NCBI GenBank assembly: GCA_013821315.1
Contig: JACDHA010000002.1
Location: 30,455-94,454 of the forward strand
DNA length: 64,000 nucleotides
Direction: 5' to 3'
Source of the DNA: Candidatus Dependentiae bacterium
Lineage (GTDB): Bacteria; Babelota; Babeliae; Babelales; Babelaceae
Within the stretch, counting starts at the first letter, position 1; every line of letters starts with the position of its first letter. Under the pieces are notes generated by a model. That model made no database searches. It saw nothing but the letters and a program-made list of their open reading frames with translations, and was not told the DNA's origin. Below, piece after piece: positions 1 to 64,000 of this stretch. The translations under genes were made by a program, and so were the position numbers.

Positions 1-1433
1 GCTATAAAAATCACTTTAGATAAATCAAAAGGGATACCTAGATAGTTGTCGTAGAACGTTTTGTTTTGTTGTGGATCTAATATCTCAAGCATAGCGGCTG
101 AAGGATCGCCTCTAAAATCTGCACCTATTTTATCTAACTCATCTATAATAATAACAGGGTTAAGAGATCCTGCTTTGCGGATGCCTTGAATAAAACGTCC
201 TGGCATTGCACCAACATATGTTCGTCTATGGCCACGTATTTCAGCTTCATCTTTAACGCCACCTAAAGAAATTCTAAAATAGTTACGGCCTAAGCTTTTT
301 GCGATCGACTTACCAAGAGAAGTTTTACCTGTTCCTGGAGGTCCTGCAAAGCATAAAATAGGTGAATGGCCGTCCGTTTTAAGTTTACGTATAGATATAA
401 AATCTAAGATACGCTCTTTGATTTCTTTAAGGCCATGATGATCTTCGTCAAGCACCTGTTTTGCTCGTTCTATGTCAAGATTATCAGTTGTTTCTTTACC
501 CCAAGGTAAAGCAAGTACCCACTCTAAATGAGTGCGTGTTACTGCTGCTTCCATAGAATCAGGAGATGCTTTTTCTAAGCGATTAAGCTGGCGGTTAACT
601 TCAACACGTACTTCTTCTGGCAAATCAACTTCGGCCATTTTAGTGCGCATACGCTCAACTTCATCAGTTTCGTCTTCGCCTAACTCTTTTTTTATAGCCC
701 GTAATTGTTCACGCAAATAGAACTCTTTTTGGGATTTATTCATAGAGTCGCGTGCGCGGTTTTTAATATTCTCTTGCATTTCGCTTACTTCAAGCTCTTT
801 TGCTAGATAGGTATACAAACCTTCAAGAAACTCTTTGTGACTACGTGCTTCAAGTAGTGCTTGTGCTTGATCGACGCGTAACGTTAGATGAGACAAAATA
901 AAATCGGCTATTTTTTCTGCGTCATGAATTTTTGACAGTATTATATGAAAATCAGGACTGAGCGCATGGCCTGAAGCAGAAATTTGCTCAGCTACTGTTT
1001 TAATATTTTTAATTTGTGCAGAAACTTCTGTCGCATCAGTAAGCTCTTCAAAATGGATAGGCTCAATATGTGCTTTTAAAATATTTTCTTCAGCAACAAT
1101 ATCAAGGACTTCAGCTTTTCCAAGGCCTTGTACCAATATTTTTATACCGCCTTCAGGTATTTTAATAAGACGCATAATAGACGCTATAGTGCCGACTTTA
1201 TATAAATCTTTTGTGCCAATAGCTCCTTGATGCGAATCAGACTGTTTGTTTGATGCAAGCAAAAGAATCATTTTTGATTCTTCTTGCAAGGCACTGTTGA
1301 TTCCATTTATGATCCGTTCATCAAGAACCAATAACGGTACAATCATATTTGGAAACACTACAACGTCCATTGTCGGGACAACTGGCAGCGTTCCCGGCAT
1401 GGCATCATAGATAGAATTGTTGATAGTTTTCAT
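1..1433 (-). CDS. lon: Lon protease, N-terminal part (cut by window edge)
   Basis: ATP-dependent serine protease of protein quality control. I translated the reverse strand from the ATG at 1431-1433, which follows a GGGGGAG ribosome site. About 477 residues are visible: the LON substrate-binding domain (start [20 protein letters not shown]), the helical linker ([20 protein letters not shown]) and the AAA+ module with Walker A GPPGTGKT near residue 363 and Walker [11 protein letters not shown]. The sensor half and the Ser-Lys protease domain lie beyond base 1. The frame is open throughout, so the gene is partial because of the window edge and not because of decay. The length to Walker A matches E. 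coli Lon. Confidence 0.96.
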
Positions 1434-1655
1434 TCTACTCCCCCTCTATTAGGTTATTTACTATCCCTTGTCTTGAGTGTAGCTAAGGTCGTTTAAGAAA
1501 CACAATATTTGGGCAATATATAATCTAATGAGCCATTGAACATGAGGGTCTAATCTAGTAGTATTCTAAAATACGCTAAGCATCACGTTTTACAGCATTT
1601 TTAAGAGTAGTTTTACTGTTCATTTTTTGTTTGCAGTTGGCATTAAATAAAAAAA

Positions 1656-3635
1656 TTAATTTAGTGGATTAGGAGTAAAAAACAGAGTGCTTTGATAGTT
1701 ATTTTTATTTAAGGCTGCGTATAATCTTAGTAGTTGATTAATGTCAGGGCACTTAAGATATATTTTGCGCATGCTTACATTTTTTATTCTGTGCACAGGT
1801 GGTTGTGCCGGTCCTAACACGGTAACTGATAAGTTTTTCTCAAGGGTGTACGTTATAAGAAAATCTGCAACTTTATCTGCTTCTTTTTCAACACAGGCAG
1901 CTTGGGTATGACGTAGTTCAATTTCAGCAAGGCGTATAACAGGAGGATAGCGTACAATCGTGCGCTTCTCAAGTTCAAAATTATAAAATTGAAGATAGTC
2001 TATTTCGTTTAAGTAGTTAAATACAGGATGATCAAGCATACATTGCACAACAACTAAACTTTCAGTTGATTGACGTCCAGCGCGTCCGGCAACTTGAATA
2101 AGCTGTTGCAAGGTAACTTCAGCTGCATTATAGACAGGAAAGCTTAAATTAACATCTGCCCATAAAATACCTACAAGAGTTACTTTAGGAAAGTGGTATC
2201 CTTTAGTAATAGTTTGAGTACCTACCAAAATATCTAGAGTACCTGATTGAAAGTCGTTTATAGTCTGTTGCCAATTTTTTTTATTTACTGTTGCATCCAA
2301 ATCGGCTCGTGCTATACGAGCAGTAGGAAATAGCTTTTCAAGGATAGCAACTATTTGCTGAGTTCCCACACCTTTTTTAAGTAAGTTTTTAGGCCCGAGT
2401 TTGCAGCTAGAACACGCTGTCGGCTCAGCTTGCGTAAAATTACAGTAATGGCATATTAATGTTCCATTATTATGAAACGTTAAAGTAACTGAGCACTGAA
2501 GGCAAGCAGGTATAAAGCCGCAACCGGTACATTGGATAAAAAAGCTGTGACCGCGTCTATTTAAAAAGAGTATGGTTTGTTCTTTTTTAGCAAGTCTATC
2601 AGCTATGGCTGTTTGCAGTTCTTTTGTAATCCAAAAATGTGCTCGTTGCTCTTTGTTTTCTGTAAGCTTAACCCGTTGTATTGTAGGAAAGGCACCCGCA
2701 AAACGATGCTTTAATGAGAAAAAATGCCAATTTTTAGTTTGAGCTGTATACAAAGAACTTAAAGAAGGCGTTGCTGAGCCAAGTACAATAGGTATTTTTG
2801 CAAGTTGTGCACGCAGGAGCGCTGCTTCTTTAGTGTTAATACGTGGGTATTTTTTCTCTTGAAAGCCTACATCATGCTCTTCATCAATAATGATAACACC
2901 TAAGTTTGCTATTGGCAGCAATACAGGTAAATGGACACCAATAATGACAATGGGCTGCGCTGTAAGTAATTGCTCCCATAAAGTCCGTTTTTCTTTAATG
3001 CTTGTAGCTGAATGGAAGCCATATATGAGTACGCTCTCAGGTAATTGTTTTTTAAGGAGCTGAGTAAACTGTACGGCAAGAGATACTTCAGGTAGTAGCA
3101 GCAATACACTTTTGTTGCAGCTTAGAGCATGCATAATAAGTTGTTTATAAATTTCAGTTTTACCAGACCCTGTTACGCCATGGAGTAAACTAGGGTAATA
3201 GCGTGGTGACTCTATAATTGGAGTAAGAGCAGCTACGATAATTTTTTGATCTTCTGAGAGAGTAACATCAAGTGGTCTATGCTCAAGAATAGGGCTTGTT
3301 ACGCTTTGTTCGATTTCTTCTTTTTCTTTTAAAAATATGCGTACGCGCTTAAAAAAATAAAAAGGATCTAAAGCATAATAGATGCTTAACTGTTTAATAA
3401 ATTGTTGATAATAAGTATCTTGAGGAAAGGGTTCTAACGAATGTGCAGTACGCAAAGCAAATGAAACAGGATTTTTAAGATGTTCAAATTGCTCACAGAC
3501 TAAAGCGGTTTCTATACGTTTTTGAAAAGGGACTTTAATTAAAGTTCCTACCAGATTTTCTGATGCTAATTCAGTGGGAACGGTATACGTAAATATTTCT
3601 TTATATCCGTTAAGCAACCTGACGTTGATGAGCAT
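1656..3635 (-). CDS. priA: Primosomal protein N' / replication restart helicase PriA
   Basis: Superfamily 2 3'-5' helicase that reloads the replisome at stalled forks. 659 aa, somewhat shorter than E. coli PriA (732), mainly through a compact N-terminal DNA-binding domain. Visible motifs: Walker A GVTGSGKT at 153-160, DEEH Walker B near 252, GSATPS motif III, and paired zinc-binding cysteines around 370-415 (CTGCGF, CLQC, CHYC, CSSC). The C-terminal helicase motif QVAGRAGR is intact. No strong ribosome site precedes the ATG. It lies back to back with the WD40 gene. Confidence 0.96.
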   Translation of the reverse strand: MLINVRLLNGYKEIFTYTVPTELASENLVGTLIKVPFQKRIETALVCEQFEHLKNPVSFALRTAHSLEPFPQDTYYQQFIKQLSIYYALDPFYFFKRVRIFLKEKEEIEQSVTSPILEHRPLDVTLSEDQKIIVAALTPIIESPRYYPSLLHGVTGSGKTEIYKQLIMHALSCNKSVLLLLPEVSLAVQFTQLLKKQLPESVLIYGFHSATSIKEKRTLWEQLLTAQPIVIIGVHLPVLLPIANLGVIIIDEEHDVGFQEKKYPRINTKEAALLRAQLAKIPIVLGSATPSLSSLYTAQTKNWHFFSLKHRFAGAFPTIQRVKLTENKEQRAHFWITKELQTAIADRLAKKEQTILFLNRRGHSFFIQCTGCGFIPACLQCSVTLTFHNNGTLICHYCNFTQAEPTACSSCKLGPKNLLKKGVGTQQIVAILEKLFPTARIARADLDATVNKKNWQQTINDFQSGTLDILVGTQTITKGYHFPKVTLVGILWADVNLSFPVYNAAEVTLQQLIQVAGRAGRQSTESLVVVQCMLDHPVFNYLNEIDYLQFYNFELEKRTIVRYPPVIRLAEIELRHTQAACVEKEADKVADFLITYTLEKNLSVTVLGPAQPPVHRIKNVSMRKIYLKCPDINQLLRLYAALNKNNYQSTLFFTPNPLN

Positions 3636-3793
3636 TTGATGGCCATATTTCTGTAGTAGAGTAAGATCGATATATATTAAGAATACGCGGTTATTTGAAA
3701 AAGAAAAGCTGCTTTTAGAAACTGATGTGTATAAGCTTGCTTAAAGTGCACTCTTTAATAATAGCACTAGTAGTGTGTTTATATAATTTTTAT

Positions 3794-3821
3794 TTGACAC
3801 TATTAAAAACTTAGTTATTAT
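3794..3821 (+). promoter_or_regulatory. Sigma70-type promoter for the WD40 protein gene
   Basis: TTGACA at 3794-3799, a 16-base spacer and TATTAT at 3816-3821, about 45 bases before the start codon. It is assigned by similarity to the consensus only. Confidence 0.55.
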
Positions 3822-3866
3822 TAAATTATATCAAATAAAATAATTATTGCTTATTAGGAAACTTTT

Positions 3867-5645
3867 ATGACAACATTTTCAAAGTATTTATTCAGTTCTG
3901 TGCTTATCTGTTTACTTTTTTCTAGCTTAAGTGTTTGTATGCATGAAAGTTCTATAGATCAAATGCTTGACAACGTTTTATCACATCCAATTGAACAGTT
4001 AGCTAGTTCAGATTTATCTACTAAGGAACATCTTAAGACAGCTCTGCTTAAAAAATATAGAAAAGTATTAACTCCACTAATTTCTAATTTCCCTATTACG
4101 TCTAAAGTGCTTAGTGGTCACACTGATTATATAACTTCAGTGGCTTTAAGCCCTGATAGTAAATATGCTTTAACTGGATCTTTAGATAAAACTGTTCGCT
4201 TATGGGATACAACCACTCTTACTTGCAGACAGCTTCTAGCATCTACAAGTGGTATAAAGATTGTGGCCTTTAGCCCTGACAGCACTTATGCTCTAGTAGT
4301 TCCAGTAGGTAATATAGTATATGTATTTAACTTAAAAACAGGTAGATCATATAAGTTGCAAGGTCACATAAGTACTATAACCTCACTAGCAATAAGTAGT
4401 GATAGTAAGTATGTATTAACAGGGTCTCGTGAAAAAATTGCTCGTTTATGGGATCTAAAAACAGGGCAATCCCAAATGCTTATAGGTCATAATGGTTGGA
4501 TAACCTCAGTAGCCTTAAGCCCTGATGGTAATTATGCATTAACAGGGTCTACTGATAAAACTGCCCGCTTATGGAACTTAACTAATTGGAAAAGTTATGA
4601 ACTCCCTCATCCTGGCGTAGTAAGGTCAGTAGCGTTTAGTTCTGATAGTAAGTTTGCTTTAAGTGGATCAGAGAGTAATGCGTCAAATGATGAAACTGTA
4701 CGGTTAGTAAATGTAACTACTTGTAAAAGTCGTGTACTTCTCTATACAAGGAATGTGCGCTCAATTACTTTCAGTTCTAAGGGTAAGCATGCTTTAATTG
4801 AATTCTATAAAGGACATAGTAGTATATGTCTATTAAATGCAGAAACATTACAATCACGAGAAGTTGAATGCTCATATGATACTACAACTGTAACATTTAG
4901 TGCTGACGATAAGTATATTTTAAGTGGATCAGGAAATGGTAATCTTAGTGTTTTTGATAGTGAAACAAATACTAACAAAGAAATTCTTAAGGATCATACT
5001 ACTTCTCTCTCATGTATATCATGCAGTGCTAACGGTAAGTCTGTTTTAACTGGCTCTAAAGACACTACGGCATGCTTATGGTCTATAGAAAGTATAGACG
5101 ACTTAACACTTGAGCAGCTTGTATTTCTTGTAAAGCTAGAAACACACTCTTTTAGATTTATTGATGCAGATAAAGAGCACGTGTTAGATTCTTTTACCTC
5201 TTATATAGATAGCTCGCCTAAGCTCCCAAGTGAAAAATATGCCACTAATTCTTTAATTAAAGCCTACATAGATGATAAACGTAATCACCTTTTACAAGCA
5301 GTTGCTCATGATTCTGTAGCAACTGTAGTATATCTTCTTAAAAGAGGCTTTAGTTTAAACACTTGTGACAAAGCGGGTAATAACTTATGGCATTATGCAT
5401 TTAAAGGGTGTGTAAAAGATAGAGTTGCATATCCAAGTACAAATGTTCTTCAATTGTTGCTTTCACTAGAAGGTACCGATAAAGGATGTAGAAAAGCTAA
5501 TAAGGCAGGTCTTTCTCCCTTAATTATCGGGCTTCAGTACAACAAAGAATTTACGCAAGAATTTATTTTTAAGTACTGTGATATAGTCTCTGAAAAAACT
5601 GAAAATGGAGAAAGCAAAAGCTTTAGCCGATGCTCAATCCAATAA
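3867..5645 (+). CDS. Exported WD40-repeat protein with ankyrin-like tail and CaaX box
   Basis: Probable secreted protein-interaction protein, 592 aa. A signal peptide (hydrophobic core about residues 8-24) is followed by about eight WD40 repeats between residues 75 and 410 (recurrent SPDSKYALTGS and DKTVRLWD). Next come a helical linker (LTLEQLVFL) and an ankyrin-like C-terminal module with GFSLNTCD. That module is shared with the ankyrin protein at 32608-34338, which has the same order of elements. The last four residues are CSIQ, a CaaX farnesylation-type box. It is monocistronic with its own promoter and terminator. The eukaryotic-type repeats and CaaX end suggest a host-directed effector. 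The target is unknown. Confidence 0.85.
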   Translation: MTTFSKYLFSSVLICLLFSSLSVCMHESSIDQMLDNVLSHPIEQLASSDLSTKEHLKTALLKKYRKVLTPLISNFPITSKVLSGHTDYITSVALSPDSKYALTGSLDKTVRLWDTTTLTCRQLLASTSGIKIVAFSPDSTYALVVPVGNIVYVFNLKTGRSYKLQGHISTITSLAISSDSKYVLTGSREKIARLWDLKTGQSQMLIGHNGWITSVALSPDGNYALTGSTDKTARLWNLTNWKSYELPHPGVVRSVAFSSDSKFALSGSESNASNDETVRLVNVTTCKSRVLLYTRNVRSITFSSKGKHALIEFYKGHSSICLLNAETLQSREVECSYDTTTVTFSADDKYILSGSGNGNLSVFDSETNTNKEILKDHTTSLSCISCSANGKSVLTGSKDTTACLWSIESIDDLTLEQLVFLVKLETHSFRFIDADKEHVLDSFTSYIDSSPKLPSEKYATNSLIKAYIDDKRNHLLQAVAHDSVATVVYLLKRGFSLNTCDKAGNNLWHYAFKGCVKDRVAYPSTNVLQLLLSLEGTDKGCRKANKAGLSPLIIGLQYNKEFTQEFIFKYCDIVSEKTENGESKSFSRCSIQ

Positions 5646-5665
5646 GAAATTTTATTATTTTCTAT

Positions 5666-5697
5666 AAAAAGGCTCGGTAATTCGAGCCCTTTTTTTT
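5666..5697 (+). terminator. Rho-independent terminator after the WD40 gene
   Basis: Inverted repeat GGCTCG/CGAGCC inside A-rich and T-rich arms, followed by eight T residues. Confidence 0.85.
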
Positions 5698-5759
5698 GTT
5701 CAAGGTTAGTTAACGAGTAGTGTTAATAGTTTAATTTTACTTAAAAAAGCAATTGTGTC

Positions 5760-8561
5760 ATGCTTTTTAAGATTATTTTAAAACTTTTTACTATAGAGCA
5801 TGTTTATGCTAGATCATTACACTTTAAGACTACTGAGGTTCCGGTGGATACTGCCCCAAAAAATAGAGTATTTATAATTGATGGTTCTTCGTTTTTATAT
5901 AGAGCTTATTATAGTATTAGGCCGCTGCATACAAAAGATGGTATTGCTGTTCAGGCTGTCTACGGCTTTTGCCGTATGATTAAAAAGCTTATTGATACGT
6001 ATCAGCCAGAGGGTTTGGTTCTTGTATGGGACAGTAAAGGTAAAACAGTACGTCATGAAATGTATGAAGATTATAAAGATTCACGTCAAGCTGCACCAAG
6101 CGATTTAGTTTCTCAAAAAGAACTTATACAAGAGTTTGCTGATAATATCGGGCTCATACAAGTACAAATGCAAGGTGTTGAAGCTGATGACCTTATGTAT
6201 TCTATTGCTAAAGACCTAGAGCGAGAGCAGTGTCCTTCAGTTTTTGTAACTTCTGATAAAGATATGGGTCAGGCAGTTAGTGAGTATATCTCTATTTTAG
6301 ACCCCTTTAAAGAGGCTTTTATAACTGTTGAAAGTTTACAAGAAAAGCTTGGCTTTGAGATAGCCAAGATACCATTTTATTATGCTCTTGTAGGTGATGC
6401 CGCCGATAGTATTCCTGGTGTTAAAGGTATAGGGCCTAAAGGTGCGCAACAATTAGTGCAGCAATTTAATTCTCTTGAGGATCTCTATGCTAGTATTAAC
6501 GCAGTAAAATCTGTCCGCATTCAAGAACTGCTTATCAATGCTAAAGCAGAGGCTTTTTTAAGTGAGCAACTTTTTATACTACGTATATACGACACCGCAT
6601 TAACAGCGCAAGGTTGTGTTTTTGAGCGCAATAACTGGCATAAAGCACGTTCTTTTTTTGAAAAGCTAGAATTTAAAACATTAGTAAAAGATATAGATAG
6701 TCAAAGCTTAGACAAGCTACAAACAGTAAGTTCTGTGCCAACGCTTCCCTTACATGGTAGGTACACCTTTATACTCGTAAACACAAAAGAGTTGCTTAAC
6801 GAAGTGTGCAACCACATACGTACAGCTAAACACTGTGCACTTGACACAGAAAGTGACGGACTTAAACCATTACAAGCAAATTTAATTGGAATATCTGTCT
6901 GTGTACAAGAGGGAGTATCATATTATATTCCGTTTGGTCATATAACTGATGAGCTGCAACTTTCAAAAACATACGTGCTTGAGCAGCTTAAGCCATTATT
7001 TGAAGATGAACATATTGCAAAGTATTTGCATCATGCAAAATTTGATGCTCTGATGTTGTATCATGCTGGAATAGAACTTAAGGGCATTGTCTTTGATACC
7101 ATGATTGCTGCAAGCTTAGTCGTTCCCGAAGGGCAGCGTATAGGTCTTAAATATCTTTCTGAGTATTATTTTCAAGAGCCCATGCTTTTTTGGAATGATG
7201 TTGTTAAAAAAAATAAATATAAAGACTTTTCTTATGTTCCCTTAGGCATCGCAACTGAGTATGCTGCAGCTGACGCTCATCAAACATATAAGCTTTATAA
7301 CTTGTTTATGAAAGAAGTGCATGATCGCAAGCTAAAAGATTTATTGTTCCATTTAGAAATGCCTACTATGCAGGTGCTCTACGAGATGGAAAAAGAGGGT
7401 GTCTTTGTAGACGTTGCTGTTCTAGAGCAGATTAATACAGTCGTTACACACGATATTACGGTGCTACGCAATGCTATTACCGATTTGCTTGGTGAAAGTT
7501 TTGCTACACTTAATTTAAATTCACCAAAGCAACTTGAAGATCTGTTATTTAATTATCTTAAGCTTCCTGCGGTTAAAAAAACCACTCAAAAGACCGGATA
7601 TTCAACTGATCAAGAAGTGCTTAAAGAACTTGCGCTCCTGCACCCTGTGCCTGGCCTTATTGCAAAATATCGTGAACTTTATAAAATTAAGAGCACCTAT
7701 TTAGAAGGCTTGCGTGATGCTATTAATCCTCATACAGCAAAAGTGCATACAACTTTTAGTCAGACAGCAGTTACTACAGGTCGACTTTCAAGTTCAGAGC
7801 CAAATTTGCAGAATATTCCTGTTGATAAATTACATGTACGTGCTGCATTTAAGCCAAGTGAAAACTATCTGTTTTTATCAGCCGATTACTCACAAATAGA
7901 GCTTCGTGTTCTTGCTTATCTGTCTCAAGATACTACTTTACTATCTGCATTTACTACAGGCCAAGATATCCATACCCTGACTGCAGCAGGTCTTTTTGAT
8001 GTACCGCTTGAGTCGGTAACGCATGAGCAACGCCAAACAGGTAAACGCATTAACTTTAGTATTCTTTATGGTTTAACTGCTCATGGGCTTTCTAAAGATC
8101 TTCACATTAGTCATAAAAAAGCAAAAGAATATATCGATCGCTATATGGCACAGTATCCAGGTGTAGTTGCATGGATGGAAAAAATTACAGAGTTTGCTCA
8201 AGAAAAAGGGTACGTAGAAACCCTCGGTGGTCGGCGCAGATACTTATCTGGTATTCGTGAGAAAAATAGACATCTCTATGATCTTGCTCGTCGTGCAGCT
8301 ATTAATACCGTTGTACAAGGTACTGCAGCTGAGCTTATGAAAAAAGGTATGGTAAACTTACAAGCACACTTTGCTCAAGAGTCGCACAAAGCTAAAATAC
8401 TTATTCAAATTCATGATGAGCTGCTTATTGAAGCGCACAAAGACTATCTTGATTCTATACTAAGTACTGTTGAAACTATTTTAAAAGAAGTAGTAAGTTG
8501 GAACGTGCCTCTTGGTGTTTCAACACGCATTGGAGCTGACTGGCAAGCTGTTACCAAGTAA
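5760..8561 (+). CDS. polA: DNA polymerase I
   Basis: Gap-filling and repair polymerase, 933 aa, with all three domains. 5'-3' exonuclease: DGSSFLYRAYYS near residue 42 and GDAADSIPGVKGIGPKGA. 3'-5' exonuclease: DTESDG near 361 keeps the metal-binding Asp and Glu, so proofreading looks active. Polymerase: motif A DYSQIELR near 708, O-helix RQTGKRINFSILYG, motif C HDELLIEA near 884. About 36 residues precede the usual family start, and no ribosome site supports the ATG at 5760. A GTG at about 5844 (before DTAPKN) is a possible alternative, so the N-terminus is uncertain. Confidence 0.96.
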   Translation: MLFKIILKLFTIEHVYARSLHFKTTEVPVDTAPKNRVFIIDGSSFLYRAYYSIRPLHTKDGIAVQAVYGFCRMIKKLIDTYQPEGLVLVWDSKGKTVRHEMYEDYKDSRQAAPSDLVSQKELIQEFADNIGLIQVQMQGVEADDLMYSIAKDLEREQCPSVFVTSDKDMGQAVSEYISILDPFKEAFITVESLQEKLGFEIAKIPFYYALVGDAADSIPGVKGIGPKGAQQLVQQFNSLEDLYASINAVKSVRIQELLINAKAEAFLSEQLFILRIYDTALTAQGCVFERNNWHKARSFFEKLEFKTLVKDIDSQSLDKLQTVSSVPTLPLHGRYTFILVNTKELLNEVCNHIRTAKHCALDTESDGLKPLQANLIGISVCVQEGVSYYIPFGHITDELQLSKTYVLEQLKPLFEDEHIAKYLHHAKFDALMLYHAGIELKGIVFDTMIAASLVVPEGQRIGLKYLSEYYFQEPMLFWNDVVKKNKYKDFSYVPLGIATEYAAADAHQTYKLYNLFMKEVHDRKLKDLLFHLEMPTMQVLYEMEKEGVFVDVAVLEQINTVVTHDITVLRNAITDLLGESFATLNLNSPKQLEDLLFNYLKLPAVKKTTQKTGYSTDQEVLKELALLHPVPGLIAKYRELYKIKSTYLEGLRDAINPHTAKVHTTFSQTAVTTGRLSSSEPNLQNIPVDKLHVRAAFKPSENYLFLSADYSQIELRVLAYLSQDTTLLSAFTTGQDIHTLTAAGLFDVPLESVTHEQRQTGKRINFSILYGLTAHGLSKDLHISHKKAKEYIDRYMAQYPGVVAWMEKITEFAQEKGYVETLGGRRRYLSGIREKNRHLYDLARRAAINTVVQGTAAELMKKGMVNLQAHFAQESHKAKILIQIHDELLIEAHKDYLDSILSTVETILKEVVSWNVPLGVSTRIGADWQAVTK

Positions 8562-8716
8562 AAAGCTTGTTAAGGTAATAAGTTAAAACATACTCTTTAT
8601 TATCACAAATAAGCAAGTATTTGATAAAACTAATAATTTTATTGAAAATTATATAAATAATAGTATACTTAATAGTATCCAGTAGTTATTTTTAGTATTT
8701 TACTTTAAGAGTTATC

Positions 8717-9595
8717 ATGAATATAAGAAAAAGCTTAGCGCTTATTATGGTATTGTTTGTTTGTTGTAAAAGTTATGCCATGAGTAAATCATTGCAAAAT
8801 CAGACAGTTAAGCAATTGATTGTAAGTTTATATAAAACCAAGCAGTTACCAAGAAGCATCTATACCATATGTAAAGGTGCCAATGTGTATAATCTTACTG
8901 AGCAGTTACAATCGTTAGGCTATAAAGACAATACTTTGTTGTCATATATTGGTTTTGCTAAAACAGCTTGCCCGGAGTTAATAGAGCATTTAAAAAAGAG
9001 CCTAATACAAGCTTATAGTGCTGATACTATGACAGGTCAATCGTCACACTCTTGCGCAATTATACTCAAGGCCTATATATATAAACTGTTTGAGACAAAA
9101 GAAATTACCGAAAGTCAGTATAGATTGTTTTGTTTGGTCTCAATGGGTAACTTAGCTGAATATATGTTAGCAAAATATAACTGTTCTGCCAGACAACTGA
9201 TTAATCTCTTTTTTTCTGAAAAGTTCTATTCTTCTAAAGATACTATGTTATCAGCGGTTATAAACAATTTACAAGGCATGAAAGTTATAGATTTTGTCTA
9301 TAGCCTCATTATCTATATGCATGAGATTGGTGATCTTAACAGTCTTCCTCCGGTAGAGGTAATAAAAGAAATAGCTTCTAATGTAGAAAACTTTGATTAT
9401 AATCCTACACTCTTAGCTAGTCTTATAGCCTTTAGAACTAATATAACTGCTGCAATACAACATTATAGAGTATGTCTTGATGATGTTAAAGAAAGTATAC
9501 GCCGACATACACTGCAACTACAGCAAAATTTAAAAATTAAAGATGTTGATCATCTGTTACCTGAAGATGGTATGATGTTTATTCTAGAACTATAA
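8717..9595 (+). CDS. Exported protein of unknown function
   Basis: 292 aa with a clear signal peptide (MNIRKSLALIMVLFVCCKSYA, cleavage probably after SYA). The rest is predominantly helical, with no domain I recognise and no transmembrane segment after the signal. The C-terminus (FILEL) is not a CaaX box. It stands alone between polA and a strong terminator, preceded by an AT-rich segment containing a TATACT-like box. It resembles the other single-gene exported proteins of this window in organisation only. Confidence 0.7.
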   Translation: MNIRKSLALIMVLFVCCKSYAMSKSLQNQTVKQLIVSLYKTKQLPRSIYTICKGANVYNLTEQLQSLGYKDNTLLSYIGFAKTACPELIEHLKKSLIQAYSADTMTGQSSHSCAIILKAYIYKLFETKEITESQYRLFCLVSMGNLAEYMLAKYNCSARQLINLFFSEKFYSSKDTMLSAVINNLQGMKVIDFVYSLIIYMHEIGDLNSLPPVEVIKEIASNVENFDYNPTLLASLIAFRTNITAAIQHYRVCLDDVKESIRRHTLQLQQNLKIKDVDHLLPEDGMMFILEL

Positions 9596-9644
9596 AAGTA
9601 ACTTATGATTAGGTGACAATGGGGACAATGGGGGTTGAAACCAG

Positions 9645-9676
9645 AAAAAAGGGGGAGTGAAAACTCCCCCTTTTTT
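9645..9676. terminator. Bidirectional terminator between convergent genes
   Basis: A6-GGGGGAGT, loop GAAA, ACTCCCCC-T6: a perfect 14-bp stem with a tetraloop and T runs on both strands. Confidence 0.9.
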
Positions 9677-9677
9677 A

Positions 9678-9932
9678 TTACTCGGAGCGACTTGAATTTG
9701 TATAGCTGCTGCATAATTTGCAATTAGCAAAATGAGTAGCGGCAAGTACTAAAGCTGAAAGACCAACAAGAATATAAACACCATTCTTAAGCATTGGATA
9801 TGCTCCAAGAAGTTGTTCTACTAAGTTGAAATCGAATGCTCCTACAAGGCCCCAGTTTAATGCGCCTATTATAGTTAAAGCAAGTGCAACTAAATGTACT
9901 ATTTTTGTTGTATCGTTAACTGTTGATGCCAT
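9678..9932 (-). CDS. DUF378 family small membrane protein
   Basis: 84 aa with two transmembrane segments (about 11-33 and 48-68). The segment IIGALNWGLVGAF, followed by a Leu-rich loop, is the hallmark of DUF378 (YuzA-like) proteins, whose function is unknown. It starts at an ATG 7 bases after AAGGAG. A cysteine pair (CKLC) near the C-terminus is extra to the usual family core. Confidence 0.82.
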   Translation of the reverse strand: MASTVNDTTKIVHLVALALTIIGALNWGLVGAFDFNLVEQLLGAYPMLKNGVYILVGLSALVLAATHFANCKLCSSYTNSSRSE

Positions 9933-9993
9933 GGTAACTCCTTTTTAAGTGTTTTTAAGCTTGATTTATCTTATAAAGATAGTTACGCAATAG

Positions 9994-10953
9994 TCAACTT
10001 TTTTGTAAATTGACTAGTATTCTTTGAGCTTTGGTAAGTAATTGAGCTTGGTTTTTAAGACCCTTCCAAGGATCTTGTAGTGTTTCTAAGCGCTCTTGTA
10101 TAGATTCTATAGTGTAACTTTGGGCTCTTAATGCTGGATTATTAAGCTCGTGCCAGAAAAGAGGCGTAGCCACTGGTGCATTTGGTTGAGCTCGTACACT
10201 ATAAGGTGCCACTGAGGTAGCGCCATATTGGTTGCGTAGTGTATCAATAAATACGCGTTGCCCCCGTTTTTGTTTGCTAAATTCAACGGTAAGTTCTTGT
10301 GGCTGTTGTTTTACTAGTAACTGAGCACACTTATCAGCAAACTCTTTAACTTCTTTAAATTCATGTTTTCTGATAAGTGGCACTACCACATGCATGCCAC
10401 GTGAACCTGTGGTCATGACAAAGCTTTTCAGTTCTAAGTGCTCAAGTAAGTGCTTAAGAGCAAGAGCTGCCTTTTTAACTAAAGAAAATTGGCTAGTATT
10501 AGCTGGATCTATATCAAATATCATACGGTCAGGATAAGAAAGTTTATCTATTTTGCTTAGCCACATATGCTCAGTAATACATGCCTGATTAGCTAAGTAA
10601 ATAAGAGTTGCTTTGTTTTGACATAGAACGTACTCGTTAAAACCACCTTCTTTGGGTACTTGTGCTCTTTTAATCCATAAGGGAAAATAATCAGAAGCAT
10701 CTTTTTGGTAGAATCCTGTGTTAGTAATGCCATCAGGAAAACGTTGCAACATAAGAGGTCTATCTTTAAGATAGGGTAGCATAGTTGCAGCTACAGCAGC
10801 ATAATAATCAATTAACTGTTTTTTGGTTATGGCAGGTGGAAAAAGTATCTTGTCTGCGTTAGTAATCTCTACGCTTTGGTTTGAGAAAAAAAGCTTATAC
10901 GTATTCATATTTTTTCTAGCTTGTTGTTGGAGGTTACTTTTTTTGCTTTTCAA
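9994..10953 (-). CDS. ligD: LigD-type polymerase domain protein (NHEJ primase-polymerase)
   Basis: Archaeo-eukaryotic primase-type polymerase of bacterial end joining, about 304-319 aa as a stand-alone protein. Family blocks in order: NADKILFP, the metal-binding MIFDIDP near residue 140, TTGSRGMHVVVPL, and VFIDTLRNQYGATSVAPYS. All the expected acidic metal ligands are visible. The start may be the first ATG (10953) or the internal MNTYKLFF. The first 20 bases overlap the phosphoesterase gene upstream, so the two are translationally linked. No ligase domain or ku gene is in the window. Confidence 0.9.
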   Translation of the reverse strand: MKSKKSNLQQQARKNMNTYKLFFSNQSVEITNADKILFPPAITKKQLIDYYAAVAATMLPYLKDRPLMLQRFPDGITNTGFYQKDASDYFPLWIKRAQVPKEGGFNEYVLCQNKATLIYLANQACITEHMWLSKIDKLSYPDRMIFDIDPANTSQFSLVKKAALALKHLLEHLELKSFVMTTGSRGMHVVVPLIRKHEFKEVKEFADKCAQLLVKQQPQELTVEFSKQKRGQRVFIDTLRNQYGATSVAPYSVRAQPNAPVATPLFWHELNNPALRAQSYTIESIQERLETLQDPWKGLKNQAQLLTKAQRILVNLQKS

Positions 10954-11521
10954 GATCTTTAATAGTTGTATTGCTGAGCACCGACTCAGGAGCTTGTGTA
11001 GTAATAGTAGACTTATCTTGAGCTTGCTCGTAGCGCATTTTAACTAAAAGCCAGCTACCTTGAGCATATAAATGTGTTTTTATAAGTGCAAAGCCACCCT
11101 TTAATTTTTTACCGTGTAATTGTATGGTAATTTCACCACGGTTAAGGCTTTCTTGCATAGTTACATCTGTTTTTAAATTGGTATACGTACCGGTGTCCCA
11201 TACGATAACAGCACCTGCACCATAATTGCCTTCGGGGATAAAACCTTCAAAGCCTGCATAATCAAGCGGATGATCTTCGGTTCTTATTGCTAAACGTTTA
11301 ATTTTTGGGTCAATCGATGGGCCCTTGGGTACTGCCCATGAGACTAAAACACCGTTGATTTGCAGTCTAAAATCGTAGTGCATAGAACGTGCATCATGCT
11401 GTTGGACGACAAATATATTTTTTGTATTTTTATTATGCGATTGCTTCCCTGTAGGCTCAGGTGTAGATTCAAAATTTCGTTTAGTTTTGTAGAGTGTCAA
11501 GTTTTTTTTTGGTGAACTCAT
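10934..11521 (-). CDS. ligD: LigD-type 3'-phosphoesterase domain protein
   Basis: 3'-phosphoesterase that trims 3' ends during NHEJ, 195 aa. Diagnostic motifs are QQHDARSMHYDFRL (catalytic His, Asp and Arg), VSWAVPKGPS and EGNYGAGAVIVWDTGTY. In most bacteria this domain is fused to the polymerase and ligase. Here it is separate and immediately upstream of the polymerase gene with a 20-bp overlap, a two-gene operon. The N-terminal 30 residues are basic and probably disordered. Confidence 0.9.
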   Translation of the reverse strand: MSSPKKNLTLYKTKRNFESTPEPTGKQSHNKNTKNIFVVQQHDARSMHYDFRLQINGVLVSWAVPKGPSIDPKIKRLAIRTEDHPLDYAGFEGFIPEGNYGAGAVIVWDTGTYTNLKTDVTMQESLNRGEITIQLHGKKLKGGFALIKTHLYAQGSWLLVKMRYEQAQDKSTITTQAPESVLSNTTIKDLEKQKK

Positions 11522-11612
11522 AATTTTCCTTTACAGAGTATTGCTCTTGCTTATGCTACTTATTACACTTATTTAGTAGCAATAATTATTAATTTTTATG
11601 TGAGAATATACA

Positions 11613-12443
11613 ATGACCAGATTTTTTTGTGTAGCGTTTATACTATTGCCTGTTTTTTCTAATTTTTGCTGTTTGATCTCTTTAGATATTTTTAAAAGCT
11701 CAACAGGTAGCTATGTATACTTGTACACTGAAGATAGGTATGCGCTTAATGCTACAGAAAAATTTATGCAGCTTGAGTTGTTTCAAGCTCTTTTAGAGAG
11801 AGAGCACCATGAAAAATGTACACTAGTTTTACAAGGTGATAGCTTTTCAAGGCAGTTAGAAGATGGTTTAGATAAGAATGTTTTTTCTCAATTAGTTATA
11901 CAAGATCCAGATTTTATAAAAGAATATTTTGAACCGTTAAAAGCATTTAGAAATCATACATTTAAAGATATTTTCACACAACTTAAGCAGCATCTATCAT
12001 TGCTGCAGGGTGTATGGCAAGTTTCTGATATATGTATGCAAGATATCCTACAACAAATAAAAACGCTTAAGCTTGTATTGAAACAATATAATCTTGATAC
12101 AACAACTGAGTTAGATCAAGCAAATCAGTATTTTGCTACCTGTACTTCGTATAGTGATAGTAACAGCGATTTTTTTGCTAATCCCCTCCAGGAGTTGCGT
12201 GATAGCTTTTTAACTTTGTGGTTATTTGGCAAGATTACTTTTCAGCCGGCTGAAAAATTAATTGTTATCACTACTGTCAAACAAAGTAGTGCTCTAAAGC
12301 AACTATTGCTCGAAGGTCACTATACTCTTGTTGATCATTATGGTAGTCAGCATGTTCATCAGCCTTTACCGCTAAAATATATAAAATGTATAAAGAAAAA
12401 AAACAGCAAAAAGCATCATACGTCTGATTGTGTACTCATGTAG
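11613..12443 (+). CDS. Exported protein with polybasic tail and CaaX box CVLM
   Basis: 276 aa. Signal peptide (MTRFFCVAFILLPVFSNFCC), then a domain of unknown function shared with the next gene: both mature proteins begin with a D-[IV]-[FL]-K-S strand and VYLY, and end with a beta segment of the type IVVxxxxxx-LKQxLL. The C-terminus is strongly basic (IKKKNSKKHH) and ends TSDCVLM, closely resembling the K-Ras4B polybasic plus CaaX tail. That tail suggests host prenylation and membrane targeting. No catalytic family is recognised. Confidence 0.8.
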   Translation: MTRFFCVAFILLPVFSNFCCLISLDIFKSSTGSYVYLYTEDRYALNATEKFMQLELFQALLEREHHEKCTLVLQGDSFSRQLEDGLDKNVFSQLVIQDPDFIKEYFEPLKAFRNHTFKDIFTQLKQHLSLLQGVWQVSDICMQDILQQIKTLKLVLKQYNLDTTTELDQANQYFATCTSYSDSNSDFFANPLQELRDSFLTLWLFGKITFQPAEKLIVITTVKQSSALKQLLLEGHYTLVDHYGSQHVHQPLPLKYIKCIKKKNSKKHHTSDCVLM

Positions 12444-12525
12444 GTATGGTCTACCTTTTGCTCTTGGGTAAAGTTGAGCTTAAACTATTAAATAAAATAT
12501 AATTACATCAAAACTAAGGTCATAT

Positions 12526-13434
12526 ATGTATAAAGTAAGTTGGTTGGTACTGGTATCTTTAAGCATACAGTATGCTCAAGCTATTTTAGTGAAAGTTGAT
12601 GTTCTTAAGAGTCCAAGAAACCAGCTTGTCTATTTATACTCAGATTTTCATGATTTTAGTAACCCAGAACTCTTATATAGTCAACTTCAAAATTTTGTCC
12701 AAGCTTTAGCAACTCACGAACAAGAATCAAGTGATACGCTTGTTGTGTTAGTTGAAAAAATAGCGTTGCTTTTAAAAAGACGCCTTAAAGATCCTTGCAT
12801 AACTAATAGACTTGAAGAAGAAATCCAAGAAAAAAACTTGAGTAATACACTTTATGAAGATATAGAAGTTCGTAATGTGCTCATGCTTGCTTACTTACTT
12901 TTCAACCCACAGGTTACTTATACAGGAACTCATGAAACCATTGAAACGTATACTTTTAGAGCTTTATTTGAAGAAATAGAGCTGTATACAAACAAATGCA
13001 CACCCTTGGGACTTAAACATGCAAGGGATATGGGTCTAATAAACTACTACATTGAGTTGCTCTCTGAGCTTATTGAGCAAAATAATTTTAATCTTGATTG
13101 CTCTTTGCTGAAAACAGCTCAAGAATTACAACTGGCGGGAAAGAAAAGTATAGTAGCTGAATTGTATAAGTTAATAACAGATATTGGTGTCTGTTTTTTT
13201 GATATCATGCTGTATGAAAAAATTCAAAATCATCCTGAAGATAAAATAGTAGTAGTTGCCGGTAGTGGCCATGTGCTTATGGTTAAACAAAAGTTACTGA
13301 GAGATAACTATATTTTAGTATATCAGGGTGGGTCTGAAAATCATCTAGATGCAGCACCAGAGCCTTTAGATTTGGGCCCTGGTGAATTTAGAGAAAAAAA
13401 GATTATTAAAAAGACAGAATGTCTTATTGTATAG
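12526..13434 (+). CDS. Exported paralogue of the preceding protein, ends in CLIV
   Basis: 302 aa. Signal peptide (MYKVSWLVLVSLSIQYAQA), then the same fold as the 11613-12443 protein: VDVLKSPRNQLVYLYSDF at the mature N-terminus and IVVVAGSGHVLMVKQKLL near the end. The C-terminus KKIIKKTECLIV is again basic and CaaX-like. Val is a less favoured last residue for known prenyltransferases, so this box is weaker than its neighbour's. It follows the first copy by 82 bases and probably arose by tandem duplication. Its last 11 bases overlap the convergent gene. Confidence 0.78.
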   Translation: MYKVSWLVLVSLSIQYAQAILVKVDVLKSPRNQLVYLYSDFHDFSNPELLYSQLQNFVQALATHEQESSDTLVVLVEKIALLLKRRLKDPCITNRLEEEIQEKNLSNTLYEDIEVRNVLMLAYLLFNPQVTYTGTHETIETYTFRALFEEIELYTNKCTPLGLKHARDMGLINYYIELLSELIEQNNFNLDCSLLKTAQELQLAGKKSIVAELYKLITDIGVCFFDIMLYEKIQNHPEDKIVVVAGSGHVLMVKQKLLRDNYILVYQGGSENHLDAAPEPLDLGPGEFREKKIIKKTECLIV

Positions 13435-13993
13435 TGCCACCTTTATATCCAGGTACAGGTTCAAAGTCACCTATAGTGGTTGAAACAGGTTGATTTTGCC
13501 CATTACCAGCTTGGCCATAGCGTTGACCTGCATCAGTAAAACTTGTTTTATAAATATAAGTACTTACTGGGCTATAGGCCGTTTTTGTTATGTCAGCCAC
13601 TACTGTGTAAGTATCTTTTCTATCTAGGTTTGCTTGTGCTTCTTCTAGAGGTACAGTGTTACTGTAACCAAAGAAACCAATGCTGCCACCTAAATACAGT
13701 GCTTCACGTTTTAGTAAATCTTTTATAATCAAAGATTCATGAGCTGGAATAGAATAATCAAAATTTTTACCAAATAAACTATCTTTAATGATAGTTCCTG
13801 GTTGAATTGCAAGTACTACTGCTGCCAGTGTTCCAGCAAAACCTTGTGCTTGGCGAATTGTTCTTATACCATCATAACTTTTAAGTCTTACAGGAAGAGC
13901 CTTATTAGTATTGTTAATAAGTTGAACATCAATAGGTTTTAAAAAGCTTGTGGTTCCTAAAACGAGAGACATAATAAATAACTGTTTTTTCAT
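13424..13993 (-). CDS. Exported protein of unknown function
   Basis: 189 aa with a signal peptide (MKKQLFIMSLVLGTTSFLKP). The mature part begins VQLINNTNKALPVRLKSYDG, suggesting a beta-rich domain. A Gly/Ala-rich stretch near 50-66 could be a short membrane or surface segment. No family is recognised. AGGGG lies upstream of the ATG, a plausible ribosome site. It overlaps the convergent gene tail to tail by 11 bp. Confidence 0.65.
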   Translation of the reverse strand: MKKQLFIMSLVLGTTSFLKPIDVQLINNTNKALPVRLKSYDGIRTIRQAQGFAGTLAAVVLAIQPGTIIKDSLFGKNFDYSIPAHESLIIKDLLKREALYLGGSIGFFGYSNTVPLEEAQANLDRKDTYTVVADITKTAYSPVSTYIYKTSFTDAGQRYGQAGNGQNQPVSTTIGDFEPVPGYKGGTIQ

Positions 13994-14158
13994 ACTTTCC
14001 CCTTAAAATAATAATTTTAAACATGCAGAGATACTTTAATCTTAGCTTATATTATTTATTTTATAATTGTCAATAATTAATAAAATGAGGTGATATGTTT
14101 AAGCATGTTAAAATCTGGTATACTAAAGTGAAAATTTTAGTTACCTTAAGGAGCGATT

Positions 14159-14887
14159 ATGCAATTAACAGAACAAACAGATCTTTTTGTACCAGACAAT
14201 ACTCACTCTTTAGGGCAGAAATTCGATCCTCTTAATGACTCTATAAGTTCGGTAGAGTTAATACGTGTATCGGGATCTGATGTTGATATTGTAAATGCGG
14301 CTCGTGTTTCTTATGGTAAATCTACTACAGCTTTGTCTGATCGTGATAAAGCACTTATACAGTATCTTATGGATCATGATCATACAAGCCCTTTTGAGCA
14401 TAATCAGCTTTCTTTTAGAATTAAGGCGCCTATTTTTGTAGTACGTCAATGGATGCGCCATCGTATGAACTCGTATAATGAAATAAGCTATCGTTATGTA
14501 AAAGCACCACTTGAGTTTTATATACCAGAGTATTGGCGCAATCAAGACACTAAAAACAAACAAGGATCCGTAGGCTCTTTTAAAGATGAGCACTTTACAC
14601 AAATATATAAAGAATCTATTGATGCTGCTATAAAAGCGTATGAGCAACTACTTGCTCATGGTGTTTGTAGAGAGCAAGCGCGTGGCGTACTACCCGTAAG
14701 CACGTATACTGAATTTATTTTTACGTGTAACTTGCATTCACTTATGCATTTTATAAAACTTCGTTTACATCCCGGAGCACAAAATGAAATTAGAGCATAT
14801 GCTCAAAATATGCTTGATTTAGCTTTAGATCACTTTCCTATGGCTCTTACAGCTTGGAAAAATAAATATAGCAAACAATCTGAGTAA
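14159..14887 (+). CDS. thyX: Flavin-dependent thymidylate synthase
   Basis: Makes dTMP from dUMP using FAD and methylenetetrahydrofolate, 242 aa. The ThyX motif RHRxxSxNExSxRY is present as RHRMNSYNEISYRY near residue 101, and the C-terminal block HPGAQNEIRAYA binds FAD and dUMP. A ribosome site AAGGAG lies just upstream. An extended -10 box (TGGTATACT, ending at 14124) is the likely promoter. The family length is normal. Confidence 0.96.
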   Translation: MQLTEQTDLFVPDNTHSLGQKFDPLNDSISSVELIRVSGSDVDIVNAARVSYGKSTTALSDRDKALIQYLMDHDHTSPFEHNQLSFRIKAPIFVVRQWMRHRMNSYNEISYRYVKAPLEFYIPEYWRNQDTKNKQGSVGSFKDEHFTQIYKESIDAAIKAYEQLLAHGVCREQARGVLPVSTYTEFIFTCNLHSLMHFIKLRLHPGAQNEIRAYAQNMLDLALDHFPMALTAWKNKYSKQSE

Positions 14888-14996
14888 CACAGGTCCAGTT
14901 TGCTTTAAAGCTTTATATTGCCAACGGTCTTTTAACTTAGGTACTATGGTAGAAGGTCACCCTTTACCATTATGTTAATTACAGGAGTTAAAAATT

Positions 14997-15383
14997 ATGA
15001 AACTACTCAACACAATTATTTTAAGCATAGTACTTGTTGGCATGATGCCCACAGCAAAAGCTGACTGGTTAAAGTTTAATAGAAAAAATGTTATAAAGGT
15101 AAGTAAAATAACGGGTGCCTCTGTTATATTTACTTGTGCTGCTTTACGTAGTATACATTCAGGGTTACTAATCTGGGGTCTATCAAGTGGTAAAGTTGAG
15201 CCTGATAAGCGCTATAAGATTCATGCAGGAGCCAAGTTCTTTGCTATCAATGATGCCGTTTTTAATGCAGCTTTAGCAGCATATATTGCTTATCAAACTG
15301 TTGCTTACGTATGGCCTAAAAGTGTAGATGATGATACTCAGACTACTCAAGATACAAGTGATTCTTCAGATAAAAAAGAATAA
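14997..15383 (+). CDS. Small exported or membrane protein of unknown function
   Basis: 128 aa. A signal peptide (MKLLNTIILSIVLVGMMPTAKA) is followed by two moderately hydrophobic stretches (about 40-60 and 75-103) and an acidic Ser/Thr-rich tail (DDDTQTTQDTSDSSDKKE). CAGGAG lies 12 bases before the ATG. No family is recognised. A hairpin terminator follows at about 15503. Confidence 0.6.
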   Translation: MKLLNTIILSIVLVGMMPTAKADWLKFNRKNVIKVSKITGASVIFTCAALRSIHSGLLIWGLSSGKVEPDKRYKIHAGAKFFAINDAVFNAALAAYIAYQTVAYVWPKSVDDDTQTTQDTSDSSDKKE

Positions 15384-15502
15384 CATTTTTAATTTAATTT
15401 TATAATTTCAATTGCCAGGCAATTTGCAGTTAGCAGCGCCAATAGATGCCTCTTTATTTCTAGCATGTATGTATTGTGCAAGCTTTACTGATCTTTTTCC
15501 TA

Positions 15503-15528
15503 GGGCGAGTTTAATGCTCGCCTTTTTT
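15503..15528 (+). terminator. Rho-independent terminator
   Basis: Stem GGCGAG/CTCGCC with a 7-base loop, followed by six T. It lies 120 bases after the stop of the small exported protein gene, so a longer 3' UTR or a small RNA is possible. Confidence 0.75.
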
Positions 15529-15861
15529 GTTGTTGTAAGATGAGTAGCTTTGACTTTTTTATCGATGTAAGTGATACTTAGAGTAAAGGGTAAGCTTTAG
15601 ATTCAAATAGACTTTCTAGGTATGTATCAAAAACAACTCTATAAAATAAATTTAAGCGATATGCTTAGTGCAAGAGCGTTTGGGCGAGATTGCTCAAATG
15701 TTCTATTTCTGTTAGACTACTAAGTAATAAGTAACGGACTCTTCTAAAGAAACTCAATTTCCCTGATTATAACCACTATTTCGAGATCTTTAGGTAGAAC
15801 GTTGTATTAAAAAACAATTGGTGTAAAAATATTTTATATTTATTAGAACGAAGGAATTACT
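15529..15861. other. Intergenic region upstream of rpmA
   Basis: No convincing gene. A weak hairpin TTTGGGC/GCTCAAA lies near 15687. The ribosome site GAAGGA lies just before rpmA. The rplU (L21) gene that commonly precedes rpmA is absent. Confidence 0.5.
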
Positions 15862-16116
15862 ATGGCAACGAGTAAGACCGGCGGTTCGACGTCGAACGGC
15901 CGGGATAGTATAAGCAAACGTTTAGGTGTTAAATTATTTGATGGGCAAACTGTTACAGGTGGTGAAATTATCGTACGCCAACGTGGTACACGTATTCATC
16001 CTGGTAATAACGTAGGTCTTGGTACAGATTATACAATCTTTGCTACAGCACCTGGTCTTATCAAGTTTCATTTTGGTCCTAAAGGACGTAAATATGTTTC
16101 AGTGCTTTCTGTTTAA
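15862..16116 (+). CDS. rpmA: Ribosomal protein bL27
   Basis: 84-aa protein of the large ribosomal subunit near the peptidyl-transferase centre. The family signature is clear: [20 protein letters not shown], then [16 protein letters not shown] and a [12 protein letters not shown] ending. The N-terminus MATSKTGG corresponds to MAHKKAGG in other bacteria. The Firmicutes-type cleaved N-terminal extension is absent. The gene is not adjacent to rplU. Confidence 0.97.
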
Positions 16117-16232
16117 GCATATGAAAAATTAAGCCTGTGTACTCTCTTAAAGTCACAGGTTTACGGTTCTCCCAAAGAAGCAACAAGTAAAAACATTCCC
16201 GTGCCTATTAGTAGTAAGGCGGAGAGAGTATT

Positions 16233-17138
16233 ATGATAGATTTTCTGAAGTTCCGTCCATTTTCTGCAGCATTATCAGTGTTGATATTTGCAACATTTAT
16301 TGGTACCTATCTTTATAAATATAACACTAACCCTAATCATCAAACTTTTAATTACAGTGTCGACTTTGTTGGCGGTATTCAATTGCTTTTAAAGTTTGAC
16401 CGTCCGGTTACTGGTGAGCAGTTGGTGCATATTTTAGATACTAAAGGATGGCCTGGTACGGTAACTCGTCAATTTTCCTCTACAGAACATTTAATTCGTG
16501 TAAAAAACGAAGCAAGTAAATCTCAAGACGTTACTATAGAAGCTGAAAAGATTCGTACGGCGTTAGAAGTAGGTTTAGGTAGCAATAAAGTTATCGTTAA
16601 ACAAACCGATAGTGTTGGAAGCGGCATGGGATCGGCATTGCGTGCAAAATCGCTGTATGCTCTTCTTTTGAGTCTTGTATTGATGCTCTTATATATAGCA
16701 TTACGATTCTGGTCTTTTTCATATGCTATGGGCGCTATAGTGTCATTATTTCATGATGCTTTAGTTGTTTTAACTATATTTTTATTGTTTGATAAAGAGA
16801 TATCTATTAACGTTGTTGGTGCTATTTTAGTAGTACTTGGCTATTCTATTAACGATACTATTGTAATCTTTTCTAGAATTAGAGAAAACGTACAACGTAT
16901 GCCAGGAACACCTATAGCTCAGGTAGTTAACTTAAGTATAAATGAGACATTAAGTAGAACATTACTTACCACCTTTGCTACAACGCTTGTAGTTGTTGCT
17001 TTGTTGGTTTTTGGTGGTGAAACATTACGTGATCTTTCTTTAGCATTGCTTATTGGTATTGTTTTTGGTATTTATTCTACAATTTTTATTGCATGTCCTG
17101 TGATGTTAATGTTATATAAAGATAACAAAGCAGTATAA
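16233..17138 (+). CDS. secF: Protein translocase subunit SecF
   Basis: Inner-membrane subunit of SecDF, which uses the proton gradient to pull exported proteins across. 301 aa with six predicted membrane segments. The periplasmic domain between segments 1 and 2 starts with the family motif NYSVDFVGGIQL. The C-terminal RND-like part has LGYSINDTIVIFSRIRE. secD is not next to it. It is relevant here because so many genes in the window encode Sec signal peptides. Confidence 0.95.
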   Translation: MIDFLKFRPFSAALSVLIFATFIGTYLYKYNTNPNHQTFNYSVDFVGGIQLLLKFDRPVTGEQLVHILDTKGWPGTVTRQFSSTEHLIRVKNEASKSQDVTIEAEKIRTALEVGLGSNKVIVKQTDSVGSGMGSALRAKSLYALLLSLVLMLLYIALRFWSFSYAMGAIVSLFHDALVVLTIFLLFDKEISINVVGAILVVLGYSINDTIVIFSRIRENVQRMPGTPIAQVVNLSINETLSRTLLTTFATTLVVVALLVFGGETLRDLSLALLIGIVFGIYSTIFIACPVMLMLYKDNKAV

Positions 17139-17175
17139 CATCGCGTCAATAACATATATATTAGTAAAATTTATA

Positions 17176-17216
17176 AGTACTTTATAAAGGCTGTTAAAAG
17201 CTTTCATAAAGTACTT
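17176..17216 (+). other. Long hairpin between secF and rho
   Basis: AAGTACTTTA and TAAAGTACTT form a perfect 10-bp outer stem around a second AAAG/CTTT helix, 40 bases before rho. It lacks a clean T tract at its base, although T8 follows at 17226-17233. It could be a secF 3' end or a rho leader structure. Confidence 0.5.
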
Positions 17217-17254
17217 GTCTACACATTTTTTTTCATACTACAGGAGATTTATGC

Positions 17255-18529
17255 ATGAGAGAACAAGATTTGCGTGAGTTAGGGCTTGCTGACTTGCAAA
17301 CTCAGGCTCGCAGACTGGGCGTTGTAGGTTCTACCCTTATGTCCAAAGACAATTTAATTAAAAACATACTTGAGTTAGAAGCTAATCCAGATAAAGAGCT
17401 TGAAGTAGAAGGGTTACTTGAAAAGTTACCTGATGGCTTTGGTTTTTTAAGATCTTCTCGTTTTGATTATGTTTCAGGACCAGACGATATTTATGTGTCT
17501 CCTTCTCAAATTAGACGTTTTAATTTACGTACTGGTGATACTATATCCGGAGTAATAAGAAAGCCTAAAGATGGCGAAAAATATTTTGCTTTACTTAAAA
17601 TTAATAAAGTAAACTTTCAAGATCCTGCTACTTCTGGTGACCGTCTGTTTTTTGATAGACTTTCTCCGTTGCATCCTCATAAAAAGTTTAATTTGGAATA
17701 TGATCCTTCGTTTATATCTACCAGAATAATGGATCTCTTTACACCGCTTGGTAAAGGGCAGCGTGGCCTTATAGTAGCACCACCTAAAGCCGGTAAAACT
17801 ATACTTCTTAAAGAAATAGCACAAACGCTTGTAGGTAACCATCCAGAAGTATATTTGATTGTATTATTGATTGATGAGCGTCCTGAAGAAGTTGCCGATA
17901 TGCGCCGTACTATTAAAGGTGCTAACGCAGAGGTAATTAGTTCTACTTTTGATGAGCCAGCTGAACGACACGTGCAAGTGGCGGAGCTCGTGCTTGAAAA
18001 AGCTAAGCGGCTTGTAGAAGTGGGTAATGACGTTGTTGTCTTGCTTGACTCTATCACCAGATTGTCACGTGCCTATAATACTACAGCTCCAGCTTCAGGT
18101 AAAATTTTAACCGGTGGTATAGATGCTAATGCTCTACAACGTCCAAAAAGATTTTTTGGTGCTGCTCGCAATACCGAAGAAGGTGGCTCGCTTACTATTA
18201 TAGCGTCATCGCTCATAGAAACTGGATCTCGTATGGACGAAGTTATCTATGAGGAGTTTAAAGGTACAGGAAATATGGAAATGCATATGAGCCGTAAACT
18301 ATCTAACCGTAGAACGTTCCCTGCATTTGATCTGTTGCTTTCTGGTACACGCCGTGAAGAATTATTGTTAAGCGAATCTGAACTTAATAAAGTATGGGTA
18401 CTAAGAAAATTCTTAGCCACTATGAATACTGTAGAAGGTATGGAATTTCTTATTGAGAAAATTAAGAAATTTAAGACAAATGAAGAGTTTCTTGAGTCTA
18501 TGCACAAAAAGAATGGTGCTGGATCTTAA
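17255..18529 (+). CDS. rho: Transcription termination factor Rho
   Basis: Hexameric RNA-dependent ATPase that ends transcription, 424 aa. Domains in order: N-terminal helical SAP-like domain, cold-shock RNA-binding domain (LPDGFGFLR), and RecA-like motor with Walker A APPKAGKT, the Q-loop and R-loop region, and [24 protein letters not shown] at 17241 supports the second ATG (17255) over the out-of-frame ATG at 17251. A strong terminator follows. Confidence 0.97.
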
Positions 18530-18554
18530 TTTCTATCTATATCCCTTGAGCTGC

Positions 18555-18593
18555 AACGCTATTGGGACAAAGTATGTGCCCAATAGCGTTTGT
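18555..18593 (+). terminator. Terminator after rho
   Basis: Perfect 12-bp stem AACGCTATTGGG/CCCAATAGCGTT with an 11-base loop. The T tract is short. Confidence 0.7.
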
Positions 18594-18601
18594 TGACTCT
18601 C

Positions 18602-18781
18602 TTAACTCAACAATAGTTTTAAAGCTTTAGTAAAGACAACCAAAGCTGCAATAATGATAAATGCAATAACTAATTGATAAGTTATATCAAGTCCCCACTG
18701 AGTACGAGCTAATTGGCCTAAAGTTGCCAAAGAGACTACAAGTAATACTGTTCCTAATGCGTACCTGCTAAGTGTATCCAT
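18602..18781 (-). CDS. Small two-helix membrane protein (59 aa)
   Basis: Short open frame: ATG at 18779-18781, TAA at 18602-18604, preceded by AAGAGG five bases before the start. The translation starts MDTLSRYALGTVLLVVSLAT. It has two hydrophobic segments (about 8-24 and 36-56) joined by a short polar loop (RTQWGLD) and ends KALKLLLS. The good ribosome site and hydrophobic pattern suggest a real small membrane protein. The family is not recognised. Confidence 0.6.
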   Translation of the reverse strand: MDTLSRYALGTVLLVVSLATLGQLARTQWGLDITYQLVIAFIIIAALVVFTKALKLLLS

Positions 18782-18840
18782 GATAACCTCTTTTTTAATT
18801 TTAAATAGTTTGCTTGTTTAAGGCTAACATAGTCTTAGTA

Positions 18841-19746
18841 TCAGGACAACAGCTCTTTTTTTACTCGTGCAGGCTGTGTATAAAAGTACTGATAGAGATT
18901 AGCTAATACGAGTGCTTCAGCTACTATTAAAATAGAATTAAGATAGAGCATAACTAAAATAGTTACTGTGCTTAATCGCTCTGGTGCCAAAAAACCAAAG
19001 GTTGGTGTTATGTCTTGCCCATAATGGTAATAAAAAAGAGAAGTAAGTAGTACAAAACCAACATCAAAAAACAAATCTGCTCCTAAAATATTACCAAGAC
19101 GCTGTTTAAAAGCAGAAAACGTTTTGCGTAATAACATCAAAAAAGACTGGGACTGGAACATTAAGATAGGTATAAAAAGTGAACTACTTAATTGCCAACT
19201 CAAATAAAGAAATTGTCCTACTATACCCCCTACATCAGAAATCAGTAATACAAAGCATTGGATAAAAGTCCACATAAGTAATTGGGGTACTTTTTGGAAT
19301 GCTTTTTTAAAACTGTGTATAAGTGTTGATCCACTAAAAAGAGTATAATAGGTAGCTGCTGCAGAAGAGAAAAGCACAACAAAAACTTCAATAAAAAACA
19401 AGAGTGTATCTAAACTGCTAGCTGCTAATTCTTGGTTTGGTAGCCGCTTTGAAAGTGATATATGTTCTGAAAGAATATCAAAAAAACCTCTTCCCATAAT
19501 AGGCTCAACAAGTAGCGCTGAAACAGAAATATCAGGATCAATGCGACTTGTAATATATAAGCGAACAAATTGTGTTGCTGTTATCAAAGCACAAAATAAA
19601 AAATATTTTTGATGACTAAAAATAATAGCTTTAAAGGTACCTTGTAGAATATGCCAGCCCACACGAACTCGTTTAAAAAATCGCATGCCATTACGAGCTT
19701 GGCTTAATAATCTTAACATGCTCTTTCCCTTATTTTTCTCGGCCAA
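18841..19746 (-). CDS. Polytopic membrane protein of unknown function
   Basis: 301 aa, with about five to six hydrophobic segments between residues 45 and 290. The basic amphipathic N-terminus (RNGMRFFKRVRVGWHILQG) followed by a first membrane helix recalls DUF6159-like proteins, but I am not certain. The start overlaps the end of the upstream AI-2E transporter gene by 17 bp, so the two form an operon. Confidence 0.65.
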   Translation of the reverse strand: MAEKNKGKSMLRLLSQARNGMRFFKRVRVGWHILQGTFKAIIFSHQKYFLFCALITATQFVRLYITSRIDPDISVSALLVEPIMGRGFFDILSEHISLSKRLPNQELAASSLDTLLFFIEVFVVLFSSAAATYYTLFSGSTLIHSFKKAFQKVPQLLMWTFIQCFVLLISDVGGIVGQFLYLSWQLSSSLFIPILMFQSQSFLMLLRKTFSAFKQRLGNILGADLFFDVGFVLLTSLFYYHYGQDITPTFGFLAPERLSTVTILVMLYLNSILIVAEALVLANLYQYFYTQPARVKKELLS

Positions 19747-20773
19747 TAAGGTAACCGATAGGTTTTAAACTTTCATAGTTATCACAAATAACTTTAACGA
19801 TGCCTAATAAGGGCATAAAAAGAATAAGTCCCGGAACTCCCCAAATTAAACCACCCGCAACTACCGCAGTTAGTGAAGCTAAAGCATTAGTATGCAGCTG
19901 CGATCCAACAATAGAGGGCCTTAAGATATTACCTTCTAAAAATTGATTAAAGCTAAAACATGCTGCTACTAGAATAAAACTGCTTAAAGAATCATCTGTT
20001 ACTAGAGCAGTAATTGCTGGTAGCGCAAAGCTAATAAGTATACCAATATAGGGCACACAATTTAAAAGGCCAGCAAGCACAGCCCATAAAAACGCATAGG
20101 GTATGCCAATAAAAAAGAGCTCAATAAAAGTAATACAGGTTAATATAAGAGCAACAACGGTCATGCCCCATAAGTAGCGTGCAGTTACATGCTCTGCTTG
20201 TACAAGTATAGTTTCAAGCCGAGCGTGATGAGATGGTTGTGTGCTATATAAAAGAAACTTATACAGGTGACTTTTATAATAAACAAATAAAAATAGATAC
20301 ACAAAAATAAGGAAAAAGCTCATTAAGCCACCAGTAGTACTACTTATCATTTGAATAACAATATTGCCGCTTGATTCAATAAAAGACTTGGCACGTGCTT
20401 TAATATACTCTGTTTGCCCTGTAGGAGAAATTGCTAGTTTACTTTCTATTATATGTTGTATTTGATCAAGCTTTTTTTCCAATTTTACGCGTAATTGATT
20501 TTTAGGGCTACTAAAACTTATAATTTGGTGTGCTATACTTGCACCCAGAGCAATAAAAGCAAAGCTTATAGTTAGTACTGCTATACAACTGACTATGGTT
20601 TTACTAAAGCCTTTATGCTCAAGAAATTGATTGAGTGGCTGCGTAAATAAAGCAAACAGTGCCCCAAAAGCAAGAGGAATTAAAAAAGAGCTCGCATATA
20701 CCAAAATTATAGTCCCTAAAGTGCCCAATAACAGGAGCAATGTGCTTTTATAAAGTAAGTTTACGTTAACCAC
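19730..20773 (-). CDS. AI-2E family transporter (PerM-like permease)
   Basis: 347 aa integral membrane protein of the UPF0118/AI-2E exporter family. The layout is typical: N-terminal helix pair, a polar domain (residues about 90-145) before a third helix, then a C-terminal bundle with the family block LAGLLNCVPYIGILISFALP and a loop VGSQLHTNALASLTAVVAGG. Family members differ in substrate (Na+/H+ exchange, signal export), so the substrate is undefined. Confidence 0.88.
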   Translation of the reverse strand: MVNVNLLYKSTLLLLLGTLGTIILVYASSFLIPLAFGALFALFTQPLNQFLEHKGFSKTIVSCIAVLTISFAFIALGASIAHQIISFSSPKNQLRVKLEKKLDQIQHIIESKLAISPTGQTEYIKARAKSFIESSGNIVIQMISSTTGGLMSFFLIFVYLFLFVYYKSHLYKFLLYSTQPSHHARLETILVQAEHVTARYLWGMTVVALILTCITFIELFFIGIPYAFLWAVLAGLLNCVPYIGILISFALPAITALVTDDSLSSFILVAACFSFNQFLEGNILRPSIVGSQLHTNALASLTAVVAGGLIWGVPGLILFMPLLGIVKVICDNYESLKPIGYLIGREK

Positions 20774-20854
20774 CCATTTTCTCCTCTTATATGTTTAAGT
20801 AGTTTAAGCCTAGTGTAAACTGTTTAAGTAAAACAAGAGATGGGCATCCAAGAA

Positions 20855-21877
20855 TTAATAAATATCAAGAGTAAAATCATCAAATTTATTTTGTTGCGCT
20901 TTATAATGGCCGACAAAAGCTATCATAGCAGCATTATCCGTGCAGTACTGCCGTGCTGGTACAAAAAATTCTTTAGAGCGCTTTTGGCAAAATGCATCTA
21001 GACGACTACCAATATACTTGTTAGCAGCTACGCCACCTACAAATGCAACAGCTTTAATGTCTGGATAATGTTTAAATGCTAAAGCCAATTTTTGCTCAAA
21101 TATATCTGCTACACATACAAGCAGCGAGCTTGCAACTTGTTGTTTAAACTCAAGATCGTCAGGCTTTAAAAACTTTTTTGCCGCTAAATCATACGCATCT
21201 CGTTTAACAAGGTCATACAAAACTGCTGTTTTAAGCCCAGAAAAACTAAAATCAAGTGTGTGCGGCATGGGGCGTGGATAGTTAAAAAAATCCTGAAATC
21301 CTGCTTGAGCTGCAAGTTGCTCAATAAGGGGGCCCCCTGGATAGGGTAAATTGATCAATTTAGCTATCTTGTCAAAAGCTTCACCAGCAGCATCATCAAG
21401 TGTTTGGCCAATAGTAGTATAATCACCAAAGCCATGCACAATATATAAAGCTGTATGACCACCTGAAGCTGTTATGCATAAAAAGGGAAAAGGTATTGTG
21501 TGCTCTATGCATGCTGAAAAAGCGTGTCCTTCTAAATGGTTTACACCAATAAGTTTTTTGTTGCTGCTCCAAGCAAGTGCTTTAGCAAAGCATACACCTA
21601 TTAACAATGATCCAGGCAAACCAGGTTTATTGGTTACTGCTATAATATCAATATTTTCAAGTGTAGTATGAGCAGCATTAAGAGCGTCTTGTACTATAAC
21701 ACTCATTTTTTCCATATGGGAGCGTGAAGCTATCTCGGGTACGACGCCACCATACTGTTGATGCAGCTCTATTTGGGAATAAAGCTTGTTTGACAGTACG
21801 CCTTCTTGTGTTGTATATACTGAGGCTGCGGTTTCATCACATGAGCTTTCGATAGCTAAAACAGTTATATTTTTCAT
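20855..21877 (-). CDS. tsaD: tRNA N6-threonylcarbamoyladenosine transferase TsaD
   Basis: Catalytic subunit that transfers threonylcarbamoyl to A37 of ANN-decoding tRNAs. 340 aa, of ASKHA fold. Motifs seen: LAIESSCDETAAS at the N-terminus, metal-binding HLEGH near 112, TASGGHT, and VGGVAANKYI. The ATG overlaps the stop of the upstream exported-protein gene (ATGA), so the pair is co-translated. Confidence 0.97.
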   Translation of the reverse strand: MKNITVLAIESSCDETAASVYTTQEGVLSNKLYSQIELHQQYGGVVPEIASRSHMEKMSVIVQDALNAAHTTLENIDIIAVTNKPGLPGSLLIGVCFAKALAWSSNKKLIGVNHLEGHAFSACIEHTIPFPFLCITASGGHTALYIVHGFGDYTTIGQTLDDAAGEAFDKIAKLINLPYPGGPLIEQLAAQAGFQDFFNYPRPMPHTLDFSFSGLKTAVLYDLVKRDAYDLAAKKFLKPDDLEFKQQVASSLLVCVADIFEQKLALAFKHYPDIKAVAFVGGVAANKYIGSRLDAFCQKRSKEFFVPARQYCTDNAAMIAFVGHYKAQQNKFDDFTLDIY

Positions 21878-22545
21878 CCACCAGTTCTCATTGACAGAAC
21901 AACAGAACCTTGTTGCAGTATGGCTTCTTTAACCGGACGATGGACAGACTTAGAATCAAAAGCAGCCAGCAAGCTATCAGTTGATTGTGCTGTTAACTGC
22001 TGTGCTGTAATCGTAGGCTTTATTATAATAGAGGGTAGTAAAACGCTGGATTCATCAGTATCGGCTGATTCGTCACTTTTTTTTAAAGAATCAATGTGAT
22101 CAGGATTCATAAGCAAAATAAGTGCTTCTGCTGGTAATCGTAAAGGAAGAGTCTTTTCAAGCTCTAGTTCAATAGACCACTTTTTATCATCAGTATGACG
22201 AATATGAAAGAGCTTGCAAGGTTTGTTTGGTATGCGTTCTAAGTATTTAACGTTCTTACCTTCAGCTATCTGCTGTACTTCTTGCGTTATAACAAGAGGA
22301 AAATAGGTACGTATTTGATCTTCTGGTAATACACAATAATTAGAATTAAACTTTAGACTATATCCTTTATAGTAGCCACAAATAGTAGGAATATTTTTAA
22401 CTGTTGCAGGAAATACTACACGAGTAATATAGACAGGTGCTGTTTTAGCCGCATAGCCTAACACCATTTCTGCGTGCATGTTAAAATTAAAAATGCTTGT
22501 CAGTAGGGTAAAAATAAAGGTTAATGGGTAAAGAGAGCGGTTCAT
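21874..22545 (-). CDS. Exported protein of unknown function
   Basis: 223 aa. A signal peptide (core LTFIFTLLTSIFNF, then MHAE) precedes a beta-rich domain with two Cys (ICGYY, NYCVL) and a repeated use of LP-rich segments. The C-terminal half is Ser/Thr-rich. No family is recognised. It overlaps tsaD by 4 bp. The AGAGGT before the start supports the ATG at 22545. Confidence 0.65.
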   Translation of the reverse strand: MNRSLYPLTFIFTLLTSIFNFNMHAEMVLGYAAKTAPVYITRVVFPATVKNIPTICGYYKGYSLKFNSNYCVLPEDQIRTYFPLVITQEVQQIAEGKNVKYLERIPNKPCKLFHIRHTDDKKWSIELELEKTLPLRLPAEALILLMNPDHIDSLKKSDESADTDESSVLLPSIIIKPTITAQQLTAQSTDSLLAAFDSKSVHRPVKEAILQQGSVVLSMRTGG

Positions 22546-22662
22546 AGATACCTCTTTTGTAATAATTCTTTAAATGGATACATTATATTCTCTATACTAC
22601 ACTTTAGGGTACCCTAAAAGTGACGGTTTTGAAAGTCTTACTTATATTAAGCAGGAAAAAAG

Positions 22663-23154
22663 ATGAAAAACTTTATAAAAAGAATGCTGGATAAACTTAT
22701 TTTTGCTGAAGGTTCTCCTCATACATTAGCGCTATCGTTTTGTTTGGGTGTTTTTATTGCCTTATCTCCTACTATACCGCTTCAAACGCCATTACTTATA
22801 CTAATAAGTAGATTGCTTGTGTTAAATACAACTGTTGCTGTAACGGTGTTATATATTATTAATAATCCTATTACTATGGTACCCTTTTACGTTCTTGATT
22901 ACCGTGTTGGTAGTTGGATACTCAAAAAGCTCTCAATAGATGCAGTGGGTTCTAATCCTGAGTGGATGGAAAAATTTTCTCATTTCATCTCGCGCTTTAT
23001 TGATATTAAAAAATATTTAGGCTCAGAGATACTTTCTTTTTGGCCCTTGCTTATTGGGGGTTTTGTGGTGCCCTTGCTTGTAAGCGCATTTGTGTATCCT
23101 GTTATTAAATTAGTATTTGCTCGTTTGCTTTCAAAGCGAGTAGCGGCAGACTAA
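22663..23154 (+). CDS. DUF2062 domain membrane protein
   Basis: 163 aa with three hydrophobic segments. The sequence SPHTLALSFCLGVFIALSPT followed by TPLLILISRLL and NNPITMVPFY matches the DUF2062 family pattern (GxxPxxIAlGxAiGxFxg type). The function of this family is unknown, and it is often found near cell-envelope genes. It is single and upstream of smpB. Confidence 0.85.
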   Translation: MKNFIKRMLDKLIFAEGSPHTLALSFCLGVFIALSPTIPLQTPLLILISRLLVLNTTVAVTVLYIINNPITMVPFYVLDYRVGSWILKKLSIDAVGSNPEWMEKFSHFISRFIDIKKYLGSEILSFWPLLIGGFVVPLLVSAFVYPVIKLVFARLLSKRVAAD

Positions 23155-23236
23155 GAGCAGGCTCTTCAAACTCTTTAGTTGTGGTATACTACTATAAAAC
23201 AGATTAGCTAGTTATATAAAATTTAAAAGTATAGTT

Positions 23237-23695
23237 ATGAAAATCATTACACAAAATAAAAAAGCATTCCATGATTATGCTGTTTTAGAACATATCGAAA
23301 CAGGCATCGTGTTGACAGGTAATGAAGTAAAATCTCTTAGAGCTGGTCATATCAATATAACAGGATCGTATGCCTACGTGCATCAAGGTGAACTGATGTT
23401 GCTTAATTGCAGCATTACACCTTATGCTTATTCTTATTTAAAGGGCAAAGATGAGCCTGATCGTAGTCGTAAGTTGCTTGTTCATAAACGTGAGCTTACT
23501 CGTATTATTGGTGATATCTCTAAAAAGGGTATTACGCTTATACCGTTAAAATTATATTTTAACGAAAAAGGCAAAGTAAAAGTTGATTTAGGCCTGTGTA
23601 AGCATAAAAAAGCTCATGCTCAAAAACAAGAAATAAAAGAAAAAGATATTGCTCGTGAAACACGCCGCGAGCTACGTGGCAAATTTAATTATTGA
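23237..23695 (+). CDS. smpB: SsrA-binding protein SmpB
   Basis: Binds the tRNA-like domain of tmRNA and guides it into stalled ribosomes. 152 aa. Signature features are TGNEVKSLRAGHINITGSYA, the RKLLVHKREL strand, and the basic tail with KHKKAHAQKQEIKEKD followed by AR-rich residues that act as an anticodon mimic. Its partner ssrA lies at 32086-32461. A TGGTATACT promoter box lies at about 23185. Confidence 0.97.
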   Translation: MKIITQNKKAFHDYAVLEHIETGIVLTGNEVKSLRAGHINITGSYAYVHQGELMLLNCSITPYAYSYLKGKDEPDRSRKLLVHKRELTRIIGDISKKGITLIPLKLYFNEKGKVKVDLGLCKHKKAHAQKQEIKEKDIARETRRELRGKFNY

Positions 23696-23794
23696 TAGTA
23701 ACAATGACCTGAGTTAGTGTATGCTCAAAAAAAGAGATAAAAAAGAAGAAGAGTGCTTGTTAAAAACAATATGTTTAACAAGCACTCGGTAACG

Positions 23795-24706
23795 TTACTT
23801 GTCTTTCAAGAGGCTAAAATCATTCCCATGAAAATTAACGTTTTTTGATGTATCAAGTTTAAAAATGGTACAGTCATAAATAGCTTTGTTTTTACCGTAA
23901 GAATTGTCAAAAAGATGGACTTTTTTACCAAGCATAAAAGCAGCAATGCCAACATGGAGTCTGTCAGTCCACACTTCTTCTGCTTGTGCTATAGGTTGAA
24001 GAAAGGCTCTAACTGTTTTCATATTAGTAGCTAAAGAAGTTGAAGCGTCAATTGAGCCATAGCTTGATAGGTCCTTATTGGAGGCAGGTAATTTTATATT
24101 AGTACGGGCACTATTTACTTCTATGTCGCTGCGAAAAGCATACAAGACTTTATTAGTTGGTTGGACATTTTTATACCTAGTTAAATCTGAATAAAAAGCT
24201 AAATCTTTTGAAAATAAAATATTTTTAGGAAAGGGAACTAACTTTTTACAATGTTTATACGAGCTTATATCTCGACAAAATAAAATAACATTAGATGGTA
24301 GTTTTTTTAAAAGCTTCTCGTTACCTCTAATTGTTTGAGGAAGAATAATTAAAGTTTTAACTTTTGGAGCATATTTTTCAACAAAAGAACTTCCCCAGCT
24401 ATAATAAGGAACCAAACAGCCTCCGCCTGAATACATAACAATGTCAGCGCTCATTATTGCTTGATGATTATCAGAAGCTATAACAGGGAGCCCGATAGAC
24501 TTAAACAAGCATTTAGTGCCATACCAAATTAAAGCATCTCCTGCATTGCCAGAATTTCCTACAAAAACAACTTTTTTATTTAAGGTTTCCTTTTTTAGAT
24601 ATAGACCTATATTTACTTCTTGTATTTGTTCAGCAATAGTATTTGTATAAACGATATTTGTTAATAATATACAGGTAGCAATAGTTGTAAGTCTCGAGCT
24701 ATTCAT
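23795..24706 (-). CDS. Exported polysaccharide pyruvyltransferase family protein
   Basis: 303 aa. Signal peptide (SSRLTTIATCILLTNIVYTN), then a GT-B-like pyruvyl-transferase domain: VFVGNSGNAGDALIWYG, SADIVMYSGGG, LIILPQTIRG, and TDRLHVGIAAFMLGKKVHLFDN near the C-terminus, all conserved positions in that family. Such enzymes normally put ketal pyruvate on glycans in the cytosol. The signal peptide is unexpected and is shared by most glycan enzymes of this window. The acceptor is unknown. Confidence 0.82.
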   Translation of the reverse strand: MNSSRLTTIATCILLTNIVYTNTIAEQIQEVNIGLYLKKETLNKKVVFVGNSGNAGDALIWYGTKCLFKSIGLPVIASDNHQAIMSADIVMYSGGGCLVPYYSWGSSFVEKYAPKVKTLIILPQTIRGNEKLLKKLPSNVILFCRDISSYKHCKKLVPFPKNILFSKDLAFYSDLTRYKNVQPTNKVLYAFRSDIEVNSARTNIKLPASNKDLSSYGSIDASTSLATNMKTVRAFLQPIAQAEEVWTDRLHVGIAAFMLGKKVHLFDNSYGKNKAIYDCTIFKLDTSKNVNFHGNDFSLLKDK

Positions 24707-24765
24707 AAATTCACCTTTTTTTATAAGTCTCTAAATGTTAATAACACTTTTAGTTTCCACTAATT

Positions 24766-25599
24766 CTATAGTGTGCTTATTTGTAAAGCAATACTATTTT
24801 TTTTACATAGATATAAAGCTAGATTTCTATTACCGTTTCTTCCGTAGTTAGATACGAAGGGGTAAAGTTTGATATAGTTAAACAAAGCGTTTACATCATA
24901 GTTTTTATCAAATTTCCTAGCAAATAAGCATCCTGTGCGTTTAGCTTTTATAATTAGACTTAGATCTTTTTGATTATTAAAATTACTAAAAGTATAGGGA
25001 TGAGGCCCTCCATTACTCCAATCAACGAATGTTCTATTTTTTTTAACAACTTCTTTTAATAAGTTATGAGCTGCCAGAAATGTTCCTGCATAATGCTCGT
25101 TATCACACGAAGAACGATCTGTTAGGGCAATATAGTAAGTATCTTTTGCCATTAATTCAGTATGCTTTCTATTGAGTATAATCCACTGGCTGTGTTTCAT
25201 TTGTAATTTTAGAGGTATTCCTTTTAGTTGGCGTGTACGGTCAGGATTAGAACCATTGATTGCATGTGGATTAGGAAAATAGTTAAATTCACTTTTATTA
25301 TGCCTCATAATAGCTTTATAAGTGTCTTCGAAGGAACATAGAGGAAGAGTCGATTCAGATAAAAAAACAAATTTCGAGTTTGCCGGATCTTTTAAAGCAT
25401 GTTTAATAAGCTCTATTTGAGCTCTCATTGTATTGCTCCACGTAGTTGGCTTTTTACTAGGTAATTCATATTGTTTAAAGGGAGAAGTATCAGGCAAGCT
25501 ATGTTTAGAATGAATATAAATAGAAGAGTAGGACTCTTTTCCTTTAAAATAATTTTCCCAGATATTTTCATGATATAGAGTTGATATAGTAAGGAACAA
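24766..25599 (-). CDS. Core-2/I-branching (GT14, plant DUF266-like) glycosyltransferase, copy A
   Basis: 277 aa. Motifs typical of the GT14/DUF266 group: YIHSKHSLP, KFVFLSESTLPLCSF, SQWIILNRKH, CDNEHYAGT and RTFVDW. The best analogues known to me are plant and metazoan beta-GlcNAc or arabinoglycan-type transferases. The paralogue at 26707-27462 begins MKIAFLFLT. Here the matching start codon is ATA (25612-25614), so translation must use TTG at 25599 or the gene is poorly expressed. Compared with copy B it has a 32-residue C-terminal extension. It is divergent from the GT-A gene at 25858. Confidence 0.78.
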   Translation of the reverse strand: MFLTISTLYHENIWENYFKGKESYSSIYIHSKHSLPDTSPFKQYELPSKKPTTWSNTMRAQIELIKHALKDPANSKFVFLSESTLPLCSFEDTYKAIMRHNKSEFNYFPNPHAINGSNPDRTRQLKGIPLKLQMKHSQWIILNRKHTELMAKDTYYIALTDRSSCDNEHYAGTFLAAHNLLKEVVKKNRTFVDWSNGGPHPYTFSNFNNQKDLSLIIKAKRTGCLFARKFDKNYDVNALFNYIKLYPFVSNYGRNGNRNLALYLCKKNSIALQISTL

Positions 25600-25857
25600 A
25601 AATGCTATTTTTATGATTTTCTCATTATAAAATTTGCTTATTAACTTTTATATTTAATATAAAGTAAAAATAATAAGTAGGTATAACTCAACTTTAAGAT
25701 ACTACGAGTGCAAATTACAAGGGATATCTAAAATAGCTATAAAATTATGGATACTTAAAAATAGTATTGAAAGACTATTGTTGTTTTATTTAAGATTGAT
25801 AACGTGTTTAGAATATAGAGATAAAATGTATTGTTAAAAACGTATTGAAAGGGCACT

Positions 25858-26625
25858 TTGGTGAGGCATTATTTTTTTAAGTGTTTTTTTTATACACTTT
25901 TGACAATTTTATATGGCAGCTTGCATGCAGGCCAAAAGTCTATAACAATATTTGAAGGAAATGAAAATCCAAAAAAAAAGGTTATCAATGTTAATACTAG
26001 CCAAGTTTATCATACATCTTTACATTTTTTACTTACAACAATAGGCAGGCAATCTATTTTTAGAATGATCAAAAGCCTAGAAAATCAAGTAAAACCACAG
26101 GACTTTCTTACTATAGTGTTTGATAGCAAAGACAGAGACTCTGTTTTCGAGGCGGTAAAAACTAAGGTAACTGAGTTGCCTTGTAAAGTAAACGTCATGT
26201 GGGAAGAAAAAAACTTAGGGTATTGGGGCCATGCAATCAGAAATAAGCATAACAATTTACCTGGTGACTTTATACTTCATTGTGATGATGATGACATCTA
26301 TCTACCAGGTAGCTTAGATACTATACGAGCTGTATGTCAAAATAAAAATAAGTTATATGTTTTCCGTTTTCGCATGTTAGGGTCTAATGTCTGGAATGAG
26401 CCTAGAATAGCTATGTCAAATATAGGTACACCTTGTGGTGTTATTCCTAGTGCATATAACTTGTTATCTACATGGGAACCTGTTGTAGGTGGAGATTGTA
26501 TGTTTTATGAAAACTTAGCCAAAGCCATTGGTGATAATAAATTAGTATTTGTAGATTATTTAATTTACTTTGTTAAAAACTCTGGCCATGGTAGAGCAAA
26601 TTTGATTAACCAATTGCAAGTATGA
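25858..26625 (+). CDS. Exported GT-A glycosyltransferase, copy A
   Basis: About 255 aa. Signal peptide (CFFYTLLTILYGSLHAG), then a GT2-like nucleotide-diphospho-sugar fold: SLHFLLTTIGRQSIFRMIKS, the metal-binding cluster HCDDDDIYLPGSLD and a GDCMFYENL acceptor-side motif. The start is GTG (25861) or TTG (25858) after AAAGGG. The paralogue uses ATG at the matching place. It forms a divergent pair with the GT14 gene. The sugar specificity cannot be read from the sequence. Confidence 0.8.
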   Translation: MVRHYFFKCFFYTLLTILYGSLHAGQKSITIFEGNENPKKKVINVNTSQVYHTSLHFLLTTIGRQSIFRMIKSLENQVKPQDFLTIVFDSKDRDSVFEAVKTKVTELPCKVNVMWEEKNLGYWGHAIRNKHNNLPGDFILHCDDDDIYLPGSLDTIRAVCQNKNKLYVFRFRMLGSNVWNEPRIAMSNIGTPCGVIPSAYNLLSTWEPVVGGDCMFYENLAKAIGDNKLVFVDYLIYFVKNSGHGRANLINQLQV

Positions 26626-26645
26626 ATTTACTAGTAAAGTTTATA

Positions 26646-26692
26646 AAAGAGAAAAGTCTTGCAGTTTTAACTGCAAGACTTTTCTCTTTTAT
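26646..26692. terminator. Bidirectional terminator between convergent glycosyltransferase genes
   Basis: Near-perfect palindrome of about 46 bases with arms AAAAGAGAAAAGTCTTGCAG and its complement, a tiny TTTTAA-type loop, and A/T runs on both sides. Confidence 0.88.
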
Positions 26693-26706
26693 AAAGCAAC
26701 TATATC

Positions 26707-27462
26707 TTATAGTTTAATATAATTAAATAAAGCAGTTGAGTTATAGCTTTTATCAAATTTTCTAGCAAATAAGCATCCTGCACGTTTAGCTTTTACAATA
26801 AGACTTAGGTCTTTTTGATTATAAAAATTACTAAAAGTATAAGGATGTGATTCAGAGCCTCTGTCCCAATCTACAAACGTTCTATCTTTTTTGACAACTT
26901 CTTTTAATAAATTATGAGCGGCCAGAAATGTTCCAGCATAATGTTCATTATCACAGCTATAACGATCTGTTATGGTGACATAGTAATTATCTTTTGCTAT
27001 TAATTCAGCATGCTTTCTGTTGAGTATTATCCATTGGGAGTGTTTCATTTGCAAATTTTTAGGTATTTCCTTTAGGCTTCGAGCAGGATTAAAAGCAGAA
27101 CCATTGATTGCATGTGGATTAGGAAAATAGTTAAATTCACTTTTATCATGCCTCATAATAGTTTTATAAGTGTCTTCGAAGGAGCATAGAGGAAGAGTCG
27201 ATTCAGATAAAAAAACAAATTTCGAGTTTGCCGGATCTTTTAAAGCATGTTTAATAAGCTCTATTTGAGCTCTCATAGTATTGCTCCACGTAGTTGGTTT
27301 TTTACTAGATAATTCATATTGTTTAAAGGCAGAAGAATTAGGTAAACTATTTTTAGAATGAATATAAATAGAACAGTGAGACTCTTTTCCCCTAAAATAA
27401 TTTTGCCAAATATTTTCATGGTACATAGTTGCTATAGTAAGAAACAAAAATGCTATTTTCAT
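26707..27462 (-). CDS. Core-2/I-branching (GT14, plant DUF266-like) glycosyltransferase, copy B
   Basis: 251 aa and highly similar to copy A along its whole length, with the same FVFLSESTLPLCSF, SQWIILNRKHAEL and CDNEHYAGTF motifs. It starts with a normal ATG (MKIAFLFLT, which is the first beta strand of the fold and not an obvious signal peptide) after AAGGAAA. It ends at NYIKL, lacking the C-terminal 32 residues of copy A. Divergent from the GT-A gene at 27671. Confidence 0.8.
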   Translation of the reverse strand: MKIAFLFLTIATMYHENIWQNYFRGKESHCSIYIHSKNSLPNSSAFKQYELSSKKPTTWSNTMRAQIELIKHALKDPANSKFVFLSESTLPLCSFEDTYKTIMRHDKSEFNYFPNPHAINGSAFNPARSLKEIPKNLQMKHSQWIILNRKHAELIAKDNYYVTITDRYSCDNEHYAGTFLAAHNLLKEVVKKDRTFVDWDRGSESHPYTFSNFYNQKDLSLIVKAKRAGCLFARKFDKSYNSTALFNYIKL

Positions 27463-27670
27463 AATTTCCTTTTTATGTTTACTGTAAATATAGATAATAA
27501 GTACTGCTAGCTAAATTTTAAAATTCTACTAATGGTAATTGCAAGGTATCTTATAAAAATCATACATGTTCTAAGCGCTTTAAGAATAATGTTGAAAAAT
27601 TAGTTGCTTTTTATTTAAGATTGACAATGCGTTTAAAGTACACGGACAAAAATGTATTGGAAGGGACATA

Positions 27671-28423
27671 ATGGTAAAGCGCTATTTTTTTAAGTATTTT
27701 TTTTACTCACTTTTAACAATCTTGTATAGTGGATTATATGCAAGTCAAAAGTCTATAACAATATTTGAGGGTAATGAAAATCCCACAAAAAAGGTTATCA
27801 GTATTAATTCAAAAAATACTTATCCTACTTCTTTGCACTTTTTACTAACGACAATCGGTAGGCAATCTATTTTTAGAATGATCAAAAGCTTAGAAAAACA
27901 GCTAAAACCCCAGGACTTTCTTACGATAGTTTTTGATAATAAAGATAAAGAATCTGTTTTTGAAGGTGTAAAACTTAAATTAGCTCAATTACCGTGTAAT
28001 GCCGAAGTAATTTGGGAAGAAAAGAATTTAGGATATTGGGGCCATGCAATTAGAAATAAGTATAAGAGATTGCCAGGTGACTTTATACTTCATTGCGATG
28101 ATGACGATATGTATCTACCGGGTAGCTTAGATACTATAAGGGCTGTATGCCAAGATAAAAGTAAATTATATTTTTTTCGTCTTAGATCTGCAGGATCAAG
28201 TATATGGAGAGATCCTCATGTTCGAATAGGTAACATGGGAACGCCTTGTGGTGTAATTCCTAGGGCCTATAACTCTTTATCTCGTTGGGGATACTTTTAT
28301 GGGGGTGATGGAGCATTTTATATGAAATTAGTTAGAAAGATTGGTAATCACAATGTAATATTTGTTGATTCCTTAATCTATTTTGTTAAAGGTGCTGGTA
28401 ATGGTAGAAAATACCTTATTTAA
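27671..28423 (+). CDS. Exported GT-A glycosyltransferase, copy B
   Basis: 250 aa, paralogue of the 25858 gene. Signal peptide (YFFYSLLTILYSGLYAS), LLTTIGRQSIFRMIKSLE, HCDDDDMYLPGSLDTIRAV and a GGDGAFYMKL motif. GGAAGGGA precedes the ATG. The second half has diverged more than the first (acceptor side), which suggests a different acceptor from copy A. Confidence 0.82.
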   Translation: MVKRYFFKYFFYSLLTILYSGLYASQKSITIFEGNENPTKKVISINSKNTYPTSLHFLLTTIGRQSIFRMIKSLEKQLKPQDFLTIVFDNKDKESVFEGVKLKLAQLPCNAEVIWEEKNLGYWGHAIRNKYKRLPGDFILHCDDDDMYLPGSLDTIRAVCQDKSKLYFFRLRSAGSSIWRDPHVRIGNMGTPCGVIPRAYNSLSRWGYFYGGDGAFYMKLVRKIGNHNVIFVDSLIYFVKGAGNGRKYLI

Positions 28424-28447
28424 GAAACATTATTTATAACTTCTTGT

Positions 28448-28480
28448 ATTTTAAGGCCCTAAATTTTAGGGCCTTAAAAT
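28448..28480. terminator. Bidirectional terminator
   Basis: Perfect 16-bp inverted repeat ATTTTAAGGCCCTAAA with a one-base centre, between the convergent GT-A and CDF genes. Confidence 0.85.
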
Positions 28481-28502
28481 TTACTCAAATGATAAAGCCA
28501 GC

Positions 28503-29387
28503 TTAATAACTATCTGATTGAGTTGTACAAGGTACTGATTCAACTTCTATAGTGGTATGGCGAATGTCAAAGTTGGTCTCTAAGCCAAATTTTATAGCTG
28601 CCAGTTGAGTTTTAATATGAGCTAAGTTTGTGTTAACAATTACCAGGTGACAAGTAAGCACGGTTTCACGTGATGAGAGTGCCCATACATGCAGGTCATG
28701 CACTGCTGTAACTTCAGGAAAAGAGCTCAAATAGTTTTTTATTGTAGTTATATCTAGATGTTGAGGGACTCCTTGTACTAATATATGCACTACTCTAAAA
28801 AGTATAACACTTGCACTGACAAGTAATAGTACGCCCGTAAAACCACTTGCTAGTGCATCAATGCTTGTATACCCGGTATACTTAATAATAATACCTGCTA
28901 TTAATGCTGCTGCGGAAGCAAGAGCGTCAAAAAACATATTTAAAAGTGAGCTGCGAACATTAAGATCATCACGATCTTTTAAAAAAAGTAAAGCAACACC
29001 ACCATTAACACAAATACCAAGAAATCCTACGAGCATTACTATGCCGCCTTCAACTTGTTCTGGATTATAAAAGCGATTATAAGCAGCATGCAAAATGTAA
29101 AAGCTTAAACTAAACAGAATAATACCATTAAGTAAAGCAGCTATAATCGAAGCACGACCATAGCCATAGGTATGCCGTTCTGTTGATTTACGTTGCGCTA
29201 AAGTATTGCCAACAAACGAAATAAAAATACTTAATACATCAGTAAGATTATGCGTAGCATCAGAAATAAGTGCTAAACTTCCTGAAGTTATACCAACAGC
29301 AAATTCAAATACCGTAAATAAGATGTTAATGACCATACCCAATTTGAGCTTTTTATTAAGCGCTTGTGAGTGACTTGCTAGTGCCAT
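28503..29387 (-). CDS. Cation diffusion facilitator (CDF) metal transporter
   Basis: 294 aa proton/metal antiporter with six membrane helices and a C-terminal cytoplasmic domain. Helix 2 has the metal-site motif SDATHNLTDVLSIF (HxxxD). Helix 5 reads NMFFD, where most zinc CDFs have HxxxD, so one histidine ligand is replaced by Asn. The cytoplasmic domain has the usual HDLHVWALSS motif. Closest to the CzcD/ZitB group. The helix 5 change may alter metal preference. Confidence 0.9.
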   Translation of the reverse strand: MALASHSQALNKKLKLGMVINILFTVFEFAVGITSGSLALISDATHNLTDVLSIFISFVGNTLAQRKSTERHTYGYGRASIIAALLNGIILFSLSFYILHAAYNRFYNPEQVEGGIVMLVGFLGICVNGGVALLFLKDRDDLNVRSSLLNMFFDALASAAALIAGIIIKYTGYTSIDALASGFTGVLLLVSASVILFRVVHILVQGVPQHLDITTIKNYLSSFPEVTAVHDLHVWALSSRETVLTCHLVIVNTNLAHIKTQLAAIKFGLETNFDIRHTTIEVESVPCTTQSDSY

Positions 29388-29466
29388 ATTTACCTCAAAA
29401 ATTAAAAAATTAATTACTTGCTCTTAGTGTACACTAAAATACACAAACACCTAGGGCGTTTATATA

Positions 29467-29492
29467 AAAAGAAGGCCTCATGACCTTCTTTT
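29467..29492 (-). terminator. Terminator of the thioredoxin-NHL gene
   Basis: AAAAGAAGG and CCTTCTTTT arms with an 8-base loop, 8 bases after the stop on the minus strand. Confidence 0.75.
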
Positions 29493-29499
29493 ACTTATT

Positions 29500-31035
29500 T
29501 TATATAGTGCAGTTAGAGCACGTAACTGGATCTAGTGCTGAGGAAGTATAAATAGTGAGTTCTTTTGTATTCTGTGTTTGGGTATCAAGAACTATAATTC
29601 GGTGATTATTAGTATCAGCTATATAAAGTAGAGTATCAGCTTTAACTATATCGTTGGGTTCGTTGTACTGTGTTTGCAGTAGTGGCCCTACGCTGCTGCC
29701 CCGTTGGCCTGTACCGCTGTAGTTGGTAAGGCGTTCAGTTTGAATGTCATAGCATCTAATAGCATGATTATAAGAATCCGCTATATAAATAATGTTGGCA
29801 TCTGCCTCTAGGCCCAGAGGATGTTGCATTAAGGCTGTCGCTTTAGTGCCTTCTGTGTAACCAAAGTCAAAAAGTCCTGTGCCTATCAGGGTAGTAATAT
29901 TTTTGTCATCAAGTACTCGCAGTGAACTTGTTTCAGAATCTACAAAATAAAGCTTACTCTTTTGGGCACTTAATCCGCTTGGTTGCGAAAGGGTATTAAC
30001 GGGGTAAAAGCCATCAACCATAGATTCTTGGCCATTGCCTGCTCGAATAGAGAGCATCTGTGTCTCTAAGTTATATATCCAAAGTTGATGAGTGCCTGCC
30101 ATAGCAATGGTTATCTCTTTATCAGTTGGATAAAAAGATAAATCCCAAGGAGATGATAGAGAGGCGCTCCGTGCATGCAGTTTTCCATGCAATATATAAG
30201 AGCCTTGCTGACCGGTACCGGCTAGTGTGGTTACTTGCCCTGTTTTAAAATCTGCCACACGTAGTAAATGGTTATTCGTGTCAGCAATATACAAAGCTCC
30301 TGAGTTATACAGAATGCCTTGTGGTTTATTAAATTGTGTTTGGTTAAAAGAGCCATCATCAGCACCCGAGATACCTGATCCAATAGATAAAGAGAGCTCT
30401 CCTGATGGTCGTACACCTAAAATTCTATTGTTACTGCTGTCAGAGATAAAGAGTAATGGTTGCCCATCAAAGTTAGGTACATACTCTAATTTGCTTGGAA
30501 AATTAAGGCTATGAGGCGATTGTTTTGTCGCTTCAAGTTCAAGAGGCAAGGGGGTAGTGTTAATGCGGTCGCCATACTGTTTGATTAAGCTTTGTATAGC
30601 TTGCTGTAACTCTTGTGTATGACCTTCGCCACCATATACTTCTTCAATACGTCCTTTGGGATTAAGTAGGATCAATGTAGGCCAGCCACGAATGCCAAAC
30701 AAATTCCATAAGTGAAAATCGCTATCATTAATTACCGGATGCTCGATGCCGTATTTAATAATAGCGGCTTTGATAGTTTCTTGATCTTTTTCATTGGTAA
30801 ATTTAGCCGAATGTACTCCAATAATAGTCAAAGCATTTCCAAATTCTTTTTCAAGTTTATGGAGCTCTGGTATAATGTGTATACAGTTAATGCAACAAAA
30901 TGTCCAAAAATCAAGAAGTATAATACGTCCTTGAAGATCTTGAGGGGTTAAAGGGCGAGCAAGGTTAAGCCACCTATTTTGCTGTGTAATCGCTTGATGT
31001 AGAGCAGTGCTTACCAGCTCTTTGTTTTTATGCAT
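29500..31035 (-). CDS. Thioredoxin-NHL repeat protein (NHLRC2-like)
   Basis: 511 aa. Residues 1-150 are a thioredoxin-like domain with the unusual active site WTFCCINC (Cys 47, 48 and 51), as in animal NHLRC2 and its bacterial relatives. Residues about 185-500 hold six NHL beta-propeller repeats (for example LYIADTNNHLLRV, IYIADSYNHAIRC, LYIADTNNHRIIV). It ends in CSNC, a second cysteine pair. No signal peptide, so probably cytosolic. The role is probably redox or scaffolding and is unproven in bacteria. Confidence 0.88.
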   Translation of the reverse strand: MHKNKELVSTALHQAITQQNRWLNLARPLTPQDLQGRIILLDFWTFCCINCIHIIPELHKLEKEFGNALTIIGVHSAKFTNEKDQETIKAAIIKYGIEHPVINDSDFHLWNLFGIRGWPTLILLNPKGRIEEVYGGEGHTQELQQAIQSLIKQYGDRINTTPLPLELEATKQSPHSLNFPSKLEYVPNFDGQPLLFISDSSNNRILGVRPSGELSLSIGSGISGADDGSFNQTQFNKPQGILYNSGALYIADTNNHLLRVADFKTGQVTTLAGTGQQGSYILHGKLHARSASLSSPWDLSFYPTDKEITIAMAGTHQLWIYNLETQMLSIRAGNGQESMVDGFYPVNTLSQPSGLSAQKSKLYFVDSETSSLRVLDDKNITTLIGTGLFDFGYTEGTKATALMQHPLGLEADANIIYIADSYNHAIRCYDIQTERLTNYSGTGQRGSSVGPLLQTQYNEPNDIVKADTLLYIADTNNHRIIVLDTQTQNTKELTIYTSSALDPVTCSNCTI

Positions 31036-31214
31036 GACTACTCCCTTAAAATACCCGTTTTTTCTAAATCTATCGTTACTGTTTAAGTAAGTTCAAGAGT
31101 AGTTTTCGTACTTAATACGTATTGCCCTTTGGCCACGTATCTTTTATACTCAAAATATAAGAGTTTGTTAGCTAAAAACAATTAATCTAAACACAGTTAT
31201 TAATAGGGAGTAGT

Positions 31215-31685
31215 ATGAATAGCAAGAATAAAGTACTTTTATGCGTTGCAGTAACAGCAATTGGATGCATACTTGCAGTAAAAACATATTCAAAAAAACA
31301 ACTTATAGATTCGAGGTCTCCAGATATGTCAGTAATTACACGCCCTTCAGGTCTTTCATTTGAAATCCTTAAAGCAGGAAACGGGGAAACTACCCCTAAA
31401 CCAGGACAAGTGGTAAAAGTACACTATACCGGTTGGCTCGACGATGCAGGCAAACCAGGTAAAAAGTTTGACAGCAGTGTTGATCGTGGTACCCCTTTTG
31501 AATTTGTTATAGGTGTTGGCCAAGTTATCAAAGGTTGGGACGAAGGTGTGCTTGAGATGAAAGAAGGCGAAAAGCGCCGTTTAATTATTCCTGCTCAGTT
31601 GGGCTATGGTTCACGTGGTGCAGGCGGCGTTATACCTGGTAATGCAACTTTAATTTTTGATGTTGAACTTATTAGTTTTAAATAA
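31215..31685 (+). CDS. FKBP-type peptidyl-prolyl cis-trans isomerase
   Basis: 156 aa. An N-terminal membrane anchor or signal (VLLCVAVTAIGCILAVKTY) is followed by a single FKBP domain: VKVHYTGWL, KFDSSVDRGTPFEFVIG, GQVIKGWDEGV, and PAQLGYGSRG. All the main active-site aromatic and acidic positions (Y, F, D, V-I, W, Y) are kept. It probably folds exported proteins in the periplasm. GGGAG precedes the ATG. Confidence 0.93.
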   Translation: MNSKNKVLLCVAVTAIGCILAVKTYSKKQLIDSRSPDMSVITRPSGLSFEILKAGNGETTPKPGQVVKVHYTGWLDDAGKPGKKFDSSVDRGTPFEFVIGVGQVIKGWDEGVLEMKEGEKRRLIIPAQLGYGSRGAGGVIPGNATLIFDVELISFK

Positions 31686-31791
31686 GATATTTGGGTGTCA
31701 CCCCAAAGTCAAAAGTGTACTCAAACAGAGCGCCCAAAAATATTTCACTTCGAGTAAAGTAATTAAAAATTACTCAAAACCCATTTTGGAC

Positions 31792-31820
31792 TTGACAAAT
31801 AGAAATTATTATGTTATGAT
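31792..31820 (+). promoter_or_regulatory. Strong promoter of the unassigned small RNA
   Basis: TTGACA at 31792-31797, a 17-base spacer and TATGAT at 31815-31820. The predicted start (about 31827) coincides with the first base of the RNA's closing stem. Confidence 0.75.
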
Positions 31821-31827
31821 AAAAATA

Positions 31828-32008
31828 AGTCAATACACAAAGCGAAAGCTTGCTATCCTGGTTTTATAATATGTCGTAAGGCATACAAAAGAGACTCCTG
31901 GTAGTGGGACTGAATAAAAAGCCCTGAGTATTGACTCTCTATTTAAATAAAAAATAATTAAGAACAGCAGCCCAAAACAAAAATGAGAGCCTTTACGGCT
32001 CTTTTTTT
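31828..32008 (+). ncRNA. Candidate structured small RNA, family not recognised
   Basis: No open frame. A near-consensus promoter at 31792-31820 would start transcription at the 5' arm of a perfect 9-bp stem, AGTCAATAC (31828-31836) with GTATTGACT (31928-31936). Inside lie two GNRA-capped hairpins: AAGC-GAAA-GCTT (31840-31851) and TATGTC-GTAA-GGCATA (31870-31885). A rho-independent terminator (AGAGCC/GGCTCT then T run) ends at 32008. The size and solo transcription recall 6S-type RNAs, but I see no defining conserved bases of 6S, SRP RNA or RNase P RNA. It lies immediately upstream of ssrA. Confidence 0.6.
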
Positions 32009-32013
32009 GATGG

Positions 32014-32042
32014 TTGACAAATATTAGCACTAGAGGTATAAT
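32014..32042 (+). promoter_or_regulatory. Consensus promoter of ssrA
   Basis: TTGACA at 32014-32019, exactly 17 bases, then TATAAT at 32037-32042: both hexamers match the sigma70 consensus perfectly. The mature tmRNA starts 44 bases later. Confidence 0.9.
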
Positions 32043-32085
32043 AATTACATATAGAAATTCTTGTTAGAAATTCTTTGAAATTTTT

Positions 32086-32461
32086 GGGGGCGTAATGGCT
32101 TCGACGTGGTATGAGCGGTTTGAAGAGCATGTCGAGCTTTAACTGTGTGCTCGTTAAAAAAATGGTTAAACAATACATGCAAACAATAGCATGAGTGCTT
32201 TCAATAGCACGCCCGCTTTCGCGTAATAGCTTAAGCAGCTTGGTAGGACAGTGTGCCTATGCATTGGCCTAACTCGTATAACCCTTTATAGGACTGGAAA
32301 GCAAGGTTCACTTGGTATGTAGCTTTTCTGAACACAAACCAGGCGTGTTTGTATAGCGTGTCTTTTAGGAATAAGGAACACGTACAAGAAAAAGACTAAA
32401 CATGTAGCGCTTTAAGCTAATCGTAGTACGGACATGGGTTCGACTCCCATCGCCTCCACCA
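32086..32461 (+). ncRNA. ssrA: Transfer-messenger RNA (tmRNA)
   Basis: Rescues stalled ribosomes with SmpB. The 5' end GGGGGCG pairs with CGCCTCC at the 3' end (one G-U pair), followed by an encoded ACCA. The T arm is GGGTTCGACTCCC. The tag frame starts at GCA (32179) and reads ANNSMSAFNSTPAFA, then TAA TAG. The tag ends -PAFA and not the usual -LAA. About 376 nt, a single uninterrupted molecule. Confidence 0.96.
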
Positions 32462-32468
32462 AAATATA

Positions 32469-32498
32469 AACCTGTAGTGTAAAAACTGCAGGTTTTTT
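32469..32498 (+). terminator. Terminator of ssrA
   Basis: AACCTGTAG/CTGCAGGTT stem (one G-U pair) followed by a T run, 8 bases after the mature 3' end. Confidence 0.85.
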
Positions 32499-32607
32499 AT
32501 TTTTAAAAAAATTATATATTAAATTTTGAATTTACTTTTTTTTAAATTTAATATATAATTAATAATATTATTTATATAATTTTGAATTATTCCAATTGAG
32601 GCGTCAT

Positions 32608-34338
32608 ATGAATTATCGTATTATTTTTGTTTCTTTGTTTTTTATGTCATTTAATTATTCTATGGATACGGCTATACATCCTATTTTAAATGCACAGTAT
32701 AGAACAGCTATGTATCAAGGTGATAAAGAAAAAATAAAAGAATTATTGCTTCTTATCTCTGAAGGCAATGATGCAACTATGGTAGGTATCCAAGTGCTTC
32801 GCTTTGCGGTACAAAATAATTTAATAGAAGCTGCTCAAGCATTAATTGATTTAGGTATAGATGGTAATGCCCAAACAGAAGATGGCTGGACTCCGCTTAC
32901 TGCCGCAGTAAAAAATGGTTGCGCAGAAATGGTTAAACTATTACTTAAAGCAGGTATCAATAGGTCTGGTACAAATAAAGATGGTTGGTCACCACTTGAT
33001 ATAGCTGCTCACAGTGGCCATAGAGAAAGCCTTGAGCTACTGCTTAGTGCAGGAATAGATAGTAATGCTCAAGGTATTTTTGGCTGGACGCCACTTCATA
33101 GTGCGGCATTTCAAGGTCATGAAGAAATGGTTAAATTTTTAATTGGTTTAGGTGCAGACTTAGACATTCGCTCAATGGATGGTTGGACAGCACTTCATAG
33201 GGCAATACAAGGTGGTCATGCTAATATAGTCCGCCTATTATTAGATGCAAACGCTCTTATCGATGCTCAATGGAAGGGCCGCAACATGCCCTTTTATGTA
33301 GCATTAGAAAATGGTCGTACAGATGTATTAAAAACATTACTTGATGCTGGTGCTGATGTTAATGCTCAAGATAGTTTATCTATAGTAGTCCAAAATGAGC
33401 ATAAAGAAGCTGCTCGACTATTGCTTCAATCAGGTGCGGATGTTGATGCTCCAGATGCTTCTGGTTTAACGTGCTTGCATAAAGCTTCAAAAAGTGGCTA
33501 TACAGCAATGGTTCAGCTGTTACTTGAATTTAAGGCGAATATGCGTGTTATTGATACTCGTGGTTTTACTCCACTGTGCTATGCTGCAGAACAGGGTCAT
33601 CAAAAAGTAGCTCAATTATTGATTGATGCCGGCGCTGATATTGATTTTAAAAGCCCAACTGGGATTACACCACTCTATAGAGCTACACAACATGGTCAAA
33701 AAGCAATGGTTAAATTGTTACTTAATGCGGGTGCTAAAGTTGACAGTAGAGATGCCGATGGCTTTATGCCATTATATGTAGCAGTAAAAGCTGGTCATAT
33801 AACCATAACGGAGATGTTACTCAGTTTTATGCAAGAGTCTCAAATACCCCAAAATCTTATACATAATTTTATGGTAATTCGAGCTCAAGATAATCTTAGA
33901 GCCTTAGAACAAGCACCTAATCTTCAAGCTAAAGTTAGACTATTGCATAGAAATGTTTTTCTCTCTTCAAGGGTAAAAGAGCAACTTCGTAGTGAGAAAA
34001 CCAAGTTATTTGATGCTATTAAAGAAGATAATGTTGAACAAGTTGCTTGCCTGCTTAAAGGAGGTTTTAGCTTAAATACTTGTGATCAAAATAACGATAC
34101 TCTGTGGCATGCAGCAATGAAGTATGCTAGTGGTAAAGTATTAGCATTCCTATTAAGCTTGTACCCTTCATACACTGTGAGTGTTTGGGATAAAAAAAAC
34201 AATCAGGGTCTTACTCCTCTAGAAGTTGCTGTATTGAGTGGCAATGGTCTGTTTTTACAAGATATAGTTACTAAAATAATGGCGGGAACTCCTGTTGTAG
34301 TAGATACTAAAAAAACGAGATCCTGTGTAATTCAATAA
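32608..34338 (+). CDS. Exported ankyrin-repeat protein with CaaX box CVIQ
   Basis: 576 aa from the ATG at 32608, chosen because GAGG lies 7 bases upstream (an in-frame TTG at 32596 is less likely). Signal peptide (IIFVSLFFMSFNYS), then about eleven ankyrin repeats (for example GWTPLHSAAFQGHEEMVKFL). A final module carries LLKGGFSLNTCD and TLWHAA, shared with the C-terminus of the WD40 protein at 3867-5645. It ends KKTRSCVIQ, a good CaaX farnesylation box after basic residues. A probable host-directed effector, by analogy with prenylated Legionella ankyrin effectors. Not demonstrated here. Confidence 0.85.
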   Translation: MNYRIIFVSLFFMSFNYSMDTAIHPILNAQYRTAMYQGDKEKIKELLLLISEGNDATMVGIQVLRFAVQNNLIEAAQALIDLGIDGNAQTEDGWTPLTAAVKNGCAEMVKLLLKAGINRSGTNKDGWSPLDIAAHSGHRESLELLLSAGIDSNAQGIFGWTPLHSAAFQGHEEMVKFLIGLGADLDIRSMDGWTALHRAIQGGHANIVRLLLDANALIDAQWKGRNMPFYVALENGRTDVLKTLLDAGADVNAQDSLSIVVQNEHKEAARLLLQSGADVDAPDASGLTCLHKASKSGYTAMVQLLLEFKANMRVIDTRGFTPLCYAAEQGHQKVAQLLIDAGADIDFKSPTGITPLYRATQHGQKAMVKLLLNAGAKVDSRDADGFMPLYVAVKAGHITITEMLLSFMQESQIPQNLIHNFMVIRAQDNLRALEQAPNLQAKVRLLHRNVFLSSRVKEQLRSEKTKLFDAIKEDNVEQVACLLKGGFSLNTCDQNNDTLWHAAMKYASGKVLAFLLSLYPSYTVSVWDKKNNQGLTPLEVAVLSGNGLFLQDIVTKIMAGTPVVVDTKKTRSCVIQ

Positions 34339-34361
34339 ATTTTATTATCAAAAATAAATTA

Positions 34362-34415
34362 CTATTGATAATTAATTATCAATAGAGGTATACTTAAAAT
34401 TAAAAATATACCTCT
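34362..34415 (+). repeat. Two adjacent hairpins between exported-protein genes
   Basis: A perfect 24-base palindrome (CTATTGATAATT and its complement) is followed directly by AGAGGTATA/TATACCTCT arms around an A-rich loop. They end just before the next gene, so they may be a terminator-leader combination or a protein-binding site. Confidence 0.5.
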
Positions 34416-34427
34416 AGTAGTCTAGGA

Positions 34428-35060
34428 ATGAGTATGATAAAGTTACGTAAATTAGTACTGTTTATTTTATTTTTATCTGGTTGTATACAAATACAAGCAG
34501 TAATGGTTTTAAGTAGCCAGTTACGAGAGCTTCTTGAGTCTTTTAAAGGCGAGACAGCTCTAGCTCAAGCCCTTAACCAAAATTCAGAACCAAGTAAAGC
34601 TGTAGAAAGTTTTTTTAAGGGTGTTGATTTTAAAGGAACACCGCAAACTAAAGCAGAGCTTGCTCAGTTTGTCTCCAGTGCACGAGCAATACAAAACGAG
34701 TTTCTTAGGTTCCCTTCTTCTAATGCCCGCTATGATCAATTACTTAGTGCTTTAAAAAATTATAAAACACGTCTAGGCTCAGATTTGTCTGTATGGGCAC
34801 AGCGATTTCTATCAGTTAATGCTCTTATTATAGCTCTTGGTGCAGTTGATAAAACTGACATAGAAGAAACAAATAAGTCAGGAGTTTCAAATAAGCTAGA
34901 TGAAGATGAATTGTCTAGTCTGGCAGAGCTTATAGCACACGAATTTGTAATTAATTTAAGAGGCTTACAAGCTCAATTTAAATTTGAAATACCAGAGGGT
35001 ATAGAGCAAATAATTACACAAAAAGAACTGATTATTTTAAAAAAATATTTGGTAAAATAA
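34428..35060 (+). CDS. Exported helical protein, possible lipoprotein
   Basis: 210 aa. Hydrophobic N-terminus (LVLFILFLSGC) with a lipobox-like LSGC, so it may be a lipoprotein. A signal peptidase I site after QIQA is the alternative. The mature part is charged and almost all helical (for example LRELLESFKGETALAQALNQ) with no recognised family. It follows the ankyrin effector gene by 89 bases. Function unknown. Confidence 0.65.
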   Translation: MSMIKLRKLVLFILFLSGCIQIQAVMVLSSQLRELLESFKGETALAQALNQNSEPSKAVESFFKGVDFKGTPQTKAELAQFVSSARAIQNEFLRFPSSNARYDQLLSALKNYKTRLGSDLSVWAQRFLSVNALIIALGAVDKTDIEETNKSGVSNKLDEDELSSLAELIAHEFVINLRGLQAQFKFEIPEGIEQIITQKELIILKKYLVK

Positions 35061-35176
35061 TCTAAATCACTAAACTAAGTAAATTGACTAAAGCGCTTTG
35101 GGGTGCTAATTTACACCTATGTGTCGTTGCTTCTATTACTAATAATGCTAAAAAACTTCCAAGATTAAAGAAAAAA

Positions 35177-36727
35177 ATGAAAAAGTTGCCTATAGATGTT
35201 AGTACTTTTAGTACAATGATCAATGAAAACTATAGTTACATAGATAAAACTGAGTACATATATAATCTTATTGAAAATGGTCGCTTTTATTTTCTTTCCC
35301 GTCCTCGGCGGTTTGGTAAATCTCTGTTAATTTCAACTTTAAAAGAACTATTTTCTGGCAATAAACACCTTTTTCAGGATCTTTGGATAGGCTCAAGTGA
35401 TTATAATTGGCAAGAGCATCCTATAATTCATCTTAACTTTTCTGATTTAGACATTGAAACATCCCCTGAGTTAAAAATAAGCTTATCATGGGAACTCGAG
35501 TCAATAGCACAAGAATATACCATTGATGTTTCTTCTGCTCCTTCAGCTGGGTCTAAATTAAAAAAACTTGTTAAGGAGTTAGCTAAAAGAAATCCTGTTG
35601 TTATTCTTATTGACGAGTATGACTATCCGCTTATTAATAATCTTACTAAAATAGGCGTAGCTCAAGCAAACAGAGATGTACTTAAGAATTTTTTTAGTGT
35701 TATTAAAAGTTTAGATGCCTATTTAAAGGCAATCTTTATAACAGGAGTAACAAAGTTTTCAAAGACCTCTATTTTTTCAGGTCTTAATAATCTTAACGAT
35801 TTAACATTAGCACCTGAAAGTGCTTTATTCCTTGGCTACACGCAAACAGAAATAGATAAATACTTTACTGATGATATTGCTCATTTTGCACAGGAAAAAC
35901 AATGTCAGAAAAGTGATATACTGCACGAGATGAAGACTTGGTATAATGGATACCGCTTTTCACGTAAAGAGGAGACTGTTTATAATCCTTTTTCGGTACT
36001 TTATTATTTAAAAACTCAAGAACGAGCAAATTACTGGTTTGAATCAGGTACACCTTCTTTTTTAATAGAGTTTCTTAGAAAGCACTATAATGCTTTAGAA
36101 GGCATTGAGCAAGCAGAGTTCAGTTCTACTGGTCTGGGCACTGTGGATCTTGAAGACATTCCGCCCATTACGCTTCTTTTTCAAACAGGTTATTTAACTA
36201 TTAGTGATTATGAAAGTGTTACCAAAAAGTATAAGCTTGGCTACCCTAATGAGGAAGTGCAAGATTCATTTCAAAAGTACCTATTAGCTGCATTTTCAAA
36301 TACAAATGTTACTGAGGTTGAGAAAACTACTTCACAATTAATTAATGCACTTAAATAAAATAATATAGTCTTATTCTGTCAGTTGTTGCAAAGTTTATTT
36401 GCTCATATTCCTTATCAGCTTCATATTGCTCAAGAACGTTATTATCATTCGCTGTTTCAACTTATAGGTAGCTTGCTAGGATTAGAGGTGCAATCAGAAA
36501 TAAGTACTGATAAAGGTAGAATTGATCTAGTGTTTTCTACGTCAAAATATGTTTATTTGTTTGAGCTGAAATTTAACGTAAGTGCTGAAGAAGCTTTAAA
36601 GCAAATAGAAGAGCAGCGCTACTACGAAAAGTATTTGCTGACAGGAAAAAAAATAACCTTGATAGGTCTTTCTTTTAAACATACTAAGCAAAAATTAACT
36701 TTAGACTATAGTATAAAAACTTCATAA
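35177..36727 (+). pseudogene. AAA-ATPase-like / PD-(D/E)XK nuclease superfamily protein, interrupted by one stop
   Basis: The family (AAA-ATPase_like plus PDDEXK_9) normally runs as one chain of about 500-550 aa. The first part starts at the ATG at 35177 (MKKLPIDVSTF) and has SRPRRFGKSLL (Walker A-like) and VILIDEYDYPL. It ends at LINALK with TAA at 36356-36358. Reading on in the same frame gives NNIVLFCQLLQSLFA, then the nuclease part GRIDLVFST and YLFELKF to 36727. A single in-frame nonsense codon therefore splits an otherwise intact gene. Members are often called toxin-like or mobile; the function is unknown. Confidence 0.85.
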
Positions 36728-36842
36728 ATTATTTTTAAGTTAAAAGAGATTTTTTAAATTAGTTAACTACTCTAGAACTAATATTTTTTTACTGTAGTCT
36801 TGCGTTCTTTTTTAGTTCTAGCGTAGAGTAATAAAGATTACA

Positions 36843-36908
36843 CTGCGGGAGCGATAGAAAAGGGTAGTGGGGTTTCGATTAGTTCGAAGGGTTATGACGT
36901 GCTCCCGC
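36843..36908 (+). other. GC-rich stem structure in a 450-bp gene-free region
   Basis: TGCGGGAGC (36843-36851) pairs perfectly with GCTCCCGCA (36900-36908) around a TTCGA/TCGAA inner hairpin. This is far more GC-rich than its surroundings. A weak promoter (TTGCGT at 36800, TAGAGT at 36824) would start just before it. It could be a small RNA or a terminator without a T run. The rest of 36728-37178 shows no gene. Confidence 0.4.
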
Positions 36909-37178
36909 ACGGTACTATTTTTACCTTTAAATCTCTTAAATTAGACATCTCCAATTGACTGACTTATCATCACGGTGTATTTTATACTTTATAGGGGTAT
37001 GTGTTTATCTGTTTTATTGTATATACTTTTTGTTTTTAGATAGACAAAAGTACAAAATAAAAATAAGATAAATAGGCTCTTGAGTTGTCATTAGATCTTA
37101 GAGAATGTTAGATCTCTAGTGCCTACATATTCAATATTGGTTCAATGCTGGTGATTATAATTTACAGAGAGGTTTCTT

Positions 37179-37823
37179 ATGAATCGTTTTATTACAAGGT
37201 ATTTACTTATGTCTATTGCATGTGGATGCGCGCACACAGAAGCTGTAGCGCCTAAAGTTGAAAAAGCAGGTTCTTCAGTTCATTCAGAAGCTACTACAAC
37301 TAAGTTTGCTTATGTAGATTTACAAAAAATTATTACTATAAACCAAGAAAATTTGGTTCACTCAGCTGACGAGTGGAAAGAGCTTTATAGCAAAATCAAA
37401 AGCCGTATTGAGCCTTTAAATAAAGAAATTATGGGCCTTGAAGAAAAGTACGATAAGCTTAAGAAAGATTTTGAAACCTTGCATAAAGGTGGTCTTGCTA
37501 AAGAAGAAGTATTAAAAACTAAGTATGAAGAGTTAATGCGTACAGAAAACGATTTGCGCAGACAATATCAAGAGCGTGAACAGTTTTCTCAAGATGAGCT
37601 TGCTAAAGCGCAAGGGCAAATTGGACCAAAAATAGATAAAGCAATTAACGCTGTGCGTGCACGTTTCGGTTATGATATGATTTTCCATCGTGAAGCTCTT
37701 GTTTCAGCTGATAGTAAACTTGATCGTACTAAAGAGGTACGTGACGAGTTAAATAAACAGTATAACGAAGAGCATAAGACTGCTAAGCAAACAACAGGTA
37801 AAACTGCAGCTCCAGCAGCGTAA
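37179..37823 (+). CDS. Periplasmic chaperone of the Skp/OmpH family
   Basis: 214 aa. An export signal (MNRFITRYLLMSIACGCAHTEA; the Cys pair also allows a lipoprotein reading) is followed by the OmpH core: FAYVDLQKIITI, a long coiled coil (about 70-150) that forms the tentacles of Skp, and IDKAINAVRARFGYDMIF. In other bacteria Skp holds unfolded outer-membrane proteins, which suggests a two-membrane envelope. The Ala/Thr/Lys-rich tail is disordered. A terminator follows. Confidence 0.87.
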   Translation: MNRFITRYLLMSIACGCAHTEAVAPKVEKAGSSVHSEATTTKFAYVDLQKIITINQENLVHSADEWKELYSKIKSRIEPLNKEIMGLEEKYDKLKKDFETLHKGGLAKEEVLKTKYEELMRTENDLRRQYQEREQFSQDELAKAQGQIGPKIDKAINAVRARFGYDMIFHREALVSADSKLDRTKEVRDELNKQYNEEHKTAKQTTGKTAAPAA

Positions 37824-37850
37824 GCTAAGCTTTTTGTTTTAAAAATAGTA

Positions 37851-37892
37851 AAAAATGGCTGGTTATAAAAAGACCAGCCATTTTTGTTTTTT
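37851..37892 (+). terminator. Terminator after the Skp gene
   Basis: Perfect 13-bp stem AAAAATGGCTGGT/ACCAGCCATTTTT followed by G-T4-type tract. Confidence 0.9.
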
Positions 37893-37909
37893 AAGTTCTA
37901 GGTATTTAC

Positions 37910-38458
37910 ATGAAAAAAGCACCAGAAATAGTTATAGCGCCTCCTAAAGCGATAGTTGGTTTAGGAAATCCAGGTACAGCGTATACGCATACGCGTCATA
38001 ATATAGGTTTTTTGATATTGGATGCTCTTGCAGATCGTCATGGTGGTATATGGCGTTCACGCGACAAAATGGATTTTTGTGAAATTACTCTTAACACTAC
38101 CCCTGTATTGCTTGTTAAGCCGCAAACGTATATGAATAGTTCGGGCCAGGTATATCCCTATTTAGCCAAACAGGGTATTAAAGCAGAAAGCATGTTGATT
38201 GTGCATGATGAGATGGAGTTCCCTTTTGGCAAAGTGAGTCTGCGTGTGGGTGGCAGTGCACGTGGCCATAATGGTCTTAAGTCTTTTATTTCCGTGTGTG
38301 GTGATGGTTTTGCGCGGCTACGTTTTGGTATAGGTCGTCCTGATGAGCGTGAACAAGTTTCTGATTACGTGTTAGAAAAATTTAAAGAGCCTGCTCGTGA
38401 TTTAGAAAATGCTCTAGATGCTTCGGTATCACTGATAGAAAAGCTGTATAGAGAGTGA
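37910..38458 (+). CDS. pth: Peptidyl-tRNA hydrolase
   Basis: Recycles peptidyl-tRNA, 182 aa. Motifs: VGLGNPGTAYTHTRHNIGF with the catalytic His, LVKPQTYMNSSGQ, HDEMEFPFGKVSLRVGGSARGHNG, and FARLRFGIGRPD. The N-terminal MKKAPEIVIAPPK is a short extension relative to E. coli. The stop codon TGA lies within the TGAATCA-type repeat that begins the direct repeat described below. Confidence 0.96.
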   Translation: MKKAPEIVIAPPKAIVGLGNPGTAYTHTRHNIGFLILDALADRHGGIWRSRDKMDFCEITLNTTPVLLVKPQTYMNSSGQVYPYLAKQGIKAESMLIVHDEMEFPFGKVSLRVGGSARGHNGLKSFISVCGDGFARLRFGIGRPDEREQVSDYVLEKFKEPARDLENALDASVSLIEKLYRE

Positions 38459-38461
38459 ATC

Positions 38462-38594
38462 AAATGAATCATAAGTGAATCATATTTTAGAGTATAAAAA
38501 GAGCTGCGTAATGCAGCTCTTTTAGTAATAGTATGCTATTTGTTTTAGTTTTAGCTTTGGGGATCATAAGGCGTGATGCCCCTTATAAGCTATT
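38462..38594. repeat. 133-bp direct repeat, left copy
   Basis: Almost identical to 40046-40178 (constant offset of 1584 bases; about three differences seen near the end). It contains TGAATCA motifs, a terminator hairpin (AAAGAGCTGC/GCAGCTCTTT, 38497-38523) and a GGGGATCATAAGG...CCCCTTAT element. The two copies bracket the AlbA-HATPase gene. Confidence 0.9.
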
Positions 38595-38605
38595 TCTCTT
38601 ATGTG

Positions 38606-39964
38606 CTAATCGAGTGCTTTTATATAACGTGCCCCTTTGCCAACTCCTATTTGTTTGATTAGGCCTTGTTGTAGGAGCTGTTTAATTCTTCGTGCTAGGC
38701 TAGATCGAGATAAATTGCTATTTTTTAGTAGGTCAGACATCGAGATATCGTTTGCTGTAGAAAATAAGTGTAGTATCTTTTCTATCTCGTTATCTTTGTT
38801 TAAATAGCTATGGTGCCTTAAGATTTGATTGTCATTGTTACGTGGCAAGATACATTTAATATAATTTTCGCCTTCTATAACTTGTGGTATGGGTAATGCG
38901 TAGTGTGCATAGCTTTCAAAAAGTGTTAAAAAGCCTGTGCCAAGAGTTTCAATAAGCCCTGCGCGGCGCAATATTTTAGCGAGAGCATTATTGCGGATAT
39001 ACGTTAGGCCTGCGCATAGATTGTTGATGCTAATGGGACCTGGAAAAGTACCTGGGCTAAATATTTCAATTCTATTGTCAAAAAGAGCAATTTTTATTGG
39101 GGATTGAATATGGTAATTGCGATGGACAAGAGCATTTACAAGTACTTCTCTGAGTGCTTCTTGAGGTATTTCTAGTACTTCAATGCGTTTAGGGCCTTTA
39201 ATAGTAAATGACTTATTAAGCCTACTTAATATAAAGTTATATGCTTGATAAAATTGTTCAATAACAGTACCAGTGCAATCTTGAGTTGCTAATGAGGTGC
39301 GTCCCGAGATACCTTCAAAATGAGAGCAAATGATAAATGATTGTGGTAAAAAATGCTGAGGGTTTTTACCAAAGGTTAGAATTCCTGTTACGGTAGGATA
39401 AGTATGTGCATGTTCTTCAATTTTTAAGTGATATGAAAGCAATAGAGCTTCATAGCTAGTGATATTTTGTAGATTAAAAAATTCATATATCTTTTGCGTA
39501 TCTATATCATCCATAGTTGCATGATACACAGCGAGAGTATCAAATGATTTGCCGCGTGATTGCCATTTTAATTCTTCTATCATATCGGCATTAGCTCTTA
39601 AGGTACTTCTTCCTAAGCGCACATACACACCTTTCTCTAAACCTTCACTTTTCTGATAATAAGGTTTATTCATACCTGAGGATACTTCAATAATAAGGAT
39701 TATTTTGCCACATATGGCTTGAGCATACACTTTAGGTACAATAGGAGGATTGGAGGCTTTATAAATAGACTTTTCTAGATACTCCATAGCTTGCTGGGCT
39801 TCTTCTTGTTGTATACCTATGATAGTGCCATCATCCTCTACTCCAACAATCAGCTTTCCTCCTTTCTCGTTGCAAAATGCTATTATGGTCTTAATAATTT
39901 GATCATTCTTGGGGAAAGTTACTTTAAACTCTAAAGTAGAAGATTCTTGATCTGGATATGTCAT
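38606..39964 (-). CDS. Schlafen/AlbA_2 - HATPase_c_4 - winged-helix protein (putative regulator)
   Basis: 452 aa. The N-terminal AlbA_2 domain (STLEFKVTFPK, NEKGGKLIVGVEDDG, VYVRLGRSTLRAN) is a putative nucleic-acid-binding module. The middle HATPase_c_4 region has REVLVNALVHRNYHIQSPI, DNRIEIFSPG and LGTGF. A winged helix (about 390-452: LSRSSLARRIKQLLQQGLIKQIG) closes the protein. Members are annotated as transcriptional regulators or RecG-like helicases without biochemical proof. A perfect inverted repeat upstream suggests autoregulation. The flanking 133-bp direct repeats suggest it was inserted between pth and alaS. Confidence 0.85.
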   Translation of the reverse strand: MTYPDQESSTLEFKVTFPKNDQIIKTIIAFCNEKGGKLIVGVEDDGTIIGIQQEEAQQAMEYLEKSIYKASNPPIVPKVYAQAICGKIILIIEVSSGMNKPYYQKSEGLEKGVYVRLGRSTLRANADMIEELKWQSRGKSFDTLAVYHATMDDIDTQKIYEFFNLQNITSYEALLLSYHLKIEEHAHTYPTVTGILTFGKNPQHFLPQSFIICSHFEGISGRTSLATQDCTGTVIEQFYQAYNFILSRLNKSFTIKGPKRIEVLEIPQEALREVLVNALVHRNYHIQSPIKIALFDNRIEIFSPGTFPGPISINNLCAGLTYIRNNALAKILRRAGLIETLGTGFLTLFESYAHYALPIPQVIEGENYIKCILPRNNDNQILRHHSYLNKDNEIEKILHLFSTANDISMSDLLKNSNLSRSSLARRIKQLLQQGLIKQIGVGKGARYIKALD

Positions 39965-39977
39965 GATGGCCTTTTTT

Positions 39978-40023
39978 GAATCAAATGAATCAATAATTTT
40001 AATAAATATAGTTCATTTGATTC
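39978..40023 (-). promoter_or_regulatory. Probable operator: GAATCAAATGAA inverted repeat
   Basis: Perfect 12-bp arms GAATCAAATGAA (39978-39989) and TTCATTTGATTC (40012-40023), 22 bases apart, just upstream of the AlbA-HATPase start. More ATGAATCA copies follow to about 40075, a typical array for a DNA-binding autoregulator. Confidence 0.6.
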
Positions 40024-40045
40024 ATATTTACAAGAATGAATCATA

Positions 40046-40178
40046 AAATGAATCATAAGTGAATCATATTTTAGAGTATAAAAAGAGCTGCGTAATGCAG
40101 CTCTTTTAGTAATAGTATGCTATTTGTTTTAGTTTTAGCTTTGGGGATCATAAGGGGCGATGCCCCTTATAAACTATT
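40046..40178. repeat. 133-bp direct repeat, right copy
   Basis: Second copy of the 38462-38594 repeat, with the same hairpin terminator (40081-40107) facing alaS and the GGGGATCATAAGGGGC...GCCCCTTAT element (40142-40172). Confidence 0.9.
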
Positions 40179-40196
40179 AGCTAGTTGGTTAGTTAA

Positions 40197-42797
40197 TTAG
40201 TTAGCTAGGTTAGCTTCTAACCATGTTACTATTTGTGGTTCAAGATTATAGGGTAATACTACGGCACCACCTTGAATAGAAGTTCCTGAGCCGCCACCTT
40301 GAAGACCAAGTTCTTTAAGCCACGCGCCAAAGTTTTTAAGATTGATGCGATGTGCAAGTTGTGGCGCTACGGCTACAAAAAAGCTTGCTTTATGGTTTTC
40401 GGTAGTGGTTAAAAAGTAGATGCCGGGTTGCGCTTTAATAAGCTCTTGTGCGGTATCTTTAAGATCGCTTGCTGCAAGAGTGCGTAAATGCTTATATAAA
40501 AACGGTACAGTTGCTACAGTTTTAGTGTCCTTGAGCCACGTAGGTACAAGTAAGGCAGAGAGTTGCTTTTTAAGCTCTTTAGCTTCTTGTTGCGCTTCTC
40601 TGAGTTGTTCTTTTTGTTTTTTAATTGCATCAAGTATATGCTCTTGCGTAACTTTAAATTCTTGCCCTAAAGCTTTAGTTATAACAAACGTCTCTTGAAA
40701 AGCTAGGAGCGCTGCTGGCCCGGTTACAGCAACAAGGCGTCGATTGCCAGCCGATAGAGCAGTAACTTCTGTTATTTTAAAGAGACCAATGTCGCCAGTT
40801 GCGCGTACATGCGTGCCGCCACACAGTTCAGCAGAAAAACCAGGAATTTCAATAACGCGTACTTGTTCGGGATTATATTTTTCACCAAAGAATGCTATAA
40901 CGCCGCGTGAAGTCGCCTCTTTTAAATTAGTATGCTCAGTTTTTACGGGCAGATTTTCAAGTATTTTTTTGTTTACTAAATCTTCTATAAGTACAATTTG
41001 TTCTGGTGTTAAATTTTCATGATAGGTAAAATCGAAACGTAAGTAATCAGGCGTAACCACAGAACCTGATTGTTTAACCCCTTTGCCAAGAAACGTTATA
41101 AGCGCCGCTTGTAATAAATGAGTTGCTGTATGGTTTTTCATGGTATTAAGACGTGTTGGCATATCAACTATAAGTGTTACAGTGTCACCTACTTTAAGTG
41201 CTGTAGGAGCCTCTAATAAAGCTGCGCTTGTAGTGCCCACTTTTTTAATACCCAGTAGTTTAGTCTCATAAGAGCCTATTTTTACGGTGCCTTCATCGCT
41301 TATTTGGCCGCCACATTCAATATAAAACGGCGACTTACTGGTAATAATTGAACATAAGGTGCCCGCAGGTACCTCTTGTACCAGAGTATTATTAACAAGA
41401 ATACCGATAATTTTTGACTGCGTTACATGTTCATCGTAACCAGTAAAATGGGTAAACAGAGACTCGTCCATATGACAAGTATCATCTGTTTTAAGCTTTT
41501 TACCTGATTGTAACCGTTGTTTTTCCATTTCAACTTCAAATTCCTGCGTATCAACAGTAAAACCATGCTCATGAGCGATAACATTAGTAAGCTCTAACGG
41601 AAAGCCATAGGTATCATACAGTTTAAATGCTTGAGCTCCGGTAATAATGCGGGTATTGTTGTTTTCTTGAAAGTAAGAATTCAAAATAGTTTGACCATGA
41701 GTTAAATTATGGGCAAATTTCTCAGTTTCACTTGTCAGTAAAGCAGTAATATGCGTTTGGCTTACGGTAAGCTCAGGATAGATATCGCCCATTTGATGAG
41801 CAAGCGTTTGTACTAAATCAGGAAAGATATTTTTTTCGCTTAATTTCTGGCAAAAAAGTGCAGCTCGGCGAATAATTTTACGTAGTACATAACCGCGACC
41901 TTCGTTTGAAGGAGTGCATCCATCAGCTAGAGCAAAACAAGAAGAGCGAATATGATCTACAATTACGCGAAAAGCAGCTTGTATTTCTGGTGTAGCTTGA
42001 GCGTATGATCTGCCAGTAAGTTCTTCTAAGCGTGCTATAAGTGGCTCGAATATATCTGTTTCAAACACTGAGTCTTTGTCTTGTATAACTGCTACAAGCC
42101 GCTCAAGTCCCATACCCGTATCAACGCCTGTATGCTTAAGCGGTTTATCAGTGCCATCAGCTTGACGATCAAACTGCATAAATACTAAATTCCATATTTC
42201 TAAAAAGCGGTCACATGAGCACCCAGGAGCGCATGCTGCTTGGCCGCAGCCATACTTTAAACCACGATCGATATAAATTTCACTGCAAGGACCGCAAGGG
42301 CCTGTATCGCCCATCTGCCAAAAGTTATCAGCTTCACCTAGGCGCACAATGCGCTCTTGAGGCAATCCAATTTCTGTTTGCCAAATAGCATACGCTTCGT
42401 CGTCAAGTTTATAGACGCTTGCATACAGTTTATCTTGTTCTAGCTGTACTACTTTGGTTAAGAAGTCCCACGCAAAACGTATAGCGTCACGTTTAAAATA
42501 GTCGCCAAACGAGAAGTTACCCATCATTTCAAAAAAGGTTAAATGACGTTTGGTAAATCCAACGTTTTCAAGGTCGTTATGTTTGCCGCCTGCGCGTATA
42601 CATTTTTGTATGCTGACTGCGCGTTTATAGCTGCGTGTTTCTTTACCTAAAAAAAGATCTTTAAATTGGTTCATGCCCGCATTAGTAAAGAGCAGGGTAG
42701 GATCTTGTGCAGGAATCAAAGCAGAACTTTGTACGTATGTGTGTCCGTGTTCTACAAAGAAATCTATAAATTTTTTTCGAATGTCACGTGAATGCAT
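40197..42797 (-). CDS. alaS: Alanyl-tRNA synthetase
   Basis: Charges tRNA-Ala, 866 aa, normal length. Class II catalytic core (FTNAGMNQFKDLFLG, MMGNFSFGDYFK, DTGMGLERLVAV), the editing domain with HTATHLLQAAL near 556 and CGGTHVRATGDIG near 657, and a C-Ala domain ending SGTSIQGGAVVLPYN. It is convergent with pth but separated from it by the inserted AlbA-HATPase gene. Confidence 0.97.
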   Translation of the reverse strand: MHSRDIRKKFIDFFVEHGHTYVQSSALIPAQDPTLLFTNAGMNQFKDLFLGKETRSYKRAVSIQKCIRAGGKHNDLENVGFTKRHLTFFEMMGNFSFGDYFKRDAIRFAWDFLTKVVQLEQDKLYASVYKLDDEAYAIWQTEIGLPQERIVRLGEADNFWQMGDTGPCGPCSEIYIDRGLKYGCGQAACAPGCSCDRFLEIWNLVFMQFDRQADGTDKPLKHTGVDTGMGLERLVAVIQDKDSVFETDIFEPLIARLEELTGRSYAQATPEIQAAFRVIVDHIRSSCFALADGCTPSNEGRGYVLRKIIRRAALFCQKLSEKNIFPDLVQTLAHQMGDIYPELTVSQTHITALLTSETEKFAHNLTHGQTILNSYFQENNNTRIITGAQAFKLYDTYGFPLELTNVIAHEHGFTVDTQEFEVEMEKQRLQSGKKLKTDDTCHMDESLFTHFTGYDEHVTQSKIIGILVNNTLVQEVPAGTLCSIITSKSPFYIECGGQISDEGTVKIGSYETKLLGIKKVGTTSAALLEAPTALKVGDTVTLIVDMPTRLNTMKNHTATHLLQAALITFLGKGVKQSGSVVTPDYLRFDFTYHENLTPEQIVLIEDLVNKKILENLPVKTEHTNLKEATSRGVIAFFGEKYNPEQVRVIEIPGFSAELCGGTHVRATGDIGLFKITEVTALSAGNRRLVAVTGPAALLAFQETFVITKALGQEFKVTQEHILDAIKKQKEQLREAQQEAKELKKQLSALLVPTWLKDTKTVATVPFLYKHLRTLAASDLKDTAQELIKAQPGIYFLTTTENHKASFFVAVAPQLAHRINLKNFGAWLKELGLQGGGSGTSIQGGAVVLPYNLEPQIVTWLEANLAN

Positions 42798-42988
42798 ACT
42801 CTATCCTAAGGCGTAAAAAGTTCAAAATTTTTATATATATTAATATTAGCATATTTTGGTCTAAATCAAAAGGAACTTACTGGTAGTATAACTCTTTTTA
42901 CACTCTCATGCTTTTGACAAAAGTGGCTAAATTCATACGCTTAATGGTAACTTATTGTTGTATACCAATTATCTTAAAGGATCAGTGT

Positions 42989-44026
42989 ATGTATAAAAAT
43001 AGTAAATTAACCGTAGTATTAAGCTTACAATTACTTATAGTATGTCCAGCAATGTATTGCATGAGAGCTTATCCAGATTTATATGCAAATCAAGATGATG
43101 CGCGATTTTTAGGTGGGCAGCCTAGCTATCCAGCAGGACCAGCTTTTAATTCTAACGGATCTGGTATGCCTCAAGCATCCAGAGCTCCCACTGAAATAGA
43201 ACAAGCACTACAAGCTATTGAGTCAGGAGCTGACGTTAATAGCTTGTTTAACGGAGAAGCTCTTTTACATCTTGCCGCTCGTACAGGTAATCTTCCTTTA
43301 GTGGAATGTTTGCTTATTAAAGGTGCTAACATTAACTTAGAAGATCAGCAAGGTTATACGCCGCTCTATCATGCTCTTACTGCTCATAAATCTGATATAG
43401 CGCGGCTGCTTATTGCAAATGGTGCTTGCGAAAAAACAAGTGGTCATAGTGCAGGCTTATTTGCGTATGCTAGAAAATTACGTATCAGCGAAGATATTGT
43501 AGATCAACTAAGCTTAAGAGCAAAAGAAGTACCTACAAATACACCTATCTCTAAAAGACGTAATAGTATCGGTCATTTACCCATCTGTGATGCTCTGCGC
43601 ACAGAAGATTTCGCTACTTTTTATATTCTGGTAAATAGTGCAAGTGCAGCAGAAATTAATCAGCAAGAACATGACGGTGTTACCGCTCTTCATCAAGCAG
43701 TAATGTTACAAGATCTTGCTCTTCACGATACAGGCGCTATAGAAGCTCTCCTGCAACAAGGTGCTAATATGAATATAGTCGACAGTAGGGGGCAGACACC
43801 TCTTACAATTGCCCATGCCAGAAGTCCCAAAATTGAAGAGTTTTTACTCAGTAGAGCGGCAAAGCATCAAGCTCCCAAGCAACCTACTCCAGCTCGCCCA
43901 GCAAACGTTGCACTTTCAAGTGCGTCAAATAATCAAGATGGATCTTCATCAAGCGTTTTAGGTTATGCAGGTATAGCCTTAGGGGCACTTGCAGCTGTTA
44001 CTTGGGGCTTAATGCGCGATAAGTAA
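42989..44026 (+). CDS. Exported ankyrin-repeat protein with C-terminal membrane anchor
   Basis: 345 aa from the ATG at 42989, preferred over an in-frame start at 42908 because AAAGGA precedes it and a signal peptide follows at once (KLTVVLSLQLLIVCPAMYC). Ankyrin repeats lie at about residues 75-180 (ALLHLAARTGNLPLVECLL) and 220-300 (GVTALHQAVML, RGQTPLTIAHA). A Ser-rich linker leads to a terminal hydrophobic helix (VLGYAGIALGALAAVTWGL) with RDK after it. It has no CaaX box; the membrane helix may take that role. Host or envelope target unknown. Confidence 0.8.
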   Translation: MYKNSKLTVVLSLQLLIVCPAMYCMRAYPDLYANQDDARFLGGQPSYPAGPAFNSNGSGMPQASRAPTEIEQALQAIESGADVNSLFNGEALLHLAARTGNLPLVECLLIKGANINLEDQQGYTPLYHALTAHKSDIARLLIANGACEKTSGHSAGLFAYARKLRISEDIVDQLSLRAKEVPTNTPISKRRNSIGHLPICDALRTEDFATFYILVNSASAAEINQQEHDGVTALHQAVMLQDLALHDTGAIEALLQQGANMNIVDSRGQTPLTIAHARSPKIEEFLLSRAAKHQAPKQPTPARPANVALSSASNNQDGSSSSVLGYAGIALGALAAVTWGLMRDK

Positions 44027-44056
44027 ATTAACTAAACTAACTAACTAATAAATGTA

Positions 44057-44085
44057 TATAAGGGGTGTGCCCCTTATGATCCCCA
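44057..44085 (-). repeat. Inverted copy of the GGGGATCATAAGGGG element
   Basis: Reverse complement of the element at 40142-40172 and 38558-38587, with the same CCCCTTAT/ATAAGGGG hairpin. The preceding TAACTAA-rich stretch also mirrors the end of alaS. The pair brackets alaS and the ankyrin gene in inverted orientation. Confidence 0.7.
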
Positions 44086-44108
44086 GTGCCTAGATAAATA
44101 AAAGCTAA

Positions 44109-44156
44109 CATAAGCAGATAAAGCTAAGAAATATTTCTTAGCTTTATCTGCTTATG
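44109..44156. repeat. Perfect 48-base palindrome (24-bp arms)
   Basis: Arms CATAAGCAGATAAAGCTAAG... meet with no spacer at 44132/44133. It sits between the convergent ankyrin and HIT genes and may act as a bidirectional terminator, but it has no clean T tract. Confidence 0.8.
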
Positions 44157-44174
44157 TCTGAGATAATATAAAAT

Positions 44175-44684
44175 CTATATTTTAGCAAAAGATACTTTGA
44201 GCATATCGTATATTTCACGTAAATTAATTGATACTTGCTTGGTATGAGCAGCAACAGCTAAAAAGTTAGTGTCACCCAACCAACGTGGTATAACATGAAA
44301 ATGTATATGTTCAGGAATACTACCACCTGAAGCTTTTCCTAAGTTAAGGCCCATGTTAATGCCACTACATCGCAATACTTCATTAAGTATCCCTATACTT
44401 GTATTGAGAGCCTCCATTAACTCTGTACGGATAGGCAAACTTAGTTGTTCTAAACTTGATTTGTGTTCGTAGGGCAGTATAAGTAAATGGCCAGCATTAT
44501 AAGGGTGTAAATTAAGCATTACCACACTATGCTCAAAGCGCTTCAAAATAAAATTCTGTTCATCATCGTCTTTAAGCACAAAGTGAGCACAAAATACGCA
44601 TGAGTTTAATAGATCAGTGTTAGGAGCTGGTTTAGCAGTACTATACTGCGTTCGCCAAGGAGCGTAAAGTATTTCCATGAGCAT
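44175..44684 (-). CDS. HIT family hydrolase (Ap4A-phosphorylase-like)
   Basis: 169 aa. Histidine-triad motif HIHFHVIPRW near residue 125 gives the nucleotidyl-enzyme His. A CVFC zinc-type pair near 31 and LLILPYEHKSSLEQL are typical of the prokaryotic Ap4A phosphorylase/HIT subgroup. Likely hydrolyses or phosphorolyses dinucleoside polyphosphates or AMP conjugates. Two in-frame ATG codons (MLMEILYAP) leave the start uncertain by two residues. Confidence 0.9.
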   Translation of the reverse strand: MLMEILYAPWRTQYSTAKPAPNTDLLNSCVFCAHFVLKDDDEQNFILKRFEHSVVMLNLHPYNAGHLLILPYEHKSSLEQLSLPIRTELMEALNTSIGILNEVLRCSGINMGLNLGKASGGSIPEHIHFHVIPRWLGDTNFLAVAAHTKQVSINLREIYDMLKVSFAKI

Positions 44685-44705
44685 TTCGATAAAAAATCAT
44701 TCTTT

Positions 44706-44764
44706 TTCTATAATCTTAAATCTACTCAATCTTTTTGGCAATTTATATATTAAGAAGTCTTAAA
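44706..44764. repeat. 59-bp imperfect direct repeat, left copy
   Basis: Resembles 48691-48749 (TTCTAYAATYTTAAATCTAC, then TCAATCTTTTT and a TATATA/TCTTAAA end). The copies bracket the methyltransferase, IS remnants and DUF1796 gene. Confidence 0.7.
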
Positions 44765-44789
44765 AAAGTTTGTTAACTTATAACTTTAA

Positions 44790-45452
44790 TCATTCGAAAT
44801 ACCAGAAATTACCATTAGATTTAATTGCTAAATTAAGTTCAGATGAGGCTCTTTTTACAGCTGTTTGTACACTTGCCCATAACCAATCATCTCCACACAT
44901 TATTCCACCTTTATTTAATTTAGGGTGCCAGTGTATAATATCATTATATACAGATTTTTCGTCATGTGAGGCGTCTATATAAATAAGATCAGCATGAATG
45001 TTCAGAGATTGAGCTGCTTCGATAGTACTCATTCTCATAGGTATAATTTTATGCGTAAGCTTTGTATGAATAACATTAGATAAAAATTGTTGGTAAAGCG
45101 TAGGAATTTTTAATTTAGCCTCTTCATTATTTAATATTGCTTCATCTCCTTCAGCAGTCCAATTATCTATTGCGTAAAGTACCGAGTTTGATGGTAATAA
45201 AGAAGCCATAAAAATTGCAGATAGTCCTAGCCAGCTACCTAATTCAACTACCACTTTGGGCTTATAGGTAGTAATAAAATGCTTAAGACTATTTCTGTTT
45301 TCTGCTGAAAACCATCCATGACTATCTAAAGGAAGTATATTGATAGACTTATAAGGCTCTAGTATTTTGCTAGAAGAAAATAAGTGACAGTCTAGAATAG
45401 TAATATACAAACTAGTAATAATAAGAAACCCAATTTTTTTTATTAACTTCAT
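44790..45452 (-). CDS. Exported class I SAM methyltransferase (Methyltransf_24 type)
   Basis: 220 aa. Signal peptide (IGFLIITSLYITILDCHL), then a Rossmann methyltransferase: VVELGSWLGLSAIFMASLL (motif I), YAIDNWT (acidic SAM ligand), ADLIYIDASHDEKSVYNDI and GGIMCGDDW. This subgroup often modifies sugars or glycans. The export signal is unusual for an enzyme needing SAM, and is shared with the methyltransferase at 52227. Acceptor unknown. Confidence 0.82.
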   Translation of the reverse strand: MKLIKKIGFLIITSLYITILDCHLFSSSKILEPYKSINILPLDSHGWFSAENRNSLKHFITTYKPKVVVELGSWLGLSAIFMASLLPSNSVLYAIDNWTAEGDEAILNNEEAKLKIPTLYQQFLSNVIHTKLTHKIIPMRMSTIEAAQSLNIHADLIYIDASHDEKSVYNDIIHWHPKLNKGGIMCGDDWLWASVQTAVKRASSELNLAIKSNGNFWYFE

Positions 45453-45538
45453 ATATATCTTTCAGTGTTTTTAAGAGTGTCGCTTTTTTTATGTTAACAT
45501 TTAAGCAACTACTTAATCAACAGTAGAAATATTTGATA

Positions 45539-46640
45539 TAAACGGGACTTCCGCAACATAAGATAAAAGATCTGATCAGATTTGACTTTTAAAGCAAAAT
45601 GAGCTCAACTTTTAGGTGTCTTTAATACCAAAAAAAGAAAGAGCTCAATAACCATTACTGATCACAAATTAGTTTACTCAATTTCTTTAATTCTGTCTAC
45701 TGAAGTTAAAAAAACTGCTCAATCATTAGCAAAAGTATCAAGCACTAGCGGCAGTGCAATACTCAGGAGACTGGATCATTTGTGTGTTGCAGTCGATGAT
45801 TTGATTGTTCTTGCAAAGAAATATGTCGATAAATCTAAGTTCTATATAATAATTGATGATTCGCTTATTTCAAAAAGGTATTCAAAGTTTATCGGTGGAT
45901 CAGGTGATAATTACAATACAACTATAAATCAGACATATAGATTAGTCTGTTTTATTACGATAATGTTGACTGACGGACATTATTCATTGCCTTTAGATCA
46001 TAAAATATGGATAAGAGAAATTAGCGCAAGAATTACTAGGGAAAATAAAGCATCATTGGCTGCATGCTCTAGTGCTTATGGATGGGCTTTATACAACTCC
46101 AACTATGTTTAATTGGCTAGATGAAAATAACATGCGTTTTAAAACAAGAATACACGCCAGTCAAGTTATTGAGCATAACGGCACCAAAGCAGGCATAAAG
46201 GAACATCACGCCTTCCAATTAAAAAATAATTGGAAGAGAAAGACGATTAAAGTGGTCTGCAGAGGCATTTGCTTATATATAACAGTTGTTAAGCGTAAGC
46301 TTAAAAAAGGCGGTTATATAATAACTTATCAAGGCAGTCAACTACAAATCATTAGCAAGAACACATATGAGCAATTACAGTTACAGAAGGAACATTGAGA
46401 AGTTTTTCAGAACAGCAAAGCAGTCGCTTGGACTGACTCATTGTCCGTCAGTTAAGCAAAAACTTCAAGAAAATCACATAATGAACGTTTTTGGTGCTTT
46501 TACAATTTTGCAAGTTGAACGAAGAAAGCATGCTTTACCAAATCCTGAAGCAGCTTTAAAACGCTTGCGACATAAAAACCATGCTAGCTTACTAGTGCGC
46601 TTATGCTCTGCTGACCAGATCTATGGGTAAGTCCTGTTTA
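45539..46640 (+). mobile_element. Decayed insertion sequence with DDE transposase
   Basis: About 1.1 kb with imperfect terminal inverted repeats: TAAACGGGACTT at the left and AAGTCCTGTTTA at the right. The interior holds one transposase gene in three frames. It interrupts an IS30-type remnant at its right border. Confidence 0.8.
45620..46630 (+). pseudogene. IS4/IS701-like DDE transposase, two frameshifts
   Basis: Reading begins near 45620 without a clear start codon and continues as TDHKLVYSISLILSTEVKK, then YIIIDDSLISKRYSKFIGGS (first catalytic Asp). The frame changes near 46085 (to DGLYTTPTMFNWLDEN) and near 46375 (to YSYRRNIEKFFRTAKQSLGL, the Y-R-E-K signature). The three pieces together give one DDE transposase, so the element is inactive. 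Confidence 0.8.
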
Positions 46641-46851
46641 AACTTGCTTTTTTACGACGATTAGCAGCTAATTGCTGAGCTTGTTTATAACGATAGCCAC
46701 GGCCTCCGGTATTTCTTTTTAATTTATTACTTATTGTCGATTGAGATGCGTTTACTGCACGTGCTATTTCTTTTTGACTAATTCCTTTTTTCAAAAGCAC
46801 ATAAATCTAGTATCTTTGATCATTGGTTAGGTGAGCGTAGCCTTTTGGCAT
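46641..46851 (-). pseudogene. IS30 family transposase, N-terminal fragment
   Basis: From an ATG at 46849-46851 the reverse strand reads MPKGYAHLTNDQRY, a TAG stop, then YVLLKKGISQKEIARAVNAS and QSTISNKLKRNTGGRGYRYK. This is the IS30 helix-turn-helix region. The rest is missing where the neighbouring IS begins. It is inactive. Confidence 0.8.
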
Positions 46852-47095
46852 TTGATTGATACTTTCTTAGTTTTCGACGCTAAATTAGATCATTCTACGC
46901 TTACCTGGCCTTTTTTGCTAATTATTTATGCACTTCAGACTTGAATTTAGGTATGCTACTTATCTACATACATATTTTATTGTTCGTTTTGAATTTATTC
47001 AAATATCCTTGATTTTCATCTTAAAATTTTATTAAAATACGATTAAGGCTTCAGTGTTCTTTTGTAGTGTTAAGTAGATTTTATTAAAGGCTATC

Positions 47096-47851
47096 ATGAA
47101 AAAAATGTTATTAGCTGTATTGTTGAGTTTGTTTTTTATTTGTTTGACTAACTTTACTTTGAATATAGAAATACCCTCTATATCTCAAAAAAACACTATA
47201 TTTATAAGTCTAGGAGCTCAATGTTCTCCTGCATTTGCCCTAAACCATTATAAAATACGTAAAACGTCACTTCCTTTTGACTGGATAGTTACTAATTTTG
47301 ATATTGTTTATAAATGTTTAGAGGAGGACTTCAAAAATTTTTTAATAAAAGAATCTTTATATATTGATCCTAAAGAGCCTATTTATGTTCGTGATAGTTA
47401 TGGGATAGGTTATATGCATGACTTCCCAGCTTATTCTGATACTTATCATATCAAAGAGAATTTTTTAGATCACTACGATGAGGTAATGACTAAGTATCAG
47501 AGAAGAATTAATCGCTTAAGAGACATTTTAAAATCTAATAATATACATGTGGTATTTATCAGATTGGATCATGAGTTAGGAGGTACCAAAGATAAAGCAA
47601 TTAAATTAAGGGATTTAATATCTCTAAAATATCCTCATTTAGATTTTACTTATGTTTTGCTTACATGTACTGAAGAATCTAAAGTGCCTTGGGATTTACC
47701 TAGAATTAAAAACTTCTTTATGCCTTGGAATGATATATGGAATTATGAAAGTGAAGCGTGGATAAAAGCTTTAACTGAAATAAAAGTTATTAGTTCTGTA
47801 AATATATTGCATCCTTGGGAGCATTTAGAATGTTTTACTTACGAGTGCTAA
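47096..47851 (+). CDS. Exported DUF1796 (papain-like cysteine peptidase) protein
   Basis: 251 aa. Signal peptide (MLLAVLLSLFFICLTNFTL), then the DUF1796 pattern: FISLGAQCSPAFALNHYKIR with its conserved Cys, TSLPFDWIVTNFD, YGIGYMHDF with the conserved His, and VVFIRLDHE. The family is predicted to have a papain-like fold and is often found beside glycosyltransferases. Catalysis is unproven. It is flanked by IS remnants and ends FTYEC, which is not a CaaX box. Confidence 0.8.
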   Translation: MKKMLLAVLLSLFFICLTNFTLNIEIPSISQKNTIFISLGAQCSPAFALNHYKIRKTSLPFDWIVTNFDIVYKCLEEDFKNFLIKESLYIDPKEPIYVRDSYGIGYMHDFPAYSDTYHIKENFLDHYDEVMTKYQRRINRLRDILKSNNIHVVFIRLDHELGGTKDKAIKLRDLISLKYPHLDFTYVLLTCTEESKVPWDLPRIKNFFMPWNDIWNYESEAWIKALTEIKVISSVNILHPWEHLECFTYEC

Positions 47852-47919
47852 TGATATTAACTAACTTAAGTTGTGACCTATTCTAAAAGATGTAAAAAAA
47901 TGCATTTCCATATTAGCAT

Positions 47920-48174
47920 TTGAGTTATTATTTAACAATGTCTCAAAGGAAAACAAGGGAAATGCGTATACTTTTAGTCTTTTGTATAATAGATGATATT
48001 TTAAAATCTATAGGATTTAATGATGATTGGCAAGTCAAAATGAGCAGTTCTGAAATTATGACTATAGCTGTAGCTGCCGCAATCTTTTTTGGCGGTAATA
48101 CTAACAAATCTTGCAGCTACTTTTTTGAGCATAAGTATGTTAAAAAATGGTCAGTAAAAATAAGTTTAACCTGA
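47920..48174 (+). pseudogene. IS982 family transposase, N-terminal fragment
   Basis: From the ATG at 47962 it reads RILLVFCIIDDILKSIGF and KMSSSEIMTIAVAAAIFFGG, the typical IS982 N-terminal region. It stops after about 70 residues. The catalytic part is lost. Confidence 0.8.
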
Positions 48175-48199
48175 GATTATATTCTATTGATAGCTTTAT

Positions 48200-48535
48200 T
48201 AAATATTAGCATTCATCCCAAGTCTTTTAAAAGCCTTGTCTTGACCCTCATTTTTGAAAGTCTTCGATTGTTGTAACCTTGTTAAGCATGAAAAGCCAAC
48301 CTTCTAATTCCAATGCTAACTTTGCAACACTTCATAGCTTATCTTAGATAAATTTAATAACCTATAAGCTGCTTTAAGCTCACTCCAACTTTCAAGCTGA
48401 GAATGCAAACCAGTTTCAGGCATTTCAAGTAATCTTGCCCTAATTTACCATGAGTTTATTTCTTCGCTTATCACCTAAATCGCTTTTTTGCCATTGCTCT
48501 TTTACCCATTTCTTAATTTCTGAAAACACTTGCAT
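48200..48535 (-). pseudogene. Tn5/IS4-type transposase remnant (Tnp_DNA_bind region)
   Basis: Reverse strand from the ATG at 48533-48535: WVKEQWQKSDLGDKRRNKL, a stop, then in another frame RLLEMPETGLHSQLESWSEL and KAAYRLLNLSKISYEVLQ, as in Tn5-family N-termini. Several frame breaks and no catalytic core. The stretch 48540-49050 holds only the right copy of the 59-bp repeat and no gene. Confidence 0.72.
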
Positions 48536-48690
48536 AGACTTTCCTAATCACTCTTCTAATATAATTCTATCTATGTATTAGTTTAACATTAAATTGTAAA
48601 ATGAGGGCAATAACAAGGTTTTTAAGTCGGCAGAGGCTCACTCCATACAATATCTGGTATCATAAGCATTCTGGTAATAGACTAGTATGT

Positions 48691-48749
48691 TTCTACAATT
48701 TTAAATCTACTCAATCTTTTTAGTAATATATATATACTAAAAAATCTTA
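48691..48749. repeat. 59-bp imperfect direct repeat, right copy
   Basis: Pairs with 44706-44764 in the same orientation. Confidence 0.7.
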
Positions 48750-49061
48750 AATATTGTTTTGCTCTTGTAAAAATTTTTTAATCTATGGTATGTTGCATTG
48801 AAACCTAAACCTATTGAAGATCAAAAATAGAAAGAGATTATATTTATGCTCAATTTGCTCATAAAAAAATTTTATTAAAACTATCTTTGAAAAAAGACAA
48901 AAGTTTGTTACTCTCTTGTGTGTGTGTGAGCGATTAGTCCACCAGAATAGAAAAATGATAATATATTTATTTTAAAACGTGAGCAAGTTAATTTTGAAGA
49001 TATTATAAAAAACAAATTAGAAGTATTTGTATAAAATTTTATTTAACAAGAGGGTATGTTG

Positions 49062-50090
49062 ATGACAAATTCTAAAATTATTAGAACTATTTTTATAGCT
49101 AAAATAGTGGTTATTTTTACAAGTTTTCATTTTAGTTATACGATAATGGATACTACTGCCAAAATATATATTGCAGGTCATAGAGGGTTAGTAGGATCAG
49201 CTTTAATGCGAAAGCTCCAAAGTTGTGGCTATACTAATATAATTACACGTGGTCACCAGGAACTTAACTTAGTTAATCAGTCAGCGGTAAATAAATTTTT
49301 TGAAATTGAAAAGCCTGATTATGTATTTTTATCAGCAGCACACGTAGGTGGTATTCATGCTAATAATACCTATCCTGCTGATTTTATGTATGATAACCTT
49401 ATGATTACGGCTAATGTCATCCATGCAGCATATAAAAATAACGTTAAAAAGTTATTATGTTTAGGTTCATCCTGCATTTACCCGCGTGATTGTCCTCAAC
49501 CTATTAAAGAAGAATATTTGTTAACTTCGTCACTTGAAAAGACAAATGAAGCTTATGCATTAGCTAAGATTACGGGTCTTAAAGCATGTGAATATTACAA
49601 TAAACAATATGGTACACGTTTCATTTCCTGTATGCCGACGAATTTGTATGGAATTAATGATAATTTTCATTTGCTTAATTCTCATGTTATACCAGCTTTA
49701 ATTGCTAAATTTTGTAAAGCACAAGCAGAAGGCTCAAAAGAGGTTATTTGCTGGGGTACAGGAACTGCTCGACGAGAGTTTTTATTTGTTGATGACTTAG
49801 CTGATGCAGCTCTATTTTTAATGAATAATTATAATGAGTATGGAGAAAATAGCTGGATTAACATAGGGACCGGTGAAGATGTTTCTATTAAAGAACTTAT
49901 TGATCTTATAAAAGAATTGGTGGGTTTCAAAGGGAAAGTTGTTTTTGATGTTACTAAACCGGATGGTACTCCACGTAAACTTTTAGATGTTTCTCGAATT
50001 AATAATTTTGGATGGCAGGCAAGAACTCCCTTAAAAGAAGGTCTTAAAATAGCAATTGAGTGGTACAAAAAACAAAATAATTTTAAGTAG
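49062..50090 (+). CDS. fcl: GDP-L-fucose synthase with N-terminal export signal
   Basis: Epimerase-reductase turning GDP-4-keto-6-deoxymannose into GDP-L-fucose with NADPH. About 342 aa. SDR motifs: [22 protein letters not shown] and YALAKITG (catalytic Ser-Tyr-Lys); the ending [15 protein letters not shown] is classical. About 28 residues precede the usual family start and form a basic-hydrophobic signal-like segment ([20 protein letters not shown]). AAGAGGG supports the ATG at 49062 or 49056. The internal ATG at 49146, which would give a cytosolic enzyme, has no ribosome site. First gene of the island. Confidence 0.92.
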
Positions 50091-50121
50091 AGCAAAACTA
50101 CCAAAAGAAAGAAGTATAATA

Positions 50122-51288
50122 ATGAAGCGTATAATGAATATATTTTTACTATTTCTATTAATAGGTCATTTTGGAAAAGCTAGTTCGCTTATTCAAGAAT
50201 CACAAACTGTTAAAATTAAACTTCAACAAGCACCTAGCACTGAAATTAAAAAAGCTCTTATTATAGGAGTAACAGGTCAAGATGGGTCTTATTTAGCTGA
50301 GTTTTTACTCGATAAAGGCTATGAAGTACATGGTACTAAGCGAAGGTCATCATCATTTAATACTGCGCGTGTAGATCATATATTTAAAGACTTACATGAA
50401 GATAGGAATACTAGATTTATTTTACATTATGCTGATTTAGCTGATTCTGCCAATCTGATTGATTTATTGCAACAGATTAAGCCTGATGAAATATATAATC
50501 TAGGTGCACAGAGCCATGTGCATGTATCCTTTCAAATACCGGAATACACTTCTCAGATAGATTACATTGGTACATTACGAATCTTAGAAGCTATAAGAGT
50601 TCTTGGATTAACAAAAAAAACAAAATACTATCAAGCATCTAGTAGTGAAATGTATGGTAAAGTTCAAGAAATACCTCAAACAGAAAAAACTCCTTTTTAT
50701 CCTCGTTCACCTTATGGTATTGCTAAAGTAGCAGCTTATTGGGCAACAGTAAATTATCGAGAAAGTTACGGAATGTTTGCTTGTAATGGTATTTTATTTA
50801 ATCATGAGTCTCCTCGTCGTGGTGAAACTTTTGTAACACGTAAAATTACACGTGCTGCTGTAAGAATAAAACAAGGCCTACAGAACATGCTTTATTTAGG
50901 TAATTTAGATGCTAAACGTGATTGGGGTTACGCTAAAGATTACGTTGAGGCTATGTGGCTTATGCTTCAACAAGATCAGCCAGAAGATTTTGTAGTTGCT
51001 ACCGGAGAAATGCATACGGTTCGTGAATTTGTAGAGCTTGCATTTAAAGAGTTGGGTATAGATATAGAGTGGAAAGGTATTGGAGTTGAAGAAAAAGGTA
51101 TAGATAAGTCTACAGGGAAACCACTTGTTGCAATTGATCCTTACTACTTTAGACCTGCAGAAGTCGAACTTCTTATGGGAAATTCCGCTAAAGCACGAGA
51201 TCTTTTACATTGGACACCTAAAACTAATTTTTTAGATTTAGTAAAACTTATGGTTGAACAAGATAGTAAAGCTTTAGTAAAACCTTAA
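50122..51288 (+). CDS. gmd: GDP-mannose 4,6-dehydratase with signal peptide
   Basis: Makes GDP-4-keto-6-deoxymannose from GDP-mannose with NADP, the first step to GDP-fucose. 388 aa from the ATG at 50122. A textbook signal peptide ([20 protein letters not shown]) and a 20-residue linker precede the normal enzyme start. Motifs: [58 protein letters not shown]. All catalytic residues are kept. Known family members start only a few residues before the Gly-rich loop, so the export signal is an addition. Directly downstream of fcl, 31 bases apart. Confidence 0.94.
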
Positions 51289-51328
51289 ACTAAAATTACT
51301 CTTACTCGAATTAAGGAAAAGGTCAAAC

Positions 51329-52106
51329 ATGATCAAAGTTAAAAGATTTACTCTTTTTGCACTATTAATAAATTTAGTTTTTTGTCAGATGCATTATGTC
51401 TGGTCTACTATTCATATATTTGGTGATAGTCATGCTATATTTTGTTTTAATAATGTAGACCAACTCCAACCTGCTTCAACATATTTTTTGCATAATGTAA
51501 TGAACACAGTAATGACTCCTTTTTTACAGAATAGAGAATTTAACTCTTTAATGTATATACACAGAATAAGCTATAGCGAATTGCCTATTTATATATTCTG
51601 TGATGGGTTGTACAATGTATAGGATTGGGCGAGATGGATTAGATATTAACAAAATTGGTGTTAAGGAAAATGATGTAACAGTGTTTGTTTTCGGAGAGGT
51701 TGATGCTCGAGTTCACATTCTCAAGCAGGCAAATGAGAAAAAATGCGAAATAAAAGTGGTTGTAAAGGAACTCGTTTCTTCTTATATTAAGTCTATTATA
51801 CAAAATAAGAGCGTTTGTAAAAGTATAAAAACTATTATAATGGCAGTAGTGCCTCCAACACAGGCCTGTGGTCTAGATAATATTCCCATTTTTGGAACTA
51901 TAGAAGAGCGGATTAATATTGTTAGATTACTAAATAAAAATATACATAAAGAGTGCAGTAAATATAATTTAATTATGCTTGACGTAAATGATTTATATAG
52001 TAAAAATAATATTTTAGATCCTGAGTTGAGTGATAGCTGCAATCATATAAACATGGCTTATAATGACCCAATAAAAAAAAGATTAATTGATATTATCGCT
52101 TCTTAA
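51329..52106 (+). pseudogene. Exported SGNH-like hydrolase family protein, frameshifted
   Basis: Two frames make one protein. The first (51329-51622) has a signal peptide (FTLFALLINLVFCQMHYVWS) and IHIFGDSHAIF (block I Ser). The second, offset by one base and entered near 51600, has CTMYRIGRDGLD, VFVFGEVDAR and DSCNHIN. The family is found in glycan clusters. The break falls between IYIF and CTMYR. Either the gene is dead, or a programmed shift or sequencing error is present. Confidence 0.72.
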
Positions 52107-52226
52107 TGAATAAAAGCTTTACTGGATGCATGCATTCTTATAATGGAGTTGCATGATTAGAGCAGCTTAGTAATAAAATCAGTGTTGTTGTTGAGAAAGA
52201 AAACTTTTTTATATTAAAGGAAAATT

Positions 52227-53036
52227 ATGATAAAATTGGGTATTCAAAGCGTATTTGTGTCTTTAATAAGCGTTGCTTTTATTAGCGCATGCCATGTTCC
52301 CTTAATTAATTTTGAGGAAGCCTTTAAAGATTTGAGTTTAAAATGTTCTAGTTTGCCATTGGTAGATATACACCATTTTAATCCTTTTGATAGAGAGAAA
52401 TGGGTTAAAGAAAAAGCTCAACTATTAAAATCCGGTTCAAAGGTATTAGATGTAGGAGCTGGAGAATCACCGTATAGAAGTCATTTTGGCCATTGTATTT
52501 ATAAGACGCATGATTTTGCTGAAAATAAGAATCATGTAAATTATACATCTTTAGACTATGTATCGGATATTAAATCTATACCAGTTTCTGATAACGAATT
52601 TGATGCAATTATTTGCACTGAAGTCCTTGAGCATGTTCCTTATCCTATTGAAGCTCTTAAAGAAATGGCGCGTATTTTAAAGCCTGGAGGTAAGTTGTTG
52701 CTAACAGCACCTTTAGGTTCAGGCTTGCATCAAATGCCTTATCATTTCTATGGTGGATATACACCTGAGTGGTACCGATTTTTTTGTGATAAGTTTGATT
52801 TGGAGATAATCGAAATAATAGAAAATGGAGGAACTTTTAAATTATTAGCTCAAGAATCTGCTCGTGTAGCATGGAGTTTTGATAAACACAAAGAACACCA
52901 TGGTAAAAGTGCGGAATTTGTTTACTGGTTATTTAATGATTTTATGCCTCGTTATTTATTTGAGCTTGATAACAAATGCTTTATGCCAGAATTTACAATA
53001 GGATATAACGTTGAAGCTGTTAAAAAATTAAAATAA
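52227..53036 (+). CDS. Exported class I SAM methyltransferase
   Basis: 269 aa. Signal peptide (SVFVSLISVAFISAC; the FISAC could also be a lipobox), then a Methyltransf_11 core: KVLDVGAGESPYRSHFG, FDAIICTEVLEHVPYP, ARILKPGGKLLLTAP. C-terminal part (YGGYTPEWYRFFCDKF) is typical of glycan-cluster methyltransferases. AAAGGAAA precedes the ATG. It belongs to the same run of same-strand exported enzymes as gmd and the GT6 gene. Confidence 0.85.
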   Translation: MIKLGIQSVFVSLISVAFISACHVPLINFEEAFKDLSLKCSSLPLVDIHHFNPFDREKWVKEKAQLLKSGSKVLDVGAGESPYRSHFGHCIYKTHDFAENKNHVNYTSLDYVSDIKSIPVSDNEFDAIICTEVLEHVPYPIEALKEMARILKPGGKLLLTAPLGSGLHQMPYHFYGGYTPEWYRFFCDKFDLEIIEIIENGGTFKLLAQESARVAWSFDKHKEHHGKSAEFVYWLFNDFMPRYLFELDNKCFMPEFTIGYNVEAVKKLK

Positions 53037-53062
53037 ATAACAACATTATCAAGAGGATAATA

Positions 53063-53821
53063 ATGAAAAATTTACAGTATTGGATGTTAGGTCTGTGCCT
53101 AGGCGTAAGCATATCTTTTATTCCATTAGGAGCTTATAATGTAGGTGTTTGTGTAACAGCAACATATAAGTACAGCAAGTTTATAAATCCTTTTTTAGAC
53201 TCATGTAGAAAGCATTTTCTAAAAGGTCATAATATTACTTATTTTGTTTTTACAGATCACAATATTATACCTGATTCTGATACAGTAATAGTTTATCAAG
53301 CTCATAAACCCTGGCCGGAGATTACTTTAAAAAGATTTGAAAATTACTATAATGCTCAAAGTCTTTTGTCAAAAATGGACTACATTTTTGCTTCTGACGT
53401 AGATATGCTTTTCGTAAACGATGTAGATGAAAGCATTTTAGGAGAAAGAGTTTCTACTAGACATCCTTACTTCCTAGACGAGAATAGGCAAAAGTATACA
53501 TATGAAGATAATCCTATCTCTGCTGCTTATATAGATCCACGTCAAGGCAAGTATTATTTTGCGGGTGGTTTTTATGGTGGGAGCTACAAAGAATTTATTA
53601 AAATGGTAAAAATATTAACCGATAACATAAATAAAGATTTGCAGCATAATTTTATTGCAGTATGGCATGATGAAAGTCATCTTAATAGATATTTTGTAGA
53701 TTACTTACCTACTGTAATATTACCTGCATCGTATTGTTATCCAGAAGGTCAACAGTATCCTTTTAATCCTATATTAATAGCTTTAGAAAAAAACAAGGTA
53801 GAGTTAAGAGATGAAAAATAA
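53063..53821 (+). CDS. Exported GT6 family glycosyltransferase (ABO blood-group type)
   Basis: 252 aa. Signal peptide (WMLGLCLGVSISFIPLGA), then a complete retaining GT6 domain: FASDVDMLF with the metal-binding DVD at 112-114, GKYYFAGGFYGGSYKEF at the position that sets Gal versus GalNAc use in ABO enzymes, and VWHDESHLNRY at 200-210 (nucleophile and acceptor site; human ABO has WHDESHLNKY). GT6 enzymes add alpha-1,3 Gal or GalNAc, often to fucosylated acceptors. Most known bacterial GT6 proteins have NXN, not DXD. The end overlaps the next gene by 11 bp. Confidence 0.88.
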   Translation: MKNLQYWMLGLCLGVSISFIPLGAYNVGVCVTATYKYSKFINPFLDSCRKHFLKGHNITYFVFTDHNIIPDSDTVIVYQAHKPWPEITLKRFENYYNAQSLLSKMDYIFASDVDMLFVNDVDESILGERVSTRHPYFLDENRQKYTYEDNPISAAYIDPRQGKYYFAGGFYGGSYKEFIKMVKILTDNINKDLQHNFIAVWHDESHLNRYFVDYLPTVILPASYCYPEGQQYPFNPILIALEKNKVELRDEK

Positions 53822-55388
53822 TAAAAAATATGCACTTCTGATATTTTTGACTTTAGTAGTTTGTATCAATAAATGTGTTAGTATATCAAATGCTAATGAA
53901 AGACCTATAGTTATTGTTATACCTTCATATAATAATAAAGATTGGTATAGTAAGAATTTAGATTCAGTATTTATTCAACATTACTCAAATTATCGAGTAG
54001 TATATATAGATGATTGTTCTAATGACGGTACAGCTGCCTTAGTTGAGGAATATTGTAAACAACAAAAGCAGACAAATAAAGTCCAAATTATAAACAATAA
54101 ATCTCGTCAGCTAGCTTTAAAAAATATATATAGAGCGATAATAAACTCGGATGATGAAGAAATTGTAGTGCTCCTTGATGGGGATGATATGTTAGCTCAT
54201 TCAGAAGTATTAAGCACTATTAATGCTATTTATTCTAGCAAGGATATATGGTTAACTTACGGAGACTTTAAGTTTTTATCAAACCCATCAGCTTCAACAT
54301 GGACCGCTGAATTTCCTGCCGAAGTAATTAATAAAGGAAATTTTAGAAACTGGCCTGCAGGTCTTACTCACCTGAGAACGTTTTATGCTTGGTTATTCAA
54401 GCAAATTAAAATCGAAGACTTGTTTTTTGAGGGTGATTTTTTTAAAATGACCTATGATGTTGCAATTTTTGAGCCTATGATTGAAATTGCTCGACATAAA
54501 CATGTTTGTATAAAAGATGCTCTTTATATTTATAATGATATTAATTCAATTAACGATCATAAAGTGAACATTAAATTACAACATTTTTTAAATAGAATTA
54601 TTAGACAAAAAACTATGTATAAGGCTTTAAATGAAAGTAAATGTAATATCACTTATGATCTTAAAGAGCAAGGCAAGCTAAAAGCAGACATATTGGTATT
54701 TTCTTTAAATTCACCTGATAAGTTATTTTCATTTATTAACAGTTTATACTCAAAAGTTACAGGATTTGAAGATGTAAATATACTGTACCAGGCTCAAACT
54801 AAAGAAATAATTAGTAAGTATGAAAAGATCAAAAATAGTTTTCCTAAAATAAAAATTGTTAAGCTTGATAGTTTTACAGGTCAGTTTCAGCCCTCTATAA
54901 AAAAATGTATAGAAAAAAATAAAACTAATTATTTATTGTTAACTACGGATGATATCAATATAGTAGAACCAATTAATATAACGGAATCTATTTACTGGCT
55001 TAAAAAGACACATGCCCATGGCTTCTACTTTGGTGTTGATAAATCTATGCTAGATAAATTAAAGCAAGCTAATTCACCTGAAAATAGTAAAAAAGAAACA
55101 GAAGAGAATCCATATAATCTTTTTGCTGTTGACTATCCGTTACCCATAAACCTTAGTATAAATGAATCTGAATCTAGAGGCGTTTATGCTTGGCAATATG
55201 CAAACTTTATTAATGAAGGTATAGGAAAACTGTTAAATATGACGCTAGTTAGAAAAAGAGATTTACAGGTTTTAACTACTATTCCTTCTGTTTATTCTAT
55301 AGCTACTCTGGAAGGTACATGGGGTTATAGTCTGCCACAAGCTAAAGTCGGATTATTTTATAAAACTTCTAGTATTAATTCTTTATAA
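53811..55388 (+). CDS. Exported fusion of two glycosyltransferase domains
   Basis: 525 aa. Signal peptide (KYALLIFLTLVVCINKCVS), then a GT2 domain (about 30-260) with IVIPSYNNKDWYSKNLDSVF, YIDDCSNDGT and LLDGDDML. This half is paralogous to the protein at 58626. The second half (about 290-510: ILVFSLNSPDKLFSFINSLY, LLLTTDDINIVEPINITE) resembles the protein at 56374 (IVIFSFDRPLQLFALLESLE, LLFAVDDIIVKEPINLSE). The gene is thus a fusion of two domains that also exist singly in the island. Sugar specificity unknown. Confidence 0.85.
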   Translation: MKNNKKYALLIFLTLVVCINKCVSISNANERPIVIVIPSYNNKDWYSKNLDSVFIQHYSNYRVVYIDDCSNDGTAALVEEYCKQQKQTNKVQIINNKSRQLALKNIYRAIINSDDEEIVVLLDGDDMLAHSEVLSTINAIYSSKDIWLTYGDFKFLSNPSASTWTAEFPAEVINKGNFRNWPAGLTHLRTFYAWLFKQIKIEDLFFEGDFFKMTYDVAIFEPMIEIARHKHVCIKDALYIYNDINSINDHKVNIKLQHFLNRIIRQKTMYKALNESKCNITYDLKEQGKLKADILVFSLNSPDKLFSFINSLYSKVTGFEDVNILYQAQTKEIISKYEKIKNSFPKIKIVKLDSFTGQFQPSIKKCIEKNKTNYLLLTTDDINIVEPINITESIYWLKKTHAHGFYFGVDKSMLDKLKQANSPENSKKETEENPYNLFAVDYPLPINLSINESESRGVYAWQYANFINEGIGKLLNMTLVRKRDLQVLTTIPSVYSIATLEGTWGYSLPQAKVGLFYKTSSINSL

Positions 55389-55400
55389 GTAGGAGAATAT

Positions 55401-56387
55401 ATGTTATCAAAATCAAAAAGGATTCTACTATATATCTTTTTGTGTAAGACGATGTTATTTATACCCTATGCTTTGTCTAATCTAGCTAAAGAAAAGATAG
55501 TTATTTGTACTGCTGCAGACGATAAATATTTTGATTTGCTTTTAAATCTTATTGGTAGTCTCCATCGTATAAACTTTAATGAGCTAAAAGAAATAGCGGT
55601 CTATAATTTAGGCTTAAATAACGAAAACAGAAAAGTATTAGCGCGAATAAAAAAGCTTCAGTTATATAATGTAGAAATGACACACCCTGATTTACTGAAG
55701 CGGTTTGTAATTAGTAAAGAGCAAAAGTCGGTTCCCGGTTGGTATGCATGGAAACCTGTAATAATAAAACAAACATTAGATAAATTTCCTGTGGTATTAT
55801 ATCTTGATGCTGGAAATACCGTTTTGCAACCTCTTGATGATCTTTTTAAGCATATTGAGCAAAATGGATATTTTCTTATGTCTGTATATCATAATATAAG
55901 GTGGTGTACTACAAAAATTGTGATCGATAGATTTAATTTGCAGTCAGATGAACGGAAATTTATTTTAGATGACCAAACTTTATCAATCAGTGCAAATATT
56001 ATAGGAGGCTCAAGAAAAATATATAATAGTTTAATACTTCCAATGTATAATCTCACGAAAGATTTGCGGTACTTTGCTGATGATGGATCCACTCCAGATG
56101 GTTTTGGCACGTGTCGCCATGATCAAACTTTATGGAGTATTTATGCTAGGCTTTTAGGCTTAGATGTTAAACTTCCTGGTTGGATGAAGTTAAATATAAA
56201 TAATAAACCAGTAAAATTCCATTCTCACTGGATTCCACATGAGCTTAATGAGCATACAGCTATATATCAATCACGTTGGGACAGCTTGTCGATCGAGCAA
56301 TTAGAAGGTTTAAAAATAACGAAGGAAAATATTTTTAATTTATCACGATTTATCAAATACAAGGAAGGTAACGATGGAAAGAATTAA
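55401..56387 (+). CDS. Exported GT-A type glycosyltransferase (DUF1647-like)
   Basis: 328 aa. Signal peptide (ILLYIFLCKTMLFIPYALS), then a GT-A-like domain: IVICTAADDKYFDLLLNLIG, WYAWKPVIIKQTLDKFPVVL and LYLDAGNTVLQPLDDLF (the DAG replaces a DXD), later CRHDQTLWSIYARLLGL. The layout resembles DUF1647/GT8-like transferases. GTAGGAG precedes the ATG. The last 14 bases overlap the next gene, so the two are co-translated. Confidence 0.75.
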   Translation: MLSKSKRILLYIFLCKTMLFIPYALSNLAKEKIVICTAADDKYFDLLLNLIGSLHRINFNELKEIAVYNLGLNNENRKVLARIKKLQLYNVEMTHPDLLKRFVISKEQKSVPGWYAWKPVIIKQTLDKFPVVLYLDAGNTVLQPLDDLFKHIEQNGYFLMSVYHNIRWCTTKIVIDRFNLQSDERKFILDDQTLSISANIIGGSRKIYNSLILPMYNLTKDLRYFADDGSTPDGFGTCRHDQTLWSIYARLLGLDVKLPGWMKLNINNKPVKFHSHWIPHELNEHTAIYQSRWDSLSIEQLEGLKITKENIFNLSRFIKYKEGNDGKN

Positions 56388-57315
56388 TAAAGCATTTCAA
56401 ATTTTAAGTATTGGGTTCTTGTTTTTCACAAACTTAATATATAGCTCTGTAAGTGTTAATTCACATAAGGCGGATATAGTTATATTTTCTTTTGATAGAC
56501 CATTGCAATTGTTTGCATTACTAGAATCTTTAGAAAAGCATGTAATAGGTCTTGATGGAATTCATGTCCTATACCGTTCAAGCTCTTCTGAATATGATTT
56601 AGCTTATAATGAATGTTTTACGTTTTTTAAAAAGCTTAATATTAGCTGCAGCAAACAAGGGTCAAATCCTCGTGAAGATTTTAAACCTTTAACTTTAAGC
56701 ATACTTAATTCAATTAAGAATAATTATTTATTATTTGCCGTAGATGACATTATAGTAAAAGAACCTATAAATTTAAGTGAATGCATAGGCCATATGATAG
56801 CTACAAAAGCTCATGGATTCTACTTGAGATTAGGTCAAAATATTGTTAAATGTTATACGGAAGGTATAGATACACCTGTACCACCCTGCACTGAAGTTAT
56901 ACCTGGAGTATATACTTGGACTTTTAAAGATGGCAAGGGAGATTGGGGATATCCTAGTACTATGGATATGACTGTTTATAGTAAAGAGGAAGTCTTATCA
57001 GTATTTCCTTATTTAGCTTTTTCTTCGCCTAACTTATTGGAAGGAGCTTGGGCTACAAGAGCTGGAGGGCTAGCTGGAGGACCGGCAATTGACATGCAGA
57101 AAAAAGGTTTATTTTATACTAACTCTAAAATATTTAATATTCCTATGAACCTTGTTCAAACAGATCATCTTATAGCAAAAAATATGAGCATACCTGTGAG
57201 CAAGCTACTAACATTATTTAATGAAGGGTTTAAAGTAAATATTGATAGTTATTCAAAGATTAATAATCAAGCACCGCATATGGAGGCTGAACTGTATTTG
57301 ACAAAAAGAGTATAA
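56374..57315 (+). CDS. Exported glycosyltransferase-like protein (stand-alone C-domain homologue)
   Basis: 313 aa. Signal peptide (ILSIGFLFFTNLIYSS), then the domain also fused in the 53811 gene: ADIVIFSFDRPLQLFALLES, a Cys-containing linker, YLLFAVDDIIVKEPINLSEC (metal-binding DD), THAHGFY-like KAHGFYLRLG, and LLEGAWATRAGG. It has the overall plan of a GT-A transferase but no CAZy family I can name. Last gene of the same-strand run before an IS. Confidence 0.75.
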   Translation: MERINKAFQILSIGFLFFTNLIYSSVSVNSHKADIVIFSFDRPLQLFALLESLEKHVIGLDGIHVLYRSSSSEYDLAYNECFTFFKKLNISCSKQGSNPREDFKPLTLSILNSIKNNYLLFAVDDIIVKEPINLSECIGHMIATKAHGFYLRLGQNIVKCYTEGIDTPVPPCTEVIPGVYTWTFKDGKGDWGYPSTMDMTVYSKEEVLSVFPYLAFSSPNLLEGAWATRAGGLAGGPAIDMQKKGLFYTNSKIFNIPMNLVQTDHLIAKNMSIPVSKLLTLFNEGFKVNIDSYSKINNQAPHMEAELYLTKRV

Positions 57316-57567
57316 GAAGTCTATTTGGTTTGGCTTTGCAAGTAATGATAGTACCGAAAAAGATATAAAGAATGCTAATTAATTCGGTACTATCGTGAAA
57401 AAAGCCGTAACACCTAGATGTTTTTGAATTATGAAGCTGTGAATCAACTACGATAGAATAATCTGGGAAATAGAGCATCTTTTTTGATTGGTTGTTAATA
57501 GAAAACGTTTCTGCTCTTTGTAGCATGATTGAAAATAGTTTTAAATATTTTCCTCACAGGAACTATC
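57316..57567. other. Gap between the island operon and the IS5-type element
   Basis: About 250 bases with no supported gene. The 88-codon minus-strand frame that covers it starts inside the neighbouring gene's 3' end side and shows no recognisable domain. Confidence 0.4.
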
Positions 57568-57570
57568 TTA

Positions 57571-58434
57571 GAGCTTATCCGAAAATTCCCACAAGTCTAA
57601 AAATGTGAATTACTAAAGCAAACTGGCACAGTGCAAGGAAAGAATCTTTTGTCTTTGTCCAGAAAAATTTTATACCACGATTCCAATGTTGAATGTCAAA
57701 AACTTGCTCGATTGTCCAACCTCGCTCAGGACGAATCTTCTTTTTCAATTTATTTCGTCTAACATTTTTGGCAGCATGTAATGCTCGGTTTGACTTTACT
57801 AATTCTGAAAGCAATTTTTTAACATCCCATGCAGAATCAGTGGCCATAAATTTTGGTTTATTGTTTAAAAATTTTTTGAGATTTTCAATATGAGGTAAAA
57901 GCAATTTTGAATCATGTATGTTTGCAGGCTCAACCAAAATTGATAAAATTATTCTGTTCCAATCGATGATTATGCCCTTTTTAACACTGTTTTTAGCCCT
58001 ATCGGTTGGATTTTTGCCACCAAATTTTGCAAAAGGAGCTTTGATACTCGCAGTATCATTAAAAAAGCATTCTGGAAAACCAAGTTGCTTGATAGCAACA
58101 TCGATTGATTTGTTTAAAATTTCATTAAATATACCTGATTTTACCCATGTTCTAAAGCGACCATGTACAGAAGTTGGACGGCCATAATAATCTGGCAATT
58201 TGTGCCATTGTACGCCCGTTTTCATTACATAAAAAACACCACTTAAAACTATTTTTGGGTCTTTTAATGGTCTGCCAACTTTAGATTTTTTTTCTGGAAT
58301 AATATTTTTGATTTCATTCCATATATTTTCTGATATCATAAGCATTAGAGCATCTCCTTTTTGTTTTAGTTCAACGGCTAGTTTAGCCGATAAACAAAGA
58401 AGATGCTCTATTTATTTAATTTTCGGATAAGCTC
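57571..58434 (-). mobile_element. Intact-looking IS5-type insertion sequence
   Basis: 864 bp. Perfect 17-bp terminal inverted repeats GAGCTTATCCGAAAATT / AATTTTCGGATAAGCTC, with a TTA target duplication on each side (57568-57570 and 58435-58437), as in the IS427-like group. A degenerate copy of the end (TTACGGTTAAGCTCTTAG) follows at about 58440. One complete transposase gene. Confidence 0.9.
57575..58345 (-). CDS. IS5 family transposase
   Basis: 256 aa, uninterrupted. N-terminal DUF4096-like region (ENIWNEIKNIIPEKKSKVGR, GVQWHKLPDYYGR) and DDE core: NDTASIKAPFAKFGG (Asp 1), FMATDSAWD (Asp 2), RGWTIEQVFDIQHWNRGIKF (Glu). The gene is complete and the only apparently functional IS in the window, inserted between two glycosyltransferase genes. 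Confidence 0.93.
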   Translation of the reverse strand: MLMISENIWNEIKNIIPEKKSKVGRPLKDPKIVLSGVFYVMKTGVQWHKLPDYYGRPTSVHGRFRTWVKSGIFNEILNKSIDVAIKQLGFPECFFNDTASIKAPFAKFGGKNPTDRAKNSVKKGIIIDWNRIILSILVEPANIHDSKLLLPHIENLKKFLNNKPKFMATDSAWDVKKLLSELVKSNRALHAAKNVRRNKLKKKIRPERGWTIEQVFDIQHWNRGIKFFWTKTKDSFLALCQFALVIHIFRLVGIFG

Positions 58435-58625
58435 TTAATTTACGGTTAAGCTCTTAGATTAAACAGAGCATTATTTCTTAAAGAGTTCCTGAAATTTATT
58501 ATAATAATTATTCGAATTTTGATTTTCAAAAAAGTAGAGCTAAGCTTGAGACATTTAGAAATAATAAGAGTCCAGTTTAATGCTAGTTCTATTGTTAAAC
58601 CCAAGAAACTAGAGGTAGTGTAAAT

Positions 58626-59459
58626 ATGTTTTTAAAGTTTTATTTATTTATAATTTTTGCTACTTTGTTTTTAGATGCACATGCTTTACAAAGAAATTCT
58701 CTAGAAATAGTAGTTGTAATACCTTCGTATAACAATCAGCAGTGGTATAGAGGTAATTTAGACTCTGTGTTAAAACAGGACTATCCTTACTTTAAAGTTA
58801 TATATATTAATGATTGTTCTACCGATAATACTCAATTTTTAGTTGAGTCATATATTAAAGAGGCATCTTTAAAAAACAAGATAAAATTAATTAATAATAC
58901 TACAAGAAAAGGTGCTTTGAAAAATCTTTACGATACTATACATACTTGCTCAGATGATAAGGTGATCGTTACTGTTGATGGTGATGATATGTTATCTTCA
59001 CCTAAAGTTTTAGAAAAAATTGCTCAAGAGTATTCTAATTCTAATATTTGGCTTACTTATGGTCAATATGTAACTTATCCTGAAAAACATCTAGGTTACT
59101 GCGAAGATTTCCCTGAAGATATTTGTAAAGTTAATGCTTTTCGTAGTTGTTCATGGCGTTCATCTCACTTAAGAACTTTTTATGCAGGCTTATTTAAGCA
59201 TATTAAAAAAGAAGACTTGCTTTATAAAGATCAATTTTTTCCTATGGCATGGGACTTAGCTTTTATGTTTCCTATGTTGGAGATGAGTTCTAAGGGTCAT
59301 TTTAAGTGTATTAAAGACGTTCTGTATGTTTATAACCAAAGCAATATACTAAATGATTTTAAAGTTGATAATAAACAGCAGCTGTTTCTGGAGCAAATAA
59401 TTCGTGCCAAAACTCCTTATCAACCTTTAGAAGAACTTCCATTTCTTAAACAAAAATAA
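58626..59459 (+). CDS. Exported GT2 family glycosyltransferase
   Basis: 277 aa. Signal peptide (FLKFYLFIIFATLFLDAHA), then a GT2 domain closely similar to the N-terminal half of the 53811 gene product: VVVIPSYNNQQWYRGNLDSV, YINDCSTDNTQF, VTVDGDDML, WRSSHLRTFYAGLFKHI. Metal-binding DGDD and a FPMAWDLAFMFPML region are intact. TAGAGGTAG precedes the ATG. It stops 2 bases before the convergent GT32 gene. Confidence 0.88.
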   Translation: MFLKFYLFIIFATLFLDAHALQRNSLEIVVVIPSYNNQQWYRGNLDSVLKQDYPYFKVIYINDCSTDNTQFLVESYIKEASLKNKIKLINNTTRKGALKNLYDTIHTCSDDKVIVTVDGDDMLSSPKVLEKIAQEYSNSNIWLTYGQYVTYPEKHLGYCEDFPEDICKVNAFRSCSWRSSHLRTFYAGLFKHIKKEDLLYKDQFFPMAWDLAFMFPMLEMSSKGHFKCIKDVLYVYNQSNILNDFKVDNKQQLFLEQIIRAKTPYQPLEELPFLKQK

Positions 59460-59460
59460 T

Positions 59461-60435
59461 TTATGTTTGTGCCCAACTTGACTCCCACCAATGAATAGCT
59501 AGAGATTCTGGCTTTACTACTGCTTTTTTAATTGACTCAAATGTTAATAAACTCCCGGGTGGATTTAAATGACCGAGCGGATATACAAAAGAAGGTGGTA
59601 AAGCTATGTCTTTAAAATTTTGTTTTGTATGTTTTAAAAATGTCTCACTAAAAAATCCGGGTCCGGTAGTTGCAATTATATTTTTGGAACTTTTATCTAT
59701 TGTATAGTGCTTAGGCAAATCATCAATATAGCCTTTTACAATGGGATGTTTAGGTGCAGCAGCAACTAACCCATTAGCTAAAAGATATACAAAACAATCT
59801 GCTGGATGAAATGCAGTATAAAAATCTAAGTTATAATTAAGTATTTTAAAAGCTTCTGGGTTCAAACATTCAAAATCCGTATCTATATAAAGGCCGCCGT
59901 ATGTATAGAGTATCTCCATACGTAAAATATCGGATTTAGCCCCATAATTAGTTTCTTGATCATAAATAGCTTGATTAAAGAGTTTAAGCTCTTTTACTTC
60001 TTTTTCTGTCCATAATTTATATGTCCAATTTGGTCCTAGATTTTGCCATGTTTGTTGCCATTTTTTATATTTTTCTGGAAAAGGACTTCCCAGCCATATT
60101 TGGTGTACTAACAAAGGAATACGAGGTGTTATATTTTGAGGTTGCCTAAAAGGGTAATTTTTAGAATACAGTGTACGGCAAAGTGAATCTAAATTACTTA
60201 AAAAATCAGGTTCAAAACTAGAGCTTGGTAGCTGCTCTTTTTTATTTATATATTTAAATAAATAGTTATAAAAAGGGGCATAATGCTTATCATTTTTTCC
60301 AAATGAAGTATCGTAATCAATAATAGTTTTATTTAAATAGTTAGATGCAACACAGACTGTAGTATGCATAAAAGCTAGTGACACAAACCGTAATAAAAAA
60401 TACGGTGAAAATATATTGAGTAGTGTAAAATTCAT
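59461..60435 (-). CDS. Exported GT32 (OCH1-like) glycosyltransferase
   Basis: 324 aa. N-terminal signal (YFLLRFVSLAFMHTTVCVAS), then the Gly_transf_sug domain: IPLLVHQIWLGSPFPEKYKK, AKSDILRMEILYTYGGLYID with DXD in YIDTDFE, and ATTGPGFFSETF. Fungal OCH1 and bacterial relatives add mannose, GlcNAc or Gal. Some bacterial toxins of this fold modify host proteins. It lies 2 bases after glyA's stop on the same strand, but no co-regulation can be read from the sequence. Confidence 0.87.
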   Translation of the reverse strand: MNFTLLNIFSPYFLLRFVSLAFMHTTVCVASNYLNKTIIDYDTSFGKNDKHYAPFYNYLFKYINKKEQLPSSSFEPDFLSNLDSLCRTLYSKNYPFRQPQNITPRIPLLVHQIWLGSPFPEKYKKWQQTWQNLGPNWTYKLWTEKEVKELKLFNQAIYDQETNYGAKSDILRMEILYTYGGLYIDTDFECLNPEAFKILNYNLDFYTAFHPADCFVYLLANGLVAAAPKHPIVKGYIDDLPKHYTIDKSSKNIIATTGPGFFSETFLKHTKQNFKDIALPPSFVYPLGHLNPPGSLLTFESIKKAVVKPESLAIHWWESSWAQT

Positions 60436-60437
60436 GA

Positions 60438-61670
60438 TTATATGCTTAAGTAATTTTGTGCTAATGTTTTAACAGCTTGTTTGATAGTTGTTTGTTTAGC
60501 TTGGCTTGTGCTATGTGTTAAGGCTTCATCGAGTAAATAGACTAAAGCTTGAGCCTGCTCTGTATTAAAGCCCCGAGTAGTAATAGCTGGTGTGCCAATA
60601 CGTATGCCACTGGTAATCCAAGGTTTTTCTGGATCAAATGGTATACAACTACGACTTACGCTAATGCCAGCTGATTCTAAAACCGCTTCTGCTGCGCGAC
60701 CAGTTATATTTTTAGAGCGCAAATCCACTATAAATAAATGATTGTCAGTGCCACCGGCAACTATGCGGTAACCTAACTCTTTAAATGTTTGAGCCATAGC
60801 TTGAGCATTTTTGATAACTTGTGTTTGATACTCTTTAAATTCTGGCTGCTGAGCTAGTTTAAACGCTACAGCTTTAGCTGCTATAGTATGCATAAAGGGG
60901 CCACCTTGAATACCGGGCATAATAGCTCGATCAAGAATGTCTTTAAATTCTGTTTTGCACATTACAAGGCCGCCGCGAGGGCCGCGTAGTGTTTTATGTG
61001 TTGTACTTGTGACAAAGTCTGCAAATGCAAGCGGACTTGGGTGTAAATCAGTTGCTACCAGGCCTGCTATGTGTGCTATATCAGCCATAAAATAAGCCCC
61101 AACGGATTTAGCAATAGAGCTAAAACGTTCAAAATCTATAAAGCGTGAATAAGCAGATGCTCCGGCAATAATTAATTTTGGTTTATGCTCATGAGCAAGT
61201 TGCTCAAGGTGATTGTAGTTAATGTGTTCGGTTTCACGATCAACGCCATATTGAACGGTGTTGTAGAAGCTGCCTGAAAAGTTAACACTGTGTCCATGAG
61301 TAAGATGGCCGCCAGATGCTAGACTCATGCCCATAATAGTATCACCAGGTTTTAATACAGCAGTGTATACAGCCATGTTAGCTTGAGATCCGGCATGAGC
61401 TTGTACGTTTGCGTGCTCAGCTTTAAAAAGTTGCTTACAGCGCTCTATTGCGAGCGTTTCAGCCTCATCGACAAACTTGCAGCCACCATAGTAGCGTTTA
61501 CCGGGATAGCCTTCAGCGTATTTATTGGTAAGCACTGAGCCCATGACTTTGAGTATTGCTGGGTGAGTATAATTTTCTGATGCTATAAGATTAATCTCTT
61601 GTGTCTGGCGTGTTTGCTCTTGTTCAAGAATAAGGGCTATTTCTGCATCAATAATAGATAAAGTATTCAT
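60438..61670 (-). CDS. glyA: Serine hydroxymethyltransferase
   Basis: PLP enzyme interconverting serine and glycine while loading folate one-carbon units, 410 aa. Motifs: [26 protein letters not shown], the PLP lysine block [14 protein letters not shown] near 223, and a C-terminal [12 protein letters not shown]. It supplies methylene-folate, the methyl donor also used by ThyX. Confidence 0.97.
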
Positions 61671-61904
61671 AGATGTTTACACTCTAAAGACATATAAATT
61701 TTATTGCTAGCATACTGTAAAAAAAGAAGAAAAAATAGCAAAAATTTAGTATCTCTCCGTTAGGTAAAATATACAGTTAAGTACGAGCTTGCTTTTTGCT
61801 TAAAGCAAGTGCTGTAACTATTAATTTGCTTTTTTATGCTGAGCTTTTTATACTTAAATAATAATCTATATCGATGTAACACTCTTTTACACAAAGGATA
61901 CATT

Positions 61905-62477
61905 GTGGTCTTAGCTGGAGATCTTCGTAAAGGCGCTAAATTATTATACAAAGGCGAACCTTATACTGTTATTGAATATCAACATGTAAAGCCTGGTAAA
62001 GGCGGTGCTTACATGCGTACAAAGATGAAAAATTTGATAAGCGGTCTTGTTCATGAGGAAACGTTTAGAGCTGAAGAAAAGCTTGAAACTCCCAATTTAG
62101 AATACCGTGAAATGTTATACTTGTACGAAGATGATGGTCTCTATCAGTTTATGGATCAAGAAAACTATGAGCAAGTTGCTTTAAATAAAAATCAACTAAC
62201 CGATGTGAGTGACTTTCTAAAAGAACAAACCATATACACTATATTGTATTTTGGTGAAAAACCAATAGCAGTAAGTGCGCCCTTGTTTATGAATTTAGAA
62301 GTTAAAGAAACAACACCAGGTGTGCGTGGTGACACGGCTCAAGGTGGCGGTAGTAAGCCTGCAACATTAGAAACTGGTCTTGTAATACAAGTGCCTTTGT
62401 TTGTGTATGAAGGTGACATTATACGTGTTGATACACGTGATTCAAAGTATATTGAACGCGTAGAAAAGAAAAAGTAA
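61905..62477 (+). CDS. efp: Elongation factor P
   Basis: Relieves ribosome stalling at polyproline, 190 aa. The start is taken as GTG at 61905 (VVLAGDLRKGAKLL), with AAAGGA 9 bases upstream; this gives the normal family length. A further upstream ATG at 61836 would add 23 unrelated residues. Loop KPGKGGAYMRTKM holds the modifiable Lys. Domains II-III end YIERVEKKK. Confidence 0.95.
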   Translation: MVLAGDLRKGAKLLYKGEPYTVIEYQHVKPGKGGAYMRTKMKNLISGLVHEETFRAEEKLETPNLEYREMLYLYEDDGLYQFMDQENYEQVALNKNQLTDVSDFLKEQTIYTILYFGEKPIAVSAPLFMNLEVKETTPGVRGDTAQGGGSKPATLETGLVIQVPLFVYEGDIIRVDTRDSKYIERVEKKK

Positions 62478-62518
62478 TTATAAACGTAACTATATTTGAC
62501 AGTATCTAAGGTGGGGCT

Positions 62519-63004
62519 ATGAAAGATGATATGCAGCGTCCAGAGGCAGAGTGTAATGATGAGCTCCTGGTTGATGATCTACCCCTTGAGGACCAACGGT
62601 CGGTAGTCTTTCATCTTTTATATGCTCTTGATACATTTGATTATCAAGTTACTTTAGAATCTATAGCAGATAACTTTGCTAAAGGCTACGGTATTATAAT
62701 ACCAACTACCAGTCGAGTATTTTTAGAAGCACAAGCTATAGCAGATGAACGTGAACAATTAGATTTGCTTATGATGCCACTGCTAGCTAATTGGCGATTT
62801 GATAGACTTGGTGTATGTACACGTATTATCTTGCGCTTAGGTGCTTGGGAGATACTGCGTACTGATACAGAGCCAATTATTATAATTAACGAAGCTATTG
62901 AACTTGCAAAAGGTTTTGCAGAAAAAGATGCTTATAAATTTGTTAATGGTGTTCTGGATGAAATAGCTAAGCGCCATAAAGAGCCTGCTAGTATACCTGA
63001 ATAA
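62519..63004 (+). CDS. nusB: Transcription antitermination factor NusB
   Basis: 161 aa all-helical RNA-binding factor of the rRNA antitermination complex. The core RSVVFHLLYALDTFD, RLGVCTRIILRLGAWEIL, INEAIELAKGFAEKDAYKFV and NGVLDEIAKR is typical. It starts 41 bases after efp, with which it is probably co-transcribed; a terminator follows. Confidence 0.94.
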   Translation: MKDDMQRPEAECNDELLVDDLPLEDQRSVVFHLLYALDTFDYQVTLESIADNFAKGYGIIIPTTSRVFLEAQAIADEREQLDLLMMPLLANWRFDRLGVCTRIILRLGAWEILRTDTEPIIIINEAIELAKGFAEKDAYKFVNGVLDEIAKRHKEPASIPE

Positions 63005-63010
63005 TTTAAA

Positions 63011-63045
63011 AAAAAGAGGTGCTATTTAAAGCACCTCTTTTTTTT
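63011..63045 (+). terminator. Terminator after nusB
   Basis: AAAAAGAGGTGCT/AGCACCTCTTTTT 13-bp stem with a T run; works for both converging genes. Confidence 0.92.
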
Positions 63046-63062
63046 AACCGTTATGGTAAAAA

Positions 63063-63929
63063 TTATCGTGGGCAATTTTCAAAGTTATGTTTACTTAAGC
63101 TAATAAACTCTAAGTTTGGGTTAAACATAGCCGCGCTTATAGTCATATTAGAAGCAGTTCTTATTAATACATTACAACGAGCAAGTAACAGTACATCAAT
63201 TAAGCATTCCAGGCCCTGTTTGAAATGTGAATAACTAGTATTAATGTGAAGTGGTGCTCCGTTACTTGATCTAACTCCATCTGTGTAGTATAGGTTGTTG
63301 TGTTTACTTTTGATAACATTGAGAAAATTTTGATCATCAGTAGCTACAAATATTTTATACGATTTACCATTAAGTGCCCTGATTCTATTTTGTAGAACGT
63401 TAAGTACTTTTTCGTAGCTTACGGGAGCTGCTTCAGAAGATTTATCTGTACCGCGGTAATGTATACCAATTAAAAAAGTATTAGTTAAGTGGGCGTTATA
63501 AAAGTTATCAACTAATCGCTGAACGTATGGTTTTATTTTAATATACTTTTGTATAAGATAATTGCCTCTTTGTCGACTCATTTTACACAATGTATTCATG
63601 GCATGAGGCCAATTATCGGTATTATCATTAGTAAATCCTAAATTTTTTCCTACTTGTAAGGGTTGAAAGTAGTAATTCCACCAATTTGCCCCAAATTTAG
63701 GATCATAATAAAGTCCTTTAGTACCAAAATCTATTTTAACTCCAGAACATTGTTGTTTATCAAAACTATCTAGCATGCTTAAGGCAACATTAAAAACTGA
63801 AAAAAATCCTGAATCTTGATTTTTGAAAATAAGATACTCTTTTGCGTATAGTGGCGAGTAAGAGTAGCTCATGCATAACGTATATAATATTAGACTTAGA
63901 GTGAAATGCCTATTAGTAGAGATAAACAT
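63063..63929 (-). CDS. Exported fucosyltransferase-like protein (GT23/NodZ type)
   Basis: 288 aa from the ATG at 63929, with AAGGAAAA just upstream (an in-frame ATG at 63977 lacks this). Signal peptide (HFTLSLILYTLCMSYSYSPLYA), then a GT-B C-terminal half as in GT23: LIGIHYRGTDKSSEAAPVSY (the H-x-R-x-TDK GDP-fucose motif), KIFVATDDQNFLNVIKS, and ECLIDVLLLARCNVLIRTAS. Its presence gives the exported GDP-fucose enzymes a likely user. The acceptor is unknown, and other fucosyltransferase families of the same fold (O-FucT) cannot be excluded. Confidence 0.78.
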   Translation of the reverse strand: MFISTNRHFTLSLILYTLCMSYSYSPLYAKEYLIFKNQDSGFFSVFNVALSMLDSFDKQQCSGVKIDFGTKGLYYDPKFGANWWNYYFQPLQVGKNLGFTNDNTDNWPHAMNTLCKMSRQRGNYLIQKYIKIKPYVQRLVDNFYNAHLTNTFLIGIHYRGTDKSSEAAPVSYEKVLNVLQNRIRALNGKSYKIFVATDDQNFLNVIKSKHNNLYYTDGVRSSNGAPLHINTSYSHFKQGLECLIDVLLLARCNVLIRTASNMTISAAMFNPNLEFISLSKHNFENCPR

Positions 63930-64000
63930 ATTTTTCCTTTTTATGAGTATAATTTTTAATAAGAACGCCCATGGCAATTTGCCCAGATATGTTCATTTAA

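What the first reader, a model, noticed from the sequence alone, without database searches (positions are those of the whole stretch)
3867..34338. Four exported proteins end in CaaX prenylation boxes
The WD40 protein (CSIQ), the two paralogues at 11613 and 12526 (CVLM, CLIV) and the ankyrin protein (CVIQ) have a signal peptide at one end and a CaaX box at the other. CVLM follows IKKKNSKKHH, like the K-Ras4B tail; CLIV follows KKIIKKTE. Bacteria have no CaaX prenyltransferases, but Legionella effectors are known to be prenylated by the host. Four such ends among the exported proteins is unlikely to be chance and points to a family of lipidated effectors.
Basis: partly seen in the sequence, partly recalled or inferred. 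Interest (0 to 1): 0.93.

Follow-up and report, generated by a model that had tools for sequence, protein, structure and literature searches.

The report
Exported proteins with host-lipid CaaX tails
In this bacterium, apparently related to parasites of amoebae and flagellates, about one in fifteen of the sampled proteins with a predicted export signal ends in the four-residue CaaX tag that eukaryotic cells use to attach a lipid, so the host cell likely fastens these bacterial proteins to its own membranes.

Summary
The four CaaX ends are real, and they are part of a wider pattern. In a 464 kb sample of the genome (391 called genes), Cys at position -4 occurs in 17 of 183 signal-peptide-like (SP) proteins against 5 of 208 others. 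It is the strongest residue-by-position outlier at their C-termini. Farnesyl-type ends (C-x-[VILMT]-[QSMA]) number 12 of 183 against 1 of 208. A second genome has the exact published length of Chromulinavorax destructans and shows the same with X = Ser (11 of 144 against 0 of 134). A third, with Babela massiliensis's exact length, is suggestive (3 of 87 against 0 of 150). One family relative has an excess of C-x-[IV]-Q-stop sites. Fourteen other sampled members of the order give 1 of 383 against 0 of 517, so the trait is patchy. A CaaX end survives in a diverged homologue (CLIV/CIIA at 48% identity). No protein prenyltransferase or VirB4 was found; three secretins were. Best reading: proteins exported by Sec, and likely a type II system, are farnesylated by the protist host and held on host membranes. 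This is a new variant of the Legionella/Salmonella CaaX-effector theme, because the delivery route differs. Modification and delivery are untested. My paper searches found none linking Dependentiae with CaaX.

The parts
3867..5645 (+). Exported WD40 beta-propeller protein (592 aa) with a C-terminal module shared with the ankyrin protein; ends RCSIQ
   Evidence: WD40 E 5e-49; 32% identity over 170 columns at the C-terminus; homologue in L117 also ends RCSIQ
3867..3941 (+). Predicted signal peptide of the WD40 protein (approximate end)
   Evidence: heuristic SP call
5631..5645 (+). CaaX codons CSIQ plus stop
   Evidence: G000:C2:36085-36099
11613..12443 (+). Exported protein without a Pfam match (276 aa), basic stretch then CVLM
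   Evidence: 97% homologue P0003 keeps CVLM
12429..12443 (+). CaaX codons CVLM plus stop
12526..13434 (+). Exported protein without a confident Pfam match (302 aa), distant relative of 11613-12443, ends CLIV
   Evidence: homologue P0002 (48%) ends CIIA; model: alpha/beta core about 24-268, tail 270-302 below pLDDT 50
13420..13434 (+). CaaX codons CLIV plus stop
32596..34338 (+). Exported ankyrin-repeat protein (580 aa from TTG, 576 aa from the ATG at 32608), ends CVIQ
   Evidence: Ank_2 E 7e-97
32608..32661 (+). Predicted signal peptide of the ankyrin protein (approximate end)
   Evidence: heuristic SP call
34324..34338 (+). CaaX codons CVIQ plus stop
   Evidence: G000:C2:64778-64792

Best explanation
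These are proteins predicted to be exported by the Sec pathway that end in a CaaX box, and the likely mechanism is that they reach the cytosol of the protist host, where the host's farnesyltransferase would attach a lipid to the Cys and so anchor them on host membranes. Shown: the tails, their strong bias to SP-called proteins, their farnesyl-type consensus (X mostly Gln in this genome, Ser in the Chromulinavorax-length genome), their occurrence on ankyrin, WD40, Sel1 and orphan proteins, and retention of the end in a diverged homologue. Inferred: Sec export, outer-membrane crossing by a type II (GspD-like) system or by vesicles, access to host cytosol, farnesylation by the host, and trimming and methylation of the end. 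The ankyrin or WD40 domain would then act as a membrane-bound docking platform for host proteins.
For: Enrichment in SP-called proteins and at position -4 only. Tail consensus: among SP-called proteins with Cys at -4, a2 in VILMT and X in QSMA together in 12 of 17 (G000) and 11 of 13 (G041), against backgrounds of 7.2% and 8.4% in the other SP-called proteins. Different X in different lineages, both farnesyltransferase-type (enzyme preference recalled). Whole-genome site counts: C-x-[IV]-Q-stop 27 in G000 against 10.0 expected from the other 48 genomes, 42 in G006 against 11.8; C-x-[IV]-S-stop (TCN codons) highest of 101 genomes in G041, 45 against 19 for its reversed control. Ends kept in homologues. 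No PF01239 match, no VirB4, three secretins, the one scanned being nearest to GspD though below its cut-off. Babela's paper reports type II as the only secretion system detected and no isoprenoid synthesis (PMC4378268 passages). SP-called proteins elsewhere in the window include enzymes whose substrates or cofactors (GDP-sugars, S-adenosylmethionine; recalled) are cytosolic, which fits work in host cytosol better than in a periplasm.
Against: No biochemical evidence. Patchy: 1 of 383 SP-called proteins in 14 other sampled genomes, 0 of 56 in G048, which carries the same genus label as G041; by the wider rule (a2 aliphatic, any X) those 14 give 3 of 383 SP-called against 5 of 517 others, no bias at all. 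In G006 the unbiased stretches gave 0 of 62 SP-called and 1 of 69 others. The farnesyl-type rule was written after the first look at the tails. SP calls come from my own heuristic, which has evident doubtful calls. Many carriers are ankyrin paralogues (28 of 55 Cys -4 proteins in one cluster), so events are fewer than proteins. Some tails are off-consensus (CLIV, CEIV, CTAN, CLHK, CIIE). Absence of PF00432 is not shown, since that control rang nowhere.
Confidence: 0.72

Rival explanations
1. The C-terminal Cys motif is a bacterial sorting or surface-anchoring signal, processed by the bacterium's own enzymes (as in MYXO-CTERM-like systems, recalled), not by the host.
For: The motif sits on SP-called proteins; in G006 a longer tail (LDKDTxELxC-S-I-Q and variants) is shared by WD40 and orphan proteins, as sorting tags are. 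An Rce1-like protease domain occurs in G000 and G041.
Against: No Rce1-like match in G006, which has the largest site excess, nor in G002; that family also rings in 11 of 14 control genomes. By eye, little but C-a-a-X is shared between the lineages' tails, and the 12 residues before the Cys hold no common hydrophobic helix. The fit to eukaryotic farnesyltransferase preference (aliphatic a2; Q, S, M at X; recalled) would be a coincidence.
Confidence: 0.13
2. The ends are inherited by descent within expanded ankyrin/WD40 families and carry no function of their own.
For: 28 of 55 Cys -4 proteins fall in one similarity cluster linked by ankyrin repeats; L013 and L084 hold near-identical tails.
Against: Tail-collapsed counts stay high (12 of 109 and 10 of 99 groups); a CaaX end persists while the residues before it diverge; unrelated proteins carry the motif (Sel1 protein L014, the 11613/12526 pair).
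Confidence: 0.08
3. A Cys near the C-terminus serves disulphide bonding or another redox role in the periplasm.
For: The proteins are SP-called, so would pass an oxidising compartment.
Against: Only position -4 is enriched, not -3, -5 or others, and the residues after it are constrained.
Confidence: 0.04

Closest known systems
Legionella prenylated effectors (Pel/CMP proteins, AnkB)
   Same: Bacterial proteins with eukaryotic-like domains and a CaaX end, from bacteria living in protists; AnkB too is an ankyrin protein (PMC13081727, PMC4322725, passages).
   Different: Those are Dot/Icm type IV substrates, 7 to 12 per strain by those passages; here the proteins bear Sec-type signals, no VirB4 was found, and 12 farnesyl-type ends on SP-called proteins occur in about a third of the genome.
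Salmonella SifA and GtgE
   Same: CaaX end used by host prenylation to place an effector on membranes (PMC13423502, start of abstract; SifA in a passage).
   Different: Single effectors in an unrelated phylum; delivered by type III systems without a Sec signal (recalled).
Secreted ankyrin proteins of Babela massiliensis and Chromulinavorax destructans
   Same: Same phylum; the papers report many ankyrin proteins with signal peptides and propose secretion into the host (passages).
   Different: No paper in the library holds 'Dependentiae' with 'CaaX', and neither of these two is among the 8 papers holding 'Babel*' with 'CaaX'.
Bacterial C-terminal sorting signals (MYXO-CTERM, PEP-CTERM type; recalled)
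   Same: Short C-terminal tag on many unrelated exported proteins.
   Different: Those have a transmembrane helix and a basic stop (recalled); the tails here show no common helix in the 12 residues before the Cys and end exactly three residues after it.

Membership tests
Host-prenylated CaaX effectors | C-terminal C-a-a-X of a type that eukaryotic prenyltransferases use | tested here: met
   12 of 183 SP-called vs 1 of 208 others in G000; 11 of 144 vs 0 of 134 in G041; consensus test. In the window CSIQ, CVLM and CVIQ fit the rule; CLIV has X = Val
Host-prenylated CaaX effectors | No prenyltransferase of the bacterium's own | tested here: inconclusive
   PF01239 0 matches, but it rang in only 2 controls and below cut-off; PF00432 0 matches, but the control rang nowhere
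Host-prenylated CaaX effectors | Delivered into host cytosol | not testable with these tools
   Inferred only; SP-called nucleotide-sugar enzymes in the window fit a cytosolic site of action
Host-prenylated CaaX effectors | Cys is lipidated by host enzymes and needed for membrane placement | not testable with these tools
   Needs the bench tests listed
Legionella Pel effectors (Dot/Icm substrates) | Type IV secretion, no Sec signal | tested here: not met
   Sec-type N-termini by heuristic; no match to VirB4 PF03135 in the genome, the family ringing in 1 of 14 controls. It may work like a Pel effector but is not one
Bacterial C-terminal sorting signals | Hydrophobic helix plus basic end next to the motif | tested here: not met
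   12 residues before the Cys listed for 53 SP-called proteins; no common hydrophobic run seen by eye
Bacterial C-terminal sorting signals | Dedicated processing enzyme present wherever the tag is | tested here: inconclusive
   Rce1-like family in G000 and G041 but not in G006 or G002; sortase-like and other enzyme families not searched

The most novel reading that the evidence does not exclude
A phylum of obligate protist parasites has evolved, in several lineages, a genome-wide Sec/type II-exported effector repertoire that is finished by the host: dozens of ankyrin, WD40 and orphan proteins carry a farnesylation tail, with the X residue (Gln, Ser) set separately in each lineage, perhaps to the farnesyltransferase of its own host.
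Probability: 0.6. Interest if true: 0.88.

Novelty: new variant of a known kind. Interest (0 to 1): 0.8.

Why it matters
Dependentiae are known mostly from sequence, and how their many signal-peptide ankyrin proteins act on the host is open. A CaaX end gives a directly testable prediction for these proteins: they must enter host cytosol to be modified, and they should sit on membranes. It would also mean that host prenylation is exploited by bacteria without a type III or IV injector, and the cultured isolate Chromulinavorax, grown in a flagellate, makes the test practical.

Tried and rejected
A fold for the 12526 protein: the model from a three-row alignment has mean pLDDT 66 and pTM 0.68; no PDB match reached E 0.001, best E 1.2e-3 with TM 0.34 to a Tetrahymena complex IV chain, so no function is claimed. 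The DUF5694 hint (E 0.03, below cut-off) was not pursued. The search with the ankyrin protein's C-terminal module found nothing at E <= 0.001 among 852 candidates. A polybasic tail as a general feature was rejected: mean net charge of the 12 residues before the Cys is +0.8 in G000, +0.5 in G041, -2.9 in G006. The relatives search with polA gave 30 loci, among them one very near contig, L117, filed under 'Tatlockia sp.' but 96% identical, and one Dependentiae contig, L140; the L140 stretch held no CaaX gene among the 8 called there with a borrowed codon model that missed polA itself, so this says little. The 11613 protein matched nothing in 49 relatives.

Bias notes: the farnesyl-type rule was fixed after I had seen the tails (and, for G041, those). 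G006's 15 of 50 SP-called carriers come from ten stretches chosen around pattern hits and are not a rate; its other stretches gave 0 of 62. The five small G000 stretches were also chosen by pattern hits; with L155, 8 of 10 pattern sites looked at there end a called gene, and 7 of those 8 are SP-called. Of the 13 C-x-[IV]-Q-stop sites inside the sampled G000 stretches and the window, 10 coincide with called gene ends, 2 do not, and 1 lies at a stretch edge (read). In one search, four control loci under 10 kb and L140 were dropped, and three genomes gave no result in the side test on Met after the signal.
Full report
What is there. The window lies in a 1.44 Mb draft genome of 58 contigs. The four genes are as described: WD40 protein (CSIQ), the 11613 and 12526 proteins (CVLM, CLIV), ankyrin protein (CVIQ). 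The WD40 and ankyrin proteins share a C-terminal module (32% over 170 columns).

Is it chance? I called genes in the window plus twenty 20-kb stretches (464 kb, 391 genes) with a codon-usage caller and sorted them into SP-like, membrane and cytosolic by a hydropathy rule. Cys at -4: 17 of 183 SP-called, 5 of 208 others (Fisher p 0.003). With an aliphatic a2 and any X: 15 of 183 against 3 of 208 (p 0.001). Farnesyl-type ends C-x-[VILMT]-[QSMA], x not Pro: 12 of 183 against 1 of 208 (p 7e-4); this last rule was written after seeing the tails. Among all residues and the last twelve positions of SP-called proteins, Cys at -4 is the top outlier in G000 (17, 2.1 expected, 7e-11) and in G041 (13, 1.8 expected, 6e-8), and is not among the eight listed for G002 (p uncorrected). 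Collapsing similar tails keeps the signal: 12 of 109 groups in G000 and 10 of 99 in G041, with 0 to 5 at each other position. Twenty-four loci of other bacteria give farnesyl-type ends in 0 of 109 SP-called and 1 of 350 others.

How far does it reach? G041: 11 of 144 against 0 of 134, all C-[ATVI]-[IV]-Ser. G002: 3 of 87 against 0 of 150 (CLLS, CALS, CLVS; p 0.048). Fourteen further genomes, each sampled with 20 to 100 kb: 1 of 383 against 0 of 517; with any X, 3 of 383 against 5 of 517, so no bias there. G005 has two SP-called ends CALV and CTIV. Whole-genome counts of the DNA for C-x-[IV]-Q-stop: G000 27 and G006 42, against 10.0 and 11.8 expected from the other 48 genomes. In G006, stretches taken around hits hold 15 SP-called carriers among 50, WD40 and orphan proteins, 14 of them with one common tail; stretches taken without regard to hits, 179 kb, gave 0 of 62 SP-called and 1 of 69 others. 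For C-x-[IV]-S-stop, G041 has the largest count of 101 genomes, 45 against 19 for its reversed control; G000 has 33 against 24. In G000, four CTIS ends and one CTVS end were found at such sites. So the trait is strong in some lineages and missing or rare in most of those sampled.

What carries it? Of 34 Cys -4 proteins scanned with Pfam, 17 are ankyrin proteins, 10 have beta-propeller matches (WD40 type, two of them weak, and one lactonase type), 1 has Sel1 repeats and 6 have no match. The tails fall into 11 groups among 15 aliphatic-a2 proteins in G000 and 9 among 11 in G041. The tail of the 12526 model is of low confidence, as a free tail would be.

Conservation. A homologue of 12526 at 48% identity ends CIIA, with a different linker. 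A 97% homologue of 11613 keeps CVLM, which says little. A WD40 homologue in L117 (54% overall) keeps RCSIQ after a changed linker.

Mechanism. Shown: tails, bias, consensus, retention. Inferred: export, delivery, lipid. The genome has three secretins, the one scanned (part of its frame) nearest to GspD but below the family cut-off, a TolC-like protein and no VirB4 match. The Babela paper names type II as the only secretion system detected and reports no isoprenoid synthesis; the Chromulinavorax paper reports putative outer-membrane vesicles and signal peptides on 44% of coding sequences (passages). Chromulinavorax is described in host cytoplasm from 3 h; Babela first in a vacuole, its growing bodies also apparently in one vacuole (passages). 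For a bacterium free in the cytosol, type II release would put a folded protein where farnesyltransferase is; for one in a vacuole a further membrane must be crossed. SP-called proteins elsewhere in the window include a GDP-mannose 4,6-dehydratase, an epimerase of the GDP-fucose synthase kind (name by eye), one methyltransferase and glycosyltransferases (a second methyltransferase is membrane-called); such enzymes need cytosolic substrates or cofactors (recalled). This fits delivery to host cytosol but does not prove it.

Known or new? Host prenylation of bacterial CaaX effectors is established for Legionella and Salmonella (passages; abstract start). Searches for Dependentiae with prenylation and with CaaX gave 0 papers each; Babel* with CaaX gave 8 unrelated papers by their titles; Dependentiae with type II secretion and farnesyl gave one review whose farnesyl passages concern Legionella AnkB; type II secretion, signal peptide and CaaX together gave one general review. 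The library lacks most subscription papers. The new part is the SP-plus-CaaX architecture, its scale, and its occurrence with lineage-specific X. Rivals are a bacterial sorting tag (13%), mere descent (8%) and a redox Cys (4%).

Noticed in passing
49056-51288: GDP-mannose 4,6-dehydratase (50116-51288) and a related epimerase (49056-50090), both SP-called, although their substrates and cofactors are cytosolic.
   Followed up: partly
44790-59459: Several SP-called or membrane-called glycosyltransferases and methyltransferases, including a glycosyltransferase family 6 protein (53063-53821).
   Followed up: partly
24766-28423: What looks like a tandem duplication of a two-gene unit: 24766-25599 resembles 26707-27462, and 25858-26625 resembles 27671-28423 (by eye).
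   Followed up: no
L117: A contig 96% identical in polA to the window is filed under 'Tatlockia sp. MGR_bin59' (a Legionella relative, recalled); likely a mis-binned Dependentiae contig.
   Followed up: partly
G000, G006, G002 SP-called proteins: Met is enriched about 5-7 residues after the hydrophobic core of the signal (e.g. 0.14 against 0.013 in G002; weaker in G041), as if mature proteins often begin near a Met.
   Followed up: partly
L189-L198 (G006): An acidic tail LDKDTxELxC-[SC]-[IL]-Q shared by WD40 and orphan proteins.
   Followed up: partly
35084-36727: An ATPase-like gene appears split in two ORFs (by eye); described only.
   Followed up: no
G000:C4:39442-39732 and G041:C1:432163-432462: Rce1-like domain inside frames of about 1,100 aa in the two genomes with the clearest CaaX bias; no match in G002 and G006.
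   Followed up: no
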